DNA of 64,000 bases. It comes from Pseudomonas sp. DG56-2. Its GTDB lineage: Bacteria > Pseudomonadota > Gammaproteobacteria > Pseudomonadales > Pseudomonadaceae. The DNA lies in assembly GCF_004803755.1 (NCBI RefSeq), contig NZ_CP032311.1:122501-186500 (forward strand), written 5' to 3'. The notes under the pieces were generated by a model. It was not told where the DNA came from, ran no database searches, and saw only the letters and a list, made by a program, of their open reading frames with translations. Below, in pieces: positions 1-64,000 of the stretch (positions are counted from its first letter, which is position 1; each line of letters begins with the position of its first letter). Made by a program: the position numbers and the translations under genes.

Positions 1-478
<478 letters not shown>

Positions 479-613
479 TAACACCCAAGCAATTTGCGTC
501 GAACGACCAGATTGCGGTGTTGTGAAGACGAAACGAACCGAAAGTTTGCAACTCACAAACATCACATACCCGATTCGCTGGAGTGTCTGAACAAGACCTT
601 CTGGCAACAGAAT

Positions 614-732
614 TTCTTGACGACCATAGAGCATTGGAACCACCTGATCCCATCCCGAACTCAGTAGTGAAACGATGCATCGCCGATGGTAGTGTGGGGT
701 TTCCCCATGTGAGAGTAGGTCATCGTCAAGAT
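614..732 (+). rRNA. 5S ribosomal RNA, first copy
   Basis: About 119 nt with the typical Pseudomonas 5S sequence: paired ends TTGACGA and TCGTCAA, the conserved CCGAACTCAG loop and the GATGGTAGTGTGGGG segment. It lies about 135 nt after the 23S end, so it is the normal distal gene of the rRNA operon. It differs from the second copy at one internal position (CTCAGTAG here, CTCAGCAG there). The ends are estimated to within a few bases. Confidence 0.96.
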
Positions 733-741
733 TAAATTCCG

Positions 742-780
742 AAACCCCTATCTGCACATGCAGGTAGGGGTTTTGTCTTT
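742..780 (+). terminator. Terminator after first 5S gene
   Basis: Inverted repeat AACCCCTA(C/T)CTGCA around a short loop, followed by TTTTGTCTTT. This is a strong intrinsic terminator shape, 10 nt after the first 5S gene. Because a second 5S gene follows, it must either be leaky or the second gene must be reached by read-through. Confidence 0.85.
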
Positions 781-837
781 AGAGTAGAAGCATCAAGAAT
801 TCGTTGGCACGTCTACAGACGGACCAGCACACAGAAT

Positions 838-956
838 TTCTTGACGACCATAGAGCATTGGAACCACCTGATCCCATCCCGAACTCAGCAGTGAAACGAT
901 GCATCGCCGATGGTAGTGTGGGGTTTCCCCATGTGAGAGTAGGTCATCGTCAAGAT
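838..956 (+). rRNA. 5S ribosomal RNA, second copy
   Basis: A second 119-nt 5S gene in the same orientation, 105 nt after the first. It is identical to the first except for one base in the conserved loop region (C instead of T). The preceding ACAGAATTTC is also shared with the first copy, so the duplication includes a little 5' flank, probably the processing site. Tandem 5S genes at the end of one rRNA operon are known in Pseudomonas. Confidence 0.95.
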
Positions 957-964
957 TCAATTCC

Positions 965-1003
965 AAAACCCCTGTCTGCACTGCAGACAGGGGTTTTGTC
1001 TTT
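965..1003 (+). terminator. Terminator after second 5S gene, end of rRNA operon
   Basis: AAAACCCCTGTCTGCA is followed almost directly by its exact reverse complement and then by GTCTTT. It has the same design as the terminator after the first 5S gene but a different sequence, and is presumably the final terminator of the rRNA operon. Confidence 0.88.
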
Positions 1004-1031
1004 CTGGGATATGAGCAGTCTTGTGGGAGCC

Positions 1032-1721
1032 CTAGACGGTGCTCCTGCTCAGGTAGGCTTTTATTGCTGTCACGCCTGTGTTCAGGTGACGCTCAAGAAC
1101 CCTGATAGCATCCTCGACGGATTTCTCGCTGGCTGCATCGACCAGCTGGTTATGGTCATCTTGGGTCAGTTTACCCAGGCCCATAGAGGACAGATGAAAG
1201 CGCAGAAAACGCTCTTCCTCGTTAAGCTCGATTTCTATCAGGCGCAACAACTTTTTGTTGGAAGCCTTGCTGTAAAGGCTCATATGAAACAGTCGATTCA
1301 AACGGCCAATTTCGGCATGGCGGGTTTCGTTTTCCAATTGGCTTATGTAGCTGCGCGCCAGAGCGATATCGTCAGCATCAAGATGAGGAATGGATTGGCG
1401 CAGTGCTTCTGACTCCAGGATCACTCGTAGCGCATAAGCATCTACGGCATCTTCGCCAATCAGCGGGGCTACCACAGCGCCCTTGTGGGCGACAACTTGT
1501 AGCAGCGATTGCGCCTCAAGCTGACGCAATGCTTCGCGTACCGGCATGCGACTGACCCCGAACAGCGTTGCCAGCTCCTGCTGACGTACAGCCCTGCCGG
1601 GTGCCAGACGACCATCAAGGATGGCGCTGCGCAACCGTTCTTCAATAACGCTACGAGCCAGATGTGCGGGGACTTGCTCGCTGCCCAGTATTTCGCCCAA
1701 AGAACTGGTTTTTTCGGTCAC
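1032..1721 (-). CDS. GntR/FadR-family transcriptional regulator (FCD type)
   Basis: A 229-residue regulator. Residues about 20-90 form a winged helix typical of GntR proteins, with the recognition-helix signature FGVSRMPVREALRQLE around 54-69. Residues about 95-220 form an all-helical FCD effector domain with the expected Asp/His metal-ligand candidates (HLD, LFHMSLY, RHLN). FCD proteins usually sense organic acids or similar metabolites; the ligand here cannot be told. It is transcribed away from lapG and toward the rRNA operon. A perfect palindrome lies 36 bp upstream of the start, so autoregulation is likely. No obvious metabolic operon adjoins it, so its targets may be elsewhere. Confidence 0.9.
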   Translation of the reverse strand: MTEKTSSLGEILGSEQVPAHLARSVIEERLRSAILDGRLAPGRAVRQQELATLFGVSRMPVREALRQLEAQSLLQVVAHKGAVVAPLIGEDAVDAYALRVILESEALRQSIPHLDADDIALARSYISQLENETRHAEIGRLNRLFHMSLYSKASNKKLLRLIEIELNEEERFLRFHLSSMGLGKLTQDDHNQLVDAASEKSVEDAIRVLERHLNTGVTAIKAYLSRSTV

Positions 1722-1757
1722 GCTTTAGTCTTTCCTTAAATGTCGAAACGCTTTAGT

Positions 1758-1771
1758 GATTGGATCCAATC
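1758..1771. promoter_or_regulatory. Palindromic operator candidate for the GntR regulator
   Basis: GATTGGATCCAATC is a perfect 14-bp palindrome 36 bp upstream of the GntR start codon. Its TTGGATCCAA core fits the short palindromes bound by FCD-type GntR regulators. It also lies upstream of lapG, but 224 bp away. Binding is inferred. Confidence 0.55.
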
Positions 1772-1994
1772 AACCTAGTCAGCGCAGTGTTGCTTGTCAA
1801 ACCGCGCGGGTGTTCCTCCCCATCCACTGTGAACCAACAGGCACGGTGCAAGTTGCTATCGTGAATGAAGTCTAAATCCAATGGAAGCCGGCTTACGTAC
1901 CGGTCATAGCGGAAAACTTTTTGACTGAAAGCAAAGTGATGTCACCACGATTGTAAGGTGCCATTGTGTTTTAGCAGGTAAGGCCGCACCATCG

Positions 1995-2720
1995 GTGCTT
2001 TTCCATAGGTCTGCGCGGGTTTTCGCAGTGGCGATACGTTGGACTTTTCATTTGACCATACGCAGATTGGCCCTTGCCGGTGTACTCGGCTGCCTTTTGC
2101 TGGGCAGCCTGCATGCTGATTGGGATTTTTCCCAGATCAGTCGTCGTGCACAGTCACTGTATGGGCCGCTGGGGGCAGGGCAGGGTCGTATTGACGCGTG
2201 GCAGAACATGCTGGCAACGGAGAAACAGGGCAGCGAAGCCGCGCAACTCAAGCGCGTCAACCAGTTCTTCAATCACCAATTGCGCTACGTCGAAGATATC
2301 GACCTGTGGCGAGAAGTCGATTACTGGGCAACACCTATACAGGCATTGATCAAGGGACAGGGCGACTGCGAGGACTATGCTATCGCCAAGTACTTCAGCC
2401 TGCGGCGCATGGGGGTCCCGGCCGAAAAGCTGCGTATCACCTACGTAAAAGCGTTGCGCCAGAACCGTGCGCACATGGTGCTGACGTATTACTCAAGCCC
2501 CAATGCCATGCCGCTGGTGCTCGATAGTCTGATGGACGCTATCAAGCCTGCCAGTGAGCGAACCGACCTGCTTCCGGTCTACTCCTTCAATGGTGAGGGA
2601 CTGTGGCTGACGGGGGCATCAGGCAATAAGAAGGTGGGTGATACCAAACGCTTGTCCCGTTGGCAGGATCTATTGAAAAAGATGCAGGCCGAAGGTTTCC
2701 CGGCCGAACCGGTTTACTAA
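1995..2720 (+). CDS. lapG: LapG, calcium-dependent periplasmic cysteine protease
   Basis: LapG is a bacterial transglutaminase-like cysteine protease (DUF920) that cuts the N-terminus of LapA to release the cell from a surface. The catalytic residues are C125 (in GQGDCEDYAIAKY), H160 (NRAHMVL) and D177 (LVLDSLMD); their spacing matches the family. D124 and E126 flank the Cys as in the calcium-binding site. Residues about 20-40 form the export signal. The start chosen is GTG at 1995, giving 241 residues; a slightly later start before the hydrophobic segment is possible. lapD follows after 10 bp, so the two are co-transcribed. Confidence 0.95.
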   Translation: MLFHRSARVFAVAIRWTFHLTIRRLALAGVLGCLLLGSLHADWDFSQISRRAQSLYGPLGAGQGRIDAWQNMLATEKQGSEAAQLKRVNQFFNHQLRYVEDIDLWREVDYWATPIQALIKGQGDCEDYAIAKYFSLRRMGVPAEKLRITYVKALRQNRAHMVLTYYSSPNAMPLVLDSLMDAIKPASERTDLLPVYSFNGEGLWLTGASGNKKVGDTKRLSRWQDLLKKMQAEGFPAEPVY

Positions 2721-2730
2721 AGGAGCACAG

Positions 2731-4677
2731 ATGTCACTGTTCAAACAATTGCTGCTCGCCATCTGCCTGTTTCTGGTAGTCGCGTTCAGCGGCAGCTTTA
2801 TGGTCAGCCTCGAGAGTTCGCGCAGCCAATATGTCAACCAGCTGCGTTCGCATGCCCAGGATGCCGCTACCGCACTGGCGCTATCGCTGACACCGAACAT
2901 CGACGATCCGGCGATGGTCGAGCTGATGGTCAGTTCAATTTTCGACAGCGGTTATTACTCGAGTATCAAAGTTGTCGACCTGGCCTCTAACGCGGTGCTG
3001 GTGGAGCGCCACGCCGAAGCTGATGCTAATGGTGTCCCTGGCTGGTTTATTCGCCTGATCGGCTTAGAGGCGGCTGGAGGCGATGCCATTGTCAGTCGTG
3101 GCTGGCAACAGGCTGCCCGAGTCGAAGTAGTCAGCCATCCGATGTTCGCCCTGGGCAAGCTGTGGCAGAGCGCGTTGGGCAGTTTGGGCTGGTTGCTGTT
3201 GTGCGGAGCCCTGAGCGCCGTGCTTGGCGCGTTGTTGCTGCGTCGGCAGCTCAAACCGCTCGACTATATGGTTGCGCAGTCCCACGCCATTGCCCGTCGC
3301 GAGTTCTTGAGCCTTCCGGATCTACCGAGCACGCCTGAGTTGCGCCGGGTGGTCCAGGCGATGAATCAAATGGTCGAGAAACTCAAGGCGCTGTTCAAGG
3401 AGCAAGCCGAGCGTAGTGAGAAACTGCGTGTCGAGTCCTACCAAGACAGCCTGACCGGTTTGGCCAACAGACGTTATTTCGAAATGCAGCTCAACGCACA
3501 GGTCAGCAACATAGAGGAAGCTCGACCAGGCTACCTGTTGCTGTTGCGAGTAAAGGACTTGGCGGGCCTCAACCAGCGCCTCGGCGGTCAACGCACCGAC
3601 CAGTTGCTGCAGGCTGTTGGTCAGCAATTGCAACGCACCTGCGCTAACTATCCGGAAACCAACAATCTGATCACTCGCAGCCGTGGTGGCGAGTTCGCTG
3701 TGTTGGCACCCGGCCTGGTGCACGAGGAGGCGGTCCAACTGGCGCAGGCCTTGGAAGTGACTTTGCAGAGCCTGGCGGATACAGGTGCTACTGACGTCTC
3801 TCCAGTGGCCTGTATCGGTATGGCGCCCTACAGCCCTGGCGATTCCCCTCAGTCCCTGCTGAAGCTCGCAGATGAGGCCCTGGCTCGTGCAGAAGGCCAA
3901 GTGGAGCCGGGCTGGGTATGCCTTGAGCAAGGCTCCGCGCCTCAAGCCGGAGAATCTCATCACGTCTGGCATCAGCTGCTTGATGACGCGCTGCAGCAAG
4001 GACGTTTCCAGCTGTTTTTCCAACCGGTCGTGGCCAGCAATGCGCCGGAGCAGGTCTTGCACTACAAAGTGATCTCACGAGTCCTGGATGCTCAGGGCCA
4101 AGCCATCGCTGCAGGACGCTTTCTGCCGTGGCTTGAGCGTTTTGGCTGGTCGGCACGCCTTGATGTATTAATGCTCGAGCAGGTGCTCAAGCACATGCAA
4201 ACCCACACCGAGTCTTTGGCCCTGAACCTGTCTGCGGCTACGCTGGCCGATTCCAATGCGTTGCAACGGGTTTACGCATTGCTCGCTCAGCACCCGGCGC
4301 TGGGGCCCCGCCTGACCTTGGAGATTGGTGAAGAACAGCTACCGGATCAAGCGGTACTGGAGCAATTGACCCGGCGTCTGCATGCGCTCGGGTTCAGCCT
4401 GAGCCTGCAGCGTTTCGGTGGACGCTTCAGCATGATCGGCAACCTGGCCCACCTGGGCTTGGCGTATCTTAAGATTGATGGCAGCTACATCCGCGCTATT
4501 GATGAAGAGCAGCACAAGCGACTGTTCATCGAGGCGATCCAGCGCGCGGCACACAGTATCGATCTGCCGCTGATTGCTGAGCGCGTCGAAACCGAGGGTG
4601 AGCTTAAAGTACTGCGTGAGATGGGTATTCAGGGCGTGCAGGGCAGGTTGATTGGCGAACCCGCCCCCTGGCGCTGA
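2731..4677 (+). CDS. lapD: LapD, inner-membrane c-di-GMP receptor controlling LapG
   Basis: A 648-residue inside-out signalling protein. TM1 is at about 5-27, a periplasmic domain follows to about 148, TM2 is at 150-171, then HAMP, a degenerate GGDEF domain (RGGEF at 318-322) and a degenerate EAL domain (KVISRVL at 446-452). It therefore binds c-di-GMP but should not make or degrade it. Residues important in the Pseudomonas fluorescens protein fall at the same numbers: W125 (LapG contact) and R450, F566 and E617 (c-di-GMP binding). When c-di-GMP is bound, the periplasmic domain holds LapG away from LapA. The ribosome site AAGGAG precedes the ATG. Confidence 0.96.
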   Translation: MSLFKQLLLAICLFLVVAFSGSFMVSLESSRSQYVNQLRSHAQDAATALALSLTPNIDDPAMVELMVSSIFDSGYYSSIKVVDLASNAVLVERHAEADANGVPGWFIRLIGLEAAGGDAIVSRGWQQAARVEVVSHPMFALGKLWQSALGSLGWLLLCGALSAVLGALLLRRQLKPLDYMVAQSHAIARREFLSLPDLPSTPELRRVVQAMNQMVEKLKALFKEQAERSEKLRVESYQDSLTGLANRRYFEMQLNAQVSNIEEARPGYLLLLRVKDLAGLNQRLGGQRTDQLLQAVGQQLQRTCANYPETNNLITRSRGGEFAVLAPGLVHEEAVQLAQALEVTLQSLADTGATDVSPVACIGMAPYSPGDSPQSLLKLADEALARAEGQVEPGWVCLEQGSAPQAGESHHVWHQLLDDALQQGRFQLFFQPVVASNAPEQVLHYKVISRVLDAQGQAIAAGRFLPWLERFGWSARLDVLMLEQVLKHMQTHTESLALNLSAATLADSNALQRVYALLAQHPALGPRLTLEIGEEQLPDQAVLEQLTRRLHALGFSLSLQRFGGRFSMIGNLAHLGLAYLKIDGSYIRAIDEEQHKRLFIEAIQRAAHSIDLPLIAERVETEGELKVLREMGIQGVQGRLIGEPAPWR

Positions 4678-4688
4678 ACAACGTGCTG

Positions 4689-4711
4689 AGCGGGCCAGAG
4701 GACGGCCCGCT
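4689..4711. terminator. Hairpin between convergent lapD and small gene
   Basis: AGCGGGCC and GGCCCGCT form an 8-bp stem with a 7-nt loop, 12 bp after the lapD stop and just past the stop of the convergent 113-residue gene. There is no clear T-run, so it may act in both directions or only protect the mRNA ends. Confidence 0.5.
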
Positions 4712-4715
4712 GGGC

Positions 4716-5057
4716 TCAGATCAGACCACCGTCGTCACTGTCATCGATCAAGTTGTTCAAACCACCAAGCGCTTCACGTGCGCTGGAGCGGTTGAGCAGC
4801 TTGGCTTGAGCACCAGGCGGTAGGTCGGTGATGCTGATCACCCCCTTGGTGGTCAGTACTTCAATCAAGTCTTCGAGCACCCGAATCATATCCAGGTCGC
4901 TTTGTTTGAGCTGTTTGAGGCTGTTCTCGACAACATCATCGGCAAACCAGTCCTGAATCTCGGCGTGGTCGGCCGGCAACTCCTCCGTGTACTCGTCGAA
5001 GGCTGCCGCTTCTACCCGAAGCAATTCGCCCTGTGCATTACGTTGCACGTAGAACAT
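4716..5057 (-). CDS. Conserved small acidic protein between lapD and lapA
   Basis: A 113-residue soluble, acidic protein with no signal peptide or membrane segment. Similar small proteins in Pseudomonas have been labelled tryptophan synthase beta subunit-like, but nothing here resembles a PLP enzyme. The N-terminus (MFYVQRNAQGELLRVE) looks like a short beta hairpin; the middle is helical (SLKQLKQSDLDMIRVLEDLIEVL); the tail is rich in Asp and Gly. It starts 160 bp downstream of the lapA stop on the same strand and converges on lapD. GAGGGATACCCC before the ATG offers a ribosome site. Function unknown. Confidence 0.8.
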   Translation of the reverse strand: MFYVQRNAQGELLRVEAAAFDEYTEELPADHAEIQDWFADDVVENSLKQLKQSDLDMIRVLEDLIEVLTTKGVISITDLPPGAQAKLLNRSSAREALGGLNNLIDDSDDGGLI

Positions 5058-5178
5058 GGGGTATCCCTCGTTAAATTGAGTCCGTGACCGCAGTCAGCAG
5101 CATAGGCCAAGCTCGCCGGGCTTAGGGCCTGGCAAGCGAGTATGCAGCGTCATTGGGGTACAGGCCAAGCCCGTCGAC

Positions 5179-5205
5179 TGCGGCAGCCGGTATCGGGCTG
5201 CCGCA
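5179..5205 (-). terminator. Hairpin just after lapA
   Basis: TGCGGCAGCC and GGCTGCCGCA form a perfect 10-bp stem with a 7-nt loop, 12 bp downstream of the lapA stop codon. No T-run follows in the lapA direction, so it may stabilise the 3' end of the very long lapA mRNA rather than be a classical terminator. Confidence 0.5.
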
Positions 5206-5216
5206 ATCGATGGGTG

Positions 5217-8200
5217 TTAGCTGTTGGAGTGGTCGATCTTGATGGTTGGGTCAGCACCGGTTACCAGCGAGTTGATCGTGGTGTTGGCCCAATTGACGCC
5301 TTCGAGCTTGATGGTCACATCGGCATTGTTGATACCGCCGGCATCGTTGAGCTTGCCGGTGGAGCTGACCTGCAGGGTCGATTCGCCGTTGACCGTAGTG
5401 ATTTTCAGGAATTTATCGATAGTGCTGGCACTCTCGCCCTGAAGCAGATCGCTAAGGTCCAGACGGTCACCTTCGGCGCGGCTGAAGTCCTTGATCACGT
5501 CCTTGCCAGTGTCGCCGGCTTTCCAGACGAAGGTGTCGGCACCGCTGCCACCGGTAAGGATATCGTCACCTTTGCCACCGAAGAGGATGTCATTGCCCTC
5601 ACCGCCCAGCAGGGTATCGTTGCCCTCGCCGCCAATCAGCAAGTCGTTGCCAGCACCACCGATCAGCGTGTCCTTGCCGCTGCCGCCGAGCAGAATGTCA
5701 TTGCCCTTGCCGCCATCGAGGTAATCATCACCTCCCTGGCCGAAGAGGATGTCATTGCCGTCGCCACCCAGAAGGGTATCGGCACCATCATTGGCACGTG
5801 ATACATCGAACTCGCTGACGTGCTCGGCAATGTACTTGTGCAGTACCCGACCATCGACCTCGCCCAGCTGTACGCCCAACTTGCCCGCCACATAGGCTTG
5901 CATGGCTTCGACACCGTTGCCGGCAATACCGTCAAAGCTGACCAGGTCGCCGAACAGGATGTCGTTACCGTCGCCACCGCTGACCGCATCGTTGCCCGGT
6001 TTGGTCGCTTCGGTATGGCCGAGAATAGCTTCGGCCAGCTTGCTCGGGTCGATGTTGGTCTGTGGCTTGCCGTCGGTGTCGTATGGTTTCAAGTCATTGG
6101 CATTGACACCATTATTCAGCCCGATCGCTTCGACGCTCGAGTGCTTGGACAGCAGCAGGAAAGACTCTTTAGTGTTGCTGTCGAGGTACCAACCGGAGCT
6201 TGCATAGGACAACTCATAAGTGCCGTCGCCTTGTGCGTGCAACTCACCAGAGGCGGAGCTGTCCGACCGCCAGTTGTTGCTGCTGCTGTTGGTGCGGTAC
6301 TGGGCCGTGAGGTAACCATCCTTGTTGATGCTGATCCGATTATAGTTACCCACCATGTAGTTGGAGACGACGTCACCCATTTTGTAGTTCAGACCTGCCA
6401 ACACGGTGTCCATTTTGTAGTTGGAGTCATAGAACGTTGGGTTGGGTTTCTCTCCCGTCTGATAGATATTTGGCTGACCATCGGTGATGAAGAACGTCTG
6501 GTTGTCGCCTTTGCTACCGGCTATTTCAAGATTCTGGAACCAGTTGGCCGTGGTTTTGAATGCGTCTTCGTAGTTGGTGCCACCACCGGCTCTGAATTTG
6601 TCCAGCGCCTCCTGAAGCTTGTTCAAGGCATTCTTGTCAGCCAGATTGACCGAAACAGTAGCGTTGACCTGGGCGGAGAAGTCCACCAGCAAGATATTCA
6701 CCGTGCCGGACTGCGCACCTTTGACACTGTTGGCCAAAGTAGCGAACACCGACTCAAGGGATTTTTTCGCCGCGTTGACGCCGGAAGTTTCCATACTGCC
6801 CGAGGTATCGACAATGAACGCCAGGTTGTAGTCCTGCCCAGGCGTTACATGCAGGCCGTTTACGTCGGCAACGACGATGTCGTTCTCGGTGCCCAGGGTT
6901 TTGGTGTCGTCCAACTCCGTCAAGTTGCCAGGGAGGTAGCTATCAGGGTGTACGGTAACCGTAATCTTGCCCGGGGTGGAGGCGGAGTCGTTGTTGGCCT
7001 TCTCGGTCGCGGTCGCGGTAACGCTGATGTCGAACTTGCCTTGGAAGTAGGCCGGCGGCTTGATGCTCAGGCCGTTCAGGTTCCAATCAGTGACATCCAC
7101 TTCGGTCTTGCCGACGGTAATGGTGTGACCTGCGTCATCGCTGAGGATCGAGCCTTCCGGAATACCACCGAGCTTGATGCTGAGTTTTTCCGAGCCATCG
7201 GTATCAGTCAGATTGGCGGCGATACCCACTAGTTTGACTGTACCGTTTTCCGCACCCTCATTGAGCTTGTAGCCCTGGTAGTAGCCTTCGCCTTTGTCGC
7301 CATGCAGCTCACCAACAGTGACGCCCGCGTTGGTCAGGTCGTTGACGCTCGGGTACATCGGGATATTGGTTTTGCTCAGGTCGACCGGGGTGCTGCCATC
7401 GACCGACAGATTGACGTCGAAGCTGCCCGGTCCTGCCTGGTTGGCGTTGTAGATATCCAGGGTGTAGTAACCACTGATAGTCGGCTTGAACGAGCCGCTG
7501 ATCGCGCCGCCTGTACCCCAGGTGGCCGACGCCACGTTGTTGCCACCGATCGTGATCAGTACGCTGTCATCACCCACACCGCTAAAGCTGTAGGTCTTGC
7601 CTGCTTCCAGGAAGATCAAGCCAGAGGTCTTCGAGCCCGAACCTACAGCGACATTACTGTTGGATTCGACGTTGGTGACCAAAGAGCTGCTATTCGGGTT
7701 ACCAGACTTATCGAAGACGTTCTTCAGTGCGTCTCCGGTGATGCCGTTGCCATTGGTACCCAGGCCAACCAGAGTGTTCCAGTTTTCCTTGACCAGACCA
7801 AGTGAGTTCACGTTGTTGCTGCCAATGGTCAGGTTTGGCGCATCGGCAACTGGGGTGATATCGACCTTGACGGTCGCTTCGTTGCCCACGCCCTGGCCGT
7901 CAGTTGGCTTGAACTGGATATGTGCGTAGTCAGCCTTCTGATCGCCTACGCCGTTACCACCGTTGGCGTTGATACCCGACTCGTTGTGATCCGGAGTGAA
8001 CTTCAACTTACCGCCATCAATGTCGGCCTTGCTGAAGACCTTGCCTGCATCGACATCGGCCTTGGTCAGGGTCTTCCAGACGTTGCCTTCTTTGTACTGC
8101 AACACGCCATCGGCAGGCAGCTTAGTGATGGTCAGGCCCAGGTTGGCGGCTGGGGTGTCAGCATCGGAGATGCCGAAATTGGCCCAGGTCAGCACCAGGT

Positions 8201-11200
8201 CATTGTCTTCGGTGCCGGTCACGGCACCGCCAGCAGCTACTGGCGCTTCGTTGCTCTGGATGGTGGTCGTGACGCTGCCAGCGCTGCCATCTACTTCCAG
8301 TTTTTCGAAGTTACCGCCTGTGGCCGAGTCGATCTTCACGGTGAAGTTTTCAGCACCTTCGGCGATACCGTCACGCAGGATTGGCACGCTGAAGCTACCG
8401 GTGCTGCTGCCTTTTTGAATAGTGACAGTAGTCTGACCCGTGAAGTCCTCGCCGTTTTTGGCCGTGCCGGAGTAGCTCAGCGTAATGGTGACAGTAGCTT
8501 CTGCTTTGTTGGACAGCGTCAAGGTGTAGTGGGCTGACTCGCCTTCGGCAACCGAACCTGTACCACTGATTCCGACGGTGGTGGTGTCGGTGGTGTCGGC
8601 AACGTGGGTGATCGCTGGAGTGTCGCTAATGTCCAGCTTCTCGAAGTTGCCGCCGTCAGCGCCGGTAATGGTCGCACTGACATCGTCTGCATCGACGTAA
8701 ACGTCATCACGCGGCGCATCAATAGTGATGCTGCCGGAGGTTGCGTCGGCATCGATGATGATGGTCTCGCCGTTGCTCAAGGTCACGGTCACCGCGGTGC
8801 CTGCCGGATTGCTCAGGGTGGCGGTGTAGGTGATCTGGCCACCTTCGTCGACCGACGGGGTAGCAGTCAGTTCAAGGGTGGTGGTGTCCATGGTGTCGGT
8901 CACCTTGGTAACCGCTGGGGTTTCATCCACCGCCAGCTTCTCGAAATCGCCACCGGTGGTGCTTTCGATCGAGGCTTCCACGGTACCGGCGTCGATGTAG
9001 ACGTCATCCTTCGGTGCATCGAAATCGACCGAGCCAGTGGTTTCCCCGGCAGGGATGTTGATCACGGCGCCGTTGCTCAGGGTTACGGTCATCGCCGTGC
9101 CGGCTGGTTGGGTCAGCGTGGCGGTGTAGGTGATCTGACCGCCTTCGTCCACGGACGGCGTCGCACTCAACGACAGGCCGGTTTCGTTCTGGGTGCCAGG
9201 ACCATCGGTGACGGTGACGGTGGTTTCACCCGAGGTTTCGAGCTTCTCGTAGTTACCACCGGTGGTGCCGGTGATGCTGTTGGTCAAGTCCGGATTGGTG
9301 GTATGGACGTTGTCAGGCGCAACAAACTCCACCGTACCGGTGCTTTGACCCACTGGAATGGTGATGTGCTGACCATTGGCCAGGTTGATAACCAGGTCGG
9401 AGCCGGTGACAGGCGCACTAACGGTAGCGGTGTAAGTAATCACGCCGCCTTCACCGATAGTGCCGACGTCTGCGGTCAGCTCCACGGTCGAGGTATCGGT
9501 GGTGTCTTTGACTTCGGTGACGGCTGGGGTTTCGTCAACGGCCAGCTTCTCGAAGTCGCCACCGGTGGTGCTTTCGATCGAGGCTTCAACGGTGCCCGCG
9601 TCGATGTAGACGTCATCCTTCGGTGCATCGAAGTCCACCGAGCCGGTGGTTTCCCCGGCCGGGATGTTGATCACGGCGCCGTTGCTGAGGGTCACGGTCA
9701 TTGCCGTGCCGGCTGGGTGGGTCAGCGTCGCGGTGTAGGTGATCTGACCGCCTTCGTCCACGGACGGTGTCGCGGTTAGCGACAAGCCGGTTTCATTCTG
9801 GGTACCTGGACCATCGGTGACGGTGACGGTGGTTTCGCCTGAAGTCTCGAGCTTCTCGTAGTTACCACCGGTGGTGCCGGTGATGCTGTTGGTCAGATCC
9901 GGGTTGGTGGTATGGACGTTGTCTGGGGCCGTGTATTCAACGGTGCCGGTGCTCTGGCCAACCGGAATGGTGATGTGCTGACCATTGGCCAGGTTGATAA
10001 CCAGGTCGGAGCCGGTGACAGGCGCACTAACGGTAGCGGTGTAAGTAATCACGCCGCCTTCACCGATAGTGCCGACATCTGCGGTCAGTTCTACGGTCGA
10101 GGTATCGGTGGTGTCTTTGACTTCGGTAACGGCTGGAGTCTCGTCTACCGCCAGCTTCTCGAAATCGCCACCGGTGGTGCTTTCGATCGAGGCTTCAACG
10201 GTACCGGAGTCGATGTAGACGTCATCCTTCGGTGCATCGAAGTCCACCGAGCCGGTGGTTTCCCCGGCGGGGATGTTGATCACAGCGCCGTTGCTGAGGG
10301 TCACGGTCATTGCCGTGCCGGCTGGGTGGGTCAGCGTGGCGGTGTAGGTGATCTGACCGCCTTCGTCCACGGACGGTGTCGCGGTTAGCGACAAGCCGGT
10401 TTCATTCTGGGTACCTGGGCCATCGGTGACGGTGACGGTGGTTTCACCCGAGGTTTCGAGCTTCTCGTAGTTACCACCGGTGGTACCGGTGATGCTGTTG
10501 GTCAGATCCGGGTTGGTGGTGTGAACGTTGTCCGGGGCCGTGTATTCAACGGTGCCGGTGCTCTGGCCAACCGGAATGGTGATGTGCTGACCGTTGGCCA
10601 GGTTAATGACCAGGTCGGAGCCGGTGACTGGGGCGCTAACAGTCGCGGTGTAAGTGATCACGCCACCTTCACCGATGGTACCGACGTCTGCGGTCAGCTC
10701 CACGGTCGAGGTATCGGTGGTGTCTTTGACTTCGGTGACGGCTGGGGTTTCGTCAACGGCCAGCTTCTCGAAGTCGCCACCGGTGGTGCTTTCGATCGAG
10801 GCTTCAACGGTACCGGCGTCGATGTAGACGTCATCCTTCGGTGCATCGAAGTCCACCGAGCCGGTGGTTTCCCCGGCCGGGATGTTGATCACGGCGCCGT
10901 TGCTGAGGGTCACGGTCATTGCCGTGCCGGCTGGGTGGGTCAGCGTGGCGGTGTAGGTGATCTGGCCGCCTTCGTCAACGCTGCCAGTGGCGCTCAACGA
11001 CAGGCCAGTTTCGTTCTGCGTACCTGGACCGTCAGTAACGGTGACCGTGGTTTCACCCGAGGTTTCGAGCTTCTCGTAGTTACCACCGGTGGTGCCGGTG
11101 ATGCTGTTGGTCAGATCCGGGTTGGTGGTATGGACGTTGTCCGGCGCAACAAACTCCACCGTACCGGTGCTTTGACCCACTGGAATGGTGATGTGCTGAC

Positions 11201-14200
11201 CGTTGGCCAGGTTGATAACCAGGTCGGAGCCGGTGACCGGCGCGCTAACGGTAGCGGTGTAAGTAATCACGCCACCTTCACCGATGGTGCCGACGTCTGC
11301 GGTCAGCTCCACGGTCGAGGTATCGGTGGTGTCTTTGACTTCGGTGACGGCTGGGGTTTCGTCAACGGCCAGCTTCTCGAAATCACCACCGGTGGTGCTT
11401 TCGATCGAGGCTTCAACGGTACCGGCGTCGATGTAGACGTCATCCTTCGGCGCATCGAAGTCCACCGAGCCGGTGGTTTCGCCAGCAGGGATGTTGATCA
11501 CGGCGCCGTTGCTCAGGGTTACGGTCATCGCCGTGCCGGCTGGTTGGGTCAGCGTGGCGGTGTAGGTGATCTGACCGCCTTCGTCCACGGACGGCGTCGC
11601 ACTCAACGACAGGCCGGTTTCGTTCTGGGTGCCAGGACCGTCAGTAACGGTGACGGTGGTTTCACCCGAGGTCTCGAGCTTCTCGTAGTTACCACCGGTG
11701 GTGCCGGTGATGCTGTTGGTCAAGTCCGGGTTGGTGGTATGGACGTTGTCAGGCGCAACAAACTCCACCGTACCGGTGCTTTGACCCACTGGAATGGTGA
11801 TGTGCTGACCGTTGGCCAGGTTAATGACCAGGTCCGAGCCGGTGACCGGCGCGCTAACGGTAGCGGTGTAAGTGATCACGCCGCCTTCACCAATGGTGCC
11901 GACATCTGCGGTCAGCTCCACGGTCGAAGTATCGGTGGTGTCTTTGACTTCAGTAACGGCTGGGGTTTCATCCACCGCCAGTTTCTCGAAATCGCCACCG
12001 GTGGTGCTTTCGATCGAGGCTTCCACGGTGCCCGCGTCGATATAGACGTCATCCTTCGGTGCATCGAAATCCACCGAGCCGGTGGTTTCGCCGGCAGGGA
12101 TGTTGATCACAGCGCCGTTGCTCAGGGTCACGGTCATTGCGGTGCCAGCTGGGTGGGTCAGCGTGGCGGTGTAAGTGATCTGACCACCTTCGTCAACGCT
12201 GCCAGTGGCGCTCAACGACAGGCCAGTTTCGTTCTGGGTGCCAGGACCGTCAGTAACGGTGACGGTGGTTTCACCCGAGGTTTCGAGCTTCTCGTAGTTA
12301 CCGCCAGTGGTGCCGGTGATGCTGTTGGTCAGATCCGGGTTGGTGGTATGGACGTTGTCTGGGGCCGTGTATTCAACGGTACCGGTGCTCTGGCCAACCG
12401 GAATGGTGATGTGCTGACCGTTGGCCAGGTTGATAACCAGGTCCGAGCCGGTGACAGGCGCACTAACGGTAGCGGTGTAAGTAATCACGCCGCCTTCACC
12501 AATGGTGCCGACATCTGCGGTCAGCTCCACGGTCGAAGTATCGGTGGTGTCTTTGACTTCAGTAACGGCTGGGGTTTCATCCACCGCCAGTTTCTCGAAA
12601 TCGCCACCGGTGGTGCTTTCGATCGAGGCTTCCACGGTGCCCGCGTCGATATAGACGTCATCCTTCGGTGCATCGAAATCCACCGAGCCGGTGGTTTCGC
12701 CGGCAGGGATGTTGATCACAGCGCCGTTGCTCAGGGTCACGGTCATTGCCGTGCCAGCCGGATGGGTCAGTGTGGCGGTGTAGGTGATCTGGCCGCCTTC
12801 GTCAACGCTGCCAGTGGCGCTCAACGACAGGCCAGTTTCGTTCTGGGTGCCAGGACCATCGGTGACGGTGACGGTGGTTTCACCCGAGGTTTCGAGCTTC
12901 TCGTAGTTACCACCGGTGGTACCGGTGATGCTGTTGGTCAAGTCCGGGTTGGTAGTATGGACGTTGTCCGGGGCCGTGTATTCAACGGTACCGGTGCTCT
13001 GGCCAACCGGAATGGTGATGTGCTGACCGTTGGCCAGGTTAATGACCAGGTCGGAGCCGGTGACTGGGGCGCTAACAGTCGCGGTGTAAGTGATCACGCC
13101 ACCTTCACCGATGGTACCGACGTCTGCGGTCAGCTCCACGGTCGAGGTATCGGTGGTGTCTTTGACTTCGGTGACGGCTGGGGTTTCGTCAACGGCCAGC
13201 TTCTCGAAGTCGCCACCGGTGGTGCTTTCGATCGAGGCTTCAACGGTACCGGCGTCGATGTAGACGTCATCCTTCGGTGCATCGAAGTCCACCGAGCCGG
13301 TGGTTTCCCCGGCCGGGATGTTGATCACGGCGCCGTTGCTGAGGGTCACGGTCATTGCCGTGCCGGCTGGGTGGGTCAGCGTGGCGGTGTAGGTGATCTG
13401 GCCGCCTTCGTCAACGCTGCCAGTGGCGCTCAACGACAGGCCAGTTTCGTTCTGGGTGCCAGGACCATCGGTGACGGTGACGGTGGTTTCACCCGAGGTT
13501 TCGAGCTTCTCGTAGTTACCACCGGTGGTACCGGTGATGCTGTTGGTCAAGTCCGGGTTGGTAGTATGGACGTTGTCCGGGGCCGTGTATTCAACGGTAC
13601 CGGTGCTCTGGCCAACCGGAATGGTGATGTGCTGACCGTTGGCCAGGTTGATAACCAGGTCGGAGCCGGTGACCGGCGCGCTAACGGTAGCGGTGTAAGT
13701 AATCACGCCGCCTTCACCGATAGTGCCGACGTCTGCCGTCAGTTCTACGGTCGAAGTGTCGGTGGTGTCTTTGACTTCAGTAACAGCTGGGGTCTCGTCT
13801 ACCGCCAGTTTCTCGAAATCGCCACCGGTGGTGCTTTCGATCGAGGCTTCAACGTTACCGGCGTCGATATAGACGTCATCCTTCGGTGCATCGAAATCCA
13901 CCGAGCCGGTGGTTTCGCCGGCAGGGATGTTGATCACAGCGCCGTTGCTCAGGGTCACGGTCATTGCCGTGCCAGCCGGATGGGTCAGTGTGGCGGTGTA
14001 GGTGATCTGGCCGCCTTCGTCAACGCTGCCAGTGGCGCTCAACGACAGGCCAGTTTCGTTCTGGGTGCCAGGACCATCGGTGACGGTGACGGTGGTTTCA
14101 CCCGAGGTTTCGAGCTTCTCGTAGTTACCACCGGTGGTACCGGTGATGCTGTTGGTCAAGTCCGGGTTGGTAGTATGGACGTTGTCCGGGGCCGTGTATT

Positions 14201-17200
14201 CAACGGTACCGGTGCTCTGGCCAACCGGAATGGTGATGTGCTGACCGTTGGCCAGGTTGATAACCAGGTCGGAGCCGGTGACCGGCGCGCTAACGGTAGC
14301 GGTGTAAGTAATCACGCCGCCTTCACCGATAGTGCCGACGTCTGCCGTCAGTTCTACGGTCGAAGTGTCGGTGGTGTCTTTGACTTCAGTAACAGCTGGG
14401 GTCTCGTCTACCGCCAGTTTCTCGAAATCGCCACCGGTGGTGCTTTCGATCGAGGCTTCAACGTTACCGGCGTCGATATAGACGTCATCTTTCGGCGCAT
14501 CGAAATCGACCGAGCCAGTGGTTTCGCCGGCAGGGATGTTGATCACGGCGCCGTTGCTCAGGGTCACGGTCATCGCGGTGCCAGCCGGATGGGTCAGTGT
14601 GGCGGTGTAGGTGATCTGGCCGCCTTCGTCAACGCTGCCAGTGGCGCTCAACGACAGGCCGGTTTCGTTCTGGGTGCCAGGACCGTCAGTAACGGTGACG
14701 GTGGTTTCACCCGAGGTTTCGAGCTTCTCGTAGTTACCGCCAGTGGTGCCGGTGATGCTGTTGGTCAGATCCGGGTTGGTGGTATGGACGTTGTCCGGGG
14801 CCGTGTATTCAACGGTACCGGTGCTCTGGCCAACCGGAATGGTGATGTGCTGACCATTGGCCAGGTTGATAACCAGATCCGAGCCGGTGACAGGCGCACT
14901 AACGGTAGCGGTGTAAGTGATCACGCCGCCTTCACCAATGGTGCCGACATCTGCGGTCAGCTCCACGGTCGAAGTATCGGTGGTGTCTTTGACTTCGGTA
15001 ACAGCTGGGGTTTCGTCTACGGCCAGCTTCTCGAAATCGCCACCGGTGGTGCTTTCGATCGAGGCTTCAACAGTACCGGCGTCGATATAGACGTCATCCT
15101 TCGGTGCATCGAAATCCACCGAGCCGGTGGTTTCGCCGGCAGGGATGTTGATCACCGCGCCGTTACTCAGGGTCACGGTCATCGCGGTGCCAGCCGGATG
15201 GGTCAGTGTGGCGGTGTAGGTGATCTGGCCGCCTTCGTCAACGCTGCCAGTGGCGCTCAACGACAGGCCAGTTTCGTTCTGCGTACCTGGACCGTCAGTA
15301 ACGGTGACGGTGGTTTCACCCGAGGTCTCGAGCTTCTCGTAGTTACCGCCAGTGGTACCGGTGATGCTGTTGGTCAGATCCGGGTTGGTGGTATGGACGT
15401 TGTCCGGCGCAACAAACTCCACCGTACCGGTGCTTTGACCCACTGGAATGGTGATGTGCTGACCGTTGGCCAGGTTGATAACCAGGTCGGAGCCGGTGAC
15501 CGGCGCGCTAACGGTAGCGGTGTAAGTAATCACGCCGCCTTCACCGATAGTGCCGACGTCTGCCGTCAGTTCTACGGTCGAAGTGTCGGTGGTGTCTTTG
15601 ACTTCGGTAACAGCTGGGGTTTCGTCAACGGCCAGTTTCTCGAAATCGCCACCGGTGGTGCTTTCGATCGAGGCTTCCACGGTGCCCGCGTCGATATAGA
15701 CGTCATCCTTCGGTGCATCGAAATCCACCGAGCCGGTGGTTTCGCCGGCAGGGATGTTGATCACAGCGCCGTTGCTCAGGGTCACGGTCATCGCGGTGCC
15801 AGCCGGATGGGTCAGTGTGGCGGTGTAGGTGATCTGGCCGCCTTCGTCAACGCTGCCAGTGGCGCTCAACGACAGGCCAGTTTCGTTCTGGGTGCCAGGA
15901 CCATCGGTGACGGTGACGGTGGTTTCACCCGAGGTTTCGAGCTTCTCGTAGTTACCACCGGTGGTACCGGTGATGCTGTTGGTCAAGTCCGGGTTGGTAG
16001 TATGGACGTTGTCCGGGGCCGTGTATTCAACGGTACCGGTGCTCTGGCCAACCGGAATGGTGATGTGCTGACCGTTGGCCAGGTTGATAACCAGGTCGGA
16101 GCCGGTGACCGGCGCGCTAACGGTAGCGGTGTAAGTAATCACGCCGCCTTCACCGATAGTGCCGACGTCTGCCGTCAGTTCTACGGTCGAAGTGTCGGTG
16201 GTGTCTTTGACTTCAGTAACAGCTGGGGTCTCGTCTACCGCCAGTTTCTCGAAATCGCCACCGGTGGTGCTTTCGATCGAGGCTTCAACGTTACCGGCGT
16301 CGATATAGACGTCATCCTTCGGTGCATCGAAATCCACCGAGCCGGTGGTTTCGCCGGCAGGGATGTTGATCACAGCGCCGTTGCTCAGGGTCACGGTCAT
16401 TGCCGTGCCAGCCGGATGGGTCAGTGTGGCGGTGTAGGTGATCTGGCCGCCTTCGTCCACAGACGGTGTCGCGGTTAGCGACAGGCCAGTTTCGTTCTGC
16501 GTACCTGGACCGTCAGTAACGGTGACCGTGGTTTCACCCGAGGTCTCGAGCTTCTCGTAGTTGCCGCCAGTGGTGCCGGTAATGCTATTGGTCAGATCCG
16601 GGTTGGTGGTGTGGACGTTGTCCGGCGCCGTGTATTCAACGGTACCGGTGCTCTGGCCAACCGGAATGGTGATGTGCTGACCATTGGCCAGGTTGATAAC
16701 CAGGTCCGAGCCGGTGACAGGCGCGCTAACGGTAGCGGTGTAAGTGATCACGCCGCCTTCACCGATAGTGCCGACATCTGCGGTCAGCTCCACGGTCGAA
16801 GTGTCGGTGGTGTCTTTGACTTCGGTAACAGCTGGAGTCTCGTCTACGGCCAGCTTCTCGAAATCGCCACCGGTGGTGCTTTCGATGGAGGCTTCAACGG
16901 TACCGGCGTCGATATAGACGTCATCCTTCGGCGCATCGAAGTCGACCGAGCCAGTGGTTTCCCCGGCGGGGATGTTGATCACGGCGCCGTTACTCAGGGT
17001 CACGGTCATCGCCGTGCCAGCTGGGTGGGTCAGCGTGGCGGTGTAAGTGATCTGACCGCCTTCGTCAACGCTGCCAGTGGCGCTCAACGACAGGCCGGTT
17101 TCGTTCTGGGTGCCAGGACCGTCAGTAACGGTGACGGTGGTTTCACCCGAGGTCTCGAGCTCCTCGTAGTTACCGCCAGTAGTGCCGGTGATGCTGTTGG

Positions 17201-19442
17201 TCAGATCCGGGTTGGTGGTGTGAACGTTGTCCGGTGCAACAAACTCCACCGTACCGGTGCTTTGACCCACTGGAATGGTGATGTGCTGACCGTTAGCCAG
17301 GTTGATAACCAGGTCCGAGCCGGTGACAGGCGCGCTAACGGTAGCGGTGTAAGTGATTACACCACCTTCACCAATGGTGCCGACATCTGTGGTCAGTTTC
17401 ACCGTCGAGGTGTCGATGGTGTCTGCAACGTCGGTAATCGCTGGAGTGTTATCCACAGCCAGCTTCTCGAAATCGCCACCGGAAGTGCCGTCGATCGTGA
17501 CTTCAACTTTACCGGCATCGAGGTAAACGTCGTCCTTCGGCGCGTCGACGGTAACGGTTCCGGAAGTGCCACCAGCCGCGATGTTGATCACGGCGCCGTT
17601 GCTCAGGGTCACGGTCATTGCCGTGCCAGCTGGGTGGGTCAGCGTCGCGGTGTAGGTGATCTGGCCACCTTCGTCGACAGAGTCAGTGGCGGTCAGTTTC
17701 AAGCCGGTCGTGTCTTGCGAGCCAGGGCCATCGGTAACGGTGGTCACTGGCTTGCCGGCAGTGTCCAGCTTCTCGTAGTTACCGCCAGTGGTACCGGTAA
17801 TGCTGTTGGTCAGGGCTTCGTTGGTGGTGTGGACGTTGTTCGGTGCGACGAATTCGACGGAGCCAGTGCTCTGGCCGACAGGAATAGTAATTTGCTGCCC
17901 ATTGGCCAGGGTAATGACCAGCGCCGATCCGGTAACAGGTGCCGTCACCGAAGCGGTGTAGGTAACCACGCCACCTTCAGCGACGCTTGGGGTGGCGGTA
18001 AGGGTTACCGTCGAGGTGTCGATGGTGTCGGTAACTTTGGTTACCGCTGGCTCTTTGCTTGCCACCAGGTTTTCGAAGTTGCCGCCTTCGGTCTTGCTGA
18101 TGGTCGCGCCGACATTGCCAGCATCGATGTACACGTCATCTTTAGGTGCAGCTACGCTGACAGTCCCTTGAGTCTGACCAGCGGCAATATTGATCACCGC
18201 ACCGTTGCTCAAGGTTACGGTCATCGCGGTGCCGGCCGGGTTGGTCAGCGTCGCGGTGTAAACGATCTGGCCACCTTCGGCAACCGTACCGGTGGCCGTC
18301 AGGCTCAGGCCGGTGTTGTCGATCGAGTCGATGATATTGGTGACGGCTGGATTCGGATTAGGTACCAGATTCTCGAAGTTGCCGCCCGTGGCGCCAGTAA
18401 TGGTCGCGCTGACACTGCTGCCATTGTTGTAAACGTCGTTCGGAGGCGTCTGTACATCAACCGAACCGGTCGTTTGGCCCGCACCGATAGTGATGGTGGT
18501 GCCGTTGGACAGGGTGACAGTTACCGGTGTCTGCGCCGGGTTGGTCAGGGTGGCGGTATAGGTGATCACGCCCCCTTCGGTGACGCTCGGATTCGCCGTC
18601 AGGTTCACCGTAGTCGTGTCGACAGTATCAGTGATCTGGGTAGTCGCTGGCGTCTTGTCGGGGGTGACAACCAATCCGCCACCACCTGTGGTACCGGTGA
18701 TAGTCGCTGAAATCTCGCTACCATCGATGTACACGGTATCGTTTGGCGGGATGACCACGCTGACGCTACCAGAAGTCTGGCCGGCGCTGATGACGATGGT
18801 GTGGCCATTGGACAAGGTCACTGTCAGGTCAGTCAGAGGCGGCTGACCGACGGTGGCGGTGTAGATGATCTCCCCGCCCGCTTCGGTGATCGACGGCGTG
18901 GCAGTCAAAGTCAGCCCGGTCGCGACGTCCGGGGTAGGAGCCAACGGGTTGTTGCTGTTGTCCAGGCGGCCCAGTTCTTCACGCTCGTCACCGGTGGCAA
19001 AACCAATTGGCCCGGTCGGGAAGCCAATGGTCGGGTCGACCGATCCTGCGGTGGCATCAAGCATGACGAAGCTGTGACCGCCACCGGCAGCACCACTGCC
19101 TGCTGCCGAGGGGCCGGCAGCGGTGGCTTCAAGTTCGGTAGTCGGGTCAGCACCGGCGGCGATAGCCTGTTGTAGCTCTTCAACCGAGGGCGCAGCCTGA
19201 GCTGTGGCCGCTGCGAGGTCGGTGCTGCTGTCCGGCGCATCGGCGCTCCATTGAGTGTCCCGGCCCAAGTCCAGGGTGCGGCCATCGGCCAATTCCAAAG
19301 TAACTGCGCCCGCAAGGCCAGTCAGTACCTGATCACCAATGAAAAGGCGGTCACCTTCGATGAGTACGCGCCGAGCCCCTTCGGGAGATACAGCGATAAC
19401 TTGACCAACAATGCTTTTGACGATGGCAACAACACTGCTCAT
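5217..19442 (-). CDS. lapA: LapA, giant RTX surface adhesin
   Basis: A 4741-residue type I secreted biofilm adhesin. Residues 1-110 are the retention module that plugs LapE; the LapG cleavage motif TAAG is at 107-110. Residues about 180-675 are diverged beta-sandwich repeats of about 100 residues. Residues about 676-3517 are near-identical double repeats of 203 residues. A Calx-beta-like domain (about 3600-3730), a cadherin-like domain and a PA14-like segment (about 3875-4040) follow. A VWA domain begins near 4205 with the MIDAS motif DTSGS. RTX nonapeptides (GGxGxDxLx) run at about 4480-4640, then a C-terminal secretion domain. The ribosome site GGAGAG precedes the ATG. The gene is divergent from its exporter lapEBC. 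Confidence 0.96.
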   Translation of the reverse strand: MSSVVAIVKSIVGQVIAVSPEGARRVLIEGDRLFIGDQVLTGLAGAVTLELADGRTLDLGRDTQWSADAPDSSTDLAAATAQAAPSVEELQQAIAAGADPTTELEATAAGPSAAGSGAAGGGHSFVMLDATAGSVDPTIGFPTGPIGFATGDEREELGRLDNSNNPLAPTPDVATGLTLTATPSITEAGGEIIYTATVGQPPLTDLTVTLSNGHTIVISAGQTSGSVSVVIPPNDTVYIDGSEISATITGTTGGGGLVVTPDKTPATTQITDTVDTTTVNLTANPSVTEGGVITYTATLTNPAQTPVTVTLSNGTTITIGAGQTTGSVDVQTPPNDVYNNGSSVSATITGATGGNFENLVPNPNPAVTNIIDSIDNTGLSLTATGTVAEGGQIVYTATLTNPAGTAMTVTLSNGAVINIAAGQTQGTVSVAAPKDDVYIDAGNVGATISKTEGGNFENLVASKEPAVTKVTDTIDTSTVTLTATPSVAEGGVVTYTASVTAPVTGSALVITLANGQQITIPVGQSTGSVEFVAPNNVHTTNEALTNSITGTTGGNYEKLDTAGKPVTTVTDGPGSQDTTGLKLTATDSVDEGGQITYTATLTHPAGTAMTVTLSNGAVINIAAGGTSGTVTVDAPKDDVYLDAGKVEVTIDGTSGGDFEKLAVDNTPAITDVADTIDTSTVKLTTDVGTIGEGGVITYTATVSAPVTGSDLVINLANGQHITIPVGQSTGTVEFVAPDNVHTTNPDLTNSITGTTGGNYEELETSGETTVTVTDGPGTQNETGLSLSATGSVDEGGQITYTATLTHPAGTAMTVTLSNGAVINIPAGETTGSVDFDAPKDDVYIDAGTVEASIESTTGGDFEKLAVDETPAVTEVKDTTDTSTVELTADVGTIGEGGVITYTATVSAPVTGSDLVINLANGQHITIPVGQSTGTVEYTAPDNVHTTNPDLTNSITGTTGGNYEKLETSGETTVTVTDGPGTQNETGLSLTATPSVDEGGQITYTATLTHPAGTAMTVTLSNGAVINIPAGETTGSVDFDAPKDDVYIDAGNVEASIESTTGGDFEKLAVDETPAVTEVKDTTDTSTVELTADVGTIGEGGVITYTATVSAPVTGSDLVINLANGQHITIPVGQSTGTVEYTAPDNVHTTNPDLTNSITGTTGGNYEKLETSGETTVTVTDGPGTQNETGLSLSATGSVDEGGQITYTATLTHPAGTAMTVTLSNGAVINIPAGETTGSVDFDAPKDDVYIDAGTVEASIESTTGGDFEKLAVDETPAVTEVKDTTDTSTVELTADVGTIGEGGVITYTATVSAPVTGSDLVINLANGQHITIPVGQSTGTVEFVAPDNVHTTNPDLTNSITGTTGGNYEKLETSGETTVTVTDGPGTQNETGLSLSATGSVDEGGQITYTATLTHPAGTAMTVTLSNGAVINIPAGETTGSVDFDAPKDDVYIDAGTVEASIESTTGGDFEKLAVDETPAVTEVKDTTDTSTVELTADVGTIGEGGVITYTATVSAPVTGSDLVINLANGQHITIPVGQSTGTVEYTAPDNVHTTNPDLTNSITGTTGGNYEKLETSGETTVTVTDGPGTQNETGLSLSATGSVDEGGQITYTATLTHPAGTAMTVTLSNGAVINIPAGETTGSVDFDAPKDDVYIDAGNVEASIESTTGGDFEKLAVDETPAVTEVKDTTDTSTVELTADVGTIGEGGVITYTATVSAPVTGSDLVINLANGQHITIPVGQSTGTVEYTAPDNVHTTNPDLTNSITGTTGGNYEKLETSGETTVTVTDGPGTQNETGLSLSATGSVDEGGQITYTATLTHPAGTAMTVTLSNGAVINIPAGETTGSVDFDAPKDDVYIDAGNVEASIESTTGGDFEKLAVDETPAVTEVKDTTDTSTVELTADVGTIGEGGVITYTATVSAPVTGSDLVINLANGQHITIPVGQSTGTVEYTAPDNVHTTNPDLTNSITGTTGGNYEKLETSGETTVTVTDGPGTQNETGLSLSATGSVDEGGQITYTATLTHPAGTAMTVTLSNGAVINIPAGETTGSVDFDAPKDDVYIDAGTVEASIESTTGGDFEKLAVDETPAVTEVKDTTDTSTVELTADVGTIGEGGVITYTATVSAPVTGSDLVINLANGQHITIPVGQSTGTVEYTAPDNVHTTNPDLTNSITGTTGGNYEKLETSGETTVTVTDGPGTQNETGLSLSATGSVDEGGQITYTATLTHPAGTAMTVTLSNGAVINIPAGETTGSVDFDAPKDDVYIDAGTVEASIESTTGGDFEKLAVDETPAVTEVKDTTDTSTVELTADVGTIGEGGVITYTATVSAPVTGSDLVINLANGQHITIPVGQSTGTVEYTAPDNVHTTNPDLTNSITGTTGGNYEKLETSGETTVTVTDGPGTQNETGLSLSATGSVDEGGQITYTATLTHPAGTAMTVTLSNGAVINIPAGETTGSVDFDAPKDDVYIDAGTVEASIESTTGGDFEKLAVDETPAVTEVKDTTDTSTVELTADVGTIGEGGVITYTATVSAPVTGSDLVINLANGQHITIPVGQSTGTVEFVAPDNVHTTNPDLTNSITGTTGGNYEKLETSGETTVTVTDGPGTQNETGLSLSATPSVDEGGQITYTATLTQPAGTAMTVTLSNGAVINIPAGETTGSVDFDAPKDDVYIDAGTVEASIESTTGGDFEKLAVDETPAVTEVKDTTDTSTVELTADVGTIGEGGVITYTATVSAPVTGSDLVINLANGQHITIPVGQSTGTVEFVAPDNVHTTNPDLTNSITGTTGGNYEKLETSGETTVTVTDGPGTQNETGLSLSATGSVDEGGQITYTATLTHPAGTAMTVTLSNGAVINIPAGETTGSVDFDAPKDDVYIDAGTVEASIESTTGGDFEKLAVDETPAVTEVKDTTDTSTVELTADVGTIGEGGVITYTATVSAPVTGSDLVINLANGQHITIPVGQSTGTVEYTAPDNVHTTNPDLTNSITGTTGGNYEKLETSGETTVTVTDGPGTQNETGLSLTATPSVDEGGQITYTATLTHPAGTAMTVTLSNGAVINIPAGETTGSVDFDAPKDDVYIDSGTVEASIESTTGGDFEKLAVDETPAVTEVKDTTDTSTVELTADVGTIGEGGVITYTATVSAPVTGSDLVINLANGQHITIPVGQSTGTVEYTAPDNVHTTNPDLTNSITGTTGGNYEKLETSGETTVTVTDGPGTQNETGLSLTATPSVDEGGQITYTATLTHPAGTAMTVTLSNGAVINIPAGETTGSVDFDAPKDDVYIDAGTVEASIESTTGGDFEKLAVDETPAVTEVKDTTDTSTVELTADVGTIGEGGVITYTATVSAPVTGSDLVINLANGQHITIPVGQSTGTVEFVAPDNVHTTNPDLTNSITGTTGGNYEKLETSGETTVTVTDGPGTQNETGLSLSATPSVDEGGQITYTATLTQPAGTAMTVTLSNGAVINIPAGETTGSVDFDAPKDDVYIDAGTVEASIESTTGGDFEKLAVDETPAVTKVTDTMDTTTLELTATPSVDEGGQITYTATLSNPAGTAVTVTLSNGETIIIDADATSGSITIDAPRDDVYVDADDVSATITGADGGNFEKLDISDTPAITHVADTTDTTTVGISGTGSVAEGESAHYTLTLSNKAEATVTITLSYSGTAKNGEDFTGQTTVTIQKGSSTGSFSVPILRDGIAEGAENFTVKIDSATGGNFEKLEVDGSAGSVTTTIQSNEAPVAAGGAVTGTEDNDLVLTWANFGISDADTPAANLGLTITKLPADGVLQYKEGNVWKTLTKADVDAGKVFSKADIDGGKLKFTPDHNESGINANGGNGVGDQKADYAHIQFKPTDGQGVGNEATVKVDITPVADAPNLTIGSNNVNSLGLVKENWNTLVGLGTNGNGITGDALKNVFDKSGNPNSSSLVTNVESNSNVAVGSGSKTSGLIFLEAGKTYSFSGVGDDSVLITIGGNNVASATWGTGGAISGSFKPTISGYYTLDIYNANQAGPGSFDVNLSVDGSTPVDLSKTNIPMYPSVNDLTNAGVTVGELHGDKGEGYYQGYKLNEGAENGTVKLVGIAANLTDTDGSEKLSIKLGGIPEGSILSDDAGHTITVGKTEVDVTDWNLNGLSIKPPAYFQGKFDISVTATATEKANNDSASTPGKITVTVHPDSYLPGNLTELDDTKTLGTENDIVVADVNGLHVTPGQDYNLAFIVDTSGSMETSGVNAAKKSLESVFATLANSVKGAQSGTVNILLVDFSAQVNATVSVNLADKNALNKLQEALDKFRAGGGTNYEDAFKTTANWFQNLEIAGSKGDNQTFFITDGQPNIYQTGEKPNPTFYDSNYKMDTVLAGLNYKMGDVVSNYMVGNYNRISINKDGYLTAQYRTNSSSNNWRSDSSASGELHAQGDGTYELSYASSGWYLDSNTKESFLLLSKHSSVEAIGLNNGVNANDLKPYDTDGKPQTNIDPSKLAEAILGHTEATKPGNDAVSGGDGNDILFGDLVSFDGIAGNGVEAMQAYVAGKLGVQLGEVDGRVLHKYIAEHVSEFDVSRANDGADTLLGGDGNDILFGQGGDDYLDGGKGNDILLGGSGKDTLIGGAGNDLLIGGEGNDTLLGGEGNDILFGGKGDDILTGGSGADTFVWKAGDTGKDVIKDFSRAEGDRLDLSDLLQGESASTIDKFLKITTVNGESTLQVSSTGKLNDAGGINNADVTIKLEGVNWANTTINSLVTGADPTIKIDHSNS
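8891..17416 (-). repeat. Tandem array of about fourteen 609-bp repeats inside lapA
   Basis: A marker segment (ACGTTGTC with its flanks) recurs at about 9305, 9914, 10523, 11132, 11741, 12350, 12959, 13568, 14177, 14786, 15395, 16004, 16613 and 17222, exactly 609 bp apart. Each unit codes for 203 residues, made of two related beta-sandwich domains (TADVGTIGEGG type and ATGSVDEGG type). Copies differ only by silent changes and a few mosaic switches, such as EYTAPDN or EFVAPDN and TGSVDEGG or TPSVDEGG. Unit boundaries are approximate. The outer copy on the N-terminal side is more diverged. Confidence 0.93.
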
Positions 19443-19786
19443 TGGACTCTCCGGTTTACCAAATCAGTTGGCTTCCATGCCGGCGCGCGTGCGACGCCGT
19501 CTTCTTTGGAATGCTTCAAATGTTATTTTGACGCTTATTGCGTCAAAAACTTGTCTATAATTTTTGGCTATTAACTTTATGCCAAACTATTGACCTTCCT
19601 GCTGCCATCCTAAACAATCACCACCGTAATGTCACATTGATATTTAAGCGGCTTCCACCCTTCCTACGTACGCTCGAGTACCCATTCGGAAGTTTCCGAC
19701 AGAACGTCTACTTGGTTGCCATTTTCGAATGCAGCAACGTTCTTTTGCTGTGATCTGGGACAAGAGGTCCCTAGGAAAAAATTCTA
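19443..19786. promoter_or_regulatory. Divergent lapA-lapE control region with palindrome
   Basis: A 344-bp AT-richer region between the divergent starts of lapA and lapE. It holds a perfect interrupted palindrome, TTTTGACGC-TTATT-GCGTCAAAA (19527-19549), 85 bp upstream of lapA, and a TATAAT on the plus strand at 19557-19562. On the minus strand the palindrome supplies a TTGACG -35-like box with a poor TAACAT further on. lapA promoters in related species are controlled by FleQ, whose half-sites contain GTCAA/TTGAC, but the arms here point the opposite way from the published box. No gene is seen here. Confidence 0.55.
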
Positions 19787-21124
19787 ATGCGCGCGTTATT
19801 GTTCACCGCTGTTCCATTCGCTTTCGCTGCCAGCTTTGTTCAGGCACAGACGCTGCCAGAGGCCATGCAGAAAGCCTTGGAAGTGCATCCGGAAATCCAG
19901 GCTGGGGTCAATAGCCGTATCGCTGCTGACTACCAATTGCGCGCTGCCAAGGGCGGCTATCTGCCCAAGGTCGATGTGCTGGCAGGGTACGGCCGCGAAG
20001 GGACCGATAGCCCAAGTACCGGCAACCGTTGGGAGACTCTCAACCGGGGTGAATCAAGCGTGCGTCTGCGCCAAATGGTTTTTGACGGTTTCGCTACTTC
20101 CAGCGAAGTAGGGCGTCAACAAGCCACCGTTAACTCTCGTGCCTATTCCTTGCTTGGTTCGTCCGAGCGCACGGCATTGACCGTAGCTCAGGTTTATCTC
20201 GATGTCCTGACTCGACGCGAAATGGTGCGTCTGGCCGAAGACAACCTGCGCAGTCACGAGCGTATTTATGATCAGATCAAACTGCGTACCACCCGCGGCG
20301 TTGGGCGTCTGGCTGACCTCGACCAGGCCGAAGCGCGTCTGGCCCAAGCCAAGAACAACCTGATCACCGAGCAAACCAACCTGGCGGATGCAAAAACCAA
20401 CTACCTGAGCGTGGTGGGTGAAATGCCCGATGAGTTGAGCGCACCTGCACCGTTTATCGACATGCTGCCAGCCAACCTTGATGAAGCTCGCCATCAGATG
20501 GTCGAAAGCAGCCCGATTCTGCGTTCGGCTGAGTCCGACATCGCAGCGGCAGAAAAGCAATATGAAGCCGCCAAGTCTACGTTCTATCCACGTTTCGATG
20601 CAGAACTCGGACGGACGGCAGATAACGATATTGATGGTGCGAACGGCCACAATAACGAATGGCAGGCTATGCTGCGTATGAGCTTCAACCTGTATTCCGG
20701 TGGCAGCAACAAGGCCGACCTGGAATCGAAGTCCTACCTGACCAATCAGGCTCTGGACATCCGCAACAATGCTTTGCGCCAGCTCAATGAAGAACTGGGC
20801 CTGTCATGGAATGCTATGGATAACGCCAACGCGCAATTGCCGATTGCCCAGCAATATGTCGATTACAGCAACAACGTGCGCAGTGCGTATCAGAAGCAAT
20901 TCAGCCTTGGCGAGCGAACGCTGCTCGACTTGCTCGATAGTGAAAACGAACTCTTCACCGCCCAGCGTCGTCTGACTGAGGTGAAGTACATTCAAGTGTT
21001 TACTCAGTATCGAATCAAGGCGACCATTGGCCAACTGCTCAAGAGCCAGGGTGTTGTAGCGCCAATGGCAACTGTTGTGCAGAACGATTTGAAGCCCCAA
21101 GTGAGCCTGCCAGGTATGAACTGA
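19787..21124 (+). CDS. lapE: LapE, TolC-like outer-membrane channel
   Basis: The 445-residue outer-membrane factor of the LapA type I secretion system. A signal peptide ends at about residue 22 (SFVQA-QT). Two outer-membrane efflux repeats of long coiled-coil helices follow, with the typical C-terminal segment GERTLLDLLDSENELFTAQR. In this system the LapA N-terminal module stays lodged in LapE, keeping the adhesin on the surface. The gene is divergent from lapA and leads lapE-lapB-lapC. AGGA lies 9 nt before the ATG. Confidence 0.94.
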   Translation: MRALLFTAVPFAFAASFVQAQTLPEAMQKALEVHPEIQAGVNSRIAADYQLRAAKGGYLPKVDVLAGYGREGTDSPSTGNRWETLNRGESSVRLRQMVFDGFATSSEVGRQQATVNSRAYSLLGSSERTALTVAQVYLDVLTRREMVRLAEDNLRSHERIYDQIKLRTTRGVGRLADLDQAEARLAQAKNNLITEQTNLADAKTNYLSVVGEMPDELSAPAPFIDMLPANLDEARHQMVESSPILRSAESDIAAAEKQYEAAKSTFYPRFDAELGRTADNDIDGANGHNNEWQAMLRMSFNLYSGGSNKADLESKSYLTNQALDIRNNALRQLNEELGLSWNAMDNANAQLPIAQQYVDYSNNVRSAYQKQFSLGERTLLDLLDSENELFTAQRRLTEVKYIQVFTQYRIKATIGQLLKSQGVVAPMATVVQNDLKPQVSLPGMN

Positions 21125-21164
21125 GGCTCAGTTACCCCCAACCGCATTTACCAAGAGAAGCCGC

Positions 21165-23321
21165 GTGGAATCAGAAGTTAGTCGAGTTCAACTCAGTCAT
21201 GATCCACGCAGCCAGCACGATGATCCGTTGCTGGACAGCCTGCTCTCGCTTTGCGTTCTGCATCAAAAGCCTGCCAGCCGGGCGATGTTGACCACCGGTC
21301 TACCTTTGCCCGCCCAGCGCCTGAGCCCGGAATTGCTGCCTCGTGCAGCAGCCCGTGCCGGCCTACAGGGGCGCTTGCTGCAACGCAAGCTTGAGCAGAT
21401 CCCGAGCATTGCCATGCCGGCCATGCTGCTGCTCAAGGATGGTCGCAGCACGGTGTTGCTCGGCTGGGAGAATGATGACACCGCGCGGCTGTTGCTCAGT
21501 GAGAGTGACGGCGGCGAGGTGCATGTCAGCCGTGATGCGTTGCAGGCTGACTACAGCGGTCGAGTGTTCTTCGCTCAACCGCAGCACAAGTTCGACGTTA
21601 ATCACGGCAACCTGATACCGCGCGCGCGATCCTGGTTCCGTGACACGCTCAAGCGCAGCCGCTGGCTATACATCGATGCCATCGCTGCAAGCCTGGTGAT
21701 CAACCTGATTGCTTTGGCCGCACCGCTTTTCGTCATGAACGTGTACGACCGCGTGGTGCCCAACCAGGCGACCTCGACGTTGTGGGTGCTGGCTATCGGC
21801 ATTGGCGGTGCCTACGTCTTCGACCTGATACTCAAGAGCCTGCGTAGCCTGTGCCTTGACCTTGCGGGGAAGAAGACCGACCTGATCATTTCTGCGACTC
21901 TTTTCGAGCGCATCGTCGGCATGGCGATGAAGTTCCGTCCGGCGCGGGTCGGCAGCTTTGCTCAGAACATTCATGAATTTCAGGGCCTGCGCGATTTCCT
22001 CGCTTCGCTAACCCTTACCAGCCTTATTGACCTGCCGTTCACGCTGTTGATCTTGATGGTCATTGCCATCATCGGCGGGCATCTGGTGTGGATTCCGATT
22101 ATTGCCTTCCCGCTGGCCCTGGGTATCGGCTATGCCCTGCAGAAGCCGTTGGTGGCGACGCTGGAACAGACCATGGCCCTGGCTTCGGAGCGTCAATCCA
22201 GCCTGATCGAAACGCTGGCAAGCCTTGACGCGGTTAAAGTCAACAATGCCGAAAGCGAACGTCAGTACATGTGGGAGCAGACCATCGGCACCCTCAGTCG
22301 CTTGGAGATGCGGGTCAAGGTGCTCTCTGGCCTGGCGATGAACATCACCTTGCTTATCCAGCAGTTGGCGGGCGTGGCGCTGATTTGCGCCGGCGTGTAC
22401 CAGATTATCGCCGGTAACCTCAGCATGGGTGGCCTGATCGCTTGCTACATGCTCAGTGGCCGCGCCCTGGGCCCGATGAGCCAACTGTCTGGTTTGCTTA
22501 CGCGTTATCAGCAGGCCAAAGTCACCATGGTTTCAACTGACCAGATGATGGAGCTACCCCAGGAACGAAACTTCGAGGAACGTCCGCTGAGCCGTCAGGT
22601 TCTGCAGGGCGCAATCGAATTCCGCGGCGTTGACTTCACCTACCCGAATCAGCAAAACCAAGCCCTCAAGGGCGTCAATATGACGATTCGCCCAGGTGAA
22701 AAAATCGGCATCATCGGTCGTAGCGGCTCGGGTAAAAGTTCGCTGGCCAAGTTGATCGTCGGTCTTTACGAAGCTGATAAAGGGTCGCTGCTGATCGATG
22801 GCGTGGATATCCGCCAGATCGACGTCAGCGAACTGCGCCACAACATTGGCTACGTCCCCCAGGATATTCAATTGATGGCCGGTACGTTGCGCGACAACCT
22901 GGTCAGTGGTGCGCGTTACGTCGAAGACGAGATGGTCCTGCAGGCGGCCGAGCTGTCTGGTGTTCATGAATTTGCACGTTTGCATCCCCAAGGTTATGAA
23001 CTGCAAGTAGGGGAGCGCGGCCAGAACCTTTCTGGTGGGCAACGTCAGAACGTCGCACTTAGCCGTGCATTGCTGCTCAATCCTCAGATTCTGCTGCTCG
23101 ACGAACCTACCAGTGCGATGGACAACACCGGTGAGGAGCGCCTCAAGCAACGCCTGCAAGCCATTATCGAAAGCAAGACCGTGGTCCTGGTCACCCACCG
23201 GGCATCGTTGTTGTCACTGGTCGATCGCTTGATTGTGGTTGATCGGGGACAGATTGTTGCGGATGGCCCGAAAGCCGCCGTTATGGATGCGCTGAAGAAG
23301 GGGCAGATCAGTGTTGCTTAA
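21165..23321 (+). CDS. lapB: LapB, type I secretion ABC transporter
   Basis: A 718-residue inner-membrane ABC exporter for LapA. Residues about 20-150 form a C39-peptidase-like domain without a catalytic Cys, as in exporters of RTX adhesins that are not cut on export. About six membrane helices lie at 165-450. The nucleotide-binding domain has Walker A GRSGSGKS at 518-525, the signature LSGGQRQ, and Walker B ILLLDEP with its Asp at about 646. It starts 40 bp after lapE, with AAGAGAAG as ribosome site, and its last codons overlap lapC. Confidence 0.95.
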   Translation: MESEVSRVQLSHDPRSQHDDPLLDSLLSLCVLHQKPASRAMLTTGLPLPAQRLSPELLPRAAARAGLQGRLLQRKLEQIPSIAMPAMLLLKDGRSTVLLGWENDDTARLLLSESDGGEVHVSRDALQADYSGRVFFAQPQHKFDVNHGNLIPRARSWFRDTLKRSRWLYIDAIAASLVINLIALAAPLFVMNVYDRVVPNQATSTLWVLAIGIGGAYVFDLILKSLRSLCLDLAGKKTDLIISATLFERIVGMAMKFRPARVGSFAQNIHEFQGLRDFLASLTLTSLIDLPFTLLILMVIAIIGGHLVWIPIIAFPLALGIGYALQKPLVATLEQTMALASERQSSLIETLASLDAVKVNNAESERQYMWEQTIGTLSRLEMRVKVLSGLAMNITLLIQQLAGVALICAGVYQIIAGNLSMGGLIACYMLSGRALGPMSQLSGLLTRYQQAKVTMVSTDQMMELPQERNFEERPLSRQVLQGAIEFRGVDFTYPNQQNQALKGVNMTIRPGEKIGIIGRSGSGKSSLAKLIVGLYEADKGSLLIDGVDIRQIDVSELRHNIGYVPQDIQLMAGTLRDNLVSGARYVEDEMVLQAAELSGVHEFARLHPQGYELQVGERGQNLSGGQRQNVALSRALLLNPQILLLDEPTSAMDNTGEERLKQRLQAIIESKTVVLVTHRASLLSLVDRLIVVDRGQIVADGPKAAVMDALKKGQISVA

Positions 23322-24684
23322 GATGGATATGGGGCAGTTCAAGGAAAGCCTGCGCAAATATTTCAAAGGCTCGGAATCCCTCAGTGGCCAGCCGCTTCCC
23401 GAGGTCAACAAGGCGCTCATCGAAGATGCGCCGCGTATCGTGCGCCTGACCATCTGGGGGGTGATCGCATTCTTCCTGTTTCTGGGGTTGTGGGCTCACT
23501 TTGCAATTATTGACGAAGTCACTCGCGGTGAAGGCAAGGCAATTCCCTCCTCCAAACTGCAAAAAATCCAGAACCTGGAAGGCGGCATCGTTGCGCAGAT
23601 CTACGCCAAAGAAGGCCAGATTGTCGAAGAAGGTGCGCCATTGCTGCGCCTGGATGACACTCGTTTTGTTTCCAACGTCGGCGAGACCGAGGCTGACCGC
23701 CTGGCGATGGCCCTGCGTGTTGAGCGCCTGAGCGCGGAGGTCGAAGACCGTGCGCTGAAAATTGACGAAGAAATTCGCAAAGCTGTCCCCAGCCAGGCAG
23801 CCAACGAAGAAGCCTTGTACCAGAGCCGGCGTCAGCAGCTACAGGACGAACTTGGCGGAATGCATGAGCAACTGGTACAGCGTCAACAGGAGCTGCGTGA
23901 GTTCAGTTCCAAGCAGGCCCAGTATCGCAACAGCCTGCAGCTCCTGCGCCAGGAAATCAGCATGTCCGAGCCGTTGGTGGCCCAAGGCGCAATTTCTCAA
24001 GTTGAAGTATTGCGGTTGAAACGCGCTGAAGTTGAAAACCGCGGCCAGCTCGATGCCACCTCGCTGGCCATTCCGCGAGCCGAGTCGGCGATCAAGGAAG
24101 TTGAGCGCAAGATTGACGAGACCCGCGGCAAGTTCCGCAGCGATGCTCTTACCCAGCTCAACGAGGCGCGCACCGACCTGAACAAGGCCAAGGCCACAGG
24201 CAAGGCGCTGGACGATCGCGTCAATCGAACCCTGGTAACTTCGCCGGTGCGCGGCATCGTCAAGCAAATGTTGGTCAACACCGTCGGTGGCGTTATCCAG
24301 CCTGGCAGTGACCTGGTCGAAATCGTACCGCTTGACGACACCCTTCTGGTCGAAGCCCGTGTTCGTCCGCAAGACATTGCGTTCCTGCATCCGGGCCAGG
24401 AAGCCATGGTCAAGTTCACGGCCTACGACTTCACCATCTACGGTGGTTTGAAAGCCAAGCTAGAACAGATCGGCGCCGATACCATCACCGATGAAGACAA
24501 CAACACCTTCTACGTGATCAAACTGCGCACGGAGCGCAGTCACCTGGGTTCAGACGAGAAGCCCTTGTTGATCATCCCTGGCATGGTTGCTTCGGTGGAT
24601 ATCATCACGGGCAAGAAAAGCGTGCTGAGCTACCTGCTCAAACCCATCATCCGCGCCCGCGCCGAGGCCTTGCGCGAGCGCTAA
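23311..24684 (+). CDS. lapC: LapC, membrane fusion protein of the LapA exporter
   Basis: A 457-residue HlyD-family adaptor joining LapB to LapE. There is a short cytoplasmic N-terminus, one membrane helix at about 46-66, a biotinyl-lipoyl-like half (LEGGIVAQIYAKEGQIVEEGAPLLRLD region), a long coiled-coil hairpin and the returning beta-barrel domain (TSPVRGIVKQMLVNTVGGVI region). The GTG at 23311 overlaps the end of lapB by 11 bp and has AGAAGGGG upstream; an ATG at 23323 is an alternative start. A hairpin-like GC-rich stretch follows the stop at about 24687-24715, before the convergent WYL gene. Confidence 0.94.
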   Translation: MLLKMDMGQFKESLRKYFKGSESLSGQPLPEVNKALIEDAPRIVRLTIWGVIAFFLFLGLWAHFAIIDEVTRGEGKAIPSSKLQKIQNLEGGIVAQIYAKEGQIVEEGAPLLRLDDTRFVSNVGETEADRLAMALRVERLSAEVEDRALKIDEEIRKAVPSQAANEEALYQSRRQQLQDELGGMHEQLVQRQQELREFSSKQAQYRNSLQLLRQEISMSEPLVAQGAISQVEVLRLKRAEVENRGQLDATSLAIPRAESAIKEVERKIDETRGKFRSDALTQLNEARTDLNKAKATGKALDDRVNRTLVTSPVRGIVKQMLVNTVGGVIQPGSDLVEIVPLDDTLLVEARVRPQDIAFLHPGQEAMVKFTAYDFTIYGGLKAKLEQIGADTITDEDNNTFYVIKLRTERSHLGSDEKPLLIIPGMVASVDIITGKKSVLSYLLKPIIRARAEALRER

Positions 24685-24735
24685 GCCTGCCCCGCGATCT
24701 TGGGCAACGCGGCAGTAGTCTGAGCGCTTGTTGAA

Positions 24736-25755
24736 TCAGGCCTGCTGCGCCGCCTGGTACTGGGCGGCCGCGTTACTCAGGGTTTCAGCCATTTGCTGGC
24801 GCAGGGTCGGGGGCTGCTCGACGATCAAACCGTCGCCTTGGCTCAGTAGCCACCAGCGCAGTTGCCAGCTGTTGCTCACGGTGGCTCGCAGACAATGACC
24901 CTGTTCCAGCTTGATGAGCTGCATATCCGCTGACAGCGGGGTCTCACGTACCAGGCGTGCCAGGTTGTCGCTGATCCAGGCCTGCAACTCGATCTTGTCG
25001 GTATCCCCGAACTGCAGAGCATCACTGCGCAAGTAGGCCTGCAGGTCGAAGTCGCGCAAGCCTTCGGTTGCGCTGCCGAGCACGCGCAGATGGCGAAAGC
25101 GATGTACTGCGAATTGGCGAATATCACTGTAGGGCGCAGCGGTGGCGATCAGGTAGCTGATCTGGCCACGCTGGATCAATGCCAGTGGATTGAGGGTCAA
25201 CTCGCTGACCTTATCGGTGTGCGCTGAGTAGTACTGGCAGTGCAACTGGTACTCCTCGAGCAGCGCTTGTTGCAGGGTCTCCAGAATACTGTCCGGCACT
25301 TCCGGGGCCTGCATATTCATGTCTGCCCGTACACTGGCGACCTTGTCCAGCCAGCGTGCCGCCTTGTTGGCACCGGAAAGATGTTCAAGCTTCTGCCGAG
25401 CATGGCTGAAGCGTGGATCGAGCACCTTGAGCATGCTGCTTGGCAGCAAGGGCCGCACGGCTTCTTCGACCAGCGCCAGGCTTAAAGCCTCGCTGATACT
25501 GATGCCGCGCAGTTCGATGCAGGCGTTGGCTGCCCAGTGCCAGCCGTAGGGAATGCTCTTGTCATTACGCTCCAGCGGAAAGATCAGCGACAACTCGTTG
25601 AGGTCGCGCTCGATACTGCGTTTGCTGATGGGAAAACCGGCATCTTGCAGGCGAGCTACCAGCTCGGCGCTGGTAATGCCTGGTGAGCGGCTGGGCAGTT
25701 GGCGCAGTAACTCCCATTGACGGCTGAGAGTGGCACGGGTGGTTGCGGAGGGCAA
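24736..25755 (-). CDS. WYL-domain transcriptional regulator
   Basis: A regulator with an N-terminal helix-turn-helix (ITSAELVARLQDAGFPISKRSIERDLNEL) and a WYL-type ligand-sensing domain (LIQRGQISYLIATA, FAVHRFRHLRVL), then the WCX tail. The preferred start is TTG at 25755, because AGGACG lies 8 nt upstream and the protein then begins at the helix-turn-helix; an ATG at 25824 would add 23 residues without family resemblance. WYL proteins often sense nucleotides or DNA damage; the ligand here is unknown. The gene converges on lapC and diverges from the Sel1 gene. Confidence 0.85.
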   Translation of the reverse strand: MPSATTRATLSRQWELLRQLPSRSPGITSAELVARLQDAGFPISKRSIERDLNELSLIFPLERNDKSIPYGWHWAANACIELRGISISEALSLALVEEAVRPLLPSSMLKVLDPRFSHARQKLEHLSGANKAARWLDKVASVRADMNMQAPEVPDSILETLQQALLEEYQLHCQYYSAHTDKVSELTLNPLALIQRGQISYLIATAAPYSDIRQFAVHRFRHLRVLGSATEGLRDFDLQAYLRSDALQFGDTDKIELQAWISDNLARLVRETPLSADMQLIKLEQGHCLRATVSNSWQLRWWLLSQGDGLIVEQPPTLRQQMAETLSNAAAQYQAAQQA

Positions 25756-25955
25756 AAGATAACGTCCTTGTCTAGGCTTGCGGTTGTAGCATGGTCTCAG
25801 TGGCGAGTTATGGCAATTGGCCATTTAACTATTAGATCAAGGATGAAGCCGTTGATTTGCCTCAACCGAATCGTTCGCGACAGGTTTTGTCGTGGCTCTG
25901 CGCAGAATCACGCCTCATTACACCCGCCAGCGTTTGGGAGGGTTGTTCAACGAGG

Positions 25956-26786
25956 ATGAACATGTCGGCTGCCAGCAATATTTACCCACTGCTCGAGCGT
26001 CTGCTGCCTGAGCGAATCACTCCTGTGTCGGGTCGAACCGGCCAGTTGGAGCGGATGTACGCTGGCGTGGGCATGCCCAGTCAGCGGGCAGCGTTGGGCG
26101 AAAGCTTCCTCCTGATCAGTCGCCTCGAAGAAGCCTCGGATCTGCAGGCGCTGTACAGCGATCTGCGCAGCCAGGCGTTGGACGGCAGTGTCGCGGCGCT
26201 CAACGATCTGGGCTGGATCTGGCTGAATGGAAAATATTGGCGCGCCGACACCCCACTGGCCGGGCATCTGTTGCGTATGGCGGCATTGCAAGGCAGCGCT
26301 GTGGCCTGGTTCAACCTCGGCCAGCAGTATTACTTCGGCAAGGGGGTCGAGGTCGCCTATGCCAGCGCGGCCGAGTACTACCAGCATGCGTTCGAGCGCG
26401 GCCTGGAACAGGCGGCTGCGGCCTTGGGTGATCTCTATGAAGAGGAGATCTGCGACGGCGACTTGCAGACCTGGAGCGTTGATCTACAAATGGCGTACAG
26501 CTGGTTTTCGCGCGGCGCCCAGAGCGGCGATGCGCGTTGCCGTTTTGAAGTGGGCTATCGGCTGTTGCACGGGCAGAGCGTTGCAGCCGACCACAAGGCT
26601 GGCGTGTACTGGTTGGAGCTGGCAGCAGTGGCTGGGGTCATGCAGGCCGCAGAAGAGCTGGCGGTGCACTTCAGTGTTTCTCATGATGCCTTGCGCTACT
26701 TGTTTTGGCGTGATCAAGCCATCCATATGGGAAGCTCGCTTGCCTTGACCATGAAGCTGGACGATCAACTTCAGCCCGGAGCTTGA
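25956..26786 (+). CDS. Sel1-repeat (tetratricopeptide-like) protein
   Basis: About 276 residues, without signal peptide. The C-terminal two thirds hold Sel1-type helical repeats: LNDLGWIWLNGKYW, AWFNLGQQYYFGKGVEVAYASA, AAAALGDLYEEEI, CRFEVGYRLLHGQSVAADHKAGVYWLELAA. Sel1 proteins act as scaffolds for protein-protein contacts. ATG at 25956 follows GGGAGGG by 13 nt; a second ATG at 25962 with GAGG 6 nt before it is equally good. It is divergent from the WYL regulator, with about 200 bp between them that must carry both promoters. The partner is unknown. Confidence 0.8.
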   Translation: MNMSAASNIYPLLERLLPERITPVSGRTGQLERMYAGVGMPSQRAALGESFLLISRLEEASDLQALYSDLRSQALDGSVAALNDLGWIWLNGKYWRADTPLAGHLLRMAALQGSAVAWFNLGQQYYFGKGVEVAYASAAEYYQHAFERGLEQAAAALGDLYEEEICDGDLQTWSVDLQMAYSWFSRGAQSGDARCRFEVGYRLLHGQSVAADHKAGVYWLELAAVAGVMQAAEELAVHFSVSHDALRYLFWRDQAIHMGSSLALTMKLDDQLQPGA

Positions 26787-26834
26787 CGCCGGTCAGCCGC
26801 ACTTGACGATGAGGGCGTCGATCGAAGAATATAG

Positions 26835-26850
26835 ATAGTTAGCAAACTAT
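26835..26850. promoter_or_regulatory. MarR-type operator candidate
   Basis: ATAGTT-AGCA-AACTAT, an interrupted palindrome of the MarR type, is centred 31 bp upstream of the marR start codon. Its position fits autorepression of the whole efflux operon by its first gene product. Confidence 0.65.
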
Positions 26851-26873
26851 GAATATGCGAAGGCCTTCCCTTC

Positions 26874-27326
26874 ATGACTCTCGATGCACTGCAACGCACT
26901 ATCAGCAGCGGAATGGTGGTGGCCGGTCGGCACTGGCGGCGGATCTGTCAGGCGACCCTGGCTGGCTACGGTATTTCCGAAGCCTGCGCCATCCCGTTGC
27001 TGATGATCGTGCGCCTGGGTGATGGCGTGCATCAGGTGGCGGTGGCCCATGCAGCTGGCCTTGAAAGCCCCTCGTTGGTACGCCTGCTCAATCAACTGTG
27101 CAGCGCTGGGCTTATCTGTCGCACTGAAGACCCTGTCGATCGCCGCGCCAAAGCGCTGAGCCTGACTGAAAGTGGCCGCGCCCTGGCCGAAACCATCGAA
27201 GATGAGTTGGTGCGACTGCGTCGCGATGTGCTGCAGGGTATCGATGAGGCCGATCTGTTGTCAGCCCTGCGCGTCATCCGTGCCTTCGAACAGGCAGCGC
27301 AACGCACGCCGGGCGTGCTGGTGTGA
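26874..27326 (+). CDS. MarR-family repressor of the efflux operon
   Basis: A 150-residue winged-helix regulator. The core has the MarR arrangement: helices, then VAVAHAAGLESPSLVRLLNQLCSAGLI as recognition region, then the wing with DPVDRRAKALSLTESGR (the D-x-R-x-K/R motif). Its stop codon overlaps the GTG of the FUSC transporter by 4 bp, so it is the first gene of a five-gene operon. MarR proteins of this type release DNA on binding aromatic compounds, which would induce the pump; the inducer is unknown. Confidence 0.92.
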   Translation: MTLDALQRTISSGMVVAGRHWRRICQATLAGYGISEACAIPLLMIVRLGDGVHQVAVAHAAGLESPSLVRLLNQLCSAGLICRTEDPVDRRAKALSLTESGRALAETIEDELVRLRRDVLQGIDEADLLSALRVIRAFEQAAQRTPGVLV

Positions 27327-29413
27327 AGGGCTTTTTCAGTTCCCTGCCGCCTGCTCGCGACTGGTTCTATGGTGTGCGTACGTTCGCCGCCTCGATGATT
27401 GCGTTGTACATCGCTTTGCTGTTGCAGTTGCCCCGGCCTTATTGGGCCATGGCCACGGTGTATATCGTTTCCAGCCCCTTTGTCGGCCCCACCAGCTCCA
27501 AGGCGTTGTACCGCGCAATGGGCACCTTGCTGGGTGCTGCAGGTGCAGTGTTCATGGTCCCGCTGCTGGTACAGACACCACTACTGCTGACTGTGGCCAT
27601 TGCCTTGTGGACTGGCACCTTGTTGTTTCTCTCGTTGCACCTGCGTACCGCCAACAGCTATGCCTTGATGCTGGCGGGCTACACCTTGCCGATGATTGCC
27701 CTGCCCGTAGTCGACGATCCGTTGCGGGTGTTCGATATCGCATCGTCCCGGGCCCAGGAAATCTGTCTGGGCATTGTCTGCGCTGCAGTGGTTGGCGCTA
27801 TTTTCTGGCCACGGCGTTTAACCCCGGTAGTCGTTGGCGCCACAGGTAACTGGTTCAACGAAGCAATCCGCTATAGCGATACCTTTCTTGCCCGCACCGC
27901 GTCCACCGACACGGTCGGCACCTTGCGCGCTTCGATGGTGACCACATTCAACACGCTGGAGCTGATGATCGGGCAACTGTCGCATGAGGGCGCGCGCCCG
28001 CAGACGGTGAAGAATGCTCGTGAGCTGCGCGGGCGCATGATCCACCTACTGCCCGTGGTCGACGCCCTGGACGATGCCTTGCTGGCCTTGGAGGCCCGCG
28101 CACCGGCCCAGGCCGAGCAGTTGCAGCCGTTACTGGAGCAGGCCCGTGAATGGCTGAAAAGCACTTCCAGCGACGCGTCCCCCAGCCGTTGGTCGGCTCT
28201 TCGGGCTCAACTTGAACACCTGCAGCCCAGTGTCGCGGACCTCGATGAGCGCCCGGCGTTGTTGCTGTCCAATGCGCTCTACCGCCTGGCCGAATGGGTC
28301 GACCTGTGGCAAGACTGCTGCAGCCTGCAACACGCCATTCGCAACGAAGACTTGTCGCCGTGGCGGGCTGTGTACCGACATTGGCGCCTGGGTCGCCTGA
28401 CGCCGTTCTTCGACCGTGGTCTGATGCTCTATTCAGTGTTTTCCACGGTGACGGCAATTATTGCGGCGACCACGCTGTGGATACTTTCAGGCTGGAATGA
28501 TGGCGGCAGTGCGGTGATTCTCGCTGCCGTCGCTTGCAGCTTTTTTGCGGCGATGGACGATCCTGCTCCACAGATTTACCGGTTTTTCTTCTGGACCGCC
28601 CTGTCTGTTGTGTTCGCTAGCCTTTACCTGTTTCTGGTATTGCCCAACCTGCATGACTTTCCGATGCTGGTGCTGGCCTTCGCCATTCCCTTCATTTGCG
28701 TCGGAACCCTGACGGTACAACCGCAGTTCTACCTTGGCACCTTGCTGACCATTGTGAACACAGCCTCGTTCATCAGTATCCAGGGCGCTTACGATGCCAA
28801 CTTCCTGACCTTCATCAACTCCAACCTGGCCGGGCCCGTGGGGTTGCTGTTCGCGTTTATCTGGACGTTGGTGATGCGCCCGTTCGGAGTGGAACTGGCG
28901 GCCAAGCGGCTGACGCGCTTCAGTTGGAGGGACATCGTTGGCATGACCCGTCCAGCGACGCTGGCCGAACATCGTTATTTGGGCGTACAGATGCTCGACC
29001 GCTTGATGCAACACCTGCCACGTTTAATCCAGACCGGTCAGGACACGGGGTCAGCGTTGCGTGATCTGCGCGTGGGTTTGAACCTGCTCGATTTGCTTGC
29101 CTACATGCCTCGGGTTGACGTGGGGCCGCGGCATTTGCTGCAGCAGGTCGTGGAGGAGGTGGGCGAGCACTTTCAGGGTTGTCTGGATGCTCGCCGCCGT
29201 CTGCATGCGCCCGAAGTACTGCTGCAGAGCATGGAACGCGCCCGCAGGGCTCTCAATCTCAACGACCTGGCCGACAGTGGCGAAACCCGAATTCACCTGT
29301 TGCACGCCTTGAGCGGCTTACGCCTGGCTCTGCTGCCTGGTGTGGAAGTGGTGCTGGAGCCGTCTGATGACAAGCCGCAACTGCCTTATGGCATCGATGG
29401 AGCCCCCCTGTGA
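27323..29413 (+). CDS. FUSC-family inner-membrane efflux transporter
   Basis: A 696-residue fusaric acid resistance/AaeB-like protein. An N-terminal block of about six membrane helices carries the family segment PYWAMATVYIVSSPFVGPTS; a cytoplasmic helical region follows (about 170-360); a second block of about six helices spans 365-530; a cytoplasmic tail ends the protein. Proteins of this family export aromatic carboxylic acids together with an HlyD adaptor and an outer-membrane channel, both of which follow here. It starts with GTG overlapping marR and ends in a 4-bp overlap with the DUF1656 gene. Confidence 0.92.
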   Translation: MKGFFSSLPPARDWFYGVRTFAASMIALYIALLLQLPRPYWAMATVYIVSSPFVGPTSSKALYRAMGTLLGAAGAVFMVPLLVQTPLLLTVAIALWTGTLLFLSLHLRTANSYALMLAGYTLPMIALPVVDDPLRVFDIASSRAQEICLGIVCAAVVGAIFWPRRLTPVVVGATGNWFNEAIRYSDTFLARTASTDTVGTLRASMVTTFNTLELMIGQLSHEGARPQTVKNARELRGRMIHLLPVVDALDDALLALEARAPAQAEQLQPLLEQAREWLKSTSSDASPSRWSALRAQLEHLQPSVADLDERPALLLSNALYRLAEWVDLWQDCCSLQHAIRNEDLSPWRAVYRHWRLGRLTPFFDRGLMLYSVFSTVTAIIAATTLWILSGWNDGGSAVILAAVACSFFAAMDDPAPQIYRFFFWTALSVVFASLYLFLVLPNLHDFPMLVLAFAIPFICVGTLTVQPQFYLGTLLTIVNTASFISIQGAYDANFLTFINSNLAGPVGLLFAFIWTLVMRPFGVELAAKRLTRFSWRDIVGMTRPATLAEHRYLGVQMLDRLMQHLPRLIQTGQDTGSALRDLRVGLNLLDLLAYMPRVDVGPRHLLQQVVEEVGEHFQGCLDARRRLHAPEVLLQSMERARRALNLNDLADSGETRIHLLHALSGLRLALLPGVEVVLEPSDDKPQLPYGIDGAPL

Positions 29414-29622
29414 TCGGTGAACTGGATATCAGCGGGGTATTTCTGCCCACGTTGCTGGTGATGATGGTCCTCACCTACCTGTTGTTTCTTGGGGTGCACG
29501 CGCTGCTCACCCGTTTGCATTTCTACCGCCTGGTCTGGCACCGGGCGTTGTTCAACGTTGCGCTATACGCCGTGCTGCTCGGCACGGTCGATCACTTTTG
29601 CCGAAACCTGATGCTGCCATGA
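29410..29622 (+). CDS. DUF1656 small membrane protein (AaeX-like)
   Basis: A 70-residue protein with two membrane helices and the DUF1656 start pattern (GELDISGVFLPTLL). Such proteins almost always sit between a FUSC transporter and its HlyD partner, as AaeX does in the E. coli aaeXAB operon. It overlaps both neighbours by 4 bp. It is probably an accessory subunit of the pump. Confidence 0.92.
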   Translation: MIGELDISGVFLPTLLVMMVLTYLLFLGVHALLTRLHFYRLVWHRALFNVALYAVLLGTVDHFCRNLMLP

Positions 29623-30494
29623 AAAGACCTTTATTGACCTTGGGCCGTGTGGTCCTGACCCTGCTGGTTGTGACACTGGCGACCGTACTGGTCTGGCAGA
29701 TGGTCATGTACTACATGTTCGCCCCGTGGACACGCGATGGGCATATCCGTGCCGATGTCATCCAGATTGCTCCAGACGTTTCCGGGCTAATCCAACAGGT
29801 CGAGGTGCGCGACAACCAGATGATCAAGCGCGGCGACGTGCTTTTCACCATCGACCAGGACCGCTTCAAGCTGGCGCTGCGTCATGCCCAGGCCATCCTG
29901 TCTGAACGTAAGGAAACCTTGGCCCAGGCCCAGCGCGAGGCGCGGCGCAACCGTGGTTTGGGCAACTTGGTGGCGCAGGAGCAGCTCGAGGAAAGCCAGT
30001 CCCGGGAAGCGCGTGCGCAGGCGGCAATGGCCGAGGCGCAAGTGGCGGTGGACGCCGCTCAACTCAACCTCGATCGCTCGGTAGTGCGCAGTCCGGTGGA
30101 TGGTTATCTGAATGACCGCGCGCCGCGTGCGCACGAGTTCGTCAGTGCCGGCAAGCCGGTGCTGGCCGTCGTCGACAGCGCTTCCTACCATGTCGATGGC
30201 TATTTTGAAGAAACCAAACTGGGAGGCATCAAAATTGGCCAGGCGGTGGACATTCGGGTGATGGGTGACAACACTCGCTTGCGTGGCCATGTGCAGAGCT
30301 TTGCTGCCGGTATCGAAGACCGTGACCGCACCAGCGGTGCCAACCTGCTTCCCAACGTCAACCCGGCCTTCAGCTGGGTGCGCCTGGCCCAGCGGATTCC
30401 GGTGCGCATTGCCTTCGACGAAGTGCCCGCGGACTTTCGCATGATTGCCGGACGTACCGCCACGGTTTCCATCATCGACGGTAACGCGCAATGA
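29619..30494 (+). CDS. HlyD-family periplasmic adaptor of the FUSC pump
   Basis: About 291 residues. One N-terminal membrane helix (about 8-30) is followed by the typical adaptor start FAPWTRDGHIRADVIQIAPDVSG, a short coiled-coil hairpin (about 75-150) and the beta domain (VVRSPVDGYLNDRA). The ATG at 29619 overlaps the DUF1656 stop as ATGA; a start seven codons earlier is less likely. It links the FUSC transporter to the outer-membrane lipoprotein encoded next. Confidence 0.92.
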   Translation: MKRPLLTLGRVVLTLLVVTLATVLVWQMVMYYMFAPWTRDGHIRADVIQIAPDVSGLIQQVEVRDNQMIKRGDVLFTIDQDRFKLALRHAQAILSERKETLAQAQREARRNRGLGNLVAQEQLEESQSREARAQAAMAEAQVAVDAAQLNLDRSVVRSPVDGYLNDRAPRAHEFVSAGKPVLAVVDSASYHVDGYFEETKLGGIKIGQAVDIRVMGDNTRLRGHVQSFAAGIEDRDRTSGANLLPNVNPAFSWVRLAQRIPVRIAFDEVPADFRMIAGRTATVSIIDGNAQ

Positions 30495-31909
30495 AGTGCC
30501 TTCCACTGCTGGGTTTAAGCCTGATGCTGTCGGCCTGCCAGATGGTTGGGCCGGATTATCAACTGCCCAAAGACGCTGCAATCCAGCGTGCTGACCTGCA
30601 AGGTAACTTGCGCCAGGACGCCGACAGCGTGGTTTCTGCACCGGTGCCGCAAAACTGGTGGCACCTGTATCACGACCAGCGGCTCAACACCTTGGTCAGT
30701 CAAGCACTGACCGCCAATACCGAACTGCGTGTGGCCACGGCCAACATCAGCCGTGCCCGCGCCCAGGTCGAACAGGCCCAGTCCCAGGGCGGGCTCAACG
30801 GTGGTGTAAAGCTCGGCGCCCAGCGCTTGCAAGAGTCTGGCGAAGCGTTCTTGCTGCCAGAGAAAGTACCCGTGGCGAATATCGGTGAGGCAATCATCAG
30901 TGCCTCATACCAGTTCGACCTGTGGGGCACCCTCAAGCGTGGGGTGGAAGCGGCCCAGGCCAATGCCGATGCAACCCAGGCCGCTGCCGACACTGCACGC
31001 ATCACCGTGGTGGCCGACGTCGTGCGTGCCTACACCCAGGTCTGTGCGGCCAACGAGGAATACCACATCGCGCGCGAATCTCTGGATTTGCAGGAGCAGA
31101 GTGTGACCATGACGCAACGCTTGCGTGACGCCGGACGAGGCGACGAAACCCAAGTGACGCGTTCGCAAACCCAGTTCAAGTCGCTGCGAGCCGAGTTGCC
31201 ACGCTACCACGCCGCACGCGAAGCGGGTCTGTATACCCTGTCGATGTTGCTGGCCAAGCCGGTGGCGCAGTTGCCAACAGGTACGGCCGAGTGTGCCGAG
31301 CTGCCGCATATCGCCCAGGTTCTGCCCGTAGGCGATGGCGCCGCATTGCTCAAGCGTCGCCCAGATATTCGTCAGGCGGAACGCCAATTGGCAGCGTCCA
31401 CTGCAACCATCGGCGTGGCTACCGGCCAGTTGTACCCGGATATCAGCATCGGAGCGCAAGTTGGCACCATTGGTATCCTGGATAACCTCGGAGAGCCTCA
31501 AACCAATCGCTGGGGCTTTGGCCCGCTGCTGACCTGGACTGTGCCAACCAATGGCTCGCGGGCGCGAATCCGTGAGGCTGAAGCCTCCACCCAGGCGGCG
31601 CTGGCGCATTTTGACGGCGTGGTGCTCAACGCCATTCGTGAAACCCAGACCAGTCTGGCGCAATACAGTGCATTGCTGCAGCGGCGTGATGCCTTGCTCG
31701 AAGCGGAACAATCGGCGCAACAGGCAGCAGAGCAGACACATCGCTTCTACAAGGCCGGTCGCGAATCCTTCCTGGCAGACCTGGAAGCGACACGCACCTA
31801 CACCGACATGCGCGCACAACTGGCAATGGCCAATACCCAGGTAGCGATGGGCCAAATCCGCCTGTTCCTGGCCTTGGGTGGTGGTTGGTCAGCCGAACCT
31901 GGCCGGTAG
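30491..31909 (+). CDS. NodT-family outer-membrane efflux lipoprotein
   Basis: A 472-residue TolC-like channel with a lipoprotein signal (lipobox LSAC, Cys at 16) and the RND/NodT start pattern MVGPDYQLP. It holds two outer-membrane efflux repeats, including the central segment RRPDIRQAERQLAASTATIGVA. It overlaps the adaptor gene by 4 bp and closes the marR-fusC-DUF1656-hlyD-nodT operon, which together encodes a complete tripartite pump, probably for aromatic acids or similar toxic compounds. Confidence 0.93.
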   Translation: MKCLPLLGLSLMLSACQMVGPDYQLPKDAAIQRADLQGNLRQDADSVVSAPVPQNWWHLYHDQRLNTLVSQALTANTELRVATANISRARAQVEQAQSQGGLNGGVKLGAQRLQESGEAFLLPEKVPVANIGEAIISASYQFDLWGTLKRGVEAAQANADATQAAADTARITVVADVVRAYTQVCAANEEYHIARESLDLQEQSVTMTQRLRDAGRGDETQVTRSQTQFKSLRAELPRYHAAREAGLYTLSMLLAKPVAQLPTGTAECAELPHIAQVLPVGDGAALLKRRPDIRQAERQLAASTATIGVATGQLYPDISIGAQVGTIGILDNLGEPQTNRWGFGPLLTWTVPTNGSRARIREAEASTQAALAHFDGVVLNAIRETQTSLAQYSALLQRRDALLEAEQSAQQAAEQTHRFYKAGRESFLADLEATRTYTDMRAQLAMANTQVAMGQIRLFLALGGGWSAEPGR

Positions 31910-31934
31910 GCGCGGGCTCGCCCTGCGATCCCGC
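31910..31934. repeat. REP-like hairpin after the efflux operon
   Basis: GGCGCGGGCTCGCCCTGCGATCC resembles the Pseudomonas REP family (GCGGGCTTGCCCGCGAT), with GCGGG and CCCGC arms. It sits between two convergent genes, where REP elements are usual, and may double as a terminator. It is a degenerate match. Confidence 0.35.
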
Positions 31935-31943
31935 CCCCACTCA

Positions 31944-32696
31944 CTACTTCTCCTTCTCCACCATCCCTTTAAGCAAGTCGATCGGCAACGGAAAGACGAT
32001 GGTCGACGACTTGTCCCCGGCAATACTTCCCAGCGTTTGCATGTAACGCAGTTGCATGGCCCCCGGCTGGCGCCCAAGCATTTCTGCTGCCTGCATCAGT
32101 TTCTCCGAGGCTTGCAGCTCCCCTTCGGCATGGATCACCTTGGCTCGCCGTTCCCGCTCGGCCTCAGCCTGACGGGCAATGGCACGGATCATCGACTCAT
32201 TGAGGTCAACATGCTTGATCTCGACATTGGCGACCTTGATGCCCCAGGCATCGGTTTGTGCATCCAGCACCTGGCGGATATCCAGGTTCAGGCGTTCGCG
32301 TTCGGCCAGCAGCTCATCCAGCTCATGCTTGCCGAGCACTGCGCGCAGTGTGGTTTGGGCCAGTTGGCTGGTAGCCATGAGAAAGTCTTCGACCTGGATA
32401 ATCGCCTTCTGCGGGTCGAGCACGCGAAAGTAGATAACGGCGTTGACCTTCACCGATACGTTGTCGCGGGTAATCACATCCTGCGGCGGTACATCCAGCA
32501 CCACAGTACGCAAATCGACCCGGACCATCTGCTGGATACCCGGGATCAGCAGTACCAGCCCCGGCCCCTTGACTCTCCAGAAACGGCCGAGCTGGAAAAC
32601 CACCCCTCGCTCGTATTCGCGCAGGATACGAAACGCCGATAGCAACAGCACGGCGGTAAATGCCAGCAGCGCACCAATGCCCAGTTCGAAAAACAT
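31944..32696 (-). CDS. Slipin (SPFH/Band 7 membrane scaffold protein)
   Basis: A 250-residue stomatin-like protein: an N-terminal membrane helix (about 3-25), then the SPFH domain ([50 protein letters not shown]) and a helical C-terminus rich in Glu, Arg and Ala. The start chosen is ATG at 32696, because GGAGAG lies 7 nt before it and the family begins there. It starts 2 bp after the nfeD stop; slipin and NfeD proteins work as a pair in membrane microdomains and quality control. Confidence 0.93.
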
Positions 32697-32698
32697 AG

Positions 32699-34084
32699 TC
32701 ACTCTCCTTGCGCCACAGCTTCTGCTGCTGCGCTGACGTCCAAAAGTACGCCCTTGCGTGAGATAACTCGCACGTGTTGCCCCACTTGCAGCGGTGTCTG
32801 ACTCTGCGCCTGCCACTGCTCACCCTGTGCCTGTACCGAGCCGATGAACGGATCGCTGTCGTTGACCGCCATGACCGTCGCCAGGCTTCCAATCAGCCCG
32901 GCATCGCCGCTCACCAGCGCACGTTTTCGAGCCTTGATGGCCGCCCCCAGCACGCCGCCAAGCAGCAAGGCCGAGAATATTGCCAGGAACAGGATCAACG
33001 GCAGCGCAATGCCGTAGCCGGGCACATCGGTGTCCATCAGGATCACCGCACCGACGACGAAGGCGACGATGCCTCCAAAGCCGACTACGCCGAAGCTGGG
33101 CATGAATGCCTCGGCAATCATGAACGCTACGCCCAGCAGAATCAGACCGGCCCCGGCGTAGCTCACCGGTAGCAACTGCAAGGCGTACAGCGCCAGCAAC
33201 AGACAGATACCGCCGACAACCCCGCCTACCCCAGTGCCAGGGCTCATGAACTCGAACATCAGACCGTACACACCCATCATGATCAGAATCAGCGCGACGT
33301 TGGGATTGGTGATCACGGCCAGCAAGCGTGTGCGCCAGTCTGGCTGGCGCTCGATCAGCGCAGCGTTAGCGGTGTGCAATTGCACGGTCTGGCCAGCGGC
33401 CTCCAGTGATTTGCCGTCGAGCTGGCGCATCAAGTCGGGCAGGTCGTTGGCGACGCGGTCGATTACCTTCAGGCGCAAGGCTTCGTTGGCTGGCAGGCTC
33501 ACGGCCTCGCGCACCGCCTGCTCCGCCCATTCGGCATTGCGTCCACGCAACTGTGCCAGGCTGCGGATATAGGCCGCAGCGTCGTTGACCTGTTTGCGCG
33601 TCAAGGTGTCTTGTTCGTTCGGCGCAGGTTGCTTGTCGCCGGTCGGCGTAGCAGGCGGTGCGCCTGGGTCTTTGGGTGCACCGGGCAGGCCGCCAATCTG
33701 CACCGGCGTCGCAGCGCCTAGATTGGTGCCGGGGGCCATGGCTGCTATATGGCTAGCGTAAAGAATATAGGTGCCAGCACTGGCCGCTCGGGCCCCGCCG
33801 GGGGCGACGAAGGTGGCCACTGGCACGGGGCTGGCCAGAATGGCCTTGATAACTTCCCGCATCGAGCTGTCCAGCCCGCCTGGCGTGTCGAGGCGGATCA
33901 CCACAAGCTGGGCCTGCTCGGACCTGGCCTGCGCGAAACCACGTATCAGATAGTCGGCACTGGCCGGACCTATAGCGTCGTTAATACTCAATACCAACAC
34001 CGGGTTGCCGGGCGCGGCTTGTCCGCCAGGCAATGCGCCGAGCAAGAGCAGCACAAGCAGCTGCCGACACCAGCGAGCGATCAC
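32699..34084 (-). CDS. NfeD-family membrane-bound serine protease
   Basis: A 461-residue NfeD1b-type protein. A signal peptide (about 1-24) precedes a ClpP-like protease domain with catalytic Ser at about 102 ([11 protein letters not shown]) and a probable Lys near 164. Four to five membrane helices follow (about 245-365), then a soluble OB-fold NfeD domain ([15 protein letters not shown] to the end). In other organisms this protease cuts the C-terminus of its slipin partner, encoded immediately downstream. The start is GTG at 34084, with a weak ribosome site. Confidence 0.92.
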
Positions 34085-34186
34085 CTGAATTCACCCGAGT
34101 TGTGCGTGTCCAATAAGTTTAGTCCGCGGCCCACAGCAGCAGGGCCTAAACTTCATCACTGGGGGAGCTGTATCTGGAGGTGCATC

Positions 34187-34645
34187 ATGCGTATGGCAAA
34201 AACCCTGCAGCGCTGCCTCGACACGGCGGGCTGCGATTACGACATCGTTCCTCATGCCCACTCATCCACCAGCCTTGAGTCGGCCCGTATGGCTGGTGTG
34301 CCAGCGGAAAGGGTGGCCAAGTCCGTCATGCTCGACGACCGTCACGGCAACTATCTGATGGCCGTGCTACCGGCCAATCGTCACCTCGACATGAGCAAGG
34401 TGCAGGCCACCGGTCAGTGGCACATGACCTCGGAAAGCAACCTGCCACACTTGTTCGGCGACTGTGAGCGAGGCGCCATTCCGGCAATGGGAGACGCCTA
34501 CTCGATCAAGATGCTGGTTGACCCGACGCTCACCCGCCAAGGCGATATCTACGTAGAGGCGGGGGATCACGATCATTTGATCCACATGAACATGTCGCAG
34601 TATCTGAAACTGGTGCCGAACGCCGAAGTGCGTGAGGTTTGTTGA
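34187..34645 (+). CDS. YbaK/EbsC-family aminoacyl-tRNA deacylase
   Basis: A 152-residue trans-editing-domain protein. It has the conserved Lys at position 45 (VAKSVMLDD) needed to bind the misacylated tRNA end, and the family features SSTSLESARMAGVP, NRHLDMSK and GAIPAMG. Members clear mischarged tRNAs such as Cys- or Ala-tRNA(Pro); the substrate here is not certain. ATG at 34187 has GGAGG 6 nt upstream. It is divergent from nfeD with about 100 bp between them. Confidence 0.88.
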   Translation: MRMAKTLQRCLDTAGCDYDIVPHAHSSTSLESARMAGVPAERVAKSVMLDDRHGNYLMAVLPANRHLDMSKVQATGQWHMTSESNLPHLFGDCERGAIPAMGDAYSIKMLVDPTLTRQGDIYVEAGDHDHLIHMNMSQYLKLVPNAEVREVC

Positions 34646-34706
34646 TGATCAACCCACTGCCAGACCTGGCGTCGTAGACGACCAGCCTGGCTAACAGGAG
34701 TGCCCC

Positions 34707-34949
34707 ATGGAAGCACCTAACCACAAGTTCTCGGAACTGTTCAAACAACTTGGGCTACCAGACGATCCCGTCGGAATCGACCAGTTCATCACCAGTCACT
34801 CACCACTCAAGGGCGATGTAAAGCTGGTCGATGCACCGTTCTGGACCCCGGCGCAAAAGGCTTTTCTGCAAGAAAGTGTCATTGAGGACGCCGATTGGGC
34901 GGTGCCTTTCGACCAACTGAACGAGGCGCTTCGGCGACCGAAAAAATAA
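34707..34949 (+). CDS. DUF2789 family small protein
   Basis: An 80-residue soluble protein matching DUF2789 (FSELFKQLGLPDD, IDQFITSH, DAPFWTPAQKAFLQE). The family is common in gamma-proteobacteria; its function is unknown. CAGGAG lies 8 nt before the ATG. It is 60 bp after the YbaK gene on the same strand and may be co-transcribed with it. Confidence 0.88.
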   Translation: MEAPNHKFSELFKQLGLPDDPVGIDQFITSHSPLKGDVKLVDAPFWTPAQKAFLQESVIEDADWAVPFDQLNEALRRPKK

Positions 34950-35020
34950 ACGCTCAGTGGCACTGATACCGACGTTCGGCGTTGCTATGCTCAGAAAAAA
35001 ACAACAAGGGGATAGTGCCA

Positions 35021-35659
35021 ATGAAAGATCCCTACACAGTTGGTTTCTGGTGCGCCTTGAGCGCCTTGGGACTGCTGACCGTCGGTTACTTCTATGGTGT
35101 CAAAGAGGCCTACCAACTCAATCAGGCACTGGTATTTCTATACGCAGCAGGTGGAGTAATTGGTGCCCTCGCGCTTACGGCCCTGGCCTGGATCGCCTGG
35201 CAGCAATTGCGGGTCAGCAGGCGCCAGCTTGCACAGGGTCGCACGCTGGTAGCTATCTGGAATACCAAAGTTGCCCTGCGTCGCGTTGAAACAGTGTTCG
35301 ACCGTTACTTCTGGGGCAGCTACTGGCAGCCGGGGCGCACTTTCCAGGAGGTTATGGGCGAGCTGGAAGGCACACCGCTGGAGCAAAGTCTTGAAGCCCT
35401 GAAGAGCCAGTGCCGGGAGCTGGACAAGGAAACCCACGATCTGCGCCGTCACTGGTTGGACAACGCCCGCGAGCTGTCTACCGTGGCCACCGCCATGGCC
35501 CGTGAGCGCTATCAATTGGACCTGTGCGACTCCCAGCAAAGCAGCGGACGCGGTGCGGCGGTGCTTAACCGCGATCTGGAAGTACTGGTGTACACCTGGT
35601 CGGCACGCCTGCGCAGCTTCGACCACCAGCTCGATGAGCTGGAGGGCGAGTACCGCTGA
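35021..35659 (+). CDS. Two-helix membrane protein of unknown function
   Basis: A 212-residue protein with two N-terminal membrane helices (about 7-25 and 34-60), then a long, charged, helical cytoplasmic domain (about 65-212) that probably forms a coiled coil (LEALKSQCRELDKETHDLRRHW). I do not recognise a family. ATG at 35021 follows AAGGGG by 9 nt. It converges on the CBS gene with only 16 bp between the stops. Confidence 0.75.
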   Translation: MKDPYTVGFWCALSALGLLTVGYFYGVKEAYQLNQALVFLYAAGGVIGALALTALAWIAWQQLRVSRRQLAQGRTLVAIWNTKVALRRVETVFDRYFWGSYWQPGRTFQEVMGELEGTPLEQSLEALKSQCRELDKETHDLRRHWLDNARELSTVATAMARERYQLDLCDSQQSSGRGAAVLNRDLEVLVYTWSARLRSFDHQLDELEGEYR

Positions 35660-35675
35660 TCGGTGTCGCGACCCA

Positions 35676-36116
35676 TTAGTCGCCGCGAATGTACTGTTCT
35701 AACTGTTGAATCATATTGGCCTGCTCGGCGATGGCCTCTTTTACCAGGTCACCAATCGACAGCAGGCCCAGCAACTCGCCGTTTTCCACTACGGGCAGGT
35801 GGCGCAAGTGGCTGTTGGTCATCATGTTCATGCAAAACTCGACGTTCTGGTGCGGATCAACCGTAATCACCGGGGCGCTCATGATCGCGCTGACCGGCGT
35901 GCCCACCGACGAGCGGCCTTTGAGCACCATTTTGCGTGCGTAGTCACGCTCACTGACGATACCCACCACTTGACCTCCCTCGACCACCGGCAGGGCACCG
36001 ACGTTCTTTTCGGCCATCAACTTCAGCGCATCGAGCACCATGTGATTCGGGCCAATGGTATGAACCTGATGATGCTGCTGGGCTTTGGTTTTCAGGAGCT
36101 GTGCCACGGTTTTCAT
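35676..36116 (-). CDS. Tandem CBS-domain protein
   Basis: A 146-residue soluble protein made of one CBS pair (about 10-65 and 75-135), with typical segments MAEKNVGALPVVEGGQVVGI and SERDYARKMVLKGRSS. Stand-alone CBS pairs bind adenine nucleotides or NAD and act as energy sensors or regulators of enzymes. AGAGG lies before the ATG. It lies downstream of the zinc-ribbon genes on the same strand but is separated from them by a terminator. Confidence 0.9.
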   Translation of the reverse strand: MKTVAQLLKTKAQQHHQVHTIGPNHMVLDALKLMAEKNVGALPVVEGGQVVGIVSERDYARKMVLKGRSSVGTPVSAIMSAPVITVDPHQNVEFCMNMMTNSHLRHLPVVENGELLGLLSIGDLVKEAIAEQANMIQQLEQYIRGD

Positions 36117-36242
36117 AGAGGCCTCTGCAATGCTGGGAGTTGTTGACGGCAGATACCTACAGAATCGTGTACAGATGGCCGCAGGGCAAGGGAGAAAGCG
36201 GCATCGAGGCGATTGAAAAACGTCATTGGTCGGCGCACAAAC

Positions 36243-36270
36243 AAAAAAGCGACCCAGGAAAGGCCGCTTT
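36243..36270 (-). terminator. Terminator after the srf/zinc-ribbon gene cluster
   Basis: On the minus strand AAGCGGCC and GGGTCGCTT form a stem (with one G-U pair) around TTTCCT, followed by TTTTTTG. It lies 27 bp downstream of the DUF805 gene stop, so it likely ends the long minus-strand cluster. Confidence 0.75.
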
Positions 36271-36296
36271 TAGTCGACAAGCTGATCATTAAATGA

Positions 36297-36761
36297 TCAT
36301 GCGATCCCCTTCGGGTTCGGGCCGAAACGGTTGGCGCCCGGGGTGCTGTCCAGGCACAGGAAGACGATATTGACGAATGGCAGCAGCAACCACCAGCCGC
36401 TACGGTCGCTGTCGTGCATGCGACGAACACCAACGGCGATGCCGGGTATGAACATCGCCAGCGAGTACACGTTGGAGAGGGTTGCGTTCATTCCCAGCAG
36501 CGCTTCGACAGTGGCAATACCACAGGCAATCAAAAAGTTGATCAGGAAGAACATCCAGTATTCCTTGCGGCGCGCGCGGCCGGCGAATACGGCGTACTTC
36601 TTCAGTACGGCGATGTACCAGTTACCTGTTTGCTCAGGCGCAACTGCTGCTGTCGAAGCCGGCGTACTGCGGTTGAAAGCTTGCGGCGCGCCGCACTGTG
36701 GACAGGCGACGGCGCTTTGGTGGATCTCTTTGGCGCAGCCCCGGCAAAAAACCATACTCAT
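36297..36761 (-). CDS. Zinc-ribbon DUF805 membrane protein
   Basis: A 154-residue protein. Residues 6-24 form a four-Cys zinc ribbon (CRGCAKEIHQSAVACPQCG); the rest is a DUF805 membrane domain with the usual FAGRARRKEYWMF and RRMHDSDRSGWW signatures and three to four helices. DUF805 function is unknown. It is 15 bp after a second gene with almost the same zinc ribbon, and both follow the VWA genes on the same strand. GAGGGA provides the ribosome site. Confidence 0.9.
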   Translation of the reverse strand: MSMVFCRGCAKEIHQSAVACPQCGAPQAFNRSTPASTAAVAPEQTGNWYIAVLKKYAVFAGRARRKEYWMFFLINFLIACGIATVEALLGMNATLSNVYSLAMFIPGIAVGVRRMHDSDRSGWWLLLPFVNIVFLCLDSTPGANRFGPNPKGIA

Positions 36762-36776
36762 TTGTTATCCCTCACG

Positions 36777-37130
36777 TTAATTAATTGAATATCCAATAAA
36801 CACAAACAGCGAAATGCCCGACATGACCACGCCGGCAATGCCCATGTTGCTGCCGGGCTGTCGCTGGGCAATGCTGATGACGCCTAAAACCAGACTGGCG
36901 ATGGCAAACACCGAGAGTCCAGCGACGGTGTCACTGTCCCAGTCAGATATATCGAACAAGGACAGGACGCAAAGAATGCCGAGAATCAGCGAAACAATGC
37001 CCATCCACGGCGACACTTCAGTGGCCGCTGAGGTTGGGGCTTGCAGGAACTGAGATGCACCGCATTGAGGGCAGGTGGGCGCCGTTTCATGTATTTCCTT
37101 GGCGCAACCGCGACAAAAAACCATTGTCAT
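36777..37130 (-). CDS. Zinc-ribbon small membrane protein, paralogous N-terminus
   Basis: About 117 residues. The N-terminus (MTMVFCRGCAKEIHETAPTC) is almost the same zinc ribbon as in the next gene; the rest has three membrane helices of the DUF4190 style (WMGIVSLILGILCVL, AIASLVLGVISIA, IAGVVMSGISLFVF). ATG at 37130 has AAAGGA 7 nt upstream; a longer frame to 37184 lacks support. The gap to the VWA gene before it is 107 bp, long enough for a separate promoter. Confidence 0.82.
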   Translation of the reverse strand: MTMVFCRGCAKEIHETAPTCPQCGASQFLQAPTSAATEVSPWMGIVSLILGILCVLSLFDISDWDSDTVAGLSVFAIASLVLGVISIAQRQPGSNMGIAGVVMSGISLFVFIGYSIN

Positions 37131-37237
37131 GACAAATCCTTTTGCGGGTTTCTGCTGCGTATCGGCAGCAGAAATTGGAAGCAAAGTTTACCAATTATTT
37201 CCGTGGTGGCGAAATAATGGCGATGATAATTCGACGC

Positions 37238-38503
37238 TCAATTGCAGCCGGACACGTTTGAAACCTCCAGGCTGGCTTCCTGCAATGCGGCGGCCACGGC
37301 GGCGGCATCGTTGGCGGTATACACACGGCCGCCAGTGTTCTCTGCGGCACAGTTGGAGCCGGTGCTGGCGCTGATGTTGACGATGTTGACCCGCAGGCGT
37401 GGTTGCTGCTCAGCAATCTGGCGCGAAACTGCGCACACGCTCTGACCACAGCTGTCGCTACCATCGACGAACATGATGATCACGCCGTCGCGGTCGCGGC
37501 CGTTCATGTGGGAAGCAGCGGCTTCCAGACTGGTGCCTAATGCGGTTCCGCCTTGAGGCTGCAACCTGTTGATGCGCTCGATCAGATTGCTGCGTTGGCC
37601 GGGGTCGAATACGCCATGGTCCTGAGGCGAGTGGCAACCATCGAAGGTGACCAGGCGCATATCGATTCCCTGCTCCAGATTCTGGATCACGGTGCTCAAT
37701 GAGCTTTTGGCCACGTCCATGCGTGTAACTCGCTGCTTACTGTCATACGGCAGAAACTCTTCGACCAAGGGGACCTTGCGCAGCAATGTGATGTACCACT
37801 GTTCGCCTTCACGTTTGACCCTGATCCGTTCATCCATGGAACCCGACGTGTCGAGTACCACGGTAAATTCCGAAGGCTGAAAGTTCGTTGTCGGGGTGCA
37901 GATCTGGTTCTGCGATGAAACTGTCGCCCACAACTGGCGCAAGGAAGGCCACCACAGATACAACGCGAACAGCAGGGCAAGCAGAAGCAACCCCAGCAGC
38001 CACGGCCAAAGTACCAACGGTCGACGCGGCGCTGTCGGTCGAGGTGGCGCTGATGCCGGCCGAGGCGCAGGCGCAGCAACCTTCGGCACGGCCGCCGCAG
38101 GCACCGGCTGTGGCTGTGGCTGCCCCCAGCGCACCACCAGCGGTTCGCCATTGATGCTGTACAGATTGTTCAAGTCGGGTTCGCCAACCAGCTTGGTCAG
38201 CGCTTGAGCGGCTGCAGTCTGCCCACGTCGTTCGAGTTCGTGGGCCAGTTGCTTCACCGCTGCCTGGCGCTCTTCATAGCGCCTGAGCAGTTCGGCCTGC
38301 TGCTGGCGCTCAAGGCTGGTATAGAGGTGAGGTTGGCCTTCAAGCTCCGACCACCACTCCAACACACCGTCGCGCGCTTGGCGCGGTATGGCATACAGGT
38401 GGGCAATGCTGGGTGGAAAGTGCTGACGAATCAGCGCGACTGTCTGTTCCAGCGCTGCGGCTGCTTCCTGGCTGGCCTGGGTATCACGTATGACTCGCTG
38501 CAT
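37238..38503 (-). CDS. Membrane-anchored VWA protein, srf cluster (paralog 2)
   Basis: A 421-residue protein. The cytoplasmic N-domain (1-130) ends with NLYSINGEPLVVRW; a Pro/Ala-rich linker follows, one membrane helix at about 165-188, then a periplasmic VWA domain from about 210 with the MIDAS motif DTSGSMDE and later GGTALGTSLEA and MFVDGSDSC. Several Cys in the VWA part may form disulfides. It is a clear paralog of the next upstream gene (same N-domain pattern FPxSxAxLYAxPR and EWWxELEGQP, same VWA), 12 bp away. It is probably a periplasmic ligand-binding arm of the Srf system. Confidence 0.85.
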   Translation of the reverse strand: MQRVIRDTQASQEAAAALEQTVALIRQHFPPSIAHLYAIPRQARDGVLEWWSELEGQPHLYTSLERQQQAELLRRYEERQAAVKQLAHELERRGQTAAAQALTKLVGEPDLNNLYSINGEPLVVRWGQPQPQPVPAAAVPKVAAPAPRPASAPPRPTAPRRPLVLWPWLLGLLLLALLFALYLWWPSLRQLWATVSSQNQICTPTTNFQPSEFTVVLDTSGSMDERIRVKREGEQWYITLLRKVPLVEEFLPYDSKQRVTRMDVAKSSLSTVIQNLEQGIDMRLVTFDGCHSPQDHGVFDPGQRSNLIERINRLQPQGGTALGTSLEAAASHMNGRDRDGVIIMFVDGSDSCGQSVCAVSRQIAEQQPRLRVNIVNISASTGSNCAAENTGGRVYTANDAAAVAAALQEASLEVSNVSGCN

Positions 38504-38515
38504 GTGAGTGCGTCT

Positions 38516-39943
38516 CTACTCGCAGTTGGTATTGGCGGAAACTTCCTGGCTGGCCTGCTCGATAGCAATGTCCAGTTGTGAAGCGTTGTTCACCGAGTAG
38601 ACCTGGCCACCTGTACGCTGAGCGACGCAGTCGGCCAGGCTGTTGGTGCTGATGTTGATCAGGTTGATTTTCAGGCGCGGCTGGTCCTGGGCAATGCGCT
38701 GCGCGACTTCGCAGATGTTGCGACCGCAGCCATCTTCGCCGTCGGCAAACATGACAATCACCCCATCGCGATCTCGGCCGTTCATGCTGCTGGCAGCCAT
38801 CTCCAGACTTGCGCTCAGCGCGGTGCCATCGTCGGCCTTAAGACCCTGGATGCCGCGGATCAGCGCAGGTCGCTGGGCTTTGCCGAACACGCCGTGGTCA
38901 ACGGGGGTACGGCAACCATCGAATGTCACCAGACGCATGTCGATGGCCGGATGCAGGTCCTTGACCATTTGCGTCAGAGACTGCTTGGCCACGTCCATGC
39001 GTACAGGTGGTTGAGTGATTCTGGCGAAGATCGCAGGGTCGGCGAAGGGGTTGTCCAGGTTCCTGAAGAACCACCTCTCATCCTTCAAAGAGGCATCGAC
39101 ACTGAGGTTCATAGACCCCGAGGTATCAAATACGACCGCCAACTGAGGGGGCTGAGTGTTCGTGTACTTGCGACATACAGCAGGCTTTGCCGATGCGCTT
39201 GCCTCGGCCTGTTTGGGCTTGGCAACCGGCGGAGGCTCGGGCACCACGGGAGGTTCAGGTTCAGGTTCAGGTTCAGGTTCAGGTTCAGGTTCAGGTTCTG
39301 GAGTCGGCACTGGCAACTCAGGTGTCGGCGTTATCGCAGATTCGCTGTTGATCACCGGCTGTTCCACTGCGCTCGGTTGTAGGTTATGCCCGAACCATTG
39401 GCGCAGGAACGGGCAGTCGAACCATAGCGCTGCCAGGAGCGCCAGCAGCGCTAGCAAGGGCAACAGAAACCACGGCAGCCAGAAAATCCAGCGCCGCCGA
39501 GGCTTGGCTGCCGGCACGACCGGTGGCAAGGGTTGCGGTGGAGTGGCCACCACCACAGGCGCATCCCACCGTACCAGCAACGGGTAGCCATTGACGCTGT
39601 AGAGGTTATCCAGATTCGCCGGACCGATCAGGCGGCGCAGTGCCGACGCGTCGCTGGTTTGCCCGCGTTGCTCCAGTTCAGCGGCCAATTGTCCAATAGC
39701 ATCCTGGCGCTGCTCGTACACGCCCAACAAAGCCGTTTGTTGCTCGGCATTGAGCTCGTGGTACAAGCGTGGCTGTCCTTCCAGCTCCGTCCACCACTCA
39801 CGCACTCCGTCACGGCCTGCACGGGGCTTGGCGTAGAGTTGGGCGACACTTGCAGGAAAATGCTTGGTAATGATCGCGACTGTCTGGACGAGATCGGCCA
39901 GGCCGGAATGGTCCGGCCCGGCATCACGGGTAACCCGCTGCAT
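38516..39943 (-). CDS. Membrane-anchored VWA protein, srf cluster (paralog 1)
   Basis: A 475-residue protein with the same plan as its neighbour: a cytoplasmic N-domain (1-125, ending LYSVNGYPLLVRW), a Pro-rich linker, a membrane helix at about 152-173, a Pro-Glu repeat linker at about 208-240, then a VWA domain from about 265 with MIDAS DTSGSM, DDGTALSASLE and MFADGEDGC. The extra Pro-Glu linker, coded by a hexanucleotide repeat, would hold the VWA domain further from the membrane than in the paralog. It is 45 bp after a lipoprotein gene on the same strand. Confidence 0.86.
   Translation of the reverse strand: MQRVTRDAGPDHSGLADLVQTVAIITKHFPASVAQLYAKPRAGRDGVREWWTELEGQPRLYHELNAEQQTALLGVYEQRQDAIGQLAAELEQRGQTSDASALRRLIGPANLDNLYSVNGYPLLVRWDAPVVVATPPQPLPPVVPAAKPRRRWIFWLPWFLLPLLALLALLAALWFDCPFLRQWFGHNLQPSAVEQPVINSESAITPTPELPVPTPEPEPEPEPEPEPEPEPPVVPEPPPVAKPKQAEASASAKPAVCRKYTNTQPPQLAVVFDTSGSMNLSVDASLKDERWFFRNLDNPFADPAIFARITQPPVRMDVAKQSLTQMVKDLHPAIDMRLVTFDGCRTPVDHGVFGKAQRPALIRGIQGLKADDGTALSASLEMAASSMNGRDRDGVIVMFADGEDGCGRNICEVAQRIAQDQPRLKINLINISTNSLADCVAQRTGGQVYSVNNASQLDIAIEQASQEVSANTNCE
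39252..39299. repeat. Hexanucleotide microsatellite (GGTTCA)x8
   Basis: Seven GGTTCA units plus GGTTCT, 48 bp, inside the 475-residue VWA gene, coding on the minus strand for a Pro-Glu repeat linker. Gain or loss of units keeps the frame and changes only linker length. Confidence 0.92.
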
Positions 39944-39988
39944 GATGAAATCCTGAAAAAGTACGGCAGCCGAAGCTGCCGATGGGGC

Positions 39989-40492
39989 TTACTCGTAACC
40001 CAAACTCAACTGCAGGCGACTAACCTGCTGCTGCAGGGCCTTGAGTTCTTGCTTGCGGGCTTCGATCTGGGCACTGCTGGCGTTTTTTGCCGGAGCGCCT
40101 TGGCCTGCCTTGAGCTGCTGTTCCAGCCCGGCGATCTGCTGTTGCACATCGCTCTTGTTGCCGTGACGCGCCTTGAGGGTGGCCAGCAGTCCATTGAGCG
40201 ACTTTTGCAGGTTTGCCTGTTGGCGCTGCTGAGTGGCCAGGTCCTGGCGCGTCGAAGCTTGCAGGGCGCTGAGCTCGTCATAGACCTGGTTGAACTGGCG
40301 ATTCTGCTCACGGGCTGCGACCAGATCCTGCTCGCTGTTACGCACTTGCTCGGCGTAACCGCCGCCGTAGTCGCAGTTGAGCTTACTGATCAGGCTGGCG
40401 CTGCTGTCGGAGGCCGTGCACTGTGACGCTGTGGTTGCGCAGCCGGCGAGGGTACCTAGCAGCAGTGCGCAAAAACCGATTCTTACCAACAT
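39989..40492 (-). CDS. Coiled-coil lipoprotein, srf cluster
   Basis: A 167-residue protein with a lipoprotein signal (lipobox LAGC, Cys at 18) and a mostly helical mature part with heptad-like Gln- and Leu-rich segments (DLATQQRQQANLQKSLNGLL, QELKALQQQVSRLQLSL). I do not recognise a family. It probably forms an elongated periplasmic rod or spacer. It follows another coiled-coil lipoprotein gene by 9 bp, and the two may work together. Confidence 0.8.
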   Translation of the reverse strand: MLVRIGFCALLLGTLAGCATTASQCTASDSSASLISKLNCDYGGGYAEQVRNSEQDLVAAREQNRQFNQVYDELSALQASTRQDLATQQRQQANLQKSLNGLLATLKARHGNKSDVQQQIAGLEQQLKAGQGAPAKNASSAQIEARKQELKALQQQVSRLQLSLGYE

Positions 40493-40501
40493 GCCTTGTC
40501 C

Positions 40502-41233
40502 TCAGCCCAGAGTGATTGCCGAGCGCTGGTCGTAGAGGCCATCGACCTCTTTTTGCAGCGATGCAACCTTGGTGTTCATCTTGGCGATCTCGGATTCGAC
40601 CTTCTGTACTTCAACCTGGTCGGAACCACTTTCACGCTCGAGCTTGGCGACGTTCTCGAACTCAGTGATGCGGGTTTGCATATTCTTGACGTCTTTGCGC
40701 ATCAGATCGAGGTTCTTGTCGATGGTGACGATGCTCTGCTGAGCCTTGGCCTTATCGACAGTCTTGGCCTTGATATCGCGCTGGATGTCGGCGATCTGTT
40801 GCTTGTCGTCATTGATAACGCGCTGCAGGGTGTTGGTACGTTCAGCCACCTTGGCAGTTTCTTTCTGCACATCGGCGCTCATCACGTTCAGACGTTGAGT
40901 GGTGTCGGCATACTTGGCACGACGATCATCCAGGTAGTAGTTGGCACCCATGGCCACGCCACAAGCGGCCAGTCCCGCAGCCACGGCGCAGACCGCCTTG
41001 TTGCCCGAGTTGGACAGCGTGCAAACCAAAATGCCACCTGCAGCGGCTACCGCGCAGGCCTGATAACCGGAGGCGCTGAAGAACTTGGCGTCGTTACCCG
41101 ACGTCAAGCGCGGGTCGGCGCCGCTGTCGCCGAGCAGCGAGCTGCCTGTGCTGGCGCAGCCGCTCAGCACCAGGCTGAATGCAACCATCAGACCGATCCA
41201 TACCCGCGAAATACCCGGCTTGTTTGTGTTCAC
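40502..41233 (-). CDS. Coiled-coil lipoprotein with glycine-rich segment, srf cluster
   Basis: A 243-residue protein. The lipoprotein signal ends at LSGC (Cys at 26). A hydrophobic, Gly/Ala/Cys-rich segment at about 55-95 (ACAVAAAGGILVCTLSN, AVAAGLAACGVAMGANYY) resembles glycine-zipper regions that insert in membranes, and is followed by a long coiled coil (about 105-243). I see no known family beyond that. It is 25 bp after the SUMF1-like gene. An outer-membrane-anchored, inward-reaching rod is one reading. Confidence 0.8.
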   Translation of the reverse strand: MNTNKPGISRVWIGLMVAFSLVLSGCASTGSSLLGDSGADPRLTSGNDAKFFSASGYQACAVAAAGGILVCTLSNSGNKAVCAVAAGLAACGVAMGANYYLDDRRAKYADTTQRLNVMSADVQKETAKVAERTNTLQRVINDDKQQIADIQRDIKAKTVDKAKAQQSIVTIDKNLDLMRKDVKNMQTRITEFENVAKLERESGSDQVEVQKVESEIAKMNTKVASLQKEVDGLYDQRSAITLG

Positions 41234-41258
41234 GTTGGCTTTCCTTGTGCGCTATTGA

Positions 41259-42809
41259 TTAGTGAGTTACGGCCTTGCAGCTCTTGAGCCAGGCGTTGAT
41301 GTCGATCTTCTGGGTTTTCAGGAACGCCGACTGGTTGGCCCAATGTGTCGTCAGGTAAGGCTTGAGTTCCGAAAGATTCTTGTTGGCCGTCAACACGCCT
41401 TCGAGCACCGGCACCTGGGCTTCGAGCAGTGATTGGCCGTAGAGCGAGCCGGAGTCCACCAGTGAGCTGGCGTAGTAACGGCTGAGCTTGTGCAGGCGAT
41501 CGCTCTGCTCGTCGAGCTTGGATTTGCGCATGCCGCAGGTAGGATCTTCCTCGCCAGCCTTGCAGTTGGCGGCATAGTTTTTCTGCAGGAAGTCCAGGTA
41601 CTGGCCGTCATCGAGCATCTTGGTGCACAGGAAGGCACCCAGGTTCAGGCTGGCGCGAATCGCTTGGTCGCGGGCTTCCTGTTGCTGCTGGTTGCTGGCA
41701 CGCAGCTGGTTTTCCACAGTCTTGAGCTGGTCCTTGAGGCCTTGGTCTTCAACGCTCGATGCCAGCTCTTCAAGCGCTTTGACGGTGCCTTTGTCCTTTG
41801 GGTCGGCGGACGGCTGATCGTTACCCAGCTTGCTCCAGCTTTTTTCGATGCTGCTGACCCGTTCGCGGGAGGTGAGGGTCGGCGAGACCATGGCCAGGCG
41901 CACGCCGTTGGTTTTCTTGGTTACCGGGCCCTGAGCGTTGTAGTAGGGTTCTTCCTGGCGCAGCGCCGTGCGCAACTGACCTTCAGCGGTCAGGAAGTTG
42001 CCACCGCGAACGACATAACCGCCGGCTTGACCATGCTGACGGTCGAGCTTGTTAAGGCGGAAGGGTTCGAACATCATCTCGCTGGCGTTGCCAAGCATGT
42101 CGTGCAAGCCCAGCGGATTGGGTTTGAGCAAACCACTCAACTGCAACTTGCCGTTGGACGATTGCGCGCCGGCAAACCATTCGTAGGCGTTCAGGCCCTC
42201 CGGCATAGGGTAGCGGCCATCACGAAACTCCGCGGTACTCACTTGCAGGCCGCCACGGGCAGCGAATTCCCACTCGGTTTCGGTGGGCAGGCGCAGGAAG
42301 CCCTGGGCGCCGTCTTCACTTGGTAGTTTGCTGGCGGCGTTGGTGCGCAGCCAGCGGTTGTACTTGTCCGCAGCCTGCAGTGCATCCAGCCAACTGATCG
42401 ACACCACCGGCAGGCGTAGTTTGTTCGACGGCGTCGGGCAGTTGTCTTCAGTCAAAGCCTGATACTGAAGCTGAGTCATCTCGTACTTGGCCATCAGGTA
42501 GTAACGAGACTTTTCGCCCTTGGCCGTGGTGAAACTGCCCGAGATAAAGGCTGGGCGAGTCTGTTCTACATAGCCCCACTCGGCACTGTCCTGACCAATG
42601 TTGATCGGGTAGTCATCCAGCGGCCCGGCCAACGGGATCAGCACTTTGCGAAACACCATCGAGCCTTCGCAGGGCATCGGCAGCACCACGTCATCGGCGT
42701 CGGGCATCGGGTTGAAATGTTTTTCTTCCCAGGCAGCGGCTGAAGCGTTAAGCAGGTAGCCGAAACTCAGGGGCACAAGTAGTAGACGGCAGCAGGCTTT
42801 AAAGCTCAC
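41259..42809 (-). CDS. Periplasmic formylglycine-generating-enzyme-like protein, srf cluster
   Basis: A 516-residue protein: a signal peptide (about 1-25), then a SUMF1/FGE-sulfatase fold at about 50-310 with hallmark segments YEMTQLQYQALT, LPVVSISWLDALQAADKYNRWLR, RLPTETEWEFAARGG, GLHDMLGNASEMMFEPFR, YVVRGGNF and GVRLAMVSP. The paired catalytic Cys of true FGE are not evident, so it is probably a binding or structural member. The C-terminal 190 residues are helical and partly coiled coil. The first codons overlap the permease gene by 11 bp. Confidence 0.88.
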   Translation of the reverse strand: MSFKACCRLLLVPLSFGYLLNASAAAWEEKHFNPMPDADDVVLPMPCEGSMVFRKVLIPLAGPLDDYPINIGQDSAEWGYVEQTRPAFISGSFTTAKGEKSRYYLMAKYEMTQLQYQALTEDNCPTPSNKLRLPVVSISWLDALQAADKYNRWLRTNAASKLPSEDGAQGFLRLPTETEWEFAARGGLQVSTAEFRDGRYPMPEGLNAYEWFAGAQSSNGKLQLSGLLKPNPLGLHDMLGNASEMMFEPFRLNKLDRQHGQAGGYVVRGGNFLTAEGQLRTALRQEEPYYNAQGPVTKKTNGVRLAMVSPTLTSRERVSSIEKSWSKLGNDQPSADPKDKGTVKALEELASSVEDQGLKDQLKTVENQLRASNQQQQEARDQAIRASLNLGAFLCTKMLDDGQYLDFLQKNYAANCKAGEEDPTCGMRKSKLDEQSDRLHKLSRYYASSLVDSGSLYGQSLLEAQVPVLEGVLTANKNLSELKPYLTTHWANQSAFLKTQKIDINAWLKSCKAVTH

Positions 42810-44022
42810 GCAGACTCTCCGCAGGTTGAATGTTTATCGCCCGTAGGGCACCGATCAGGGCGACCAGGGCAGCGACAAGGAAGGCTAGGAACAGGGCAAC
42901 CAGGCCATGCCAGACAGTGATGTGACAAACGAACGTGCCCGTGGCCTGGCTGCTGCCCAGCAGGTGGTCGAACAGCAGGCTGCCGACAAAGTAGCTGGCC
43001 AGCCCGCCGAGGTAGCCGACCACACTCAACAACAATGCTTGCAACACCACATAACCGGCCACCGCCGCAGTGCCGAAGCCGAGCAGGCGCAGCACGGCAA
43101 GATTGCGGCGCTTGCGATCGATGTTGGCCAGGAAGGCACCCACCAGCGAGGCGATGCAGCCGATCAGCGCAGCGCCGGCAATCACGCCGAAAATCAGCCC
43201 CAATACGTGGTTGATCGCTTTGACGCTGTCGATTTCGGCCAGGCGGCTGCTGGTCTCGATGCGTTGCCCGTTGAGCCAGCGCTCCAGCGGTTCGACGCTA
43301 TCGATATCGCGAGCGTAGAGGCGCGCGCGGGCATAGCCGACCTTCACGCCATCCATGGCTTTGCCCGTGACGCCGCCCAGACCTGCGACCTGATAGCCAT
43401 CCCGGTAATACTCAAGCTCAAGCAGAAGCTGCGGGCTGACGAACGCTGCCGGGCGCGCGAATCGTGCGGGTTCCAGTACCGCCTGCACTTGCAGGGTGCG
43501 TTCACCGCGTTCGTTGATGCCGTCCATACGCCGGGCCACGCGCAGGCGCACAGTGTCGCCGGCCTTGGCCGCCAGACGCTCGGCAGCACGCGCACTGAGA
43601 ATCACCTGATTGCCTTGCAATGCGCTCAACGGCGATTTGAGTAGAGGGTCGTTGGCCTGTGTAGGGATAACTTCAACGTTGTCGGCAAAACGGCCTCGCT
43701 CACCCAGCAAGTCAGCCTGGGTATTGAGCGAGCGAGTCTGACCGATGGCGAAAGCAACCTGGGGCTGTTGGCGCAGATTATCCAACCATTGATTGTCGTA
43801 ATGACCGCTGCTGAGCATCTTGATTTCAAGGTTGCGCGGGTCGCTCAGCAACTCTTCCTGCAGTTGGCTGACAACGCCATGTTTGAGGCCGAACAACAGC
43901 AGCAGCGGGGCGATCACCGCCACCAGCGACGCAGCCATGCACAATGTAACCTTGCGGTCGTGCCACAGGTCCGCCAGGGATAGCTGGGCCAGCAGGGCAA
44001 GGCGCTTATACCAGGGGTTCAA
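42799..44022 (-). CDS. MacB/LolC-like ABC transporter permease, srf cluster
   Basis: About 407 residues with the MacB/FtsX layout: a membrane helix near the N-terminus (about 25-50), a large periplasmic domain (about 55-275), then three helices at the C-terminus with the FtsX-type segment RKRRNLAVLRLLGFG. The start chosen is TTG at 44022, because GGAAGGAG lies 8 nt before it; a GTG at 44052 would add 10 residues. Proteins of this type move no substrate through the membrane but pull on periplasmic partners or lipoproteins. It pairs with the ATPase gene it overlaps. Confidence 0.85.
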   Translation of the reverse strand: MNPWYKRLALLAQLSLADLWHDRKVTLCMAASLVAVIAPLLLLFGLKHGVVSQLQEELLSDPRNLEIKMLSSGHYDNQWLDNLRQQPQVAFAIGQTRSLNTQADLLGERGRFADNVEVIPTQANDPLLKSPLSALQGNQVILSARAAERLAAKAGDTVRLRVARRMDGINERGERTLQVQAVLEPARFARPAAFVSPQLLLELEYYRDGYQVAGLGGVTGKAMDGVKVGYARARLYARDIDSVEPLERWLNGQRIETSSRLAEIDSVKAINHVLGLIFGVIAGAALIGCIASLVGAFLANIDRKRRNLAVLRLLGFGTAAVAGYVVLQALLLSVVGYLGGLASYFVGSLLFDHLLGSSQATGTFVCHITVWHGLVALFLAFLVAALVALIGALRAINIQPAESLREL

Positions 44023-44704
44023 AGCGTGTTTCTCCTTCCCCGTTGACAGCACCCAGACGCGGCAATCCGAAGTGTTCGATCAAGGCCCAGTCGTGCGAAA
44101 CCACTAATGCGCTCAGGCCCAGCTTACTGACCAGACTGAGCAGCAGCTCGAACAAGCGGCGAGCATTGTTTGGATCAAGGGCAGCCGTCGGCTCATCGGC
44201 CAACAGCAGGCGCGGCTCGTGGGCAATCGCGCGGACGCAAGCGACACGCTGGCGCTCACCAATGGACAAAGCCTGGGGCAATTTGTCGAGCAGCGGGCCA
44301 AGACGCAGCGCATCGACGGCCATATCCACGGCATCGCTGCGACTGTTCAAGCCGAGCAGGCGTCGAGGCAGACGAATATTGTCGCGCACGTTGAGAAACG
44401 GCAGCAGGCCACCATTTTGCAAAACGAACCCTAACTGCCGCGAGCGCACTGCTGCCAGCGCTGGCTGTTGGTCGTCGGCGAGCAACCGCGCCACATCCAG
44501 GGCCTCAGGGCCCAATTGATAGCGCTCCAGCGATTGTGGGGCCAGCAGCAGGCCGATAGCTTCGAGCAGGGTGCTCTTGCCACAGCCGCTTTCACCGGTT
44601 ATTGCGTAGATCTCGCCTTGCTGTAACTGCAACGTCTCAAGTCGCACTTTGTGCGACTGAGGTCCTTGTCCGCGTTCTACCAACAGTCCCTTGATATCTA
44701 GCAT
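44006..44704 (-). CDS. ABC transporter ATP-binding protein, srf cluster
   Basis: A 232-residue ATPase of the LolD/MacB class: Walker A GESGCGKST at about 37-45, Q-loop in GFVLQNGG, signature LSIGERQR (the second Gly of LSGGQ replaced by Ile-Gly), Walker B LLLADEP and switch His in VVSHD. It starts 5 bp after the periplasmic VWA gene and overlaps the permease start. It should power the FtsX-like permease. Confidence 0.92.
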   Translation of the reverse strand: MLDIKGLLVERGQGPQSHKVRLETLQLQQGEIYAITGESGCGKSTLLEAIGLLLAPQSLERYQLGPEALDVARLLADDQQPALAAVRSRQLGFVLQNGGLLPFLNVRDNIRLPRRLLGLNSRSDAVDMAVDALRLGPLLDKLPQALSIGERQRVACVRAIAHEPRLLLADEPTAALDPNNARRLFELLLSLVSKLGLSALVVSHDWALIEHFGLPRLGAVNGEGETRFEPLV

Positions 44705-44709
44705 GGAAC

Positions 44710-46665
44710 TCAGGGCATCATTTCAAGCGGAACAGGGTAGACGTTGTCGCGGCTGTCGCTGCCGGGCGCCAGCGCCACCCAACGATCCACATCAGCGTTG
44801 TAGCGCTGGTAGTGGCGAAGCTTGGTGCTCAGGTTGCGAATGAATTTTTCCTGGGCCAGACCATCCAGGCCTTTCCAGGTTTCTTCATCCAGATTGAGCA
44901 CTTCACTCTGGTAAGGCAGGTCTTCCAGGTACTCACCCAACACGCCGAGGTCCGCGACACGGGTGGTCGAGCCTTGCTTGAGCTGGTTAGGATCGGCACC
45001 CATGGTGGCGGCCACCGAACGCAGGCGGGTGAACATTTCGCTCGGCGAGATCATGCCCTCGTTGGCTGCATCGACGATCTGCTTGAGTACATCGCTCAAA
45101 TCACTGAGCTGGGCCTTGGTCAGCAGAACCCGCACATCGGTGGTCGGCAGGTTCTGTTTGATCAGGTCGCGGTCGCTGATCCAGGCCTGGAATACCGGTG
45201 GCGCCTGAGTGCCAGTGGTTTTGCCGAGGTAGGCCAGTTGCATGGCATGCCCGATCAGCGCGGCATCTTCGAGCATCTTCTTCTCGGCGGGATCAACCTT
45301 GGCATTGGTTGCGCTGCCAATGGCATCTTCACCCATGTAGGCCGACTTCACTTGTTGAGTGATAGCGGCGGCCAGGCCGTCGACCTTGCGGCCAAACGCT
45401 TCCACGTCGCCGGCGTTCACCGGGTAGTAGAGCGAAGTGCTGGTTCCAGGGTAATTGGACAACGCACGATACTGGGCTTCGGCACTGCTGTGGTTCTTCA
45501 TGCCGCTGGGGGTTTTCAGGTGCAAGGTATAAAGGGCGACGCCAGGGTTGCTGGCTTCGATCTTGACCTGCTCGGCACCCAGGCCGGTCCCCGAAAGCTT
45601 GTCGGTGCCATCGATGGCACCAGCGTCGGTGATAAGCACCACGTAGCGGGCGCCGAACTGGCTCCATTCCACCTTATCCACAGCGTGCATCACGCCCGCG
45701 TAGGCATCTTCATCGAAGGTGCTGCTGGAAACTTTGGCCTGCTTGAGGTCAGCGACCTTGGCCATGAAGTCAGCACCGTCGGTTACGGTGTTCGGGTCGG
45801 CGTACATCTTGCTGACGTACTCAAGCCCAGGCACGGCCTTGGTGCTGGAACGGTAGGCGACCAGACCGAACTTGACCTGCTTGCCGAGATTTTCCTTCTC
45901 GATCTGTGCATACACCCGCTTGATCGCCTCGCGGGTACGATCGATATAGGGATCCATCGAAATCGTCGAGTCGATGACAAAAACCACTGCTGCGCTGAAG
46001 GCCTTCATCTGGGTCTTGGTGGCAGCAGCCGTGTTTGCGGTCGGTGTGCTGGCCGCGTCAGCCTTGCTCACCGAGGCGACGTTGAGAATGCGGGTACGGA
46101 AGCCTTCTTCTGTCATGACTTCTTCGCCGCTCAGCACTGGCAGCAGGTAGAAGTTCTTCTGCAGGTCGACGAAGTATTCCGGTTCCTGGGCCAGCACACC
46201 TGGCGCATCGACACCCTTCTTGAGCTGGGCACGCAATGGCGCGACTTGGCTGACCGGGTCTGGCGCGTCAAGAATGCCTTCGAGCTGGCTGCGTTCCTTG
46301 AAGAACATCAGACGGTCACGGTTGGCCGGGTTGGTGAACGCCAGGGTCAGTTGCATCTTCCATTCGACGGTGCAATCACCTGGCAACCAGCCAATGCTCT
46401 TGCCCTGGGTATCAGGGCCGACGCGAAGCCATTCCTGCGCACCAAGCGTGCTGCGTTCGTACACGTAGAAGCGGCTGAAGGCGGGCTGCGCGGTGCCAGC
46501 TGCATCACCAGCGGCGGTACCGAGTTTGCAGGTGGGCGTGGTCAGCACGCGCTGGAACAGGGTCTTCTTGCCGGCTTGCAGCAACGGCTGATCAGCCGCC
46601 TGCAAAACCGGGCTCAGGCTCAAGGCCAGCAGAGCGGCGCTCAGGGTGCGCAAGTGCAAAGCCAT
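44710..46665 (-). CDS. Periplasmic VWA protein, srf cluster
   Basis: About 651 residues. A signal peptide (about 1-23, cut near LQA-AD) precedes an SH3-like or beta-rich N-domain (about 30-190), then a VWA domain at about 225-420 with a variant MIDAS (FVIDSTISMD, Thr in place of the usual Ser) and LITDAGAIDG. A helical C-terminal domain follows. The ATG at 46665 overlaps the preceding stop as TAATG; an upstream extension to 46773 is rejected. It sits between the helical-repeat membrane protein and the ABC pair, so it may be the periplasmic partner moved by them. Confidence 0.86.
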   Translation of the reverse strand: MALHLRTLSAALLALSLSPVLQAADQPLLQAGKKTLFQRVLTTPTCKLGTAAGDAAGTAQPAFSRFYVYERSTLGAQEWLRVGPDTQGKSIGWLPGDCTVEWKMQLTLAFTNPANRDRLMFFKERSQLEGILDAPDPVSQVAPLRAQLKKGVDAPGVLAQEPEYFVDLQKNFYLLPVLSGEEVMTEEGFRTRILNVASVSKADAASTPTANTAAATKTQMKAFSAAVVFVIDSTISMDPYIDRTREAIKRVYAQIEKENLGKQVKFGLVAYRSSTKAVPGLEYVSKMYADPNTVTDGADFMAKVADLKQAKVSSSTFDEDAYAGVMHAVDKVEWSQFGARYVVLITDAGAIDGTDKLSGTGLGAEQVKIEASNPGVALYTLHLKTPSGMKNHSSAEAQYRALSNYPGTSTSLYYPVNAGDVEAFGRKVDGLAAAITQQVKSAYMGEDAIGSATNAKVDPAEKKMLEDAALIGHAMQLAYLGKTTGTQAPPVFQAWISDRDLIKQNLPTTDVRVLLTKAQLSDLSDVLKQIVDAANEGMISPSEMFTRLRSVAATMGADPNQLKQGSTTRVADLGVLGEYLEDLPYQSEVLNLDEETWKGLDGLAQEKFIRNLSTKLRHYQRYNADVDRWVALAPGSDSRDNVYPVPLEMMP

Positions 46666-47693
46666 TACTTGAGCTCCTCGTAACGCTGCTTGGCGTCGGC
46701 GTTGGTTGCATCGAAACCGAGAATGGTCTCGTACCAGTACGCCGCAGTGGCATTGTCTGGCGCCTTGAAGCATTCACTTGGCTGGTGAAACTTGGGGTCG
46801 TACTCGTGGGCGTAGGCGGTGGCGATCAGAATATCGCCGCTTTGCGCGCGGTTGGCGTACAGACGCTGAGCCACGTTGCAGTTGTTGTTGGCCTTGGCCA
46901 CGTTGATCACTTCCAACAGCGCTGCGCTACCTGGGGCCTTCTGAATACAGCTTTGGACAAAGGCCAGTTCCTGCAGGCTCTGCATGCTTTCCAAGGAGCA
47001 CGCTGGTGCTGGCGCCGTTGTCGTCGTATCAGGTTCAGGCGCTGGCGGTAAGCTGGCCACTGGCTCGGGCTGCTGCTTGAACCACCACAGACCAGCAGCA
47101 ACTGCCAGCAGCACGATCAACAACAGCAGTAGTCCCGGCATCCAGCGACTTTTCTTCACTGACGCAGCGTTAGCCGACACAGGTTCAGAAATAGGTTCTG
47201 CAGTGATGGGCGTTTCGATCAGAGGTTCCGGTGCAGCGTCAGAGAGCTCCGGCTCCGGTACGGGAATTGGAGCTGGAGCTGGAGCTGGAGCTGGTGCAGG
47301 TGGCGGTGTTAGCTCGGGCTTTTTCGCCCCAGTCGAAGCGATGGAAGCCAGCAAGTGCTTGTCCAAACGCACCATGGTTGCTTCAGTCTGACCCGCGTGA
47401 TTCAGCGTGATGCGGAAGTTGGCATTGCCGCTGGCAGCCAGCAGCGGGTCGATCAGATCCGGGCCAACCTGAACCTGTAGGGCGTCCGTACCTTCAGCAG
47501 GTGTCAGCCCCGGCAGGGCGAACCAATGGGCAACGGTTGTCCACTGTTTGCCTGGCTGCAAAAACTCACGGGACTGGCTGCTTTGCACTGAATACTCCAG
47601 CCCTTCGCTGGCGCCTGTCCAACCGCTGAGCCGCAGCCACCCCATGCCCGGCGTGTTGTCGTCCAACGGCAGCACATCAACTTTGATACTCAT
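46665..47693 (-). CDS. Membrane-anchored helical-repeat protein, srf cluster
   Basis: A 342-residue protein. The cytoplasmic N-domain (1-115) looks like a beta-sandwich (VDVLPLDDNTPGMGWLRLSG). A Pro/Ala-rich linker coded by a GGAGCT repeat follows, then one membrane helix at about 187-207 and a periplasmic part (about 235-342) with Sel1/TPR-like helices and four Cys. It begins 4 bp after srfC and ends in TAATG with the VWA gene. By layout it links the cytoplasmic SrfBC part to the periplasmic part. Confidence 0.8.
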   Translation of the reverse strand: MSIKVDVLPLDDNTPGMGWLRLSGWTGASEGLEYSVQSSQSREFLQPGKQWTTVAHWFALPGLTPAEGTDALQVQVGPDLIDPLLAASGNANFRITLNHAGQTEATMVRLDKHLLASIASTGAKKPELTPPPAPAPAPAPAPIPVPEPELSDAAPEPLIETPITAEPISEPVSANAASVKKSRWMPGLLLLLIVLLAVAAGLWWFKQQPEPVASLPPAPEPDTTTTAPAPACSLESMQSLQELAFVQSCIQKAPGSAALLEVINVAKANNNCNVAQRLYANRAQSGDILIATAYAHEYDPKFHQPSECFKAPDNATAAYWYETILGFDATNADAKQRYEELK

Positions 47694-47697
47694 GCAA

Positions 47698-50394
47698 TCA
47701 ACTCGCTTCGAATGTGTTCAACAGAACAGCCAGTTGGCGGCGCTGCTCAGTGGTAATTTCGGGGTCGGCGCCGCTTTTGGCGTTTTCCTGAGTGAGCCAA
47801 GCCAGGCCCGACAACCAATCCACTTGGTAGCGTTGTTCCTGGTGGGTCGGCTGCTCTGACAATTGCGGCAGGTCGCCCGCCGGTACCGAGCGATAGAAGC
47901 TGAACACTGGCGTCCGGTCGCCCAACAGGCTGTTGGGCCGCTCGGCTTCAGGCTTGGCAAGCAAGCCGAACCAGGAAAGGAAGTCACGCATCAACAACTG
48001 AACGGACAGCACCTGACGCTGCACCAGTTGGTCACGGTGAATGCCACCTTGCGCACGGCGCGATACCGCAAGATCCAGTTCCGCCATGAAGGCGTTGCTG
48101 CGCACAGCACTGATCAGCTCTTCGGTGAGGGCATCGACCAGTTCTTTGCTCATGCGCAGGCTGTTGAGCAGCAGAATGCGTGTGCCGACATCACGCATAT
48201 GCTTGATCCAGGCCTTCAGCGCGGCGCGGGCGAAGCGTTGCTCAGGTGTCAGGCGCTGGGCCAGGGGTTTCTTCGCGGCTGCGGCAGACTCAGCCTGAGA
48301 GTTGGCAAACATGTTGCCGAAGTTCAACGCAGGTGCCTTGTTGGCGGGCGCCCTGTGTGCCGGCTCTGGTTCAGACTCCGCTTCGGCGTCCAAACCATCA
48401 ATGTCGTACACGCCACCCAGGTACAGCTCGCGCAGTTGCTCGACAGGCAATTGCAGCGCATGGATCAAATCCCCGATGACATCCGGGTCGGCGCCCAGGT
48501 TATCGAGCAGGTATTGGGTTTTCTGGCGTTTCTTGTTCAGCAGTTGCTCGAAGTCCTCTTCGCGCCAGACGTGCATGCCGTGTTCCAGAAGGTCGGTTCG
48601 GCACTGATGTAGTTGTTCCTCGATGCGGCTCAATTTGAAGTCAATGTTGGCCACATTCTTGAAGTTGTCACTGAATCGAGTAATGCCGCCGTTGTTCAGG
48701 CCCAGCATCGCCGCGAAGGCTTCCTGCGGATCTTTCACATGACGTTGAACGGTAGGGTGGCCGACGAAGGTCTCGGTCAAATCCTGCACGTGCTGTTCAC
48801 TGTGGAAAGCACATTCATCGCCGTTGGCATCCCTGTCAATGAAGGTGCAGGCGAATCGGGGCTTGCGCACCAGGAAGGTGTTGTTGAACGGCGCACCCGA
48901 CCAGTCTTTCATCCATTCCAGATTGCCGAAGCGCTCGATCAGCGTCATGGTCATCATGTTCTGCCAAAGCTCAGGCAGCGCTTGCTTCTTCTTGTCGTGG
49001 GTTGTGCCGATGAATACATCGAGCATGGTCAGCGCCCAGATAAGTCCCGGTGCTCGGTGGCTTCGTTCTTTGGGTGTTGCACCTTGAGTGGTTTGAATCC
49101 AGCGTGTCAGCACCGGGCCGATGGTGACCACATCCGCCTGTACTTTGGTACTGGTGCACATGACCAGGGCGTTCATCTGCTGGGTGTCGCTGTAGCGCTC
49201 GAACAGATAGGCGACCTTGCCACGCAAGAGCAGGTTCGAAACAGGATTGGTTTCCTGGATGCCGGACCCTTGGGCTTCTTCGATTTTCATCAATTGAAAA
49301 CGGGTGCGGTAACCAGGGAAGTCGAGCAGGTCCGCGTCTTTGAGCAAGTCGGCCTGGGGCTGGTTGGTCAGGCGGAAGGTCATCTCCACCGTTAACGCGG
49401 CCAATTGGCCGATGGTTATCCCAACAGGTGTCTGAGGCTTGCCGTCACGCATCGGCAGGATGGTAATCGGATTGTCGCGGCTGGTGCCCAAACGCCCCAG
49501 CGTGTCGACGTTCATGATGTTCTGAACCTGAAGGTAGGTTCCGTCCACTTTTTCGACCAGTGCGCTCACTGGAGCGAACACCGTCTGCGGGTGCCCCAGT
49601 TTGTGCAGCGCGCCAACCAACTGCTCGTAGACTTCAGTCAGCAGCGATTGCTCGCCCCAGAGGATCGAAAACAACTTGGCGCGCTGACGGTAATTCAGAC
49701 GCGGCGCCAGCTTCAAAACGCGCGGCCAGTAAGTCTCGCCCAGTTTGCGTACCGCCTTCTCATAGTTGCCATTGAGATAGTCCCAAAGCGCAACCACATC
49801 GTCAGCGCTTACACCTGGCTGAAGGTTTTCTGTTTCACGCCCCTCGAATCCCGAAAGGGCTGACTGAATACGTTGCTCGTCGAACTCGTAATCGAATTTG
49901 TCCTGGTTGAAGTCTTCGAACCAGGTGTTGGCGAGCATTTTCGCTACTTCGATTTCGCTGAACAGCTTCAATTCCACGGGATAGTTGGCATCAGGGCTAG
50001 GCTGCGCCGAGGAACTGAATCGGGTCACTACACCGGTAGCTTCCTTACCCGAACCTGGAGGGTTGACGTGCTCAAGGAAGTTGAAAGGCTCCCCTGCGAA
50101 GTCTGTCGTCAGATTGCCCTCAGTGTCGGCAGCCAGAGAGGAAATCAGGTACGACTTGCCAGCCTGGGACATGCCGAAAAAGCCGATTACCATCGGCGTT
50201 TCAGCGGCCTGTTGCAGGTTCTTGGCCAGGTTGCGTGCGCGGTGCAGGCGCAGGCTCAGGCCGTCGGCCTCGGCCTCGACACTGGCGGCGTTGCCACGGA
50301 CCTGTTCGATCCACGTCAGTGCTTCGCCTGCACCCTTGTGGACGGCGCCCCAAGCGCCGGTCAGTTGTTGCTGCTTTGGCGTTAGTTTGCTCAT
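47698..50394 (-). CDS. srfC: SrfC-family P-loop GTPase-like protein
   Basis: An 898-residue member of the putative virulence factor family (SrfC, Virul_Fac). The P-loop GMSQAGKS is at 74-81, and a G3-type motif DFPG lies at about 356-360, so it looks like a large dynamin-like GTPase; a clear NKxD base motif is not found. Long helices around it (about 1-65 and 600-898) fit a stalk. The ATG at 50394 overlaps srfB as ATGA; a start 10 codons earlier is rejected. First named as a Salmonella SsrB-regulated factor; the biochemical role is unproven. Confidence 0.9.
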   Translation of the reverse strand: MSKLTPKQQQLTGAWGAVHKGAGEALTWIEQVRGNAASVEAEADGLSLRLHRARNLAKNLQQAAETPMVIGFFGMSQAGKSYLISSLAADTEGNLTTDFAGEPFNFLEHVNPPGSGKEATGVVTRFSSSAQPSPDANYPVELKLFSEIEVAKMLANTWFEDFNQDKFDYEFDEQRIQSALSGFEGRETENLQPGVSADDVVALWDYLNGNYEKAVRKLGETYWPRVLKLAPRLNYRQRAKLFSILWGEQSLLTEVYEQLVGALHKLGHPQTVFAPVSALVEKVDGTYLQVQNIMNVDTLGRLGTSRDNPITILPMRDGKPQTPVGITIGQLAALTVEMTFRLTNQPQADLLKDADLLDFPGYRTRFQLMKIEEAQGSGIQETNPVSNLLLRGKVAYLFERYSDTQQMNALVMCTSTKVQADVVTIGPVLTRWIQTTQGATPKERSHRAPGLIWALTMLDVFIGTTHDKKKQALPELWQNMMTMTLIERFGNLEWMKDWSGAPFNNTFLVRKPRFACTFIDRDANGDECAFHSEQHVQDLTETFVGHPTVQRHVKDPQEAFAAMLGLNNGGITRFSDNFKNVANIDFKLSRIEEQLHQCRTDLLEHGMHVWREEDFEQLLNKKRQKTQYLLDNLGADPDVIGDLIHALQLPVEQLRELYLGGVYDIDGLDAEAESEPEPAHRAPANKAPALNFGNMFANSQAESAAAAKKPLAQRLTPEQRFARAALKAWIKHMRDVGTRILLLNSLRMSKELVDALTEELISAVRSNAFMAELDLAVSRRAQGGIHRDQLVQRQVLSVQLLMRDFLSWFGLLAKPEAERPNSLLGDRTPVFSFYRSVPAGDLPQLSEQPTHQEQRYQVDWLSGLAWLTQENAKSGADPEITTEQRRQLAVLLNTFEAS

Positions 50395-53300
50395 TTTCCT
50401 TTGACGTTCCCGCTGTCGAGCCAATAGTCACTGTCACTCAGGTTGCCGGTAGGCATGGTGTTGAGTGAAAGCTCAAGATCCCGTTCGAAATCGAAGTCGG
50501 CATCCTGAATGTTCGATTTCAGATCAGAAATAATCAGCTTGTCGCTGATCAGTCCTTGCTCGAGCAGCAGGTCCGAAGGCTCGTCTACCGCCAGGCGAAT
50601 GCGCAGCACCGGCGCTTCACCATCCTTGCCAACAGCCTGGGAGAAATTTCGACTGCCACGAGTGGTGAATCGCAGGGTATAGAGCGGCGAAGCTGACCAG
50701 CGCTCGGCGGCCAGTTGCCGGTAGCCCAGGTGCATATCGCCACGCATTTCCAGCCATGGCGTACCACGCTCTTCGCCCTCGCCGACAACCGGCAACTCGA
50801 TGCGGCCGCGGTCAGAGGTAAGGTTGTGATAGAGCACATCGCCATGCTTGATGGTGCCGGCGTTATCGATCTGGCCGAAATGCTTGACGGTCGAGTACGG
50901 CTTGAGCGCAGCGGTGCGGAAATAGAAGTTCGGCACACTGTGCTTGGCACACAGCAGGCAAATCATGGCGCCAACCGATGCCGTGCTTTTCGGGTCGTCG
51001 ATCAGGCCGTTCTTATGGAACGGATACCAGCCACCGGTGCGGTAGTTCTGCAATGGCAGAATGCGTCCCGGAGGCAGGGGCAGGCGTTGGCGAATGAATG
51101 CCTGGATACCTGGCAGGCGTGACGGACGCCCGGTCAACAGCAAGACGTCGCACGGATAGTGAGAAATCACCTCGCACAATTCGCTCAACACCTTGGTGAT
51201 GTTGATCTGCCCGCCAATAAAGGCCAGATGCACCTCTTCAAGGTTCAGCGCGAGCGGCGTACTCAGCAGCTCCAGCGTGCCATCCCGGCCGACTTCACGG
51301 CGAACCGCAGCATTGACGAATTCCAGCACACTGTCGTTGACCTTCGCCTCGCCGAGCAGTTGTTGCCAACTTTGTTCGACCACGGGCAAGGGTGTTTCAG
51401 GATCATATTGTTCATAGGCCTTGAGCAATGCCAGGCCCAGCGGTACGAACACCTGAAGGTTGAGTTGCTGGCGCAGAACTCGTTCCTGGGCACTGGCTTC
51501 GCCGTTACCGCACAGGCGCGACATCAGCGCATCCGGGGCGGGTACACCGGCTTGCTGCAAGGCGCGCTTGAACGAAGGCAGAATGAATTCGCGGATCACA
51601 TCCAGAAGGATGTCGTCGCCAGCGATCTTGAAACCATCACGAAAGCGTTGATCAGGCACGATGTGCACGTTGGCGCCATTACCGCCATTGGCACCACGAT
51701 CCAGACGGTAGTCAGTAATCACCACGTCTGTGGTGCCGCCACCGATATCGATGGTCGCCAGGGTTACTTGTTCGCTTTCGGTTTTGTCCGGACGGGCCAG
51801 CGTGGCGAAAAACTCTTCCGGGTGACCGGCAAAGTTCTCGCTGATCTCGTTGTACAAGTAGACCAACTGGCCGCAACTGGCCTCGTCCCATTCCACACGG
51901 ATGCTCGGCAACGGCGTGCGCGGTACGACGCTTTTGTCCTTGAATGGGTTGCTGTCACCTTCATGCCAGCCGAGGCTTTTCCACACCAGGCCGACGGCTT
52001 CGAACATCCGATTGCTGAGGATGCTGCGCTCTGCCTGGGGCATGCCTGGCGGTACAGTCAAGGTGATGCTGTTGAGTAAGCGCGGTACCCGGGCATGGCC
52101 CTGGCGTGAACGCTGTGCCGGGCTGTTGATTTGCGACAGCGCCTGGGTCACGACTTCGGCAAGCATGAAGGTCATCAGGTTGCTGCGCGAATAATGCGGG
52201 GTGAATACCTGCATATCGTTTTTTGGCGGCAGGTACAGGGCCTGGCCGAGGTCGTTGATCAGGTTCGAGAAAGGTGCGGCGATCGCTTCTGGTTCGTCGC
52301 TGGCTTTCAAGTAGGCGGTATTGAAACGCCAGCCATGACCGTAGGACTTCTCGTCCCACAAATAGCGTTTCGGGCTGGACAGCCCGGTGGACCCTTCGGT
52401 ACCGCGACGGCGACTGGCCAGGCGCGCTGCCTCACCACCAACGCGAGCAAAAGTCGGCCACTGGAATGCATCGTGGCGGCCGCTCTTGCTCGACAGTTGG
52501 TCATTGCCGAAAGAGGCACGAGTGAATTCGACCCGGCTTTCGAACGCCTGGTTATAGATATGGTGTGGCTCGGTCAGATCGCGCAGTTCCAGCACATAGT
52601 TGTTGCGCATACCTGCACCGGCCTGGCCGTGGTCCTCAATCAGGATGCCGCAGGTCCGCGAGTTGCCGACGTCCAGCACCAAGTCAACCTTGATCGGCAG
52701 TACGATACCCTGGGCATCGTTGGCGACTACTTTGACTTCCGGGATCTCGACCTTGGGCTTCTCGGTGCTTTGTTCGGCCGGGGTAGGGCGACGTAGCAGG
52801 CTCAGCAGGTTGAGGTAGTGGGCGATGTGACGGTTGCCTTGCAGCTCTCGGTCCAGGCGCTCACGCGTCCATTCGGCGCGAGCGTCGGTGTACAGTTCGG
52901 TCAACCATTCACGGATCCAGCTATTGGTCAGAAACCAGCCATACTCGCGTGCGCTGCAAGCCACCTTGAAGGCCACACCGGAGCGTACGTCTTCTTCGCT
53001 TGGCGCCAGGTAGGCGGCGCCTTCGACGTTCTTCATGATGCGGCAGTCGAAGGCCAGGGTCAGGCGGTGGGTATTACCGTCGAGGTCAGGCTCAGGCAAC
53101 TTGACCAGCCGCATCCGCGACCAGTTGTTCGGCCCTTCGTCATAACGGTATGGCGGCATGAAGCGCAAGAAGGGAACCGGTAGCCAGATGCCGTCGAACA
53201 GCTTAAGGCTCTCTTCCATGCTCAAGCGGAAATGGTTGTCTTCGGTGGAGTCGAACTCCACCTGAACCACTTTGTCGGGCTCGGGCTCGTAGAAGTCCTT

Positions 53301-53468
53301 GTATTCCTTGGACCACAACAGGCGGGTCGGAACCATGCCATTGTTGAGCTGAACGAACTTGCCGGCCTGTTCATCGGGCCCCAGGTACAAGGCGAAGTCC
53401 ATGAACTGAATTCCGGTATCGCTGACCAGCGTGACCGTTTCTTCGAACTGAGTGATTTCAGGCAACAT
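50391..53468 (-). CDS. srfB: SrfB-family actin/Hsp70-type ATPase
   Basis: A 1025-residue SrfB protein. The phosphate-1 motif is DVGNSRTCGILIEDHG at about 263-278, phosphate-2 is TIDIGGGTTDVVITDY at about 570-585, and the adenosine motif is LLTGRPSRLPGIQAF at about 774-788. These make it an actin/Hsp70/FtsA-superfamily ATPase with large extra domains; no membrane segment. It starts 17 bp after srfA and overlaps srfC by 4 bp, so the two are translationally coupled. A nucleotide-driven assembly or chaperone role next to the SrfC GTPase is inferred. Confidence 0.92.
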   Translation of the reverse strand: MLPEITQFEETVTLVSDTGIQFMDFALYLGPDEQAGKFVQLNNGMVPTRLLWSKEYKDFYEPEPDKVVQVEFDSTEDNHFRLSMEESLKLFDGIWLPVPFLRFMPPYRYDEGPNNWSRMRLVKLPEPDLDGNTHRLTLAFDCRIMKNVEGAAYLAPSEEDVRSGVAFKVACSAREYGWFLTNSWIREWLTELYTDARAEWTRERLDRELQGNRHIAHYLNLLSLLRRPTPAEQSTEKPKVEIPEVKVVANDAQGIVLPIKVDLVLDVGNSRTCGILIEDHGQAGAGMRNNYVLELRDLTEPHHIYNQAFESRVEFTRASFGNDQLSSKSGRHDAFQWPTFARVGGEAARLASRRRGTEGSTGLSSPKRYLWDEKSYGHGWRFNTAYLKASDEPEAIAAPFSNLINDLGQALYLPPKNDMQVFTPHYSRSNLMTFMLAEVVTQALSQINSPAQRSRQGHARVPRLLNSITLTVPPGMPQAERSILSNRMFEAVGLVWKSLGWHEGDSNPFKDKSVVPRTPLPSIRVEWDEASCGQLVYLYNEISENFAGHPEEFFATLARPDKTESEQVTLATIDIGGGTTDVVITDYRLDRGANGGNGANVHIVPDQRFRDGFKIAGDDILLDVIREFILPSFKRALQQAGVPAPDALMSRLCGNGEASAQERVLRQQLNLQVFVPLGLALLKAYEQYDPETPLPVVEQSWQQLLGEAKVNDSVLEFVNAAVRREVGRDGTLELLSTPLALNLEEVHLAFIGGQINITKVLSELCEVISHYPCDVLLLTGRPSRLPGIQAFIRQRLPLPPGRILPLQNYRTGGWYPFHKNGLIDDPKSTASVGAMICLLCAKHSVPNFYFRTAALKPYSTVKHFGQIDNAGTIKHGDVLYHNLTSDRGRIELPVVGEGEERGTPWLEMRGDMHLGYRQLAAERWSASPLYTLRFTTRGSRNFSQAVGKDGEAPVLRIRLAVDEPSDLLLEQGLISDKLIISDLKSNIQDADFDFERDLELSLNTMPTGNLSDSDYWLDSGNVKGK

Positions 53469-53485
53469 CGTATGCGCTTCTCGTG

Positions 53486-54940
53486 TTATTGGCCGGCTTG
53501 TTCCATCAGCATGTCGAACTCGCTCGCACCGTAGTTACCGGTGCAGCCGGCGATGCTGTTGGCGCCTGGTTTGCAATTCACTTGGGGGAGGTCGTAGCTG
53601 CTGCCGTCAGCACAAGCTGCTTGCGCTTCACTGGTAATCGACAAGTTGCCGCCATTCATTGCCGCTACTACCGGAGCATTGCAGCGCACGCCGTCGGGGC
53701 GTTTTACCGTGGCCTGGCCCTTGCCGTTCTGGAAGTCGTACTTGAGGCTCAGCGGCTTGCCGGTGCCCACTTCCTGAATGCCGGCACCGTTGTAGTTGCC
53801 GTTAAGGAAATCTGCAGCGCCGTTGCCTGCATTGGGCGGAATGGTCAATTGGGCCGACTGAGGTTGCGGCTCGTCTGGTAGCTCAGGTGGTGTTTGAGGT
53901 TGTTGGTCTTCAGCAATTTGTGGCGGCGTGGGCGCTTTGTCGTCCGGGGGTTGAGGCGCTTCGGTTTTCGATGCGTCGGCCTGCGGGTCACCCGTTTCCG
54001 AGTTATTGGACTCAGGCGCTTGAAGCACGCCGGGCTCAGGAGCAGGCTCGATGCGTCCAGCGTCACCTTGGCCTTGAATCAGACCCGTATCGGTATTGGT
54101 ACCTATTACCGCGCCCGGCACTTGTTGGCCATTGACTGAAGGCTCGATTGTTTTTCCGCTGGGAATGTTTACCTCGTGTTTAGGCAGCTCGGCCAGCGGC
54201 AACCCGCCAAAGCCCAAGCCTGGCCAGCAACCACGTAGGCCGAAAAGCAAGGCCAGCAACAGCAACAGCGCCAACAGCCAGAGCAAATACCGCCACCAGG
54301 GGCGTTTGGCGACTGCGTTGATAACCGGTGCGACTTCGGGCTGTAGGGGTGGCACTACGGGTGGCACCACGGGCGGTACTGGCGGCGGCGAAACAGGCTC
54401 GACGACTTTGGCTGTTTTTGGATAGAGGCAGTGCAGGGGCTCTCGGCTGCGTTCGGCGCCAGCGTGAATAAAACCCCAGAAAGTCAGAACAGGCTTGCCA
54501 TCGACCAGGTAAACGAAATTTTCGTCAGGGAAGGGCACTACACAGGTCAGCAGCTTGCCGAACACCGTCCGGTCACCTTGAGCGCCAGGTTTGGTCCCCG
54601 GTTTAGGTTGACCATTGGCGTCCAGACCCAGCAGGTCGTTGCTCAGGTCGATAATTTTGCTTTGCAGCAGTTCCAGCTGTGCACGAGCCGGTGCGCGTTC
54701 TTCTTCGGTCGCGCTGCTCCAGGGAATAACATCGCCAAGGCGATCGCTGTACCAATCGATCTTGCTGCCAAGCTCGTCGGTTTGAGGGATTGCAAGGTGC
54801 TCGATCAGCTCGGGATGGTCGGGGTTTTTACGCCGAATCGCTTCACGAAGTTGTAGCGCAGCCCGGTAGACCGGTTGACCCGTTTCTCCCAGTGCAGTGA
54901 ATTGTTCACTTTTACCGCTGCGTAGCAGTACTCCGCGCAT
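53486..54940 (-). CDS. srfA: SrfA-family membrane protein, first gene of the srf cluster
   Basis: About 484 residues. The cytoplasmic N-domain (1-200) begins MRGVLLRSGKSEQFTALGE and ends with FVYLVDGKPVLTFWGF; a Pro-rich linker, one membrane helix at about 240-262, a low-complexity Pro/Glu/Gln periplasmic stretch (about 290-390) and a small Cys-containing C-terminal domain follow. ATG at 54940 is preferred, since AGGACAAGG lies right before it and the family begins there; an ATG at 55027 would add 29 residues of unlike sequence. It heads the 14-gene run. Confidence 0.88.
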   Translation of the reverse strand: MRGVLLRSGKSEQFTALGETGQPVYRAALQLREAIRRKNPDHPELIEHLAIPQTDELGSKIDWYSDRLGDVIPWSSATEEERAPARAQLELLQSKIIDLSNDLLGLDANGQPKPGTKPGAQGDRTVFGKLLTCVVPFPDENFVYLVDGKPVLTFWGFIHAGAERSREPLHCLYPKTAKVVEPVSPPPVPPVVPPVVPPLQPEVAPVINAVAKRPWWRYLLWLLALLLLLALLFGLRGCWPGLGFGGLPLAELPKHEVNIPSGKTIEPSVNGQQVPGAVIGTNTDTGLIQGQGDAGRIEPAPEPGVLQAPESNNSETGDPQADASKTEAPQPPDDKAPTPPQIAEDQQPQTPPELPDEPQPQSAQLTIPPNAGNGAADFLNGNYNGAGIQEVGTGKPLSLKYDFQNGKGQATVKRPDGVRCNAPVVAAMNGGNLSITSEAQAACADGSSYDLPQVNCKPGANSIAGCTGNYGASEFDMLMEQAGQ

Positions 54941-54975
54941 CCTTGTCCTACCCTTTCGCTCTTCCAATAAGCATC

Positions 54976-55001
54976 GGGCGCCCCCTGTGAGAGAGGCGCC
55001 C
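54976..55001 (-). other. Leader hairpin upstream of srfA
   Basis: GGGCGCC and GGCGCCC form a perfect 7-bp GC stem with a 12-nt loop, 36-61 bp upstream of the srfA start. There is no T-run, so a terminator is unlikely. It would sit at the 5' end of the srf mRNA if transcription begins near 55008. Confidence 0.45.
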
Positions 55002-55014
55002 GAAATGTTGAGCA

Positions 55015-55043
55015 ACACTAACGACATGCGCAGAAGTCGTCAA
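55015..55043 (-). promoter_or_regulatory. Possible sigma-70 promoter of the srf cluster
   Basis: On the minus strand TTGACG is followed after 17 bp by TAGTGT. The -35 is good and the -10 poor, as in a promoter needing an activator. It lies about 75 bp upstream of the srfA start in the gap to the DUF3077-type gene. Confidence 0.35.
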
Positions 55044-55210
55044 TTCAAATGGATGGCAAATTGCTATGTGTTCCGTATGGCAGGCCTTGCACCGTGATCC
55101 GGGGTAAACAAGCAATCAAACCTGGCTGTCTGGTGGGGGTAGAAGCAGCGCGCATTCAGGTTATACGTCTGCTGCGCAGCCGACCGCGGAGCAGGGCCCG
55201 CGCCTGCCGG

Positions 55211-55528
55211 TCATGGATTGTTAAGGTTACTGCAGGCCCGCTCTTCTATGCCATCAAGCAAGGCTTCAACCAGCCCTTTGGCCATCTCCACTGAATGCAG
55301 GGTCGACCAGAGGAAGTTCTTGTTGGCCGGATCGATGTCGTCGAAGGCTTTGTAGCCGGTGTCGTAAGCGCAGCTCAGGTACAGCGAAGCATGCACCAGC
55401 GCATCATGGGCAGCGATGCCGGAGCAGACGGCGAACAGGGGAGAGTGTCCCGCCTGGCAACTGCCAAAGATGGTGTTGGCGGTGGCGACGGAATGACCTA
55501 AAGGTGGGTCGGGGACGATTTTTTTCAT
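55211..55528 (-). CDS. DUF3077/DUF6124-type small protein
   Basis: A 105-residue soluble protein that begins MKKIVPDPPLGHS and has the helical segment LFAVCSGIAAHDALVHASLYLS and the end NFLWSTLHSVEMAKGLVEALL. This is the pattern of a Pseudomonas-specific family of small proteins, often multicopy, of unknown function. It is 270 bp upstream of srfA on the same strand. Its own upstream region is unusually structured. Confidence 0.8.
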   Translation of the reverse strand: MKKIVPDPPLGHSVATANTIFGSCQAGHSPLFAVCSGIAAHDALVHASLYLSCAYDTGYKAFDDIDPANKNFLWSTLHSVEMAKGLVEALLDGIEERACSNLNNP

Positions 55529-55941
55529 GTCAGTACTCGCTAGTTGGAGCTGACACCATCACCCGTTACCACACGAATGGGTGGCAGCTGTACACGGAGT
55601 GGTAAACCGGGTGCGAGCTCCCAGCAGGCCCGAAGGCCTCCCGCGTACAGCCGCCATAGACTGCACAAGAAATCGCAAACCCGGGTTACCACACCCGATC
55701 ACCGAGTTTTCGGTGACGGATTGGAGCCTAGAGGGACGAGTTCCTAGGGACAATCAGACGGACATCGACAGACCGAGTAGGGTATTTCCTAGGACGGCCA
55801 AACAGCCAGTAATTTCGAGCGTTCGAAATAAAATCTGACATTCATGCATCAACAGCAAAGAAAACTTACGGCTTGTAGGTAGACTCTCTGGCGCAGCGCC
55901 GTGCGCGCCTGTTCATTGATGAAGCGTTGAGAGGATAGAGA
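55529..55941 (-). other. Structured upstream region of the DUF3077-type gene
   Basis: About 410 bp without a gene. Between 55560 and 55735 nested inverted repeats stand out: GTTACCAC with GTGGTAAAC, GGC-GCTGTAC with GTACAGC-GCC, the hairpin AGGCC-CGA-AGGCCT, and CACCGA-GTTT-TCGGTG. Two TTCCTAGG boxes (about 55740 and 55787) follow. I believe similar sequence accompanies related small genes in other Pseudomonas genomes, but cannot check it. It could be a leader RNA, a small RNA or a mobile repeat. From 55830 on it is AT-richer and should carry the promoter of the plus-strand gene at 55942. Confidence 0.5.
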
Positions 55942-56853
55942 ATGAGTCTCTGGGATGACCTGAAAAAGAAAGCCGTCGACGCCAACCCCGAACTGGCTGC
56001 CAAAGCAGCTCAGGCATTGACAAAAGCCAAGGAGCTTGCAGTCGAAGCTGGCCAGAAGGCGGCGCCGGTATTAAAGGAAGCCAGCGAGAAGGCCGCCGCC
56101 TACGCCAGTGAAAAGACCCCCATCCTCAAGGCCCAGGCACTCAAGGCGATAGATGATGCCAAGGTGCATCGCGCCGAGCTCAAGGAGCGTGCCAAGCACG
56201 ACAAGGCCGCACGCGATGAAATGATTCGTACCATGTACGACGTCAGCCTGTCGGCCGAAGACCCCAACTTCATCGATGAGCCGTTCAACCACTTCGACCG
56301 CCAATTGCACTTCTTCGTGCTCAGCGGGCACGTGCTCGATAGCCAGAAACGCAACCAGACGCACATGAGTGCCAGCCATTCGCACAGTTCCGGTGGCGGC
56401 TACATGATCAATGGTTACGGCTCGGTGGGTGGCAGTTCGTCATCGATGCATGTCAGCAGTCACAACATTCAGGAGCACGAGTTCTGGGTTCGCCTGCAGG
56501 ACGACCGGGAAGCGTGTTTCCAGTTCAGCAACAGTGATGTGCGCATTCGTGAAGGGCAGTACATCAGTATGTTGTTTGCGCGCCCGGCCGATAGCCAGAC
56601 CGGCACCATGGTTGCGCTCTACAACCACAATGCGGAACGCAATTTCAGCATCTTCTCGCCGGCCGAGATCAACCAGAAATTCAACCTGTACACGGTGGAG
56701 CCGGGGCTGTTCAACAGAACGGAAGTAACCAACACCCGCAACCGTCTGCTGCAGGCGTTGGACTTGCGCCTGGGCCAGTTGGCGAGGTATTCGGCGGTGC
56801 ACGGCAATGTACCGGCGCAGGGCCAGTTGATTGAGGGCGAGGCACAAGCCTGA
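55942..56853 (+). CDS. Orphan protein with Ala-rich helical N-terminus
   Basis: A 303-residue protein with no signal peptide. Residues 1-95 are Ala/Lys/Glu-rich amphipathic repeats (AAQALTKAKELAVEAGQKAA) like those of LEA or phasin-type proteins. Residues about 110-300 are mixed alpha/beta with a His/Ser/Gly-rich loop (SASHSHSSGGGYMINGYGSVGG) that could bind metal. I do not recognise a family. GAGAGGATAGAG precedes the ATG. A strong terminator follows, so it is a single-gene unit. Confidence 0.75.
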   Translation: MSLWDDLKKKAVDANPELAAKAAQALTKAKELAVEAGQKAAPVLKEASEKAAAYASEKTPILKAQALKAIDDAKVHRAELKERAKHDKAARDEMIRTMYDVSLSAEDPNFIDEPFNHFDRQLHFFVLSGHVLDSQKRNQTHMSASHSHSSGGGYMINGYGSVGGSSSSMHVSSHNIQEHEFWVRLQDDREACFQFSNSDVRIREGQYISMLFARPADSQTGTMVALYNHNAERNFSIFSPAEINQKFNLYTVEPGLFNRTEVTNTRNRLLQALDLRLGQLARYSAVHGNVPAQGQLIEGEAQA

Positions 56854-56875
56854 ACAGGGTGTTGCAGGCACAAAA

Positions 56876-56903
56876 AAAGGCCCAGGTTTTTACCTGGGCC
56901 TTT
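56876..56903 (+). terminator. Terminator after the orphan gene
   Basis: AAAGGCCCAGGT and ACCTGGGCCTTT form a perfect stem with a short T-rich loop, 23 bp after the stop codon, followed by CATATAT. Confidence 0.88.
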
Positions 56904-56910
56904 CATATAT

Positions 56911-56956
56911 ATGGCGCACTCGGCGGGATTCGAACCCACGACCCCTGCCTTCGGAG
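56911..56956 (-). repeat. Duplicate of the tRNA-Arg 3' end (attachment-site-like)
   Basis: 46 bp identical to 57814-57859, covering the 3' half of tRNA-Arg(CCG) from the anticodon arm to the CCA. After TCGGAG the match stops abruptly. It cannot be a working tRNA. A 3'-end copy lying downstream of the intact gene in the same orientation is what tRNA-targeting tyrosine integrases leave. Confidence 0.85.
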
Positions 56957-57109
56957 TCCTAAAAGTCTGGTTGAAGCAGGAACAGCGCAACGGCTTTGGA
57001 TTCATCACGCTCAACTGAACGGCCTCACACTGGAAAAACGCAGCACCGTCGTCGGCAGATAATGACGGTCCCGTAGCAAGTATCCATGCACTCTTGTCTA
57101 TGTATCACG

Positions 57110-57448
57110 TTAGAGGGGCTTGAGACGGTCGCCTCTGACACTTACTTGCTGGCCGATCTGGAATTTGCCATTTGGCGAGCGCACAGTTCGCTCGTGCCCC
57201 TGCTCATCGCGCACAACATACGCACGGCCGCTGGCACCGGTCACCTCTTGAACCTCAGCACCGCCCAAGGCCCCGATCCCTGCACCGACCAGAGCGCCAA
57301 TTGGCCCTCCAAGCGCCCCTCCAAGTAACACTCCTGACCCGGCGCCGAAACCACCACCTACAGTATTGTCGGGTACCTCAGAAATAACTTCGTCAGCCAA
57401 TGCCGACGCACATAGCAACATGCAGCTGAACGCAATCACATAACGCAT
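57110..57448 (-). CDS. Glycine-zipper lipid-associated small exported protein
   Basis: About 112 residues: a signal peptide (about 1-18, cut at ASA-LA), then a Gly-zipper helix pair (GGGFGAGSGVLLGGALGGPI, GALVGAGIGALGGAE) of the 17-kDa surface antigen/YmgG type, then a short beta domain (GRAYVVRDEQGHERTV). ATG at 57448 has GGAGAAACCT just before it. It is the only gene in the segment between the tRNA and its partial copy. Confidence 0.8.
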   Translation of the reverse strand: MRYVIAFSCMLLCASALADEVISEVPDNTVGGGFGAGSGVLLGGALGGPIGALVGAGIGALGGAEVQEVTGASGRAYVVRDEQGHERTVRSPNGKFQIGQQVSVRGDRLKPL

Positions 57449-57814
57449 AGGTTTCTCCAATGGACTCTAAGAAGCAGATTAGGCTTCTCAAAAACCATGC
57501 CAGAGTAAAAACCCTTTTAAATCAATGCATAGATTGGTGCTGGGTACAATTTACCCTCATCAGTCGAGGTTAAATTGACCATAAAAAGGTACTAACAACC
57601 CGACCTGGTAATCGCCTCATCACGGTAGCGGGCAAAATCGGAAGAGGTGAGGGTTGCGACGCCTCGACTCGAGAGACAAAGATGTCTCGGTCGATTTCGC
57701 TTTCGCCATTCCCGCCACGCTTGAGTGTGGCAAATTTGTGGCAAAAACGACTTTCAGGACTAGGACTGGTTTTCGGCAGAAGCGCCAACCCCTTGGAACC
57801 AAAGGGAAAGAAGA
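57449..57814. other. Non-coding, AT-richer segment beside the tRNA
   Basis: About 365 bp with no credible gene. The part at 57480-57600 is clearly AT-richer than the chromosome around it. Around 57725-57750 there are two close direct repeats, GTGGCAAAT and GTGGCAAAA, as in arm-type sites of tyrosine integrases. It probably holds the promoter of the glycine-zipper gene and decayed ends of an integrated element. Confidence 0.4.
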
Positions 57815-57891
57815 TGGCGCACTCGGCGGGATTCGAACCCACGACCCCTGCCTTCGGAGGGCAGTACTCTATCCAGCTGAGCTACGAGTGC
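57815..57891 (-). tRNA. tRNA-Arg (anticodon CCG)
   Basis: 77 nt on the minus strand. The acceptor arms GCACTCG and CGAGTGC pair; the D arm contains AGCTCAGCTGGATAGAGT; the anticodon arm CTGCC-CTCCGAA-GGCAG gives CCG; the T arm contains GGTTCGAATCC; the CCA is encoded. It reads CGG codons. This tRNA is a known insertion target for genomic islands. Confidence 0.96.
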
Positions 57892-58071
57892 AACGCGGGC
57901 GCCATGATACCCATCTAGACTGGCGGCGTCCATCGCCGTAACGGGCTGTGTTCGATTTTGCACACGCTAGGGCTTAAAGGTAACGTTGATCTGAAAAAGG
58001 TCGCCATGTAGCGCTTTTTGTTCTTTTTTTCGAACACCCTATTGTCCTTTTCCCCCGTTGCTCCTAGGATT

Positions 58072-58089
58072 CGTTTGAGATTTCAAACG
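58072..58089. promoter_or_regulatory. Palindrome upstream of gabD
   Basis: CGTTTGA-GATT-TCAAACG, a perfect interrupted palindrome 64-81 bp upstream of the gabD start, is in a suitable place for an operator of a GABA or succinate-semialdehyde responsive regulator. No regulator gene adjoins, so the binding protein is unknown. Confidence 0.5.
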
Positions 58090-58152
58090 CTCTCCTTTTT
58101 CTACAATCAATAATTCGCGCCGTGTCTGTACGGTGCCGTTAAGGAAGCCGAC

Positions 58153-59595
58153 ATGCAGCTTAAAGACGCCCAGTTGTTCCGCCAGCAAGCCTTCATCGAT
58201 GGCGTGTGGTTGGACGCGGACAACGGTCAGACCATCAAGGTTAATAACCCGGCTACCGGCGAGATCATCGGCACTGTGCCGAAGATGGGCGCTGCCGAAA
58301 CCCGTCGCGCCATCGAGGCCGCCGACAAGGCGCTGCCGGCCTGGCGTGCGCTGACCGCCAAAGAACGTGCTGGCAAGCTGCGTCGTTGGTTCGAATTGAT
58401 GATCGAGCACCAGGAAGACCTGGCCCGCCTGATGACCACCGAGCAAGGCAAGCCACTGGCCGAAGCCAAGGGCGAAATCGTCTATGCCGCTTCCTTTATC
58501 GAGTGGTTCGCTGAAGAAGCCAAGCGCGTTTACGGTGACACCATTCCTGGCCATCAGCCAGACAAGCGCCTGATCGTTATCAAGCAGCCAATCGGTGTGA
58601 CCGCAGCGATCACGCCGTGGAACTTCCCGGCGGCAATGATCACCCGTAAAGCCGGCCCGGCCCTGGCCGCTGGCTGCACCATGGTGCTCAAGCCTGCGTC
58701 GCAAACGCCGTACTCCGCTCTGGCCCTGGTTGAGCTGGCCCACCGTGCCGGTATCCCGGCTGGCGTGCTGAGCGTGGTGACCGGTAGCGCTGGCGATATC
58801 GGCAGCGAGCTGACTGGCAACCCGATTGTGCGCAAGCTGTCCTTCACCGGTTCGACCGAAATCGGTCGCCAACTGATGGCCGAATGCGCCAAGGACATCA
58901 AGAAAGTTTCCCTGGAGCTGGGCGGTAACGCACCGTTCATTGTGTTCGACGACGCTGACCTGGATAAGGCCGTTGAAGGCGCGATCATCTCCAAGTACCG
59001 CAACAACGGCCAGACTTGCGTCTGCGCCAACCGTATCTACGTTCAGGACGGCGTCTACGATGCTTTCGCCGAGAAGCTCAAGGCTGCTGTGGCCAAGCTG
59101 AAAATCGGTAACGGCCTGGAAGACGGCACCACCACCGGTCCGCTGATCGATGGCAAGGCTGTTGCCAAGGTCCAGGAACACATTGCCGACGCCGTTGGCA
59201 AAGGCGCCCAGGTACTGACCGGCGGCAAGCTGATCGACGGTAACTTCTTCGAGCCAACCGTTTTGATCAACGTGCCGAACAACGCCGCAGTCGCCAAGGA
59301 AGAAACCTTTGGCCCGCTGGCACCCCTGTTCCGTTTCAAGGACGAGGCTGAAGTTATTGCCATGTCCAACGACACCGAGTTTGGTCTGGCCTCGTACTTC
59401 TACGCCCGTGACATGAGCCGTGTGTTCCGTGTCGCTGAAGCGCTGGAGTACGGCATGGTCGGCATCAACACCGGTTTGATCTCCAACGAAGTCTCGCCGT
59501 TCGGCGGTATCAAGGCCTCGGGCCTGGGCCGCGAAGGTTCCAAGTACGGCATCGAGGACTACCTGGAAATCAAATACCTGTGCATCAGCATCTGA
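58153..59595 (+). CDS. gabD: Succinate-semialdehyde dehydrogenase (NAD(P)+)
   Basis: A 480-residue aldehyde dehydrogenase that oxidises succinate semialdehyde to succinate, the last step of GABA breakdown. The general base is E255 (LELGGNAPF) and the nucleophile C289 (NNGQTCVCANR); family segments TPWNFPAAMITRKAGPAL and GSTEIGRQL are present. The length and the C-terminal end EDYLEIKYLCISI match the GabD subfamily. AAGGA lies before the ATG. gabT follows after 183 bp with a terminator-like hairpin between, so the two may be expressed to different levels. Confidence 0.96.
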   Translation: MQLKDAQLFRQQAFIDGVWLDADNGQTIKVNNPATGEIIGTVPKMGAAETRRAIEAADKALPAWRALTAKERAGKLRRWFELMIEHQEDLARLMTTEQGKPLAEAKGEIVYAASFIEWFAEEAKRVYGDTIPGHQPDKRLIVIKQPIGVTAAITPWNFPAAMITRKAGPALAAGCTMVLKPASQTPYSALALVELAHRAGIPAGVLSVVTGSAGDIGSELTGNPIVRKLSFTGSTEIGRQLMAECAKDIKKVSLELGGNAPFIVFDDADLDKAVEGAIISKYRNNGQTCVCANRIYVQDGVYDAFAEKLKAAVAKLKIGNGLEDGTTTGPLIDGKAVAKVQEHIADAVGKGAQVLTGGKLIDGNFFEPTVLINVPNNAAVAKEETFGPLAPLFRFKDEAEVIAMSNDTEFGLASYFYARDMSRVFRVAEALEYGMVGINTGLISNEVSPFGGIKASGLGREGSKYGIEDYLEIKYLCISI

Positions 59596-59618
59596 TCGCA
59601 GCGTAAGGCTTTACCTCT

Positions 59619-59657
59619 GCCAGCGGGGCGCGAGAGCGACGTCCCGCTGGCCTTTTT
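59619..59657 (+). terminator. Terminator or attenuator between gabD and gabT
   Basis: GCCAGCGGG and CCCGCTGGC form a 9-bp stem around a 15-nt loop, followed by CTTTTT. It is a good intrinsic terminator, 24 bp after gabD. Confidence 0.82.
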
Positions 59658-59778
59658 ACACCGTACACCCAGTGGTCTGGGCCCCTGCAGCAGTCGATCA
59701 ACGCATGCTGTCTGCAGTTGAATACCGACCACCCTGACTTGAATCGCGCCACCCTGCGTGTGGCGAATTGAGGACATT

Positions 59779-61059
59779 ATGAGCAAGACCAACGAATCTT
59801 TGATGCAACGTCGTGTCGCCGCTGTTCCACGCGGTGTTGGCCAGATCCACCCGATCTTCGCCGAGTCGGCAAAAAACGCCACCGTCACTGACGTCGAAGG
59901 CCGTGAGTTCATCGACTTTGCCGGCGGCATCGCGGTACTGAACACCGGTCACGTGCACCCGAAGGTCATCGCTGCCGTTGAAGCCCAACTGCACAAGCTG
60001 ACTCACACCTGCTTCCAGGTGCTGGCCTACGAGCCTTACGTTGAACTGTGCGAAAAGATCAACGCCAAGGTGCCAGGCGACTTTGCCAAGAAAACCCTGC
60101 TGGTTACCACCGGTTCCGAAGCTGTTGAAAACGCCATCAAGATCGCTCGCGCCGCTACTGGCCGTGCCGGCGTGATCGCCTTCACTGGCGCTTACCACGG
60201 TCGCACCATGATGACCTTGGGCCTGACCGGTAAAGTCGTTCCTTACTCGGCTGGCATGGGCCTGATGCCAGGCGGCATCTTCCGTGCTCTGTACCCGAAC
60301 GAACTGCACGGTGTCAGCGTTGATGACTCGATCGCTTCGATCGAGCGCATCTTCAAGAACGACGCCGAAGCGCGCGACATCGCCGCAATCATCCTCGAGC
60401 CAGTACAGGGCGAAGGTGGTTTCTACGTCGCGCCTAAAGAGTTCATGAAGCGTCTGCGCGCACTGTGCGACCAGCACGGCATTCTGCTGATCGCTGACGA
60501 AGTGCAGACTGGCGCTGGCCGTACCGGCACCTTCTTTGCCATGGAGCAAATGGGTGTTGCTCCAGACCTGACTACCTTCGCCAAATCCATCGCTGGTGGC
60601 TTCCCACTGGCCGGTGTCTGCGGCAAGGCCGAGTACATGGACGCTATCGCTCCAGGCGGCCTGGGTGGCACCTACGCGGGTAGCCCGATCGCTTGCGCCG
60701 CGGCCCTGGCTGTCATGGAAGTGTTCGAGGAAGAAAAGCTGCTGGAACGCAGCCAGGCTGTTGGCGAGCGCCTGGTCGCTGGCCTGAAGAAGATTCAGGA
60801 CAAGCACCCAATCATTGGTGAAGTGCGCGCCCTGGGCTCGATGATCGCCATTGAAGTGGTCGAAAAAGCCGGTACCCTGACCCCTAACGCTGCTGCAGTT
60901 GCCTCGGTTGTAGCCAAGGCTCGCGACAAGGGTCTGATCCTGCTGTCGTGCGGCACCTATGGCAACGTCCTGCGTATTCTGGTTCCACTGACCTCGCCTG
61001 ATGAGCAACTGGACAAAGGTCTGGCAATCATCGAAGAGTGCTTTGCTGAACTCGCGTAA
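59779..61059 (+). CDS. gabT: 4-aminobutyrate aminotransferase
   Basis: A 426-residue class III PLP aminotransferase that converts GABA and 2-oxoglutarate to succinate semialdehyde and glutamate. The PLP lysine is at about 269 (TTFAKSIAGGFPLAGV); other signatures are TTGSEAVENAIKIAR, GAYHGRTMMTLGLTG and EPVQGEGGFYVAP. ATG at 59779 has GAGGA 5 nt upstream; a GTG 21 bp earlier is less likely. It supplies the substrate of GabD encoded just upstream. Confidence 0.95.
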   Translation: MSKTNESLMQRRVAAVPRGVGQIHPIFAESAKNATVTDVEGREFIDFAGGIAVLNTGHVHPKVIAAVEAQLHKLTHTCFQVLAYEPYVELCEKINAKVPGDFAKKTLLVTTGSEAVENAIKIARAATGRAGVIAFTGAYHGRTMMTLGLTGKVVPYSAGMGLMPGGIFRALYPNELHGVSVDDSIASIERIFKNDAEARDIAAIILEPVQGEGGFYVAPKEFMKRLRALCDQHGILLIADEVQTGAGRTGTFFAMEQMGVAPDLTTFAKSIAGGFPLAGVCGKAEYMDAIAPGGLGGTYAGSPIACAAALAVMEVFEEEKLLERSQAVGERLVAGLKKIQDKHPIIGEVRALGSMIAIEVVEKAGTLTPNAAAVASVVAKARDKGLILLSCGTYGNVLRILVPLTSPDEQLDKGLAIIEECFAELA

Positions 61060-61080
61060 ACTGTGACGCAGTAGAAGAAA

Positions 61081-61104
61081 AGCCCGCTTCGGCGGGTTTT
61101 TTTT
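61081..61104 (+). terminator. Terminator after gabT
   Basis: AGCCCGC-TTCG-GCGGGT followed by eight T residues, 21 bp after the gabT stop; a classical intrinsic terminator with a UUCG tetraloop. Confidence 0.93.
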
Positions 61105-61199
61105 CGCCCAAAGGAATGCAAGGAAGCTAAGGTTGCTTGCAAGGAGACACCCTGGAAGGTGCGCTGGATTGCGTGTAGAGAATTATTGGAGAGTTGAGT

Positions 61200-62408
61200 A
61201 TGAGCGTTGCCACCCCCCCCACGGCACCGTGTGTGCTAATTGCCGAAGGCGACCCCTGGGTGCGGGAGATGTTGAGTCAGATGCTCTTGAGTGTGCGCTG
61301 TGATGCGCGCTTACAGGTGTGTGCCGACGGCTCGCAAGCATTGGCAGCGCTATCCTGCCAACCTGACTTGATTATTGCCGCGCGCGAGTTGCCCGGTGGC
61401 GATGGCCTCGACCTGCTGCGCAACGTGCGAGCAAAAGGTCGGCAACCGGCATTGCCGTTCATTCTCATGAGCAACCGTAGCGACAGCGCCAGCGTGCGCG
61501 AGGCGTTGCCGTTCGCGCCCACGGCTTACCTGAGCAAGCCGCTGAATATGGATTCCTTGCGCCATCGGCTGGAAGAGCTGTTGATCAAGGTTGGGGGGCA
61601 AATCGCCTGTCCGGTACCACCGTTGCAGCCGGGCATGACTTTGCCACGCTTTCTCGAAGGGCGCCGGGCTACGGCCGATGGTGGACCATTGCTGGCGGAC
61701 GTGCAGCAGGCAATCAAGCGCAGCTTGAACCCGCAGGGGCTCAACCTGAAAACGCTGGAAGAAGAAATCCGCAATGACCCGCAAATAACCGCGGTACTGA
61801 TCGCGGCAGCCAACAGCGCCGCGCTGCACCGTGATGGCGCCGTGCAGACGTTGTTGCAGGCACTGAACAAGCTGGGCACCACCCAGAGCATGAACCTGAT
61901 CCTGGGGCTGGCACTCAAGCGCAGTGCCAAGCTCAGCGACCCTTTGCTGTCGCAACACGCCGAGCATTTCTGGGCGCTGTCATTGCACGCTGCCGAATAC
62001 GCACGCACCCTGGCACGCATGCTTGAGCTGGACCAGGAACGTTGCTACTGCGCAGGCCTGTTGCATTGCCTGGGGGATCTGGCGTTGCTACGTTGCCTGC
62101 AGGAATGGCGGTTGTCCGGCGGGGAGCTGGATGAGGATGGTATCGAGTTGTCGCTCAATGAATACGGGGCGGCTTTTGGCTCGGCGCTTCGTACTCGCTG
62201 GCGCTTGCCGCTGGAGCTGCGTGAGTTGATCGCTGCGATCTATCAACTGGGCGGCGGTGTGTATTCGCGCGAAGCCTTGGTGATGAACCTGGCTGGGCAG
62301 TTGGCGCGCTTGCCGGCAGATCAGGGCCTGGAGGCGTTGGCTGAAAGCAGGACGGCGCGGCTGTTGAAGGTAGGAATGCCGGAGCTGATGCGCCTGCGCA
62401 AAGGTTGA
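61200..62408 (+). CDS. HDOD-domain protein with degenerate receiver domain
   Basis: About 402 residues. Residues 10-130 are a response-regulator receiver fold (CVLIAEGDPWVREML, YLSKPLN with the conserved Lys at 113), but the phospho-acceptor position is Ala 61 (DLIIAARELP), so it should not be phosphorylated. Residues about 155-350 form an HDOD domain, a catalytically inactive relative of HD hydrolases used in signalling scaffolds. ATG at 61200 has GGAGAG 6 nt upstream. It converges on the diguanylate cyclase gene. Confidence 0.9.
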   Translation: MSVATPPTAPCVLIAEGDPWVREMLSQMLLSVRCDARLQVCADGSQALAALSCQPDLIIAARELPGGDGLDLLRNVRAKGRQPALPFILMSNRSDSASVREALPFAPTAYLSKPLNMDSLRHRLEELLIKVGGQIACPVPPLQPGMTLPRFLEGRRATADGGPLLADVQQAIKRSLNPQGLNLKTLEEEIRNDPQITAVLIAAANSAALHRDGAVQTLLQALNKLGTTQSMNLILGLALKRSAKLSDPLLSQHAEHFWALSLHAAEYARTLARMLELDQERCYCAGLLHCLGDLALLRCLQEWRLSGGELDEDGIELSLNEYGAAFGSALRTRWRLPLELRELIAAIYQLGGGVYSREALVMNLAGQLARLPADQGLEALAESRTARLLKVGMPELMRLRKG

Positions 62409-62447
62409 GCAGCCGCCTGCGCCGGGAGTGCGTTGTTCAGCGTGGAG

Positions 62448-63437
62448 TTAGCCAATCACGATCTGATTCTTGCCCTGCCGCTTGGCTTGATACATCGCCG
62501 CATCCGCCCGGGCAAAGAGGCTGTCCAGTGACGCGTCTGGGCCGGTGATGCCCGTCAGCCCCTGGCTAACCGTTACGCCGAACGCCTGGTCTTCATAACT
62601 GAAGCTCAAGCGCTGAATCTCTCGCTGCAAACGCTCGGCAATCTGTTGGGCGATTTGCGGACCGCAACCCGGAAACACCGCCGCAAACTCTTCTCCACCA
62701 ATGCGCCCAAACAGGTCGCCACGGCGCAGCACCGCTTTGCCAATGTCGGCGATGCGTTGAAGCACTGCATCGCCTTCCTGATGGCCATAGGAGTCGTTGA
62801 TTTGCTTGAAGTCATCGATATCCAGCAACAGGAACGACAACGGTGTTTGCTCCCGACGAGCGGTTTCGAAGGCTTGCTCGGCACAGTCAAAGAAGTGTCG
62901 GCGGTTGCTGCTTTGGGTCAGCACGTCGGTGGTGGCCATGCGCTGCAGTTCGCCTTCGAGTAACTTTTTCTCGGTAATGTCTTCTGCCATGCCAACCACG
63001 ATCAGTCGATCATTGTTGTCGGACTGTTGATTGATAAAGCACTTGTCACTGATCCAGCGCACACGACCTTCAGCATCGATGATGCGGTACTCGCGATCTT
63101 CCACGGCGCCTTTGACCAGCACCTCGGCCAGGCTGCGTTCTGCGTAGTCGAGGTCGTCAGGGTAGATGCTGTCGCGCCATTCGTTGAAATCAGCCAGCAA
63201 CAGGCCCGCCGAGCGACCAAAAATTCGTTCGTACGCGGGGCTTACGTAAAGCACCTGGCGCGATTCCCAGTCGAACGCCCAGAGCACGGCATTGACACTA
63301 TCGAGCAGCGAGCTGAAGAGTTGTTCTCGCTCGCTCAGGCGCGCCACTTCGCCTTGCGCATGCATGAGTGCCAGGAGAGTCTGGGCGAACTCAGGGGGTG
63401 TGCTGTGGGGTTGAGACAACGGTTTCTTATTGACCAT
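62448..63437 (-). CDS. PAS-GGDEF diguanylate cyclase
   Basis: About 329 residues. A short coiled coil (about 25-45) leads into a PAS domain with PAC motif (about 40-165), then a GGDEF domain with an intact active site (GGEEF at about 247) and an inhibitory-site RxxD five residues before it (RRGD-LFGRI). It should make c-di-GMP with product inhibition. The start at 63437 (MVNKKPLSQ) is a choice; a longer N-terminus to 63488 is possible. It sits upstream-adjacent to desA in reverse orientation order seen in other Pseudomonas. No membrane segment. Confidence 0.9.
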   Translation of the reverse strand: MVNKKPLSQPHSTPPEFAQTLLALMHAQGEVARLSEREQLFSSLLDSVNAVLWAFDWESRQVLYVSPAYERIFGRSAGLLLADFNEWRDSIYPDDLDYAERSLAEVLVKGAVEDREYRIIDAEGRVRWISDKCFINQQSDNNDRLIVVGMAEDITEKKLLEGELQRMATTDVLTQSSNRRHFFDCAEQAFETARREQTPLSFLLLDIDDFKQINDSYGHQEGDAVLQRIADIGKAVLRRGDLFGRIGGEEFAAVFPGCGPQIAQQIAERLQREIQRLSFSYEDQAFGVTVSQGLTGITGPDASLDSLFARADAAMYQAKRQGKNQIVIG

Positions 63438-63536
63438 TTGCGCGGAACTTCTCACACAGAGGCGGGCGGCCATCACCTGGCCCGCCACAGGGGCGTAGTG
63501 CCAGTCAGAGTGAAAATAAGCGGTGAAGTTCCGACA

Positions 63537-63561
63537 GGCGCGCCCCCCAATGGGGCGCGCC
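63537..63561 (-). terminator. Hairpin after desA
   Basis: GGCGCGCCCC and GGGGCGCGCC form a perfect 10-bp GC stem with a 5-nt loop, 12 bp after the desA stop on the minus strand. No T-run follows. Confidence 0.6.
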
Positions 63562-63572
63562 GATCAACGGCG

Positions 63573-64000
63573 TCAGCTCAAGGCCGGGCGCAGGGAGTAG
63601 GTTTTGAGCTGGGCGGCGAAGTCGCGCAGCGATTGGATACCGCTGGCTTCGGCCTCGTGTACCCAGTCTTTCATGGCCGCCAGCATGTCGTGGCCGTTGG
63701 CGCTGGTGCGCAGCCAGATTTGCTGCAGGGCCAGGCGTTTCTCATAGATGGTCTTGAGTGCCTGGCTGTGCTCGAGCATGGTTTGGATGCGGGCGTGATG
63801 ACGGTCTTCCAGCAGACTGGTCTCCCGTGACAACAGACGCTTGGCGCGGCGGAATTGATGGCGAACCGAATCATCGACACGCGCCAGTTCCTGTTTGACC
63901 AAGGGCGCGATGACCAGCTTGCGGTACTGGGCCATGATCTGGAAACGGTTGTTGAGGATCGCCATTGCCGTGTCCATGTCCAACTGACCCTTGCCTTCGA
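63573..64000 (-). CDS. desA: DesA-type fatty acid desaturase, C-terminal part (partial)
   Basis: The frame is open to the window edge and the 5' end lies outside. The 142 visible residues (from EGKGQLDMDTAMAILNNRF to LKTYSLRPALS) form a basic, all-helical tail rather than the histidine-box core. This matches the alpha-bundle tail that Pseudomonas DesA acyl-lipid desaturases share with ISL3-family transposases. The place next to a PAS-GGDEF gene agrees, since desA lies there in P. aeruginosa. Without the catalytic core an ISL3-related protein cannot be excluded. Confidence 0.65.
   Translation of the reverse strand, partial: EGKGQLDMDTAMAILNNRFQIMAQYRKLVIAPLVKQELARVDDSVRHQFRRAKRLLSRETSLLEDRHHARIQTMLEHSQALKTIYEKRLALQQIWLRTSANGHDMLAAMKDWVHEAEASGIQSLRDFAAQLKTYSLRPALS

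Follow-up and report, generated by a model that had tools for sequence, protein, structure and literature searches.

Five genes lying downstream of srfABC in this Pseudomonas genome (g5-g9) are, by homology, collinear counterparts of ppkA-tagT-tagS-tagR-tagQ, the genes through which the H1-type type VI secretion system (T6SS) of Pseudomonas senses damage. The cluster exists and is best read as two modules, the g5-g9 sensor arm and srfABC. The window (the whole stretch of 64,000 nucleotides analysed) contained fourteen co-directional ORFs, the number given in the preliminary description, on the minus strand at 36297-55027. The domain assignments of that description (SrfA, SrfB, SrfC, ABC ATPase, FtsX, FGE/SUMF1 and VWA) agreed with the Pfam and NF040486 matches, and lipoboxes were present in both proteins that it had called lipoproteins (g9 and g10). 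The features were as follows:

53486..54940, minus strand: srfA (g1), cytoplasmic alpha/beta domain, Pro-rich linker, one transmembrane (TM) segment and periplasmic small beta-barrel domain
50391..53468, minus strand: srfB (g2), ASKHA (Hsp70/actin-type) ATPase as judged by motifs (PF07520, 1281 bits)
47698..50394, minus strand: srfC (g3), predicted dynamin-like GTPase (PF10139, 956 bits)
46665..47693, minus strand: g4 (TMx), cytoplasmic domain, Pro-rich linker, TM segment at 187-205 and putative periplasmic helical part
44710..46665, minus strand: g5 (VWA1), periplasmic VWA protein corresponding, by identity to PpkA, to the periplasmic half of PpkA without the kinase
44006..44704, minus strand: g6, TagT-like ABC ATPase (PF00005; hhalign to TagT 8e-70)
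42799..44052, minus strand: g7, TagS-like FtsX/MacB permease (PF02687; hhalign 5e-82)
41259..42809, minus strand: g8, TagR-like periplasmic FGE/SUMF1 protein (PF03781, 109 bits; hhalign 4e-66)
40502..41233, minus strand: g9, TagQ-like lipoprotein (lipobox LSGC; hhalign to TagQ, probability 97.8, 1e-12)
39989..40492, minus strand: g10, second coiled-coil lipoprotein (lipobox LAGC)
39964..39981, minus strand: terminator-like hairpin between g10 and g11, GC-rich and followed by a T-run
38516..39943, minus strand: g11, SrfA-type cytoplasmic domain, TM segment and periplasmic VWA domain (VWA_2)
37238..38503, minus strand: g12, paralog of g11 with the same N-terminal domain, TM segment and VWA domain (VWA_2, 1.7e-11)

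Twelve of the 13 junctions overlapped or had gaps of ≤45 bp and the remaining one measured 53 bp, in line with the earlier statement that nearly all were overlapping or under 50 bp. The apparent overlap of g4 and g5 (-109) was an artefact of an over-long g5 ORF; g5 likely starts at 46665 and overlaps g4 by about 1 bp. The cluster end at 54940 agreed with a 484-aa database SrfA (P0121). Related loci were taken as the best 80 of 480 VWA1 relatives, a selection that favours close, srf-type loci. The last two genes, encoding a zinc ribbon (g13) and a zinc ribbon with DUF805 (g14), were present in one of these 80 loci (L104, the closest relative), so the two zinc-ribbon membrane proteins listed earlier as members are placed outside the system.

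The fourteen genes had also been proposed to form one transcription unit. Of the 54 distinct g10/g11-type gaps in the 80 loci, 31 carried such a terminator-like hairpin, against 0.4 expected from shuffles. No such element was found at their other junctions where the gap was at least 15 bp. Because this conserved hairpin precedes g11, one uniform transcript is doubtful.

The g5 product was 40% identical to PpkA residues 401-1016 over 630 aa (BLASTP 1e-143; hhalign E 2e-124), and its VWA match (22.6 bits) was slightly under the Pfam cut-off. The Pfam scan of g5 gave no kinase domain, and none of 97 VWA1 family members matched a kinase. Among the eight proteins compared with PHROGs, the single match labelled 'kinase' fell on the FGE region of g8. 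In the g6 family, the Walker A, signature and Walker B motifs were all conserved. The g7 product was 35-41% identical over approximately 400 aa to 37 TagS-type (second-type) relatives in the genus, the remaining genus matches spanning approximately 70-240 residues at <30 bits. The g8 product matched the TagR of one T6SS-type locus (L103; BLASTP 1e-55) and, in the PDB sequence search, FGE-like chains including PorK. The pairwise match of g9 to TagQ was weak. Genes g9 and g10 were found in 62 and 63 of the 80 loci, respectively, the latter count including a weak match upstream of srfA in L163.

All 14 TagS-type loci fetched (nine from the 37 genus genomes and five from a phylum sample) had the order PpkA (kinase and VWA)-ABC-FtsX-SUMF1, with PppA, TagF and TssM upstream; the kinases were recognised by Pfam scan in three loci and by phmmer in the others. 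An unrooted tree with very long branches, built by a quick method from hand-chosen VWA1 rows (29 srf-type, 12 T6SS-type and G014; G475 and L205 omitted), placed the T6SS-type rows in one group with a support of 100. A seeming TMx-VWA1 fusion in P. chlororaphis (L159) was rejected, as its 978-aa frame was over-extended and the extra N-terminus lay out of frame inside TMx; this locus was left out of the TagQRST profiles and of the 97 VWA1 sequences.

SrfA matched its family model (NF040486, 373 bits), and a Foldseek search with the SrfA model, in which the N-terminal domain was scarcely covered, gave no match at E up to 0.001. Profile comparison by hhalign, with a joint g11/g12 profile, showed that the N-terminal domain of g11 is homologous to SrfA (probability 99.4, 4e-21, 18% identity, 126 columns). 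SrfA, g11 and g12 thus have a cytoplasmic domain in common, followed by one TM segment and a differing periplasmic domain (barrel or VWA), and therefore look like alternative transmembrane adaptors. Hydropathy gave a single TM segment in each of SrfA, g4, g11 and g12, and none in SrfB or SrfC. Gene g4 stood directly before g5 in 80 of the 80 related loci. As a candidate for the lost membrane half of PpkA, TMx reached 91% in hhalign, but over just 27 columns around the TM segment, and the match was not counted as homology.

Three SrfB motifs, DVGNSRT, DIGGGTTD and TGRPSRLPG, were conserved across 111 sequences and correspond, in that order, to PHOSPHATE1, PHOSPHATE2 and ADENOSINE. The first two aligned in register with DnaK and MreB and the third with MreB. 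The hhalign probability of the ASKHA comparison was 37-51%, and the SrfB profile gave nothing significant against PDB sequences; the motifs argue for SrfB as a predicted ASKHA ATPase. For SrfC (898 aa), the AF2 model (pLDDT 81) contained a dynamin-type G domain fold and helices, and its best Foldseek matches were SynDLP, BDLP, Mgm1 and mitofusin. In 110 aligned rows, with gaps in truncated rows scored as differences as for SrfB, the GxxxxGKS stretch (G84 100%, K90 100%, S91 91%) and the DxPG stretch (DFPG; D368 97%, P370 99%, G371 90%) were conserved; these are the G1 and G3 motifs. At the G4 site ((T/N)KxD), T466 (100%) and D469 (99%) were kept but M mostly replaces K. The SrfC profile had no significant match among PDB sequences. 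The earlier term GTPase-like can be sharpened, on the predicted model, to a predicted dynamin-like GTPase. The likeness to bacterial dynamin-like proteins (BDLP, SynDLP, LeoA, IniA) lies in the predicted G domain and helices; SrfC differs from them in its length, its atypical G4 motif, its operon linkage to an ASKHA-like protein and its PDB result.

Scattering of the non-Srf homologs, named earlier as what would speak against a common system, was not observed. Among the best 80 of 480 VWA1 relatives, srfABC and g4 lay directly upstream of g5 in 79 loci, the sole locus without upstream srfABC being contig-cut, and in 11 of 11 congeneric loci fetched the non-Srf genes followed srfABC in fixed order. 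In a sample of 398 genomes of the phylum, a less biased linkage check than the best 80 loci, eight of nine kinase-less modules and none of six kinase-bearing ones were in SrfB genomes (Fisher 1.2e-10, uncorrected for phylogeny; one further SrfB match, the 22nd, in G191, lay below the family cut-off and was excluded). In one genome (G014), the VWA/TagQRST layer occurred in stand-alone form. In the genus survey (119 genomes), the cluster-type TagS was found in 12 genomes, the second type in 37 and both in none; the hypergeometric value of this exclusion (0.0087) ignores kinship and was not used as proof.

That patchy distribution (12 of the 119 genus genomes) would suit an anti-phage or interbacterial-attack defence, with the dynamin-like protein resealing the membrane, or sacrificing it, under phage or T6SS attack. 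The dynamin-like SrfC model and the response of the sensor homologs to attack and membrane damage (in the portions of PMC11881912 used) point the same way, but PADLOC defence models gave no match for nine of the ten proteins scanned (of 14), and g6 matched only other ATPase families; beyond the cluster, coverage of a possible defence island extended to Pfam scans of nine flanking ORFs. This explanation is unlikely. Somewhat less probable still is that the cluster regulates in trans a T6SS located elsewhere in the genome, the TagQRST-like module serving that T6SS and SrfABC adding a further regulator or effector. In favour are the homology of the sensor genes to TagQRST, the single TssK match in the window's own genome, where g8 had no second match, and the labelling of srf neighbours as T6SS control genes in Xenorhabdus (PMC6950479, in part) and Deltaproteobacteria (PMC3608642, in part). 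However, TssK had no match in four of the eight extended-cluster genomes of the phylum sample (G391, G114, G363 and G295), so the module is not simply a T6SS regulator. VWA1 also has no kinase, PppA, TagF and TssA, B, C, E and M had no match in the 80 loci with flanks of up to 10 kb, and Pfam named no T6SS core gene in the window's cluster. Within the sections of PMC3608642 drawn on, T6SS machinery was reported in only one host-associated strain.

Equally improbable is a role of SrfABC as a toxin complex, secreted or delivered, against eukaryotic cells, with the ABC, VWA and SUMF1 genes as its export machine. Toxicity to HeLa and insect cells was recorded for E. coli lysates with X. stockiae SrfABC and for the proteins (PMC6950479, in part), and SrfC was a predicted effector in the passages of PMC3608642 at hand. 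Against this, SrfB and SrfC carry ASKHA-type and dynamin-type features and no TM segment, SrfA is a single-TM protein, g6-g7 resemble TagST and not a known exporter, and 13 of the 21 SrfB genomes of the phylum sample had no kinase-less module. Control of the cell wall or lipoprotein sorting of the FtsEX/LolCDE kind, with damage sensing not its job, is very improbable: LolD was the best curated-family match of g6 (below the LolD cut-off) and g7 matched FtsX/MacB models and weakly PDB chains of LolF, but TagTS fits far better by sequence and gene order and Pfam scans named no peptidoglycan enzyme in the cluster.

Among the closest known systems is the TagQRST-PpkA threonine phosphorylation pathway of the H1/F1-type T6SS of Pseudomonas, with its homologous and collinear VWA (PpkA half)-TagT-TagS-TagR-TagQ. 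The present cluster differs in having no kinase and no nearby PppA, TagF or Tss genes, and in adding srfABC and g4, a further lipoprotein, and VWA adaptors of the SrfA type; for g9, set beside TagQ, the outer-membrane location is predicted. The srfABC operon of the Salmonella and Xenorhabdus papers resembles 13 short-type loci, which have SrfA, SrfB and SrfC in the same order (12 genomes of one family, f14, and G139, which also has g4). These 13 genomes gave no VWA1 match, and beyond SrfA-C no neighbour was common to more than six of the 13 loci. In Xenorhabdus, T6SS-control-like neighbours of the srf locus are reported in the text seen of PMC6950479, so that locus may be of the extended type; the same text describes a heteromeric complex of SrfA, SrfB and SrfC. 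In Salmonella, srfABC loss affected swarming only, according to earlier work cited in the part of PMC4219756 used.

The preliminary description held that the system had not been described as a whole. A neighbourhood of srfABC, tagQ/R/S/T and 'ppkA' in host-associated Deltaproteobacteria has been in print since 2013 (PMC3608642), where, in the portion available, ppkA is treated as a threonine kinase possibly triggering SrfC export and no SrfB or SrfC fold is given. The gene is kinase-less in all 97 srf-linked relatives examined here. The missing kinase, the dynamin fold of SrfC and the domain common to SrfA, g11 and g12 were not found in the literature searched, and to this extent the claim of novelty holds.

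In the favoured reading, given about even chances, the cluster couples a TagQRST/PpkA-type sensor of envelope damage, free of the kinase, to SrfABC. P. aeruginosa mutants deleted for tagQ or ppkA no longer answer outer-membrane damage with their T6SS (PMC11881912, in part). In the cluster, the outer-membrane lipoproteins and the TagR/VWA layer would register local envelope damage, and TagST-type ATPase cycling and VWA contacts would carry the signal across the inner membrane to SrfA, g11, g12 and g4, which may then recruit or switch SrfB and SrfC. Assembly of these two on the inner membrane would lead to its remodelling or resealing, and the pair would thus fill the place held by the PpkA-Fha-T6SS assembly in the H1-T6SS. 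The trans-envelope machine suggested earlier, with cytoplasmic NTPases driving periplasmic VWA and SUMF1 domains, fits in its core idea, and its periplasmic part is not new, being the TagQRST/PpkA sensor without the kinase. A broader proposal is put forward tentatively, at clearly less than even chances: SrfABC and the kinase-less TagQRST/VWA layer may constitute an undescribed class of envelope-damage response, an outer-membrane-to-cytoplasm sensor that involves no Fha phosphorylation or T6SS firing and that locally switches an ASKHA-ATPase/dynamin-like GTPase pair via interchangeable SrfA-type adaptors, so that the inner membrane is sealed or remodelled.

SrfB and SrfC are widespread, yet still named only as virulence factors, and the claims made for them differ in the literature seen in part (predicted effector, cytotoxic complex, surfactin production, swarming). 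With a measured sensor input (outer-membrane damage) and a dynamin-like model of SrfC, their function becomes directly testable. Not every 'PpkA kinase' of the databases is a kinase, and the T6SS damage sensor is a separable module joined to different outputs. If the broader proposal is true, the VWA/TagQRST layer would be a portable sensor used in at least three settings: with T6SS, with SrfABC and stand-alone.

The host genome measures 5.82 Mb in a single contig (window = G000:C1:122501-186500). The cluster genes srfA, srfB, srfC, and those for the ABC ATPase, the FtsX/MacB permease, the FGE/SUMF1 protein, and the VWA proteins were named by Pfam and NCBIfam. The features are as follows:

55027 down to 36297, minus strand: 14 ORFs, g1–g14 (srfA, srfB, srfC, g4, VWA1, ABC, FtsX, SUMF1, LipA, LipB, VWA2, VWA3, g13, g14)
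39964–39981, minus strand: hairpin followed by a T-run, separating g10 from g11
36297–37184, minus strand: g13 and g14, zinc-ribbon membrane proteins (one DUF805)
36245–36271: terminator-like site 3' of g14

Hydropathy gave one transmembrane segment each in SrfA, g4, g11, and g12, several in g7, and none in SrfB and SrfC; g9 and g10 both had a lipobox. Elsewhere in the window, a 4741-aa ORF (5217–19442, minus strand) lies near ORFs of 718 aa (weak ABC match) and 457 aa (21165–24684, plus strand); together they may encode a giant adhesin and a type I secretion system.

The permease g7 was used as a query against the genus sample (n = 119 genomes). Its matches separated cleanly into two classes, one of 12 genomes (with that of the window) at 57–100% identity and one of 37 at 35–41%, and all remaining matches were below 30 bits. 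Loci were fetched from the 11 other genomes of the first class and from nine of the 37 in the second. All 11 first-class loci carried srfA-srfB-srfC-g4-VWA1-ABC-FtsX-SUMF1-LipA-LipB plus g11 or g12; in several, the end of SrfA was cut off by the fetch boundary. In the second-class loci (9/9), ABC, FtsX, and SUMF1 came in unchanged order after a large VWA1 relative, and a Pkinase domain was found at approximately residues 10–255 in all three relatives scanned with Pfam. L103, the second-class locus examined most closely, contained TssA, TssB, TssC, TssE, PAAR, PppA, TagF, and TssM. Kinase, PppA, TagF, and TssM were matched in 14/14 loci (the nine from the genus and five from the phylum sample), with PpkA split into two pieces in L101. 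The second-class loci are TagQRST-PpkA threonine phosphorylation pathway loci, and g6, g7, and g8 are therefore homologs of TagT, TagS, and TagR (hhalign, 8e-70, 5e-82, and 4e-66, respectively); g9 is a TagQ homolog (1e-12). VWA1 (g5) aligned to PpkA residues 401–1016 with 40% identity over 630 residues, the whole periplasmic half, and none of the 97 VWA1 proteins from srf loci gave a kinase match. Judged by homology, the sensor half of the cluster is TagQRST/PpkA minus the kinase.

The srf-type and T6SS-type TagS never occurred together in one genome (12 and 37 of the 119 genus genomes; chance 0.0087, uncorrected for kinship).

For co-occurrence with srfABC, a nine-sequence VWA1 alignment was scanned against one genome per species (84,980 species), yielding 480 relatives, and the best 80 were fetched with flanks of up to 10 kb each side. 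The records were Pseudomonas, Stutzerimonas, Halopseudomonas, Aeromonas, several Enterobacterales genera, Bordetella, Alcaligenes, and one MAG Paucimonas; the closest named locus among these best 80 of 480 was Pseudomonas arcuscaelestis P66 (VWA1 99% identical). g4, VWA1, ABC, and FtsX were present in 80/80 loci, and SrfA, SrfB, SrfC, and SUMF1 in 79/80. The locus lacking srfABC (L176) starts at a contig end, 555 bases before VWA1, and the genes of the one lacking SUMF1 (L182, Symbiopectobacterium) are in pieces. LipA was found in 62 loci, LipB in 63, and VWA2 or VWA3 in 77, the other three (L127, L157, L176) sitting at contig edges. g13 and g14 stood directly downstream in one locus, the closest relative. 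Cluster or PpkA genes were broken into several ORFs in L161 (Aeromonas molluscorum), L182, and L101, suggesting decay or sequencing errors.

Junctions were tight across the cluster. The hairpin and T-run recurred in 31 of 54 distinct LipB-VWA2/3 gap sequences of the 80 loci (0.4 expected from shuffles; gaps of 15 bp or more counted) and at no other junction with such gaps. A clear hairpin was seen in 10 of 11 printed gaps, with varying stem sequences. It probably causes partial termination inside the operon, and may lower VWA adaptor expression.

Because the 80 loci had been chosen by similarity to VWA1, an even sample of 398 genomes across the phylum was searched as well. SrfB was above the cut-off in 21 genomes and VWA1/PpkA was found in 15 (E up to 1e-10). 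All eight strong kinase-less modules were in SrfB genomes, as were none of the six kinase-bearing ones. The G114 cluster is spread over two contigs, each ending inside g4. Neither SrfA beside srfB nor the lipoproteins were detected in the genomes of family f50 (G039, G363, G295), and G039 has, where g4 would be expected, a 352-aa protein with no match to g4; the invariant core is thus srfB-srfC-(g4 place)-VWA1-ABC-FtsX-SUMF1. VWA1 was missing from 13 of the 21 SrfB genomes, where no further neighbour of srfABC was common to more than six. One distant kinase-less module, in G014, was without SrfB and is a third setting of the sensor. Its locus (L199, 12520–19796) has a VWA-TagT-TagS-TagR-like module and a lipoprotein, with a longer TagS-like protein (607-aa frame); srf and T6SS marker genes were unmatched in the fetched 20 kb.

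The cluster is not simply a T6SS part. TssK was absent from G391, G114, G363, and G295, four of the eight extended-cluster genomes; the remaining four, including the window's own, have it. PppA, TagF, and TssA, B, C, E, and M had no match in the 80 loci. The sole kinase match among ORFs of those loci was a separate ORF of 323 aa with a kinase domain in L176 (Rahnella sp. AA; 7899–8870, plus strand), approximately 5 kb downstream of the kinase-less VWA1.

At least seven kinase-less proteins of 647–661 aa in the list of the 120 best VWA1 relatives (P0255, P0257, P0273, P0297, P0312, P0322, P0359) are publicly named serine/threonine kinase or PpkA. This is propagated misannotation, and such names obscure the lack of a kinase.

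PMC3608642 places srfABC with tagQ, ppkA, tagR, tagS, and tagT in host-associated Deltaproteobacteria, two of which lack tagRST, and proposes that PpkA might trigger SrfC export. PMC6950479 mentions that genes for T6SS control lie close to srfABC in Xenorhabdus, where SrfA, SrfB, and SrfC form a complex. Among the open-licence matches listed, srf and PpkA/Tag genes were joined only by PMC3608642, and no title or abstract in that literature dealt with loss of the kinase, a dynamin fold, or the domain that the adaptors share; subscription papers and preprints may differ.

In P. aeruginosa, T6SS assembly after outer-membrane damage (force, polymyxin B nonapeptide) is lost on tagQ or ppkA deletion, according to PMC11881912, and PpkA acts by phosphorylating Fha, according to PMC10482370. 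Of this system, the srf version has retained the layer in the periplasm and outer membrane, and it has no kinase. We infer the coupling to SrfABC and its output: the periplasmic state would be handed on to SrfA, g11, g12, and g4, which would relay the signal to SrfB and SrfC. With a predicted dynamin-like GTPase as the end component, membrane remodelling or repair is suggested as the output.
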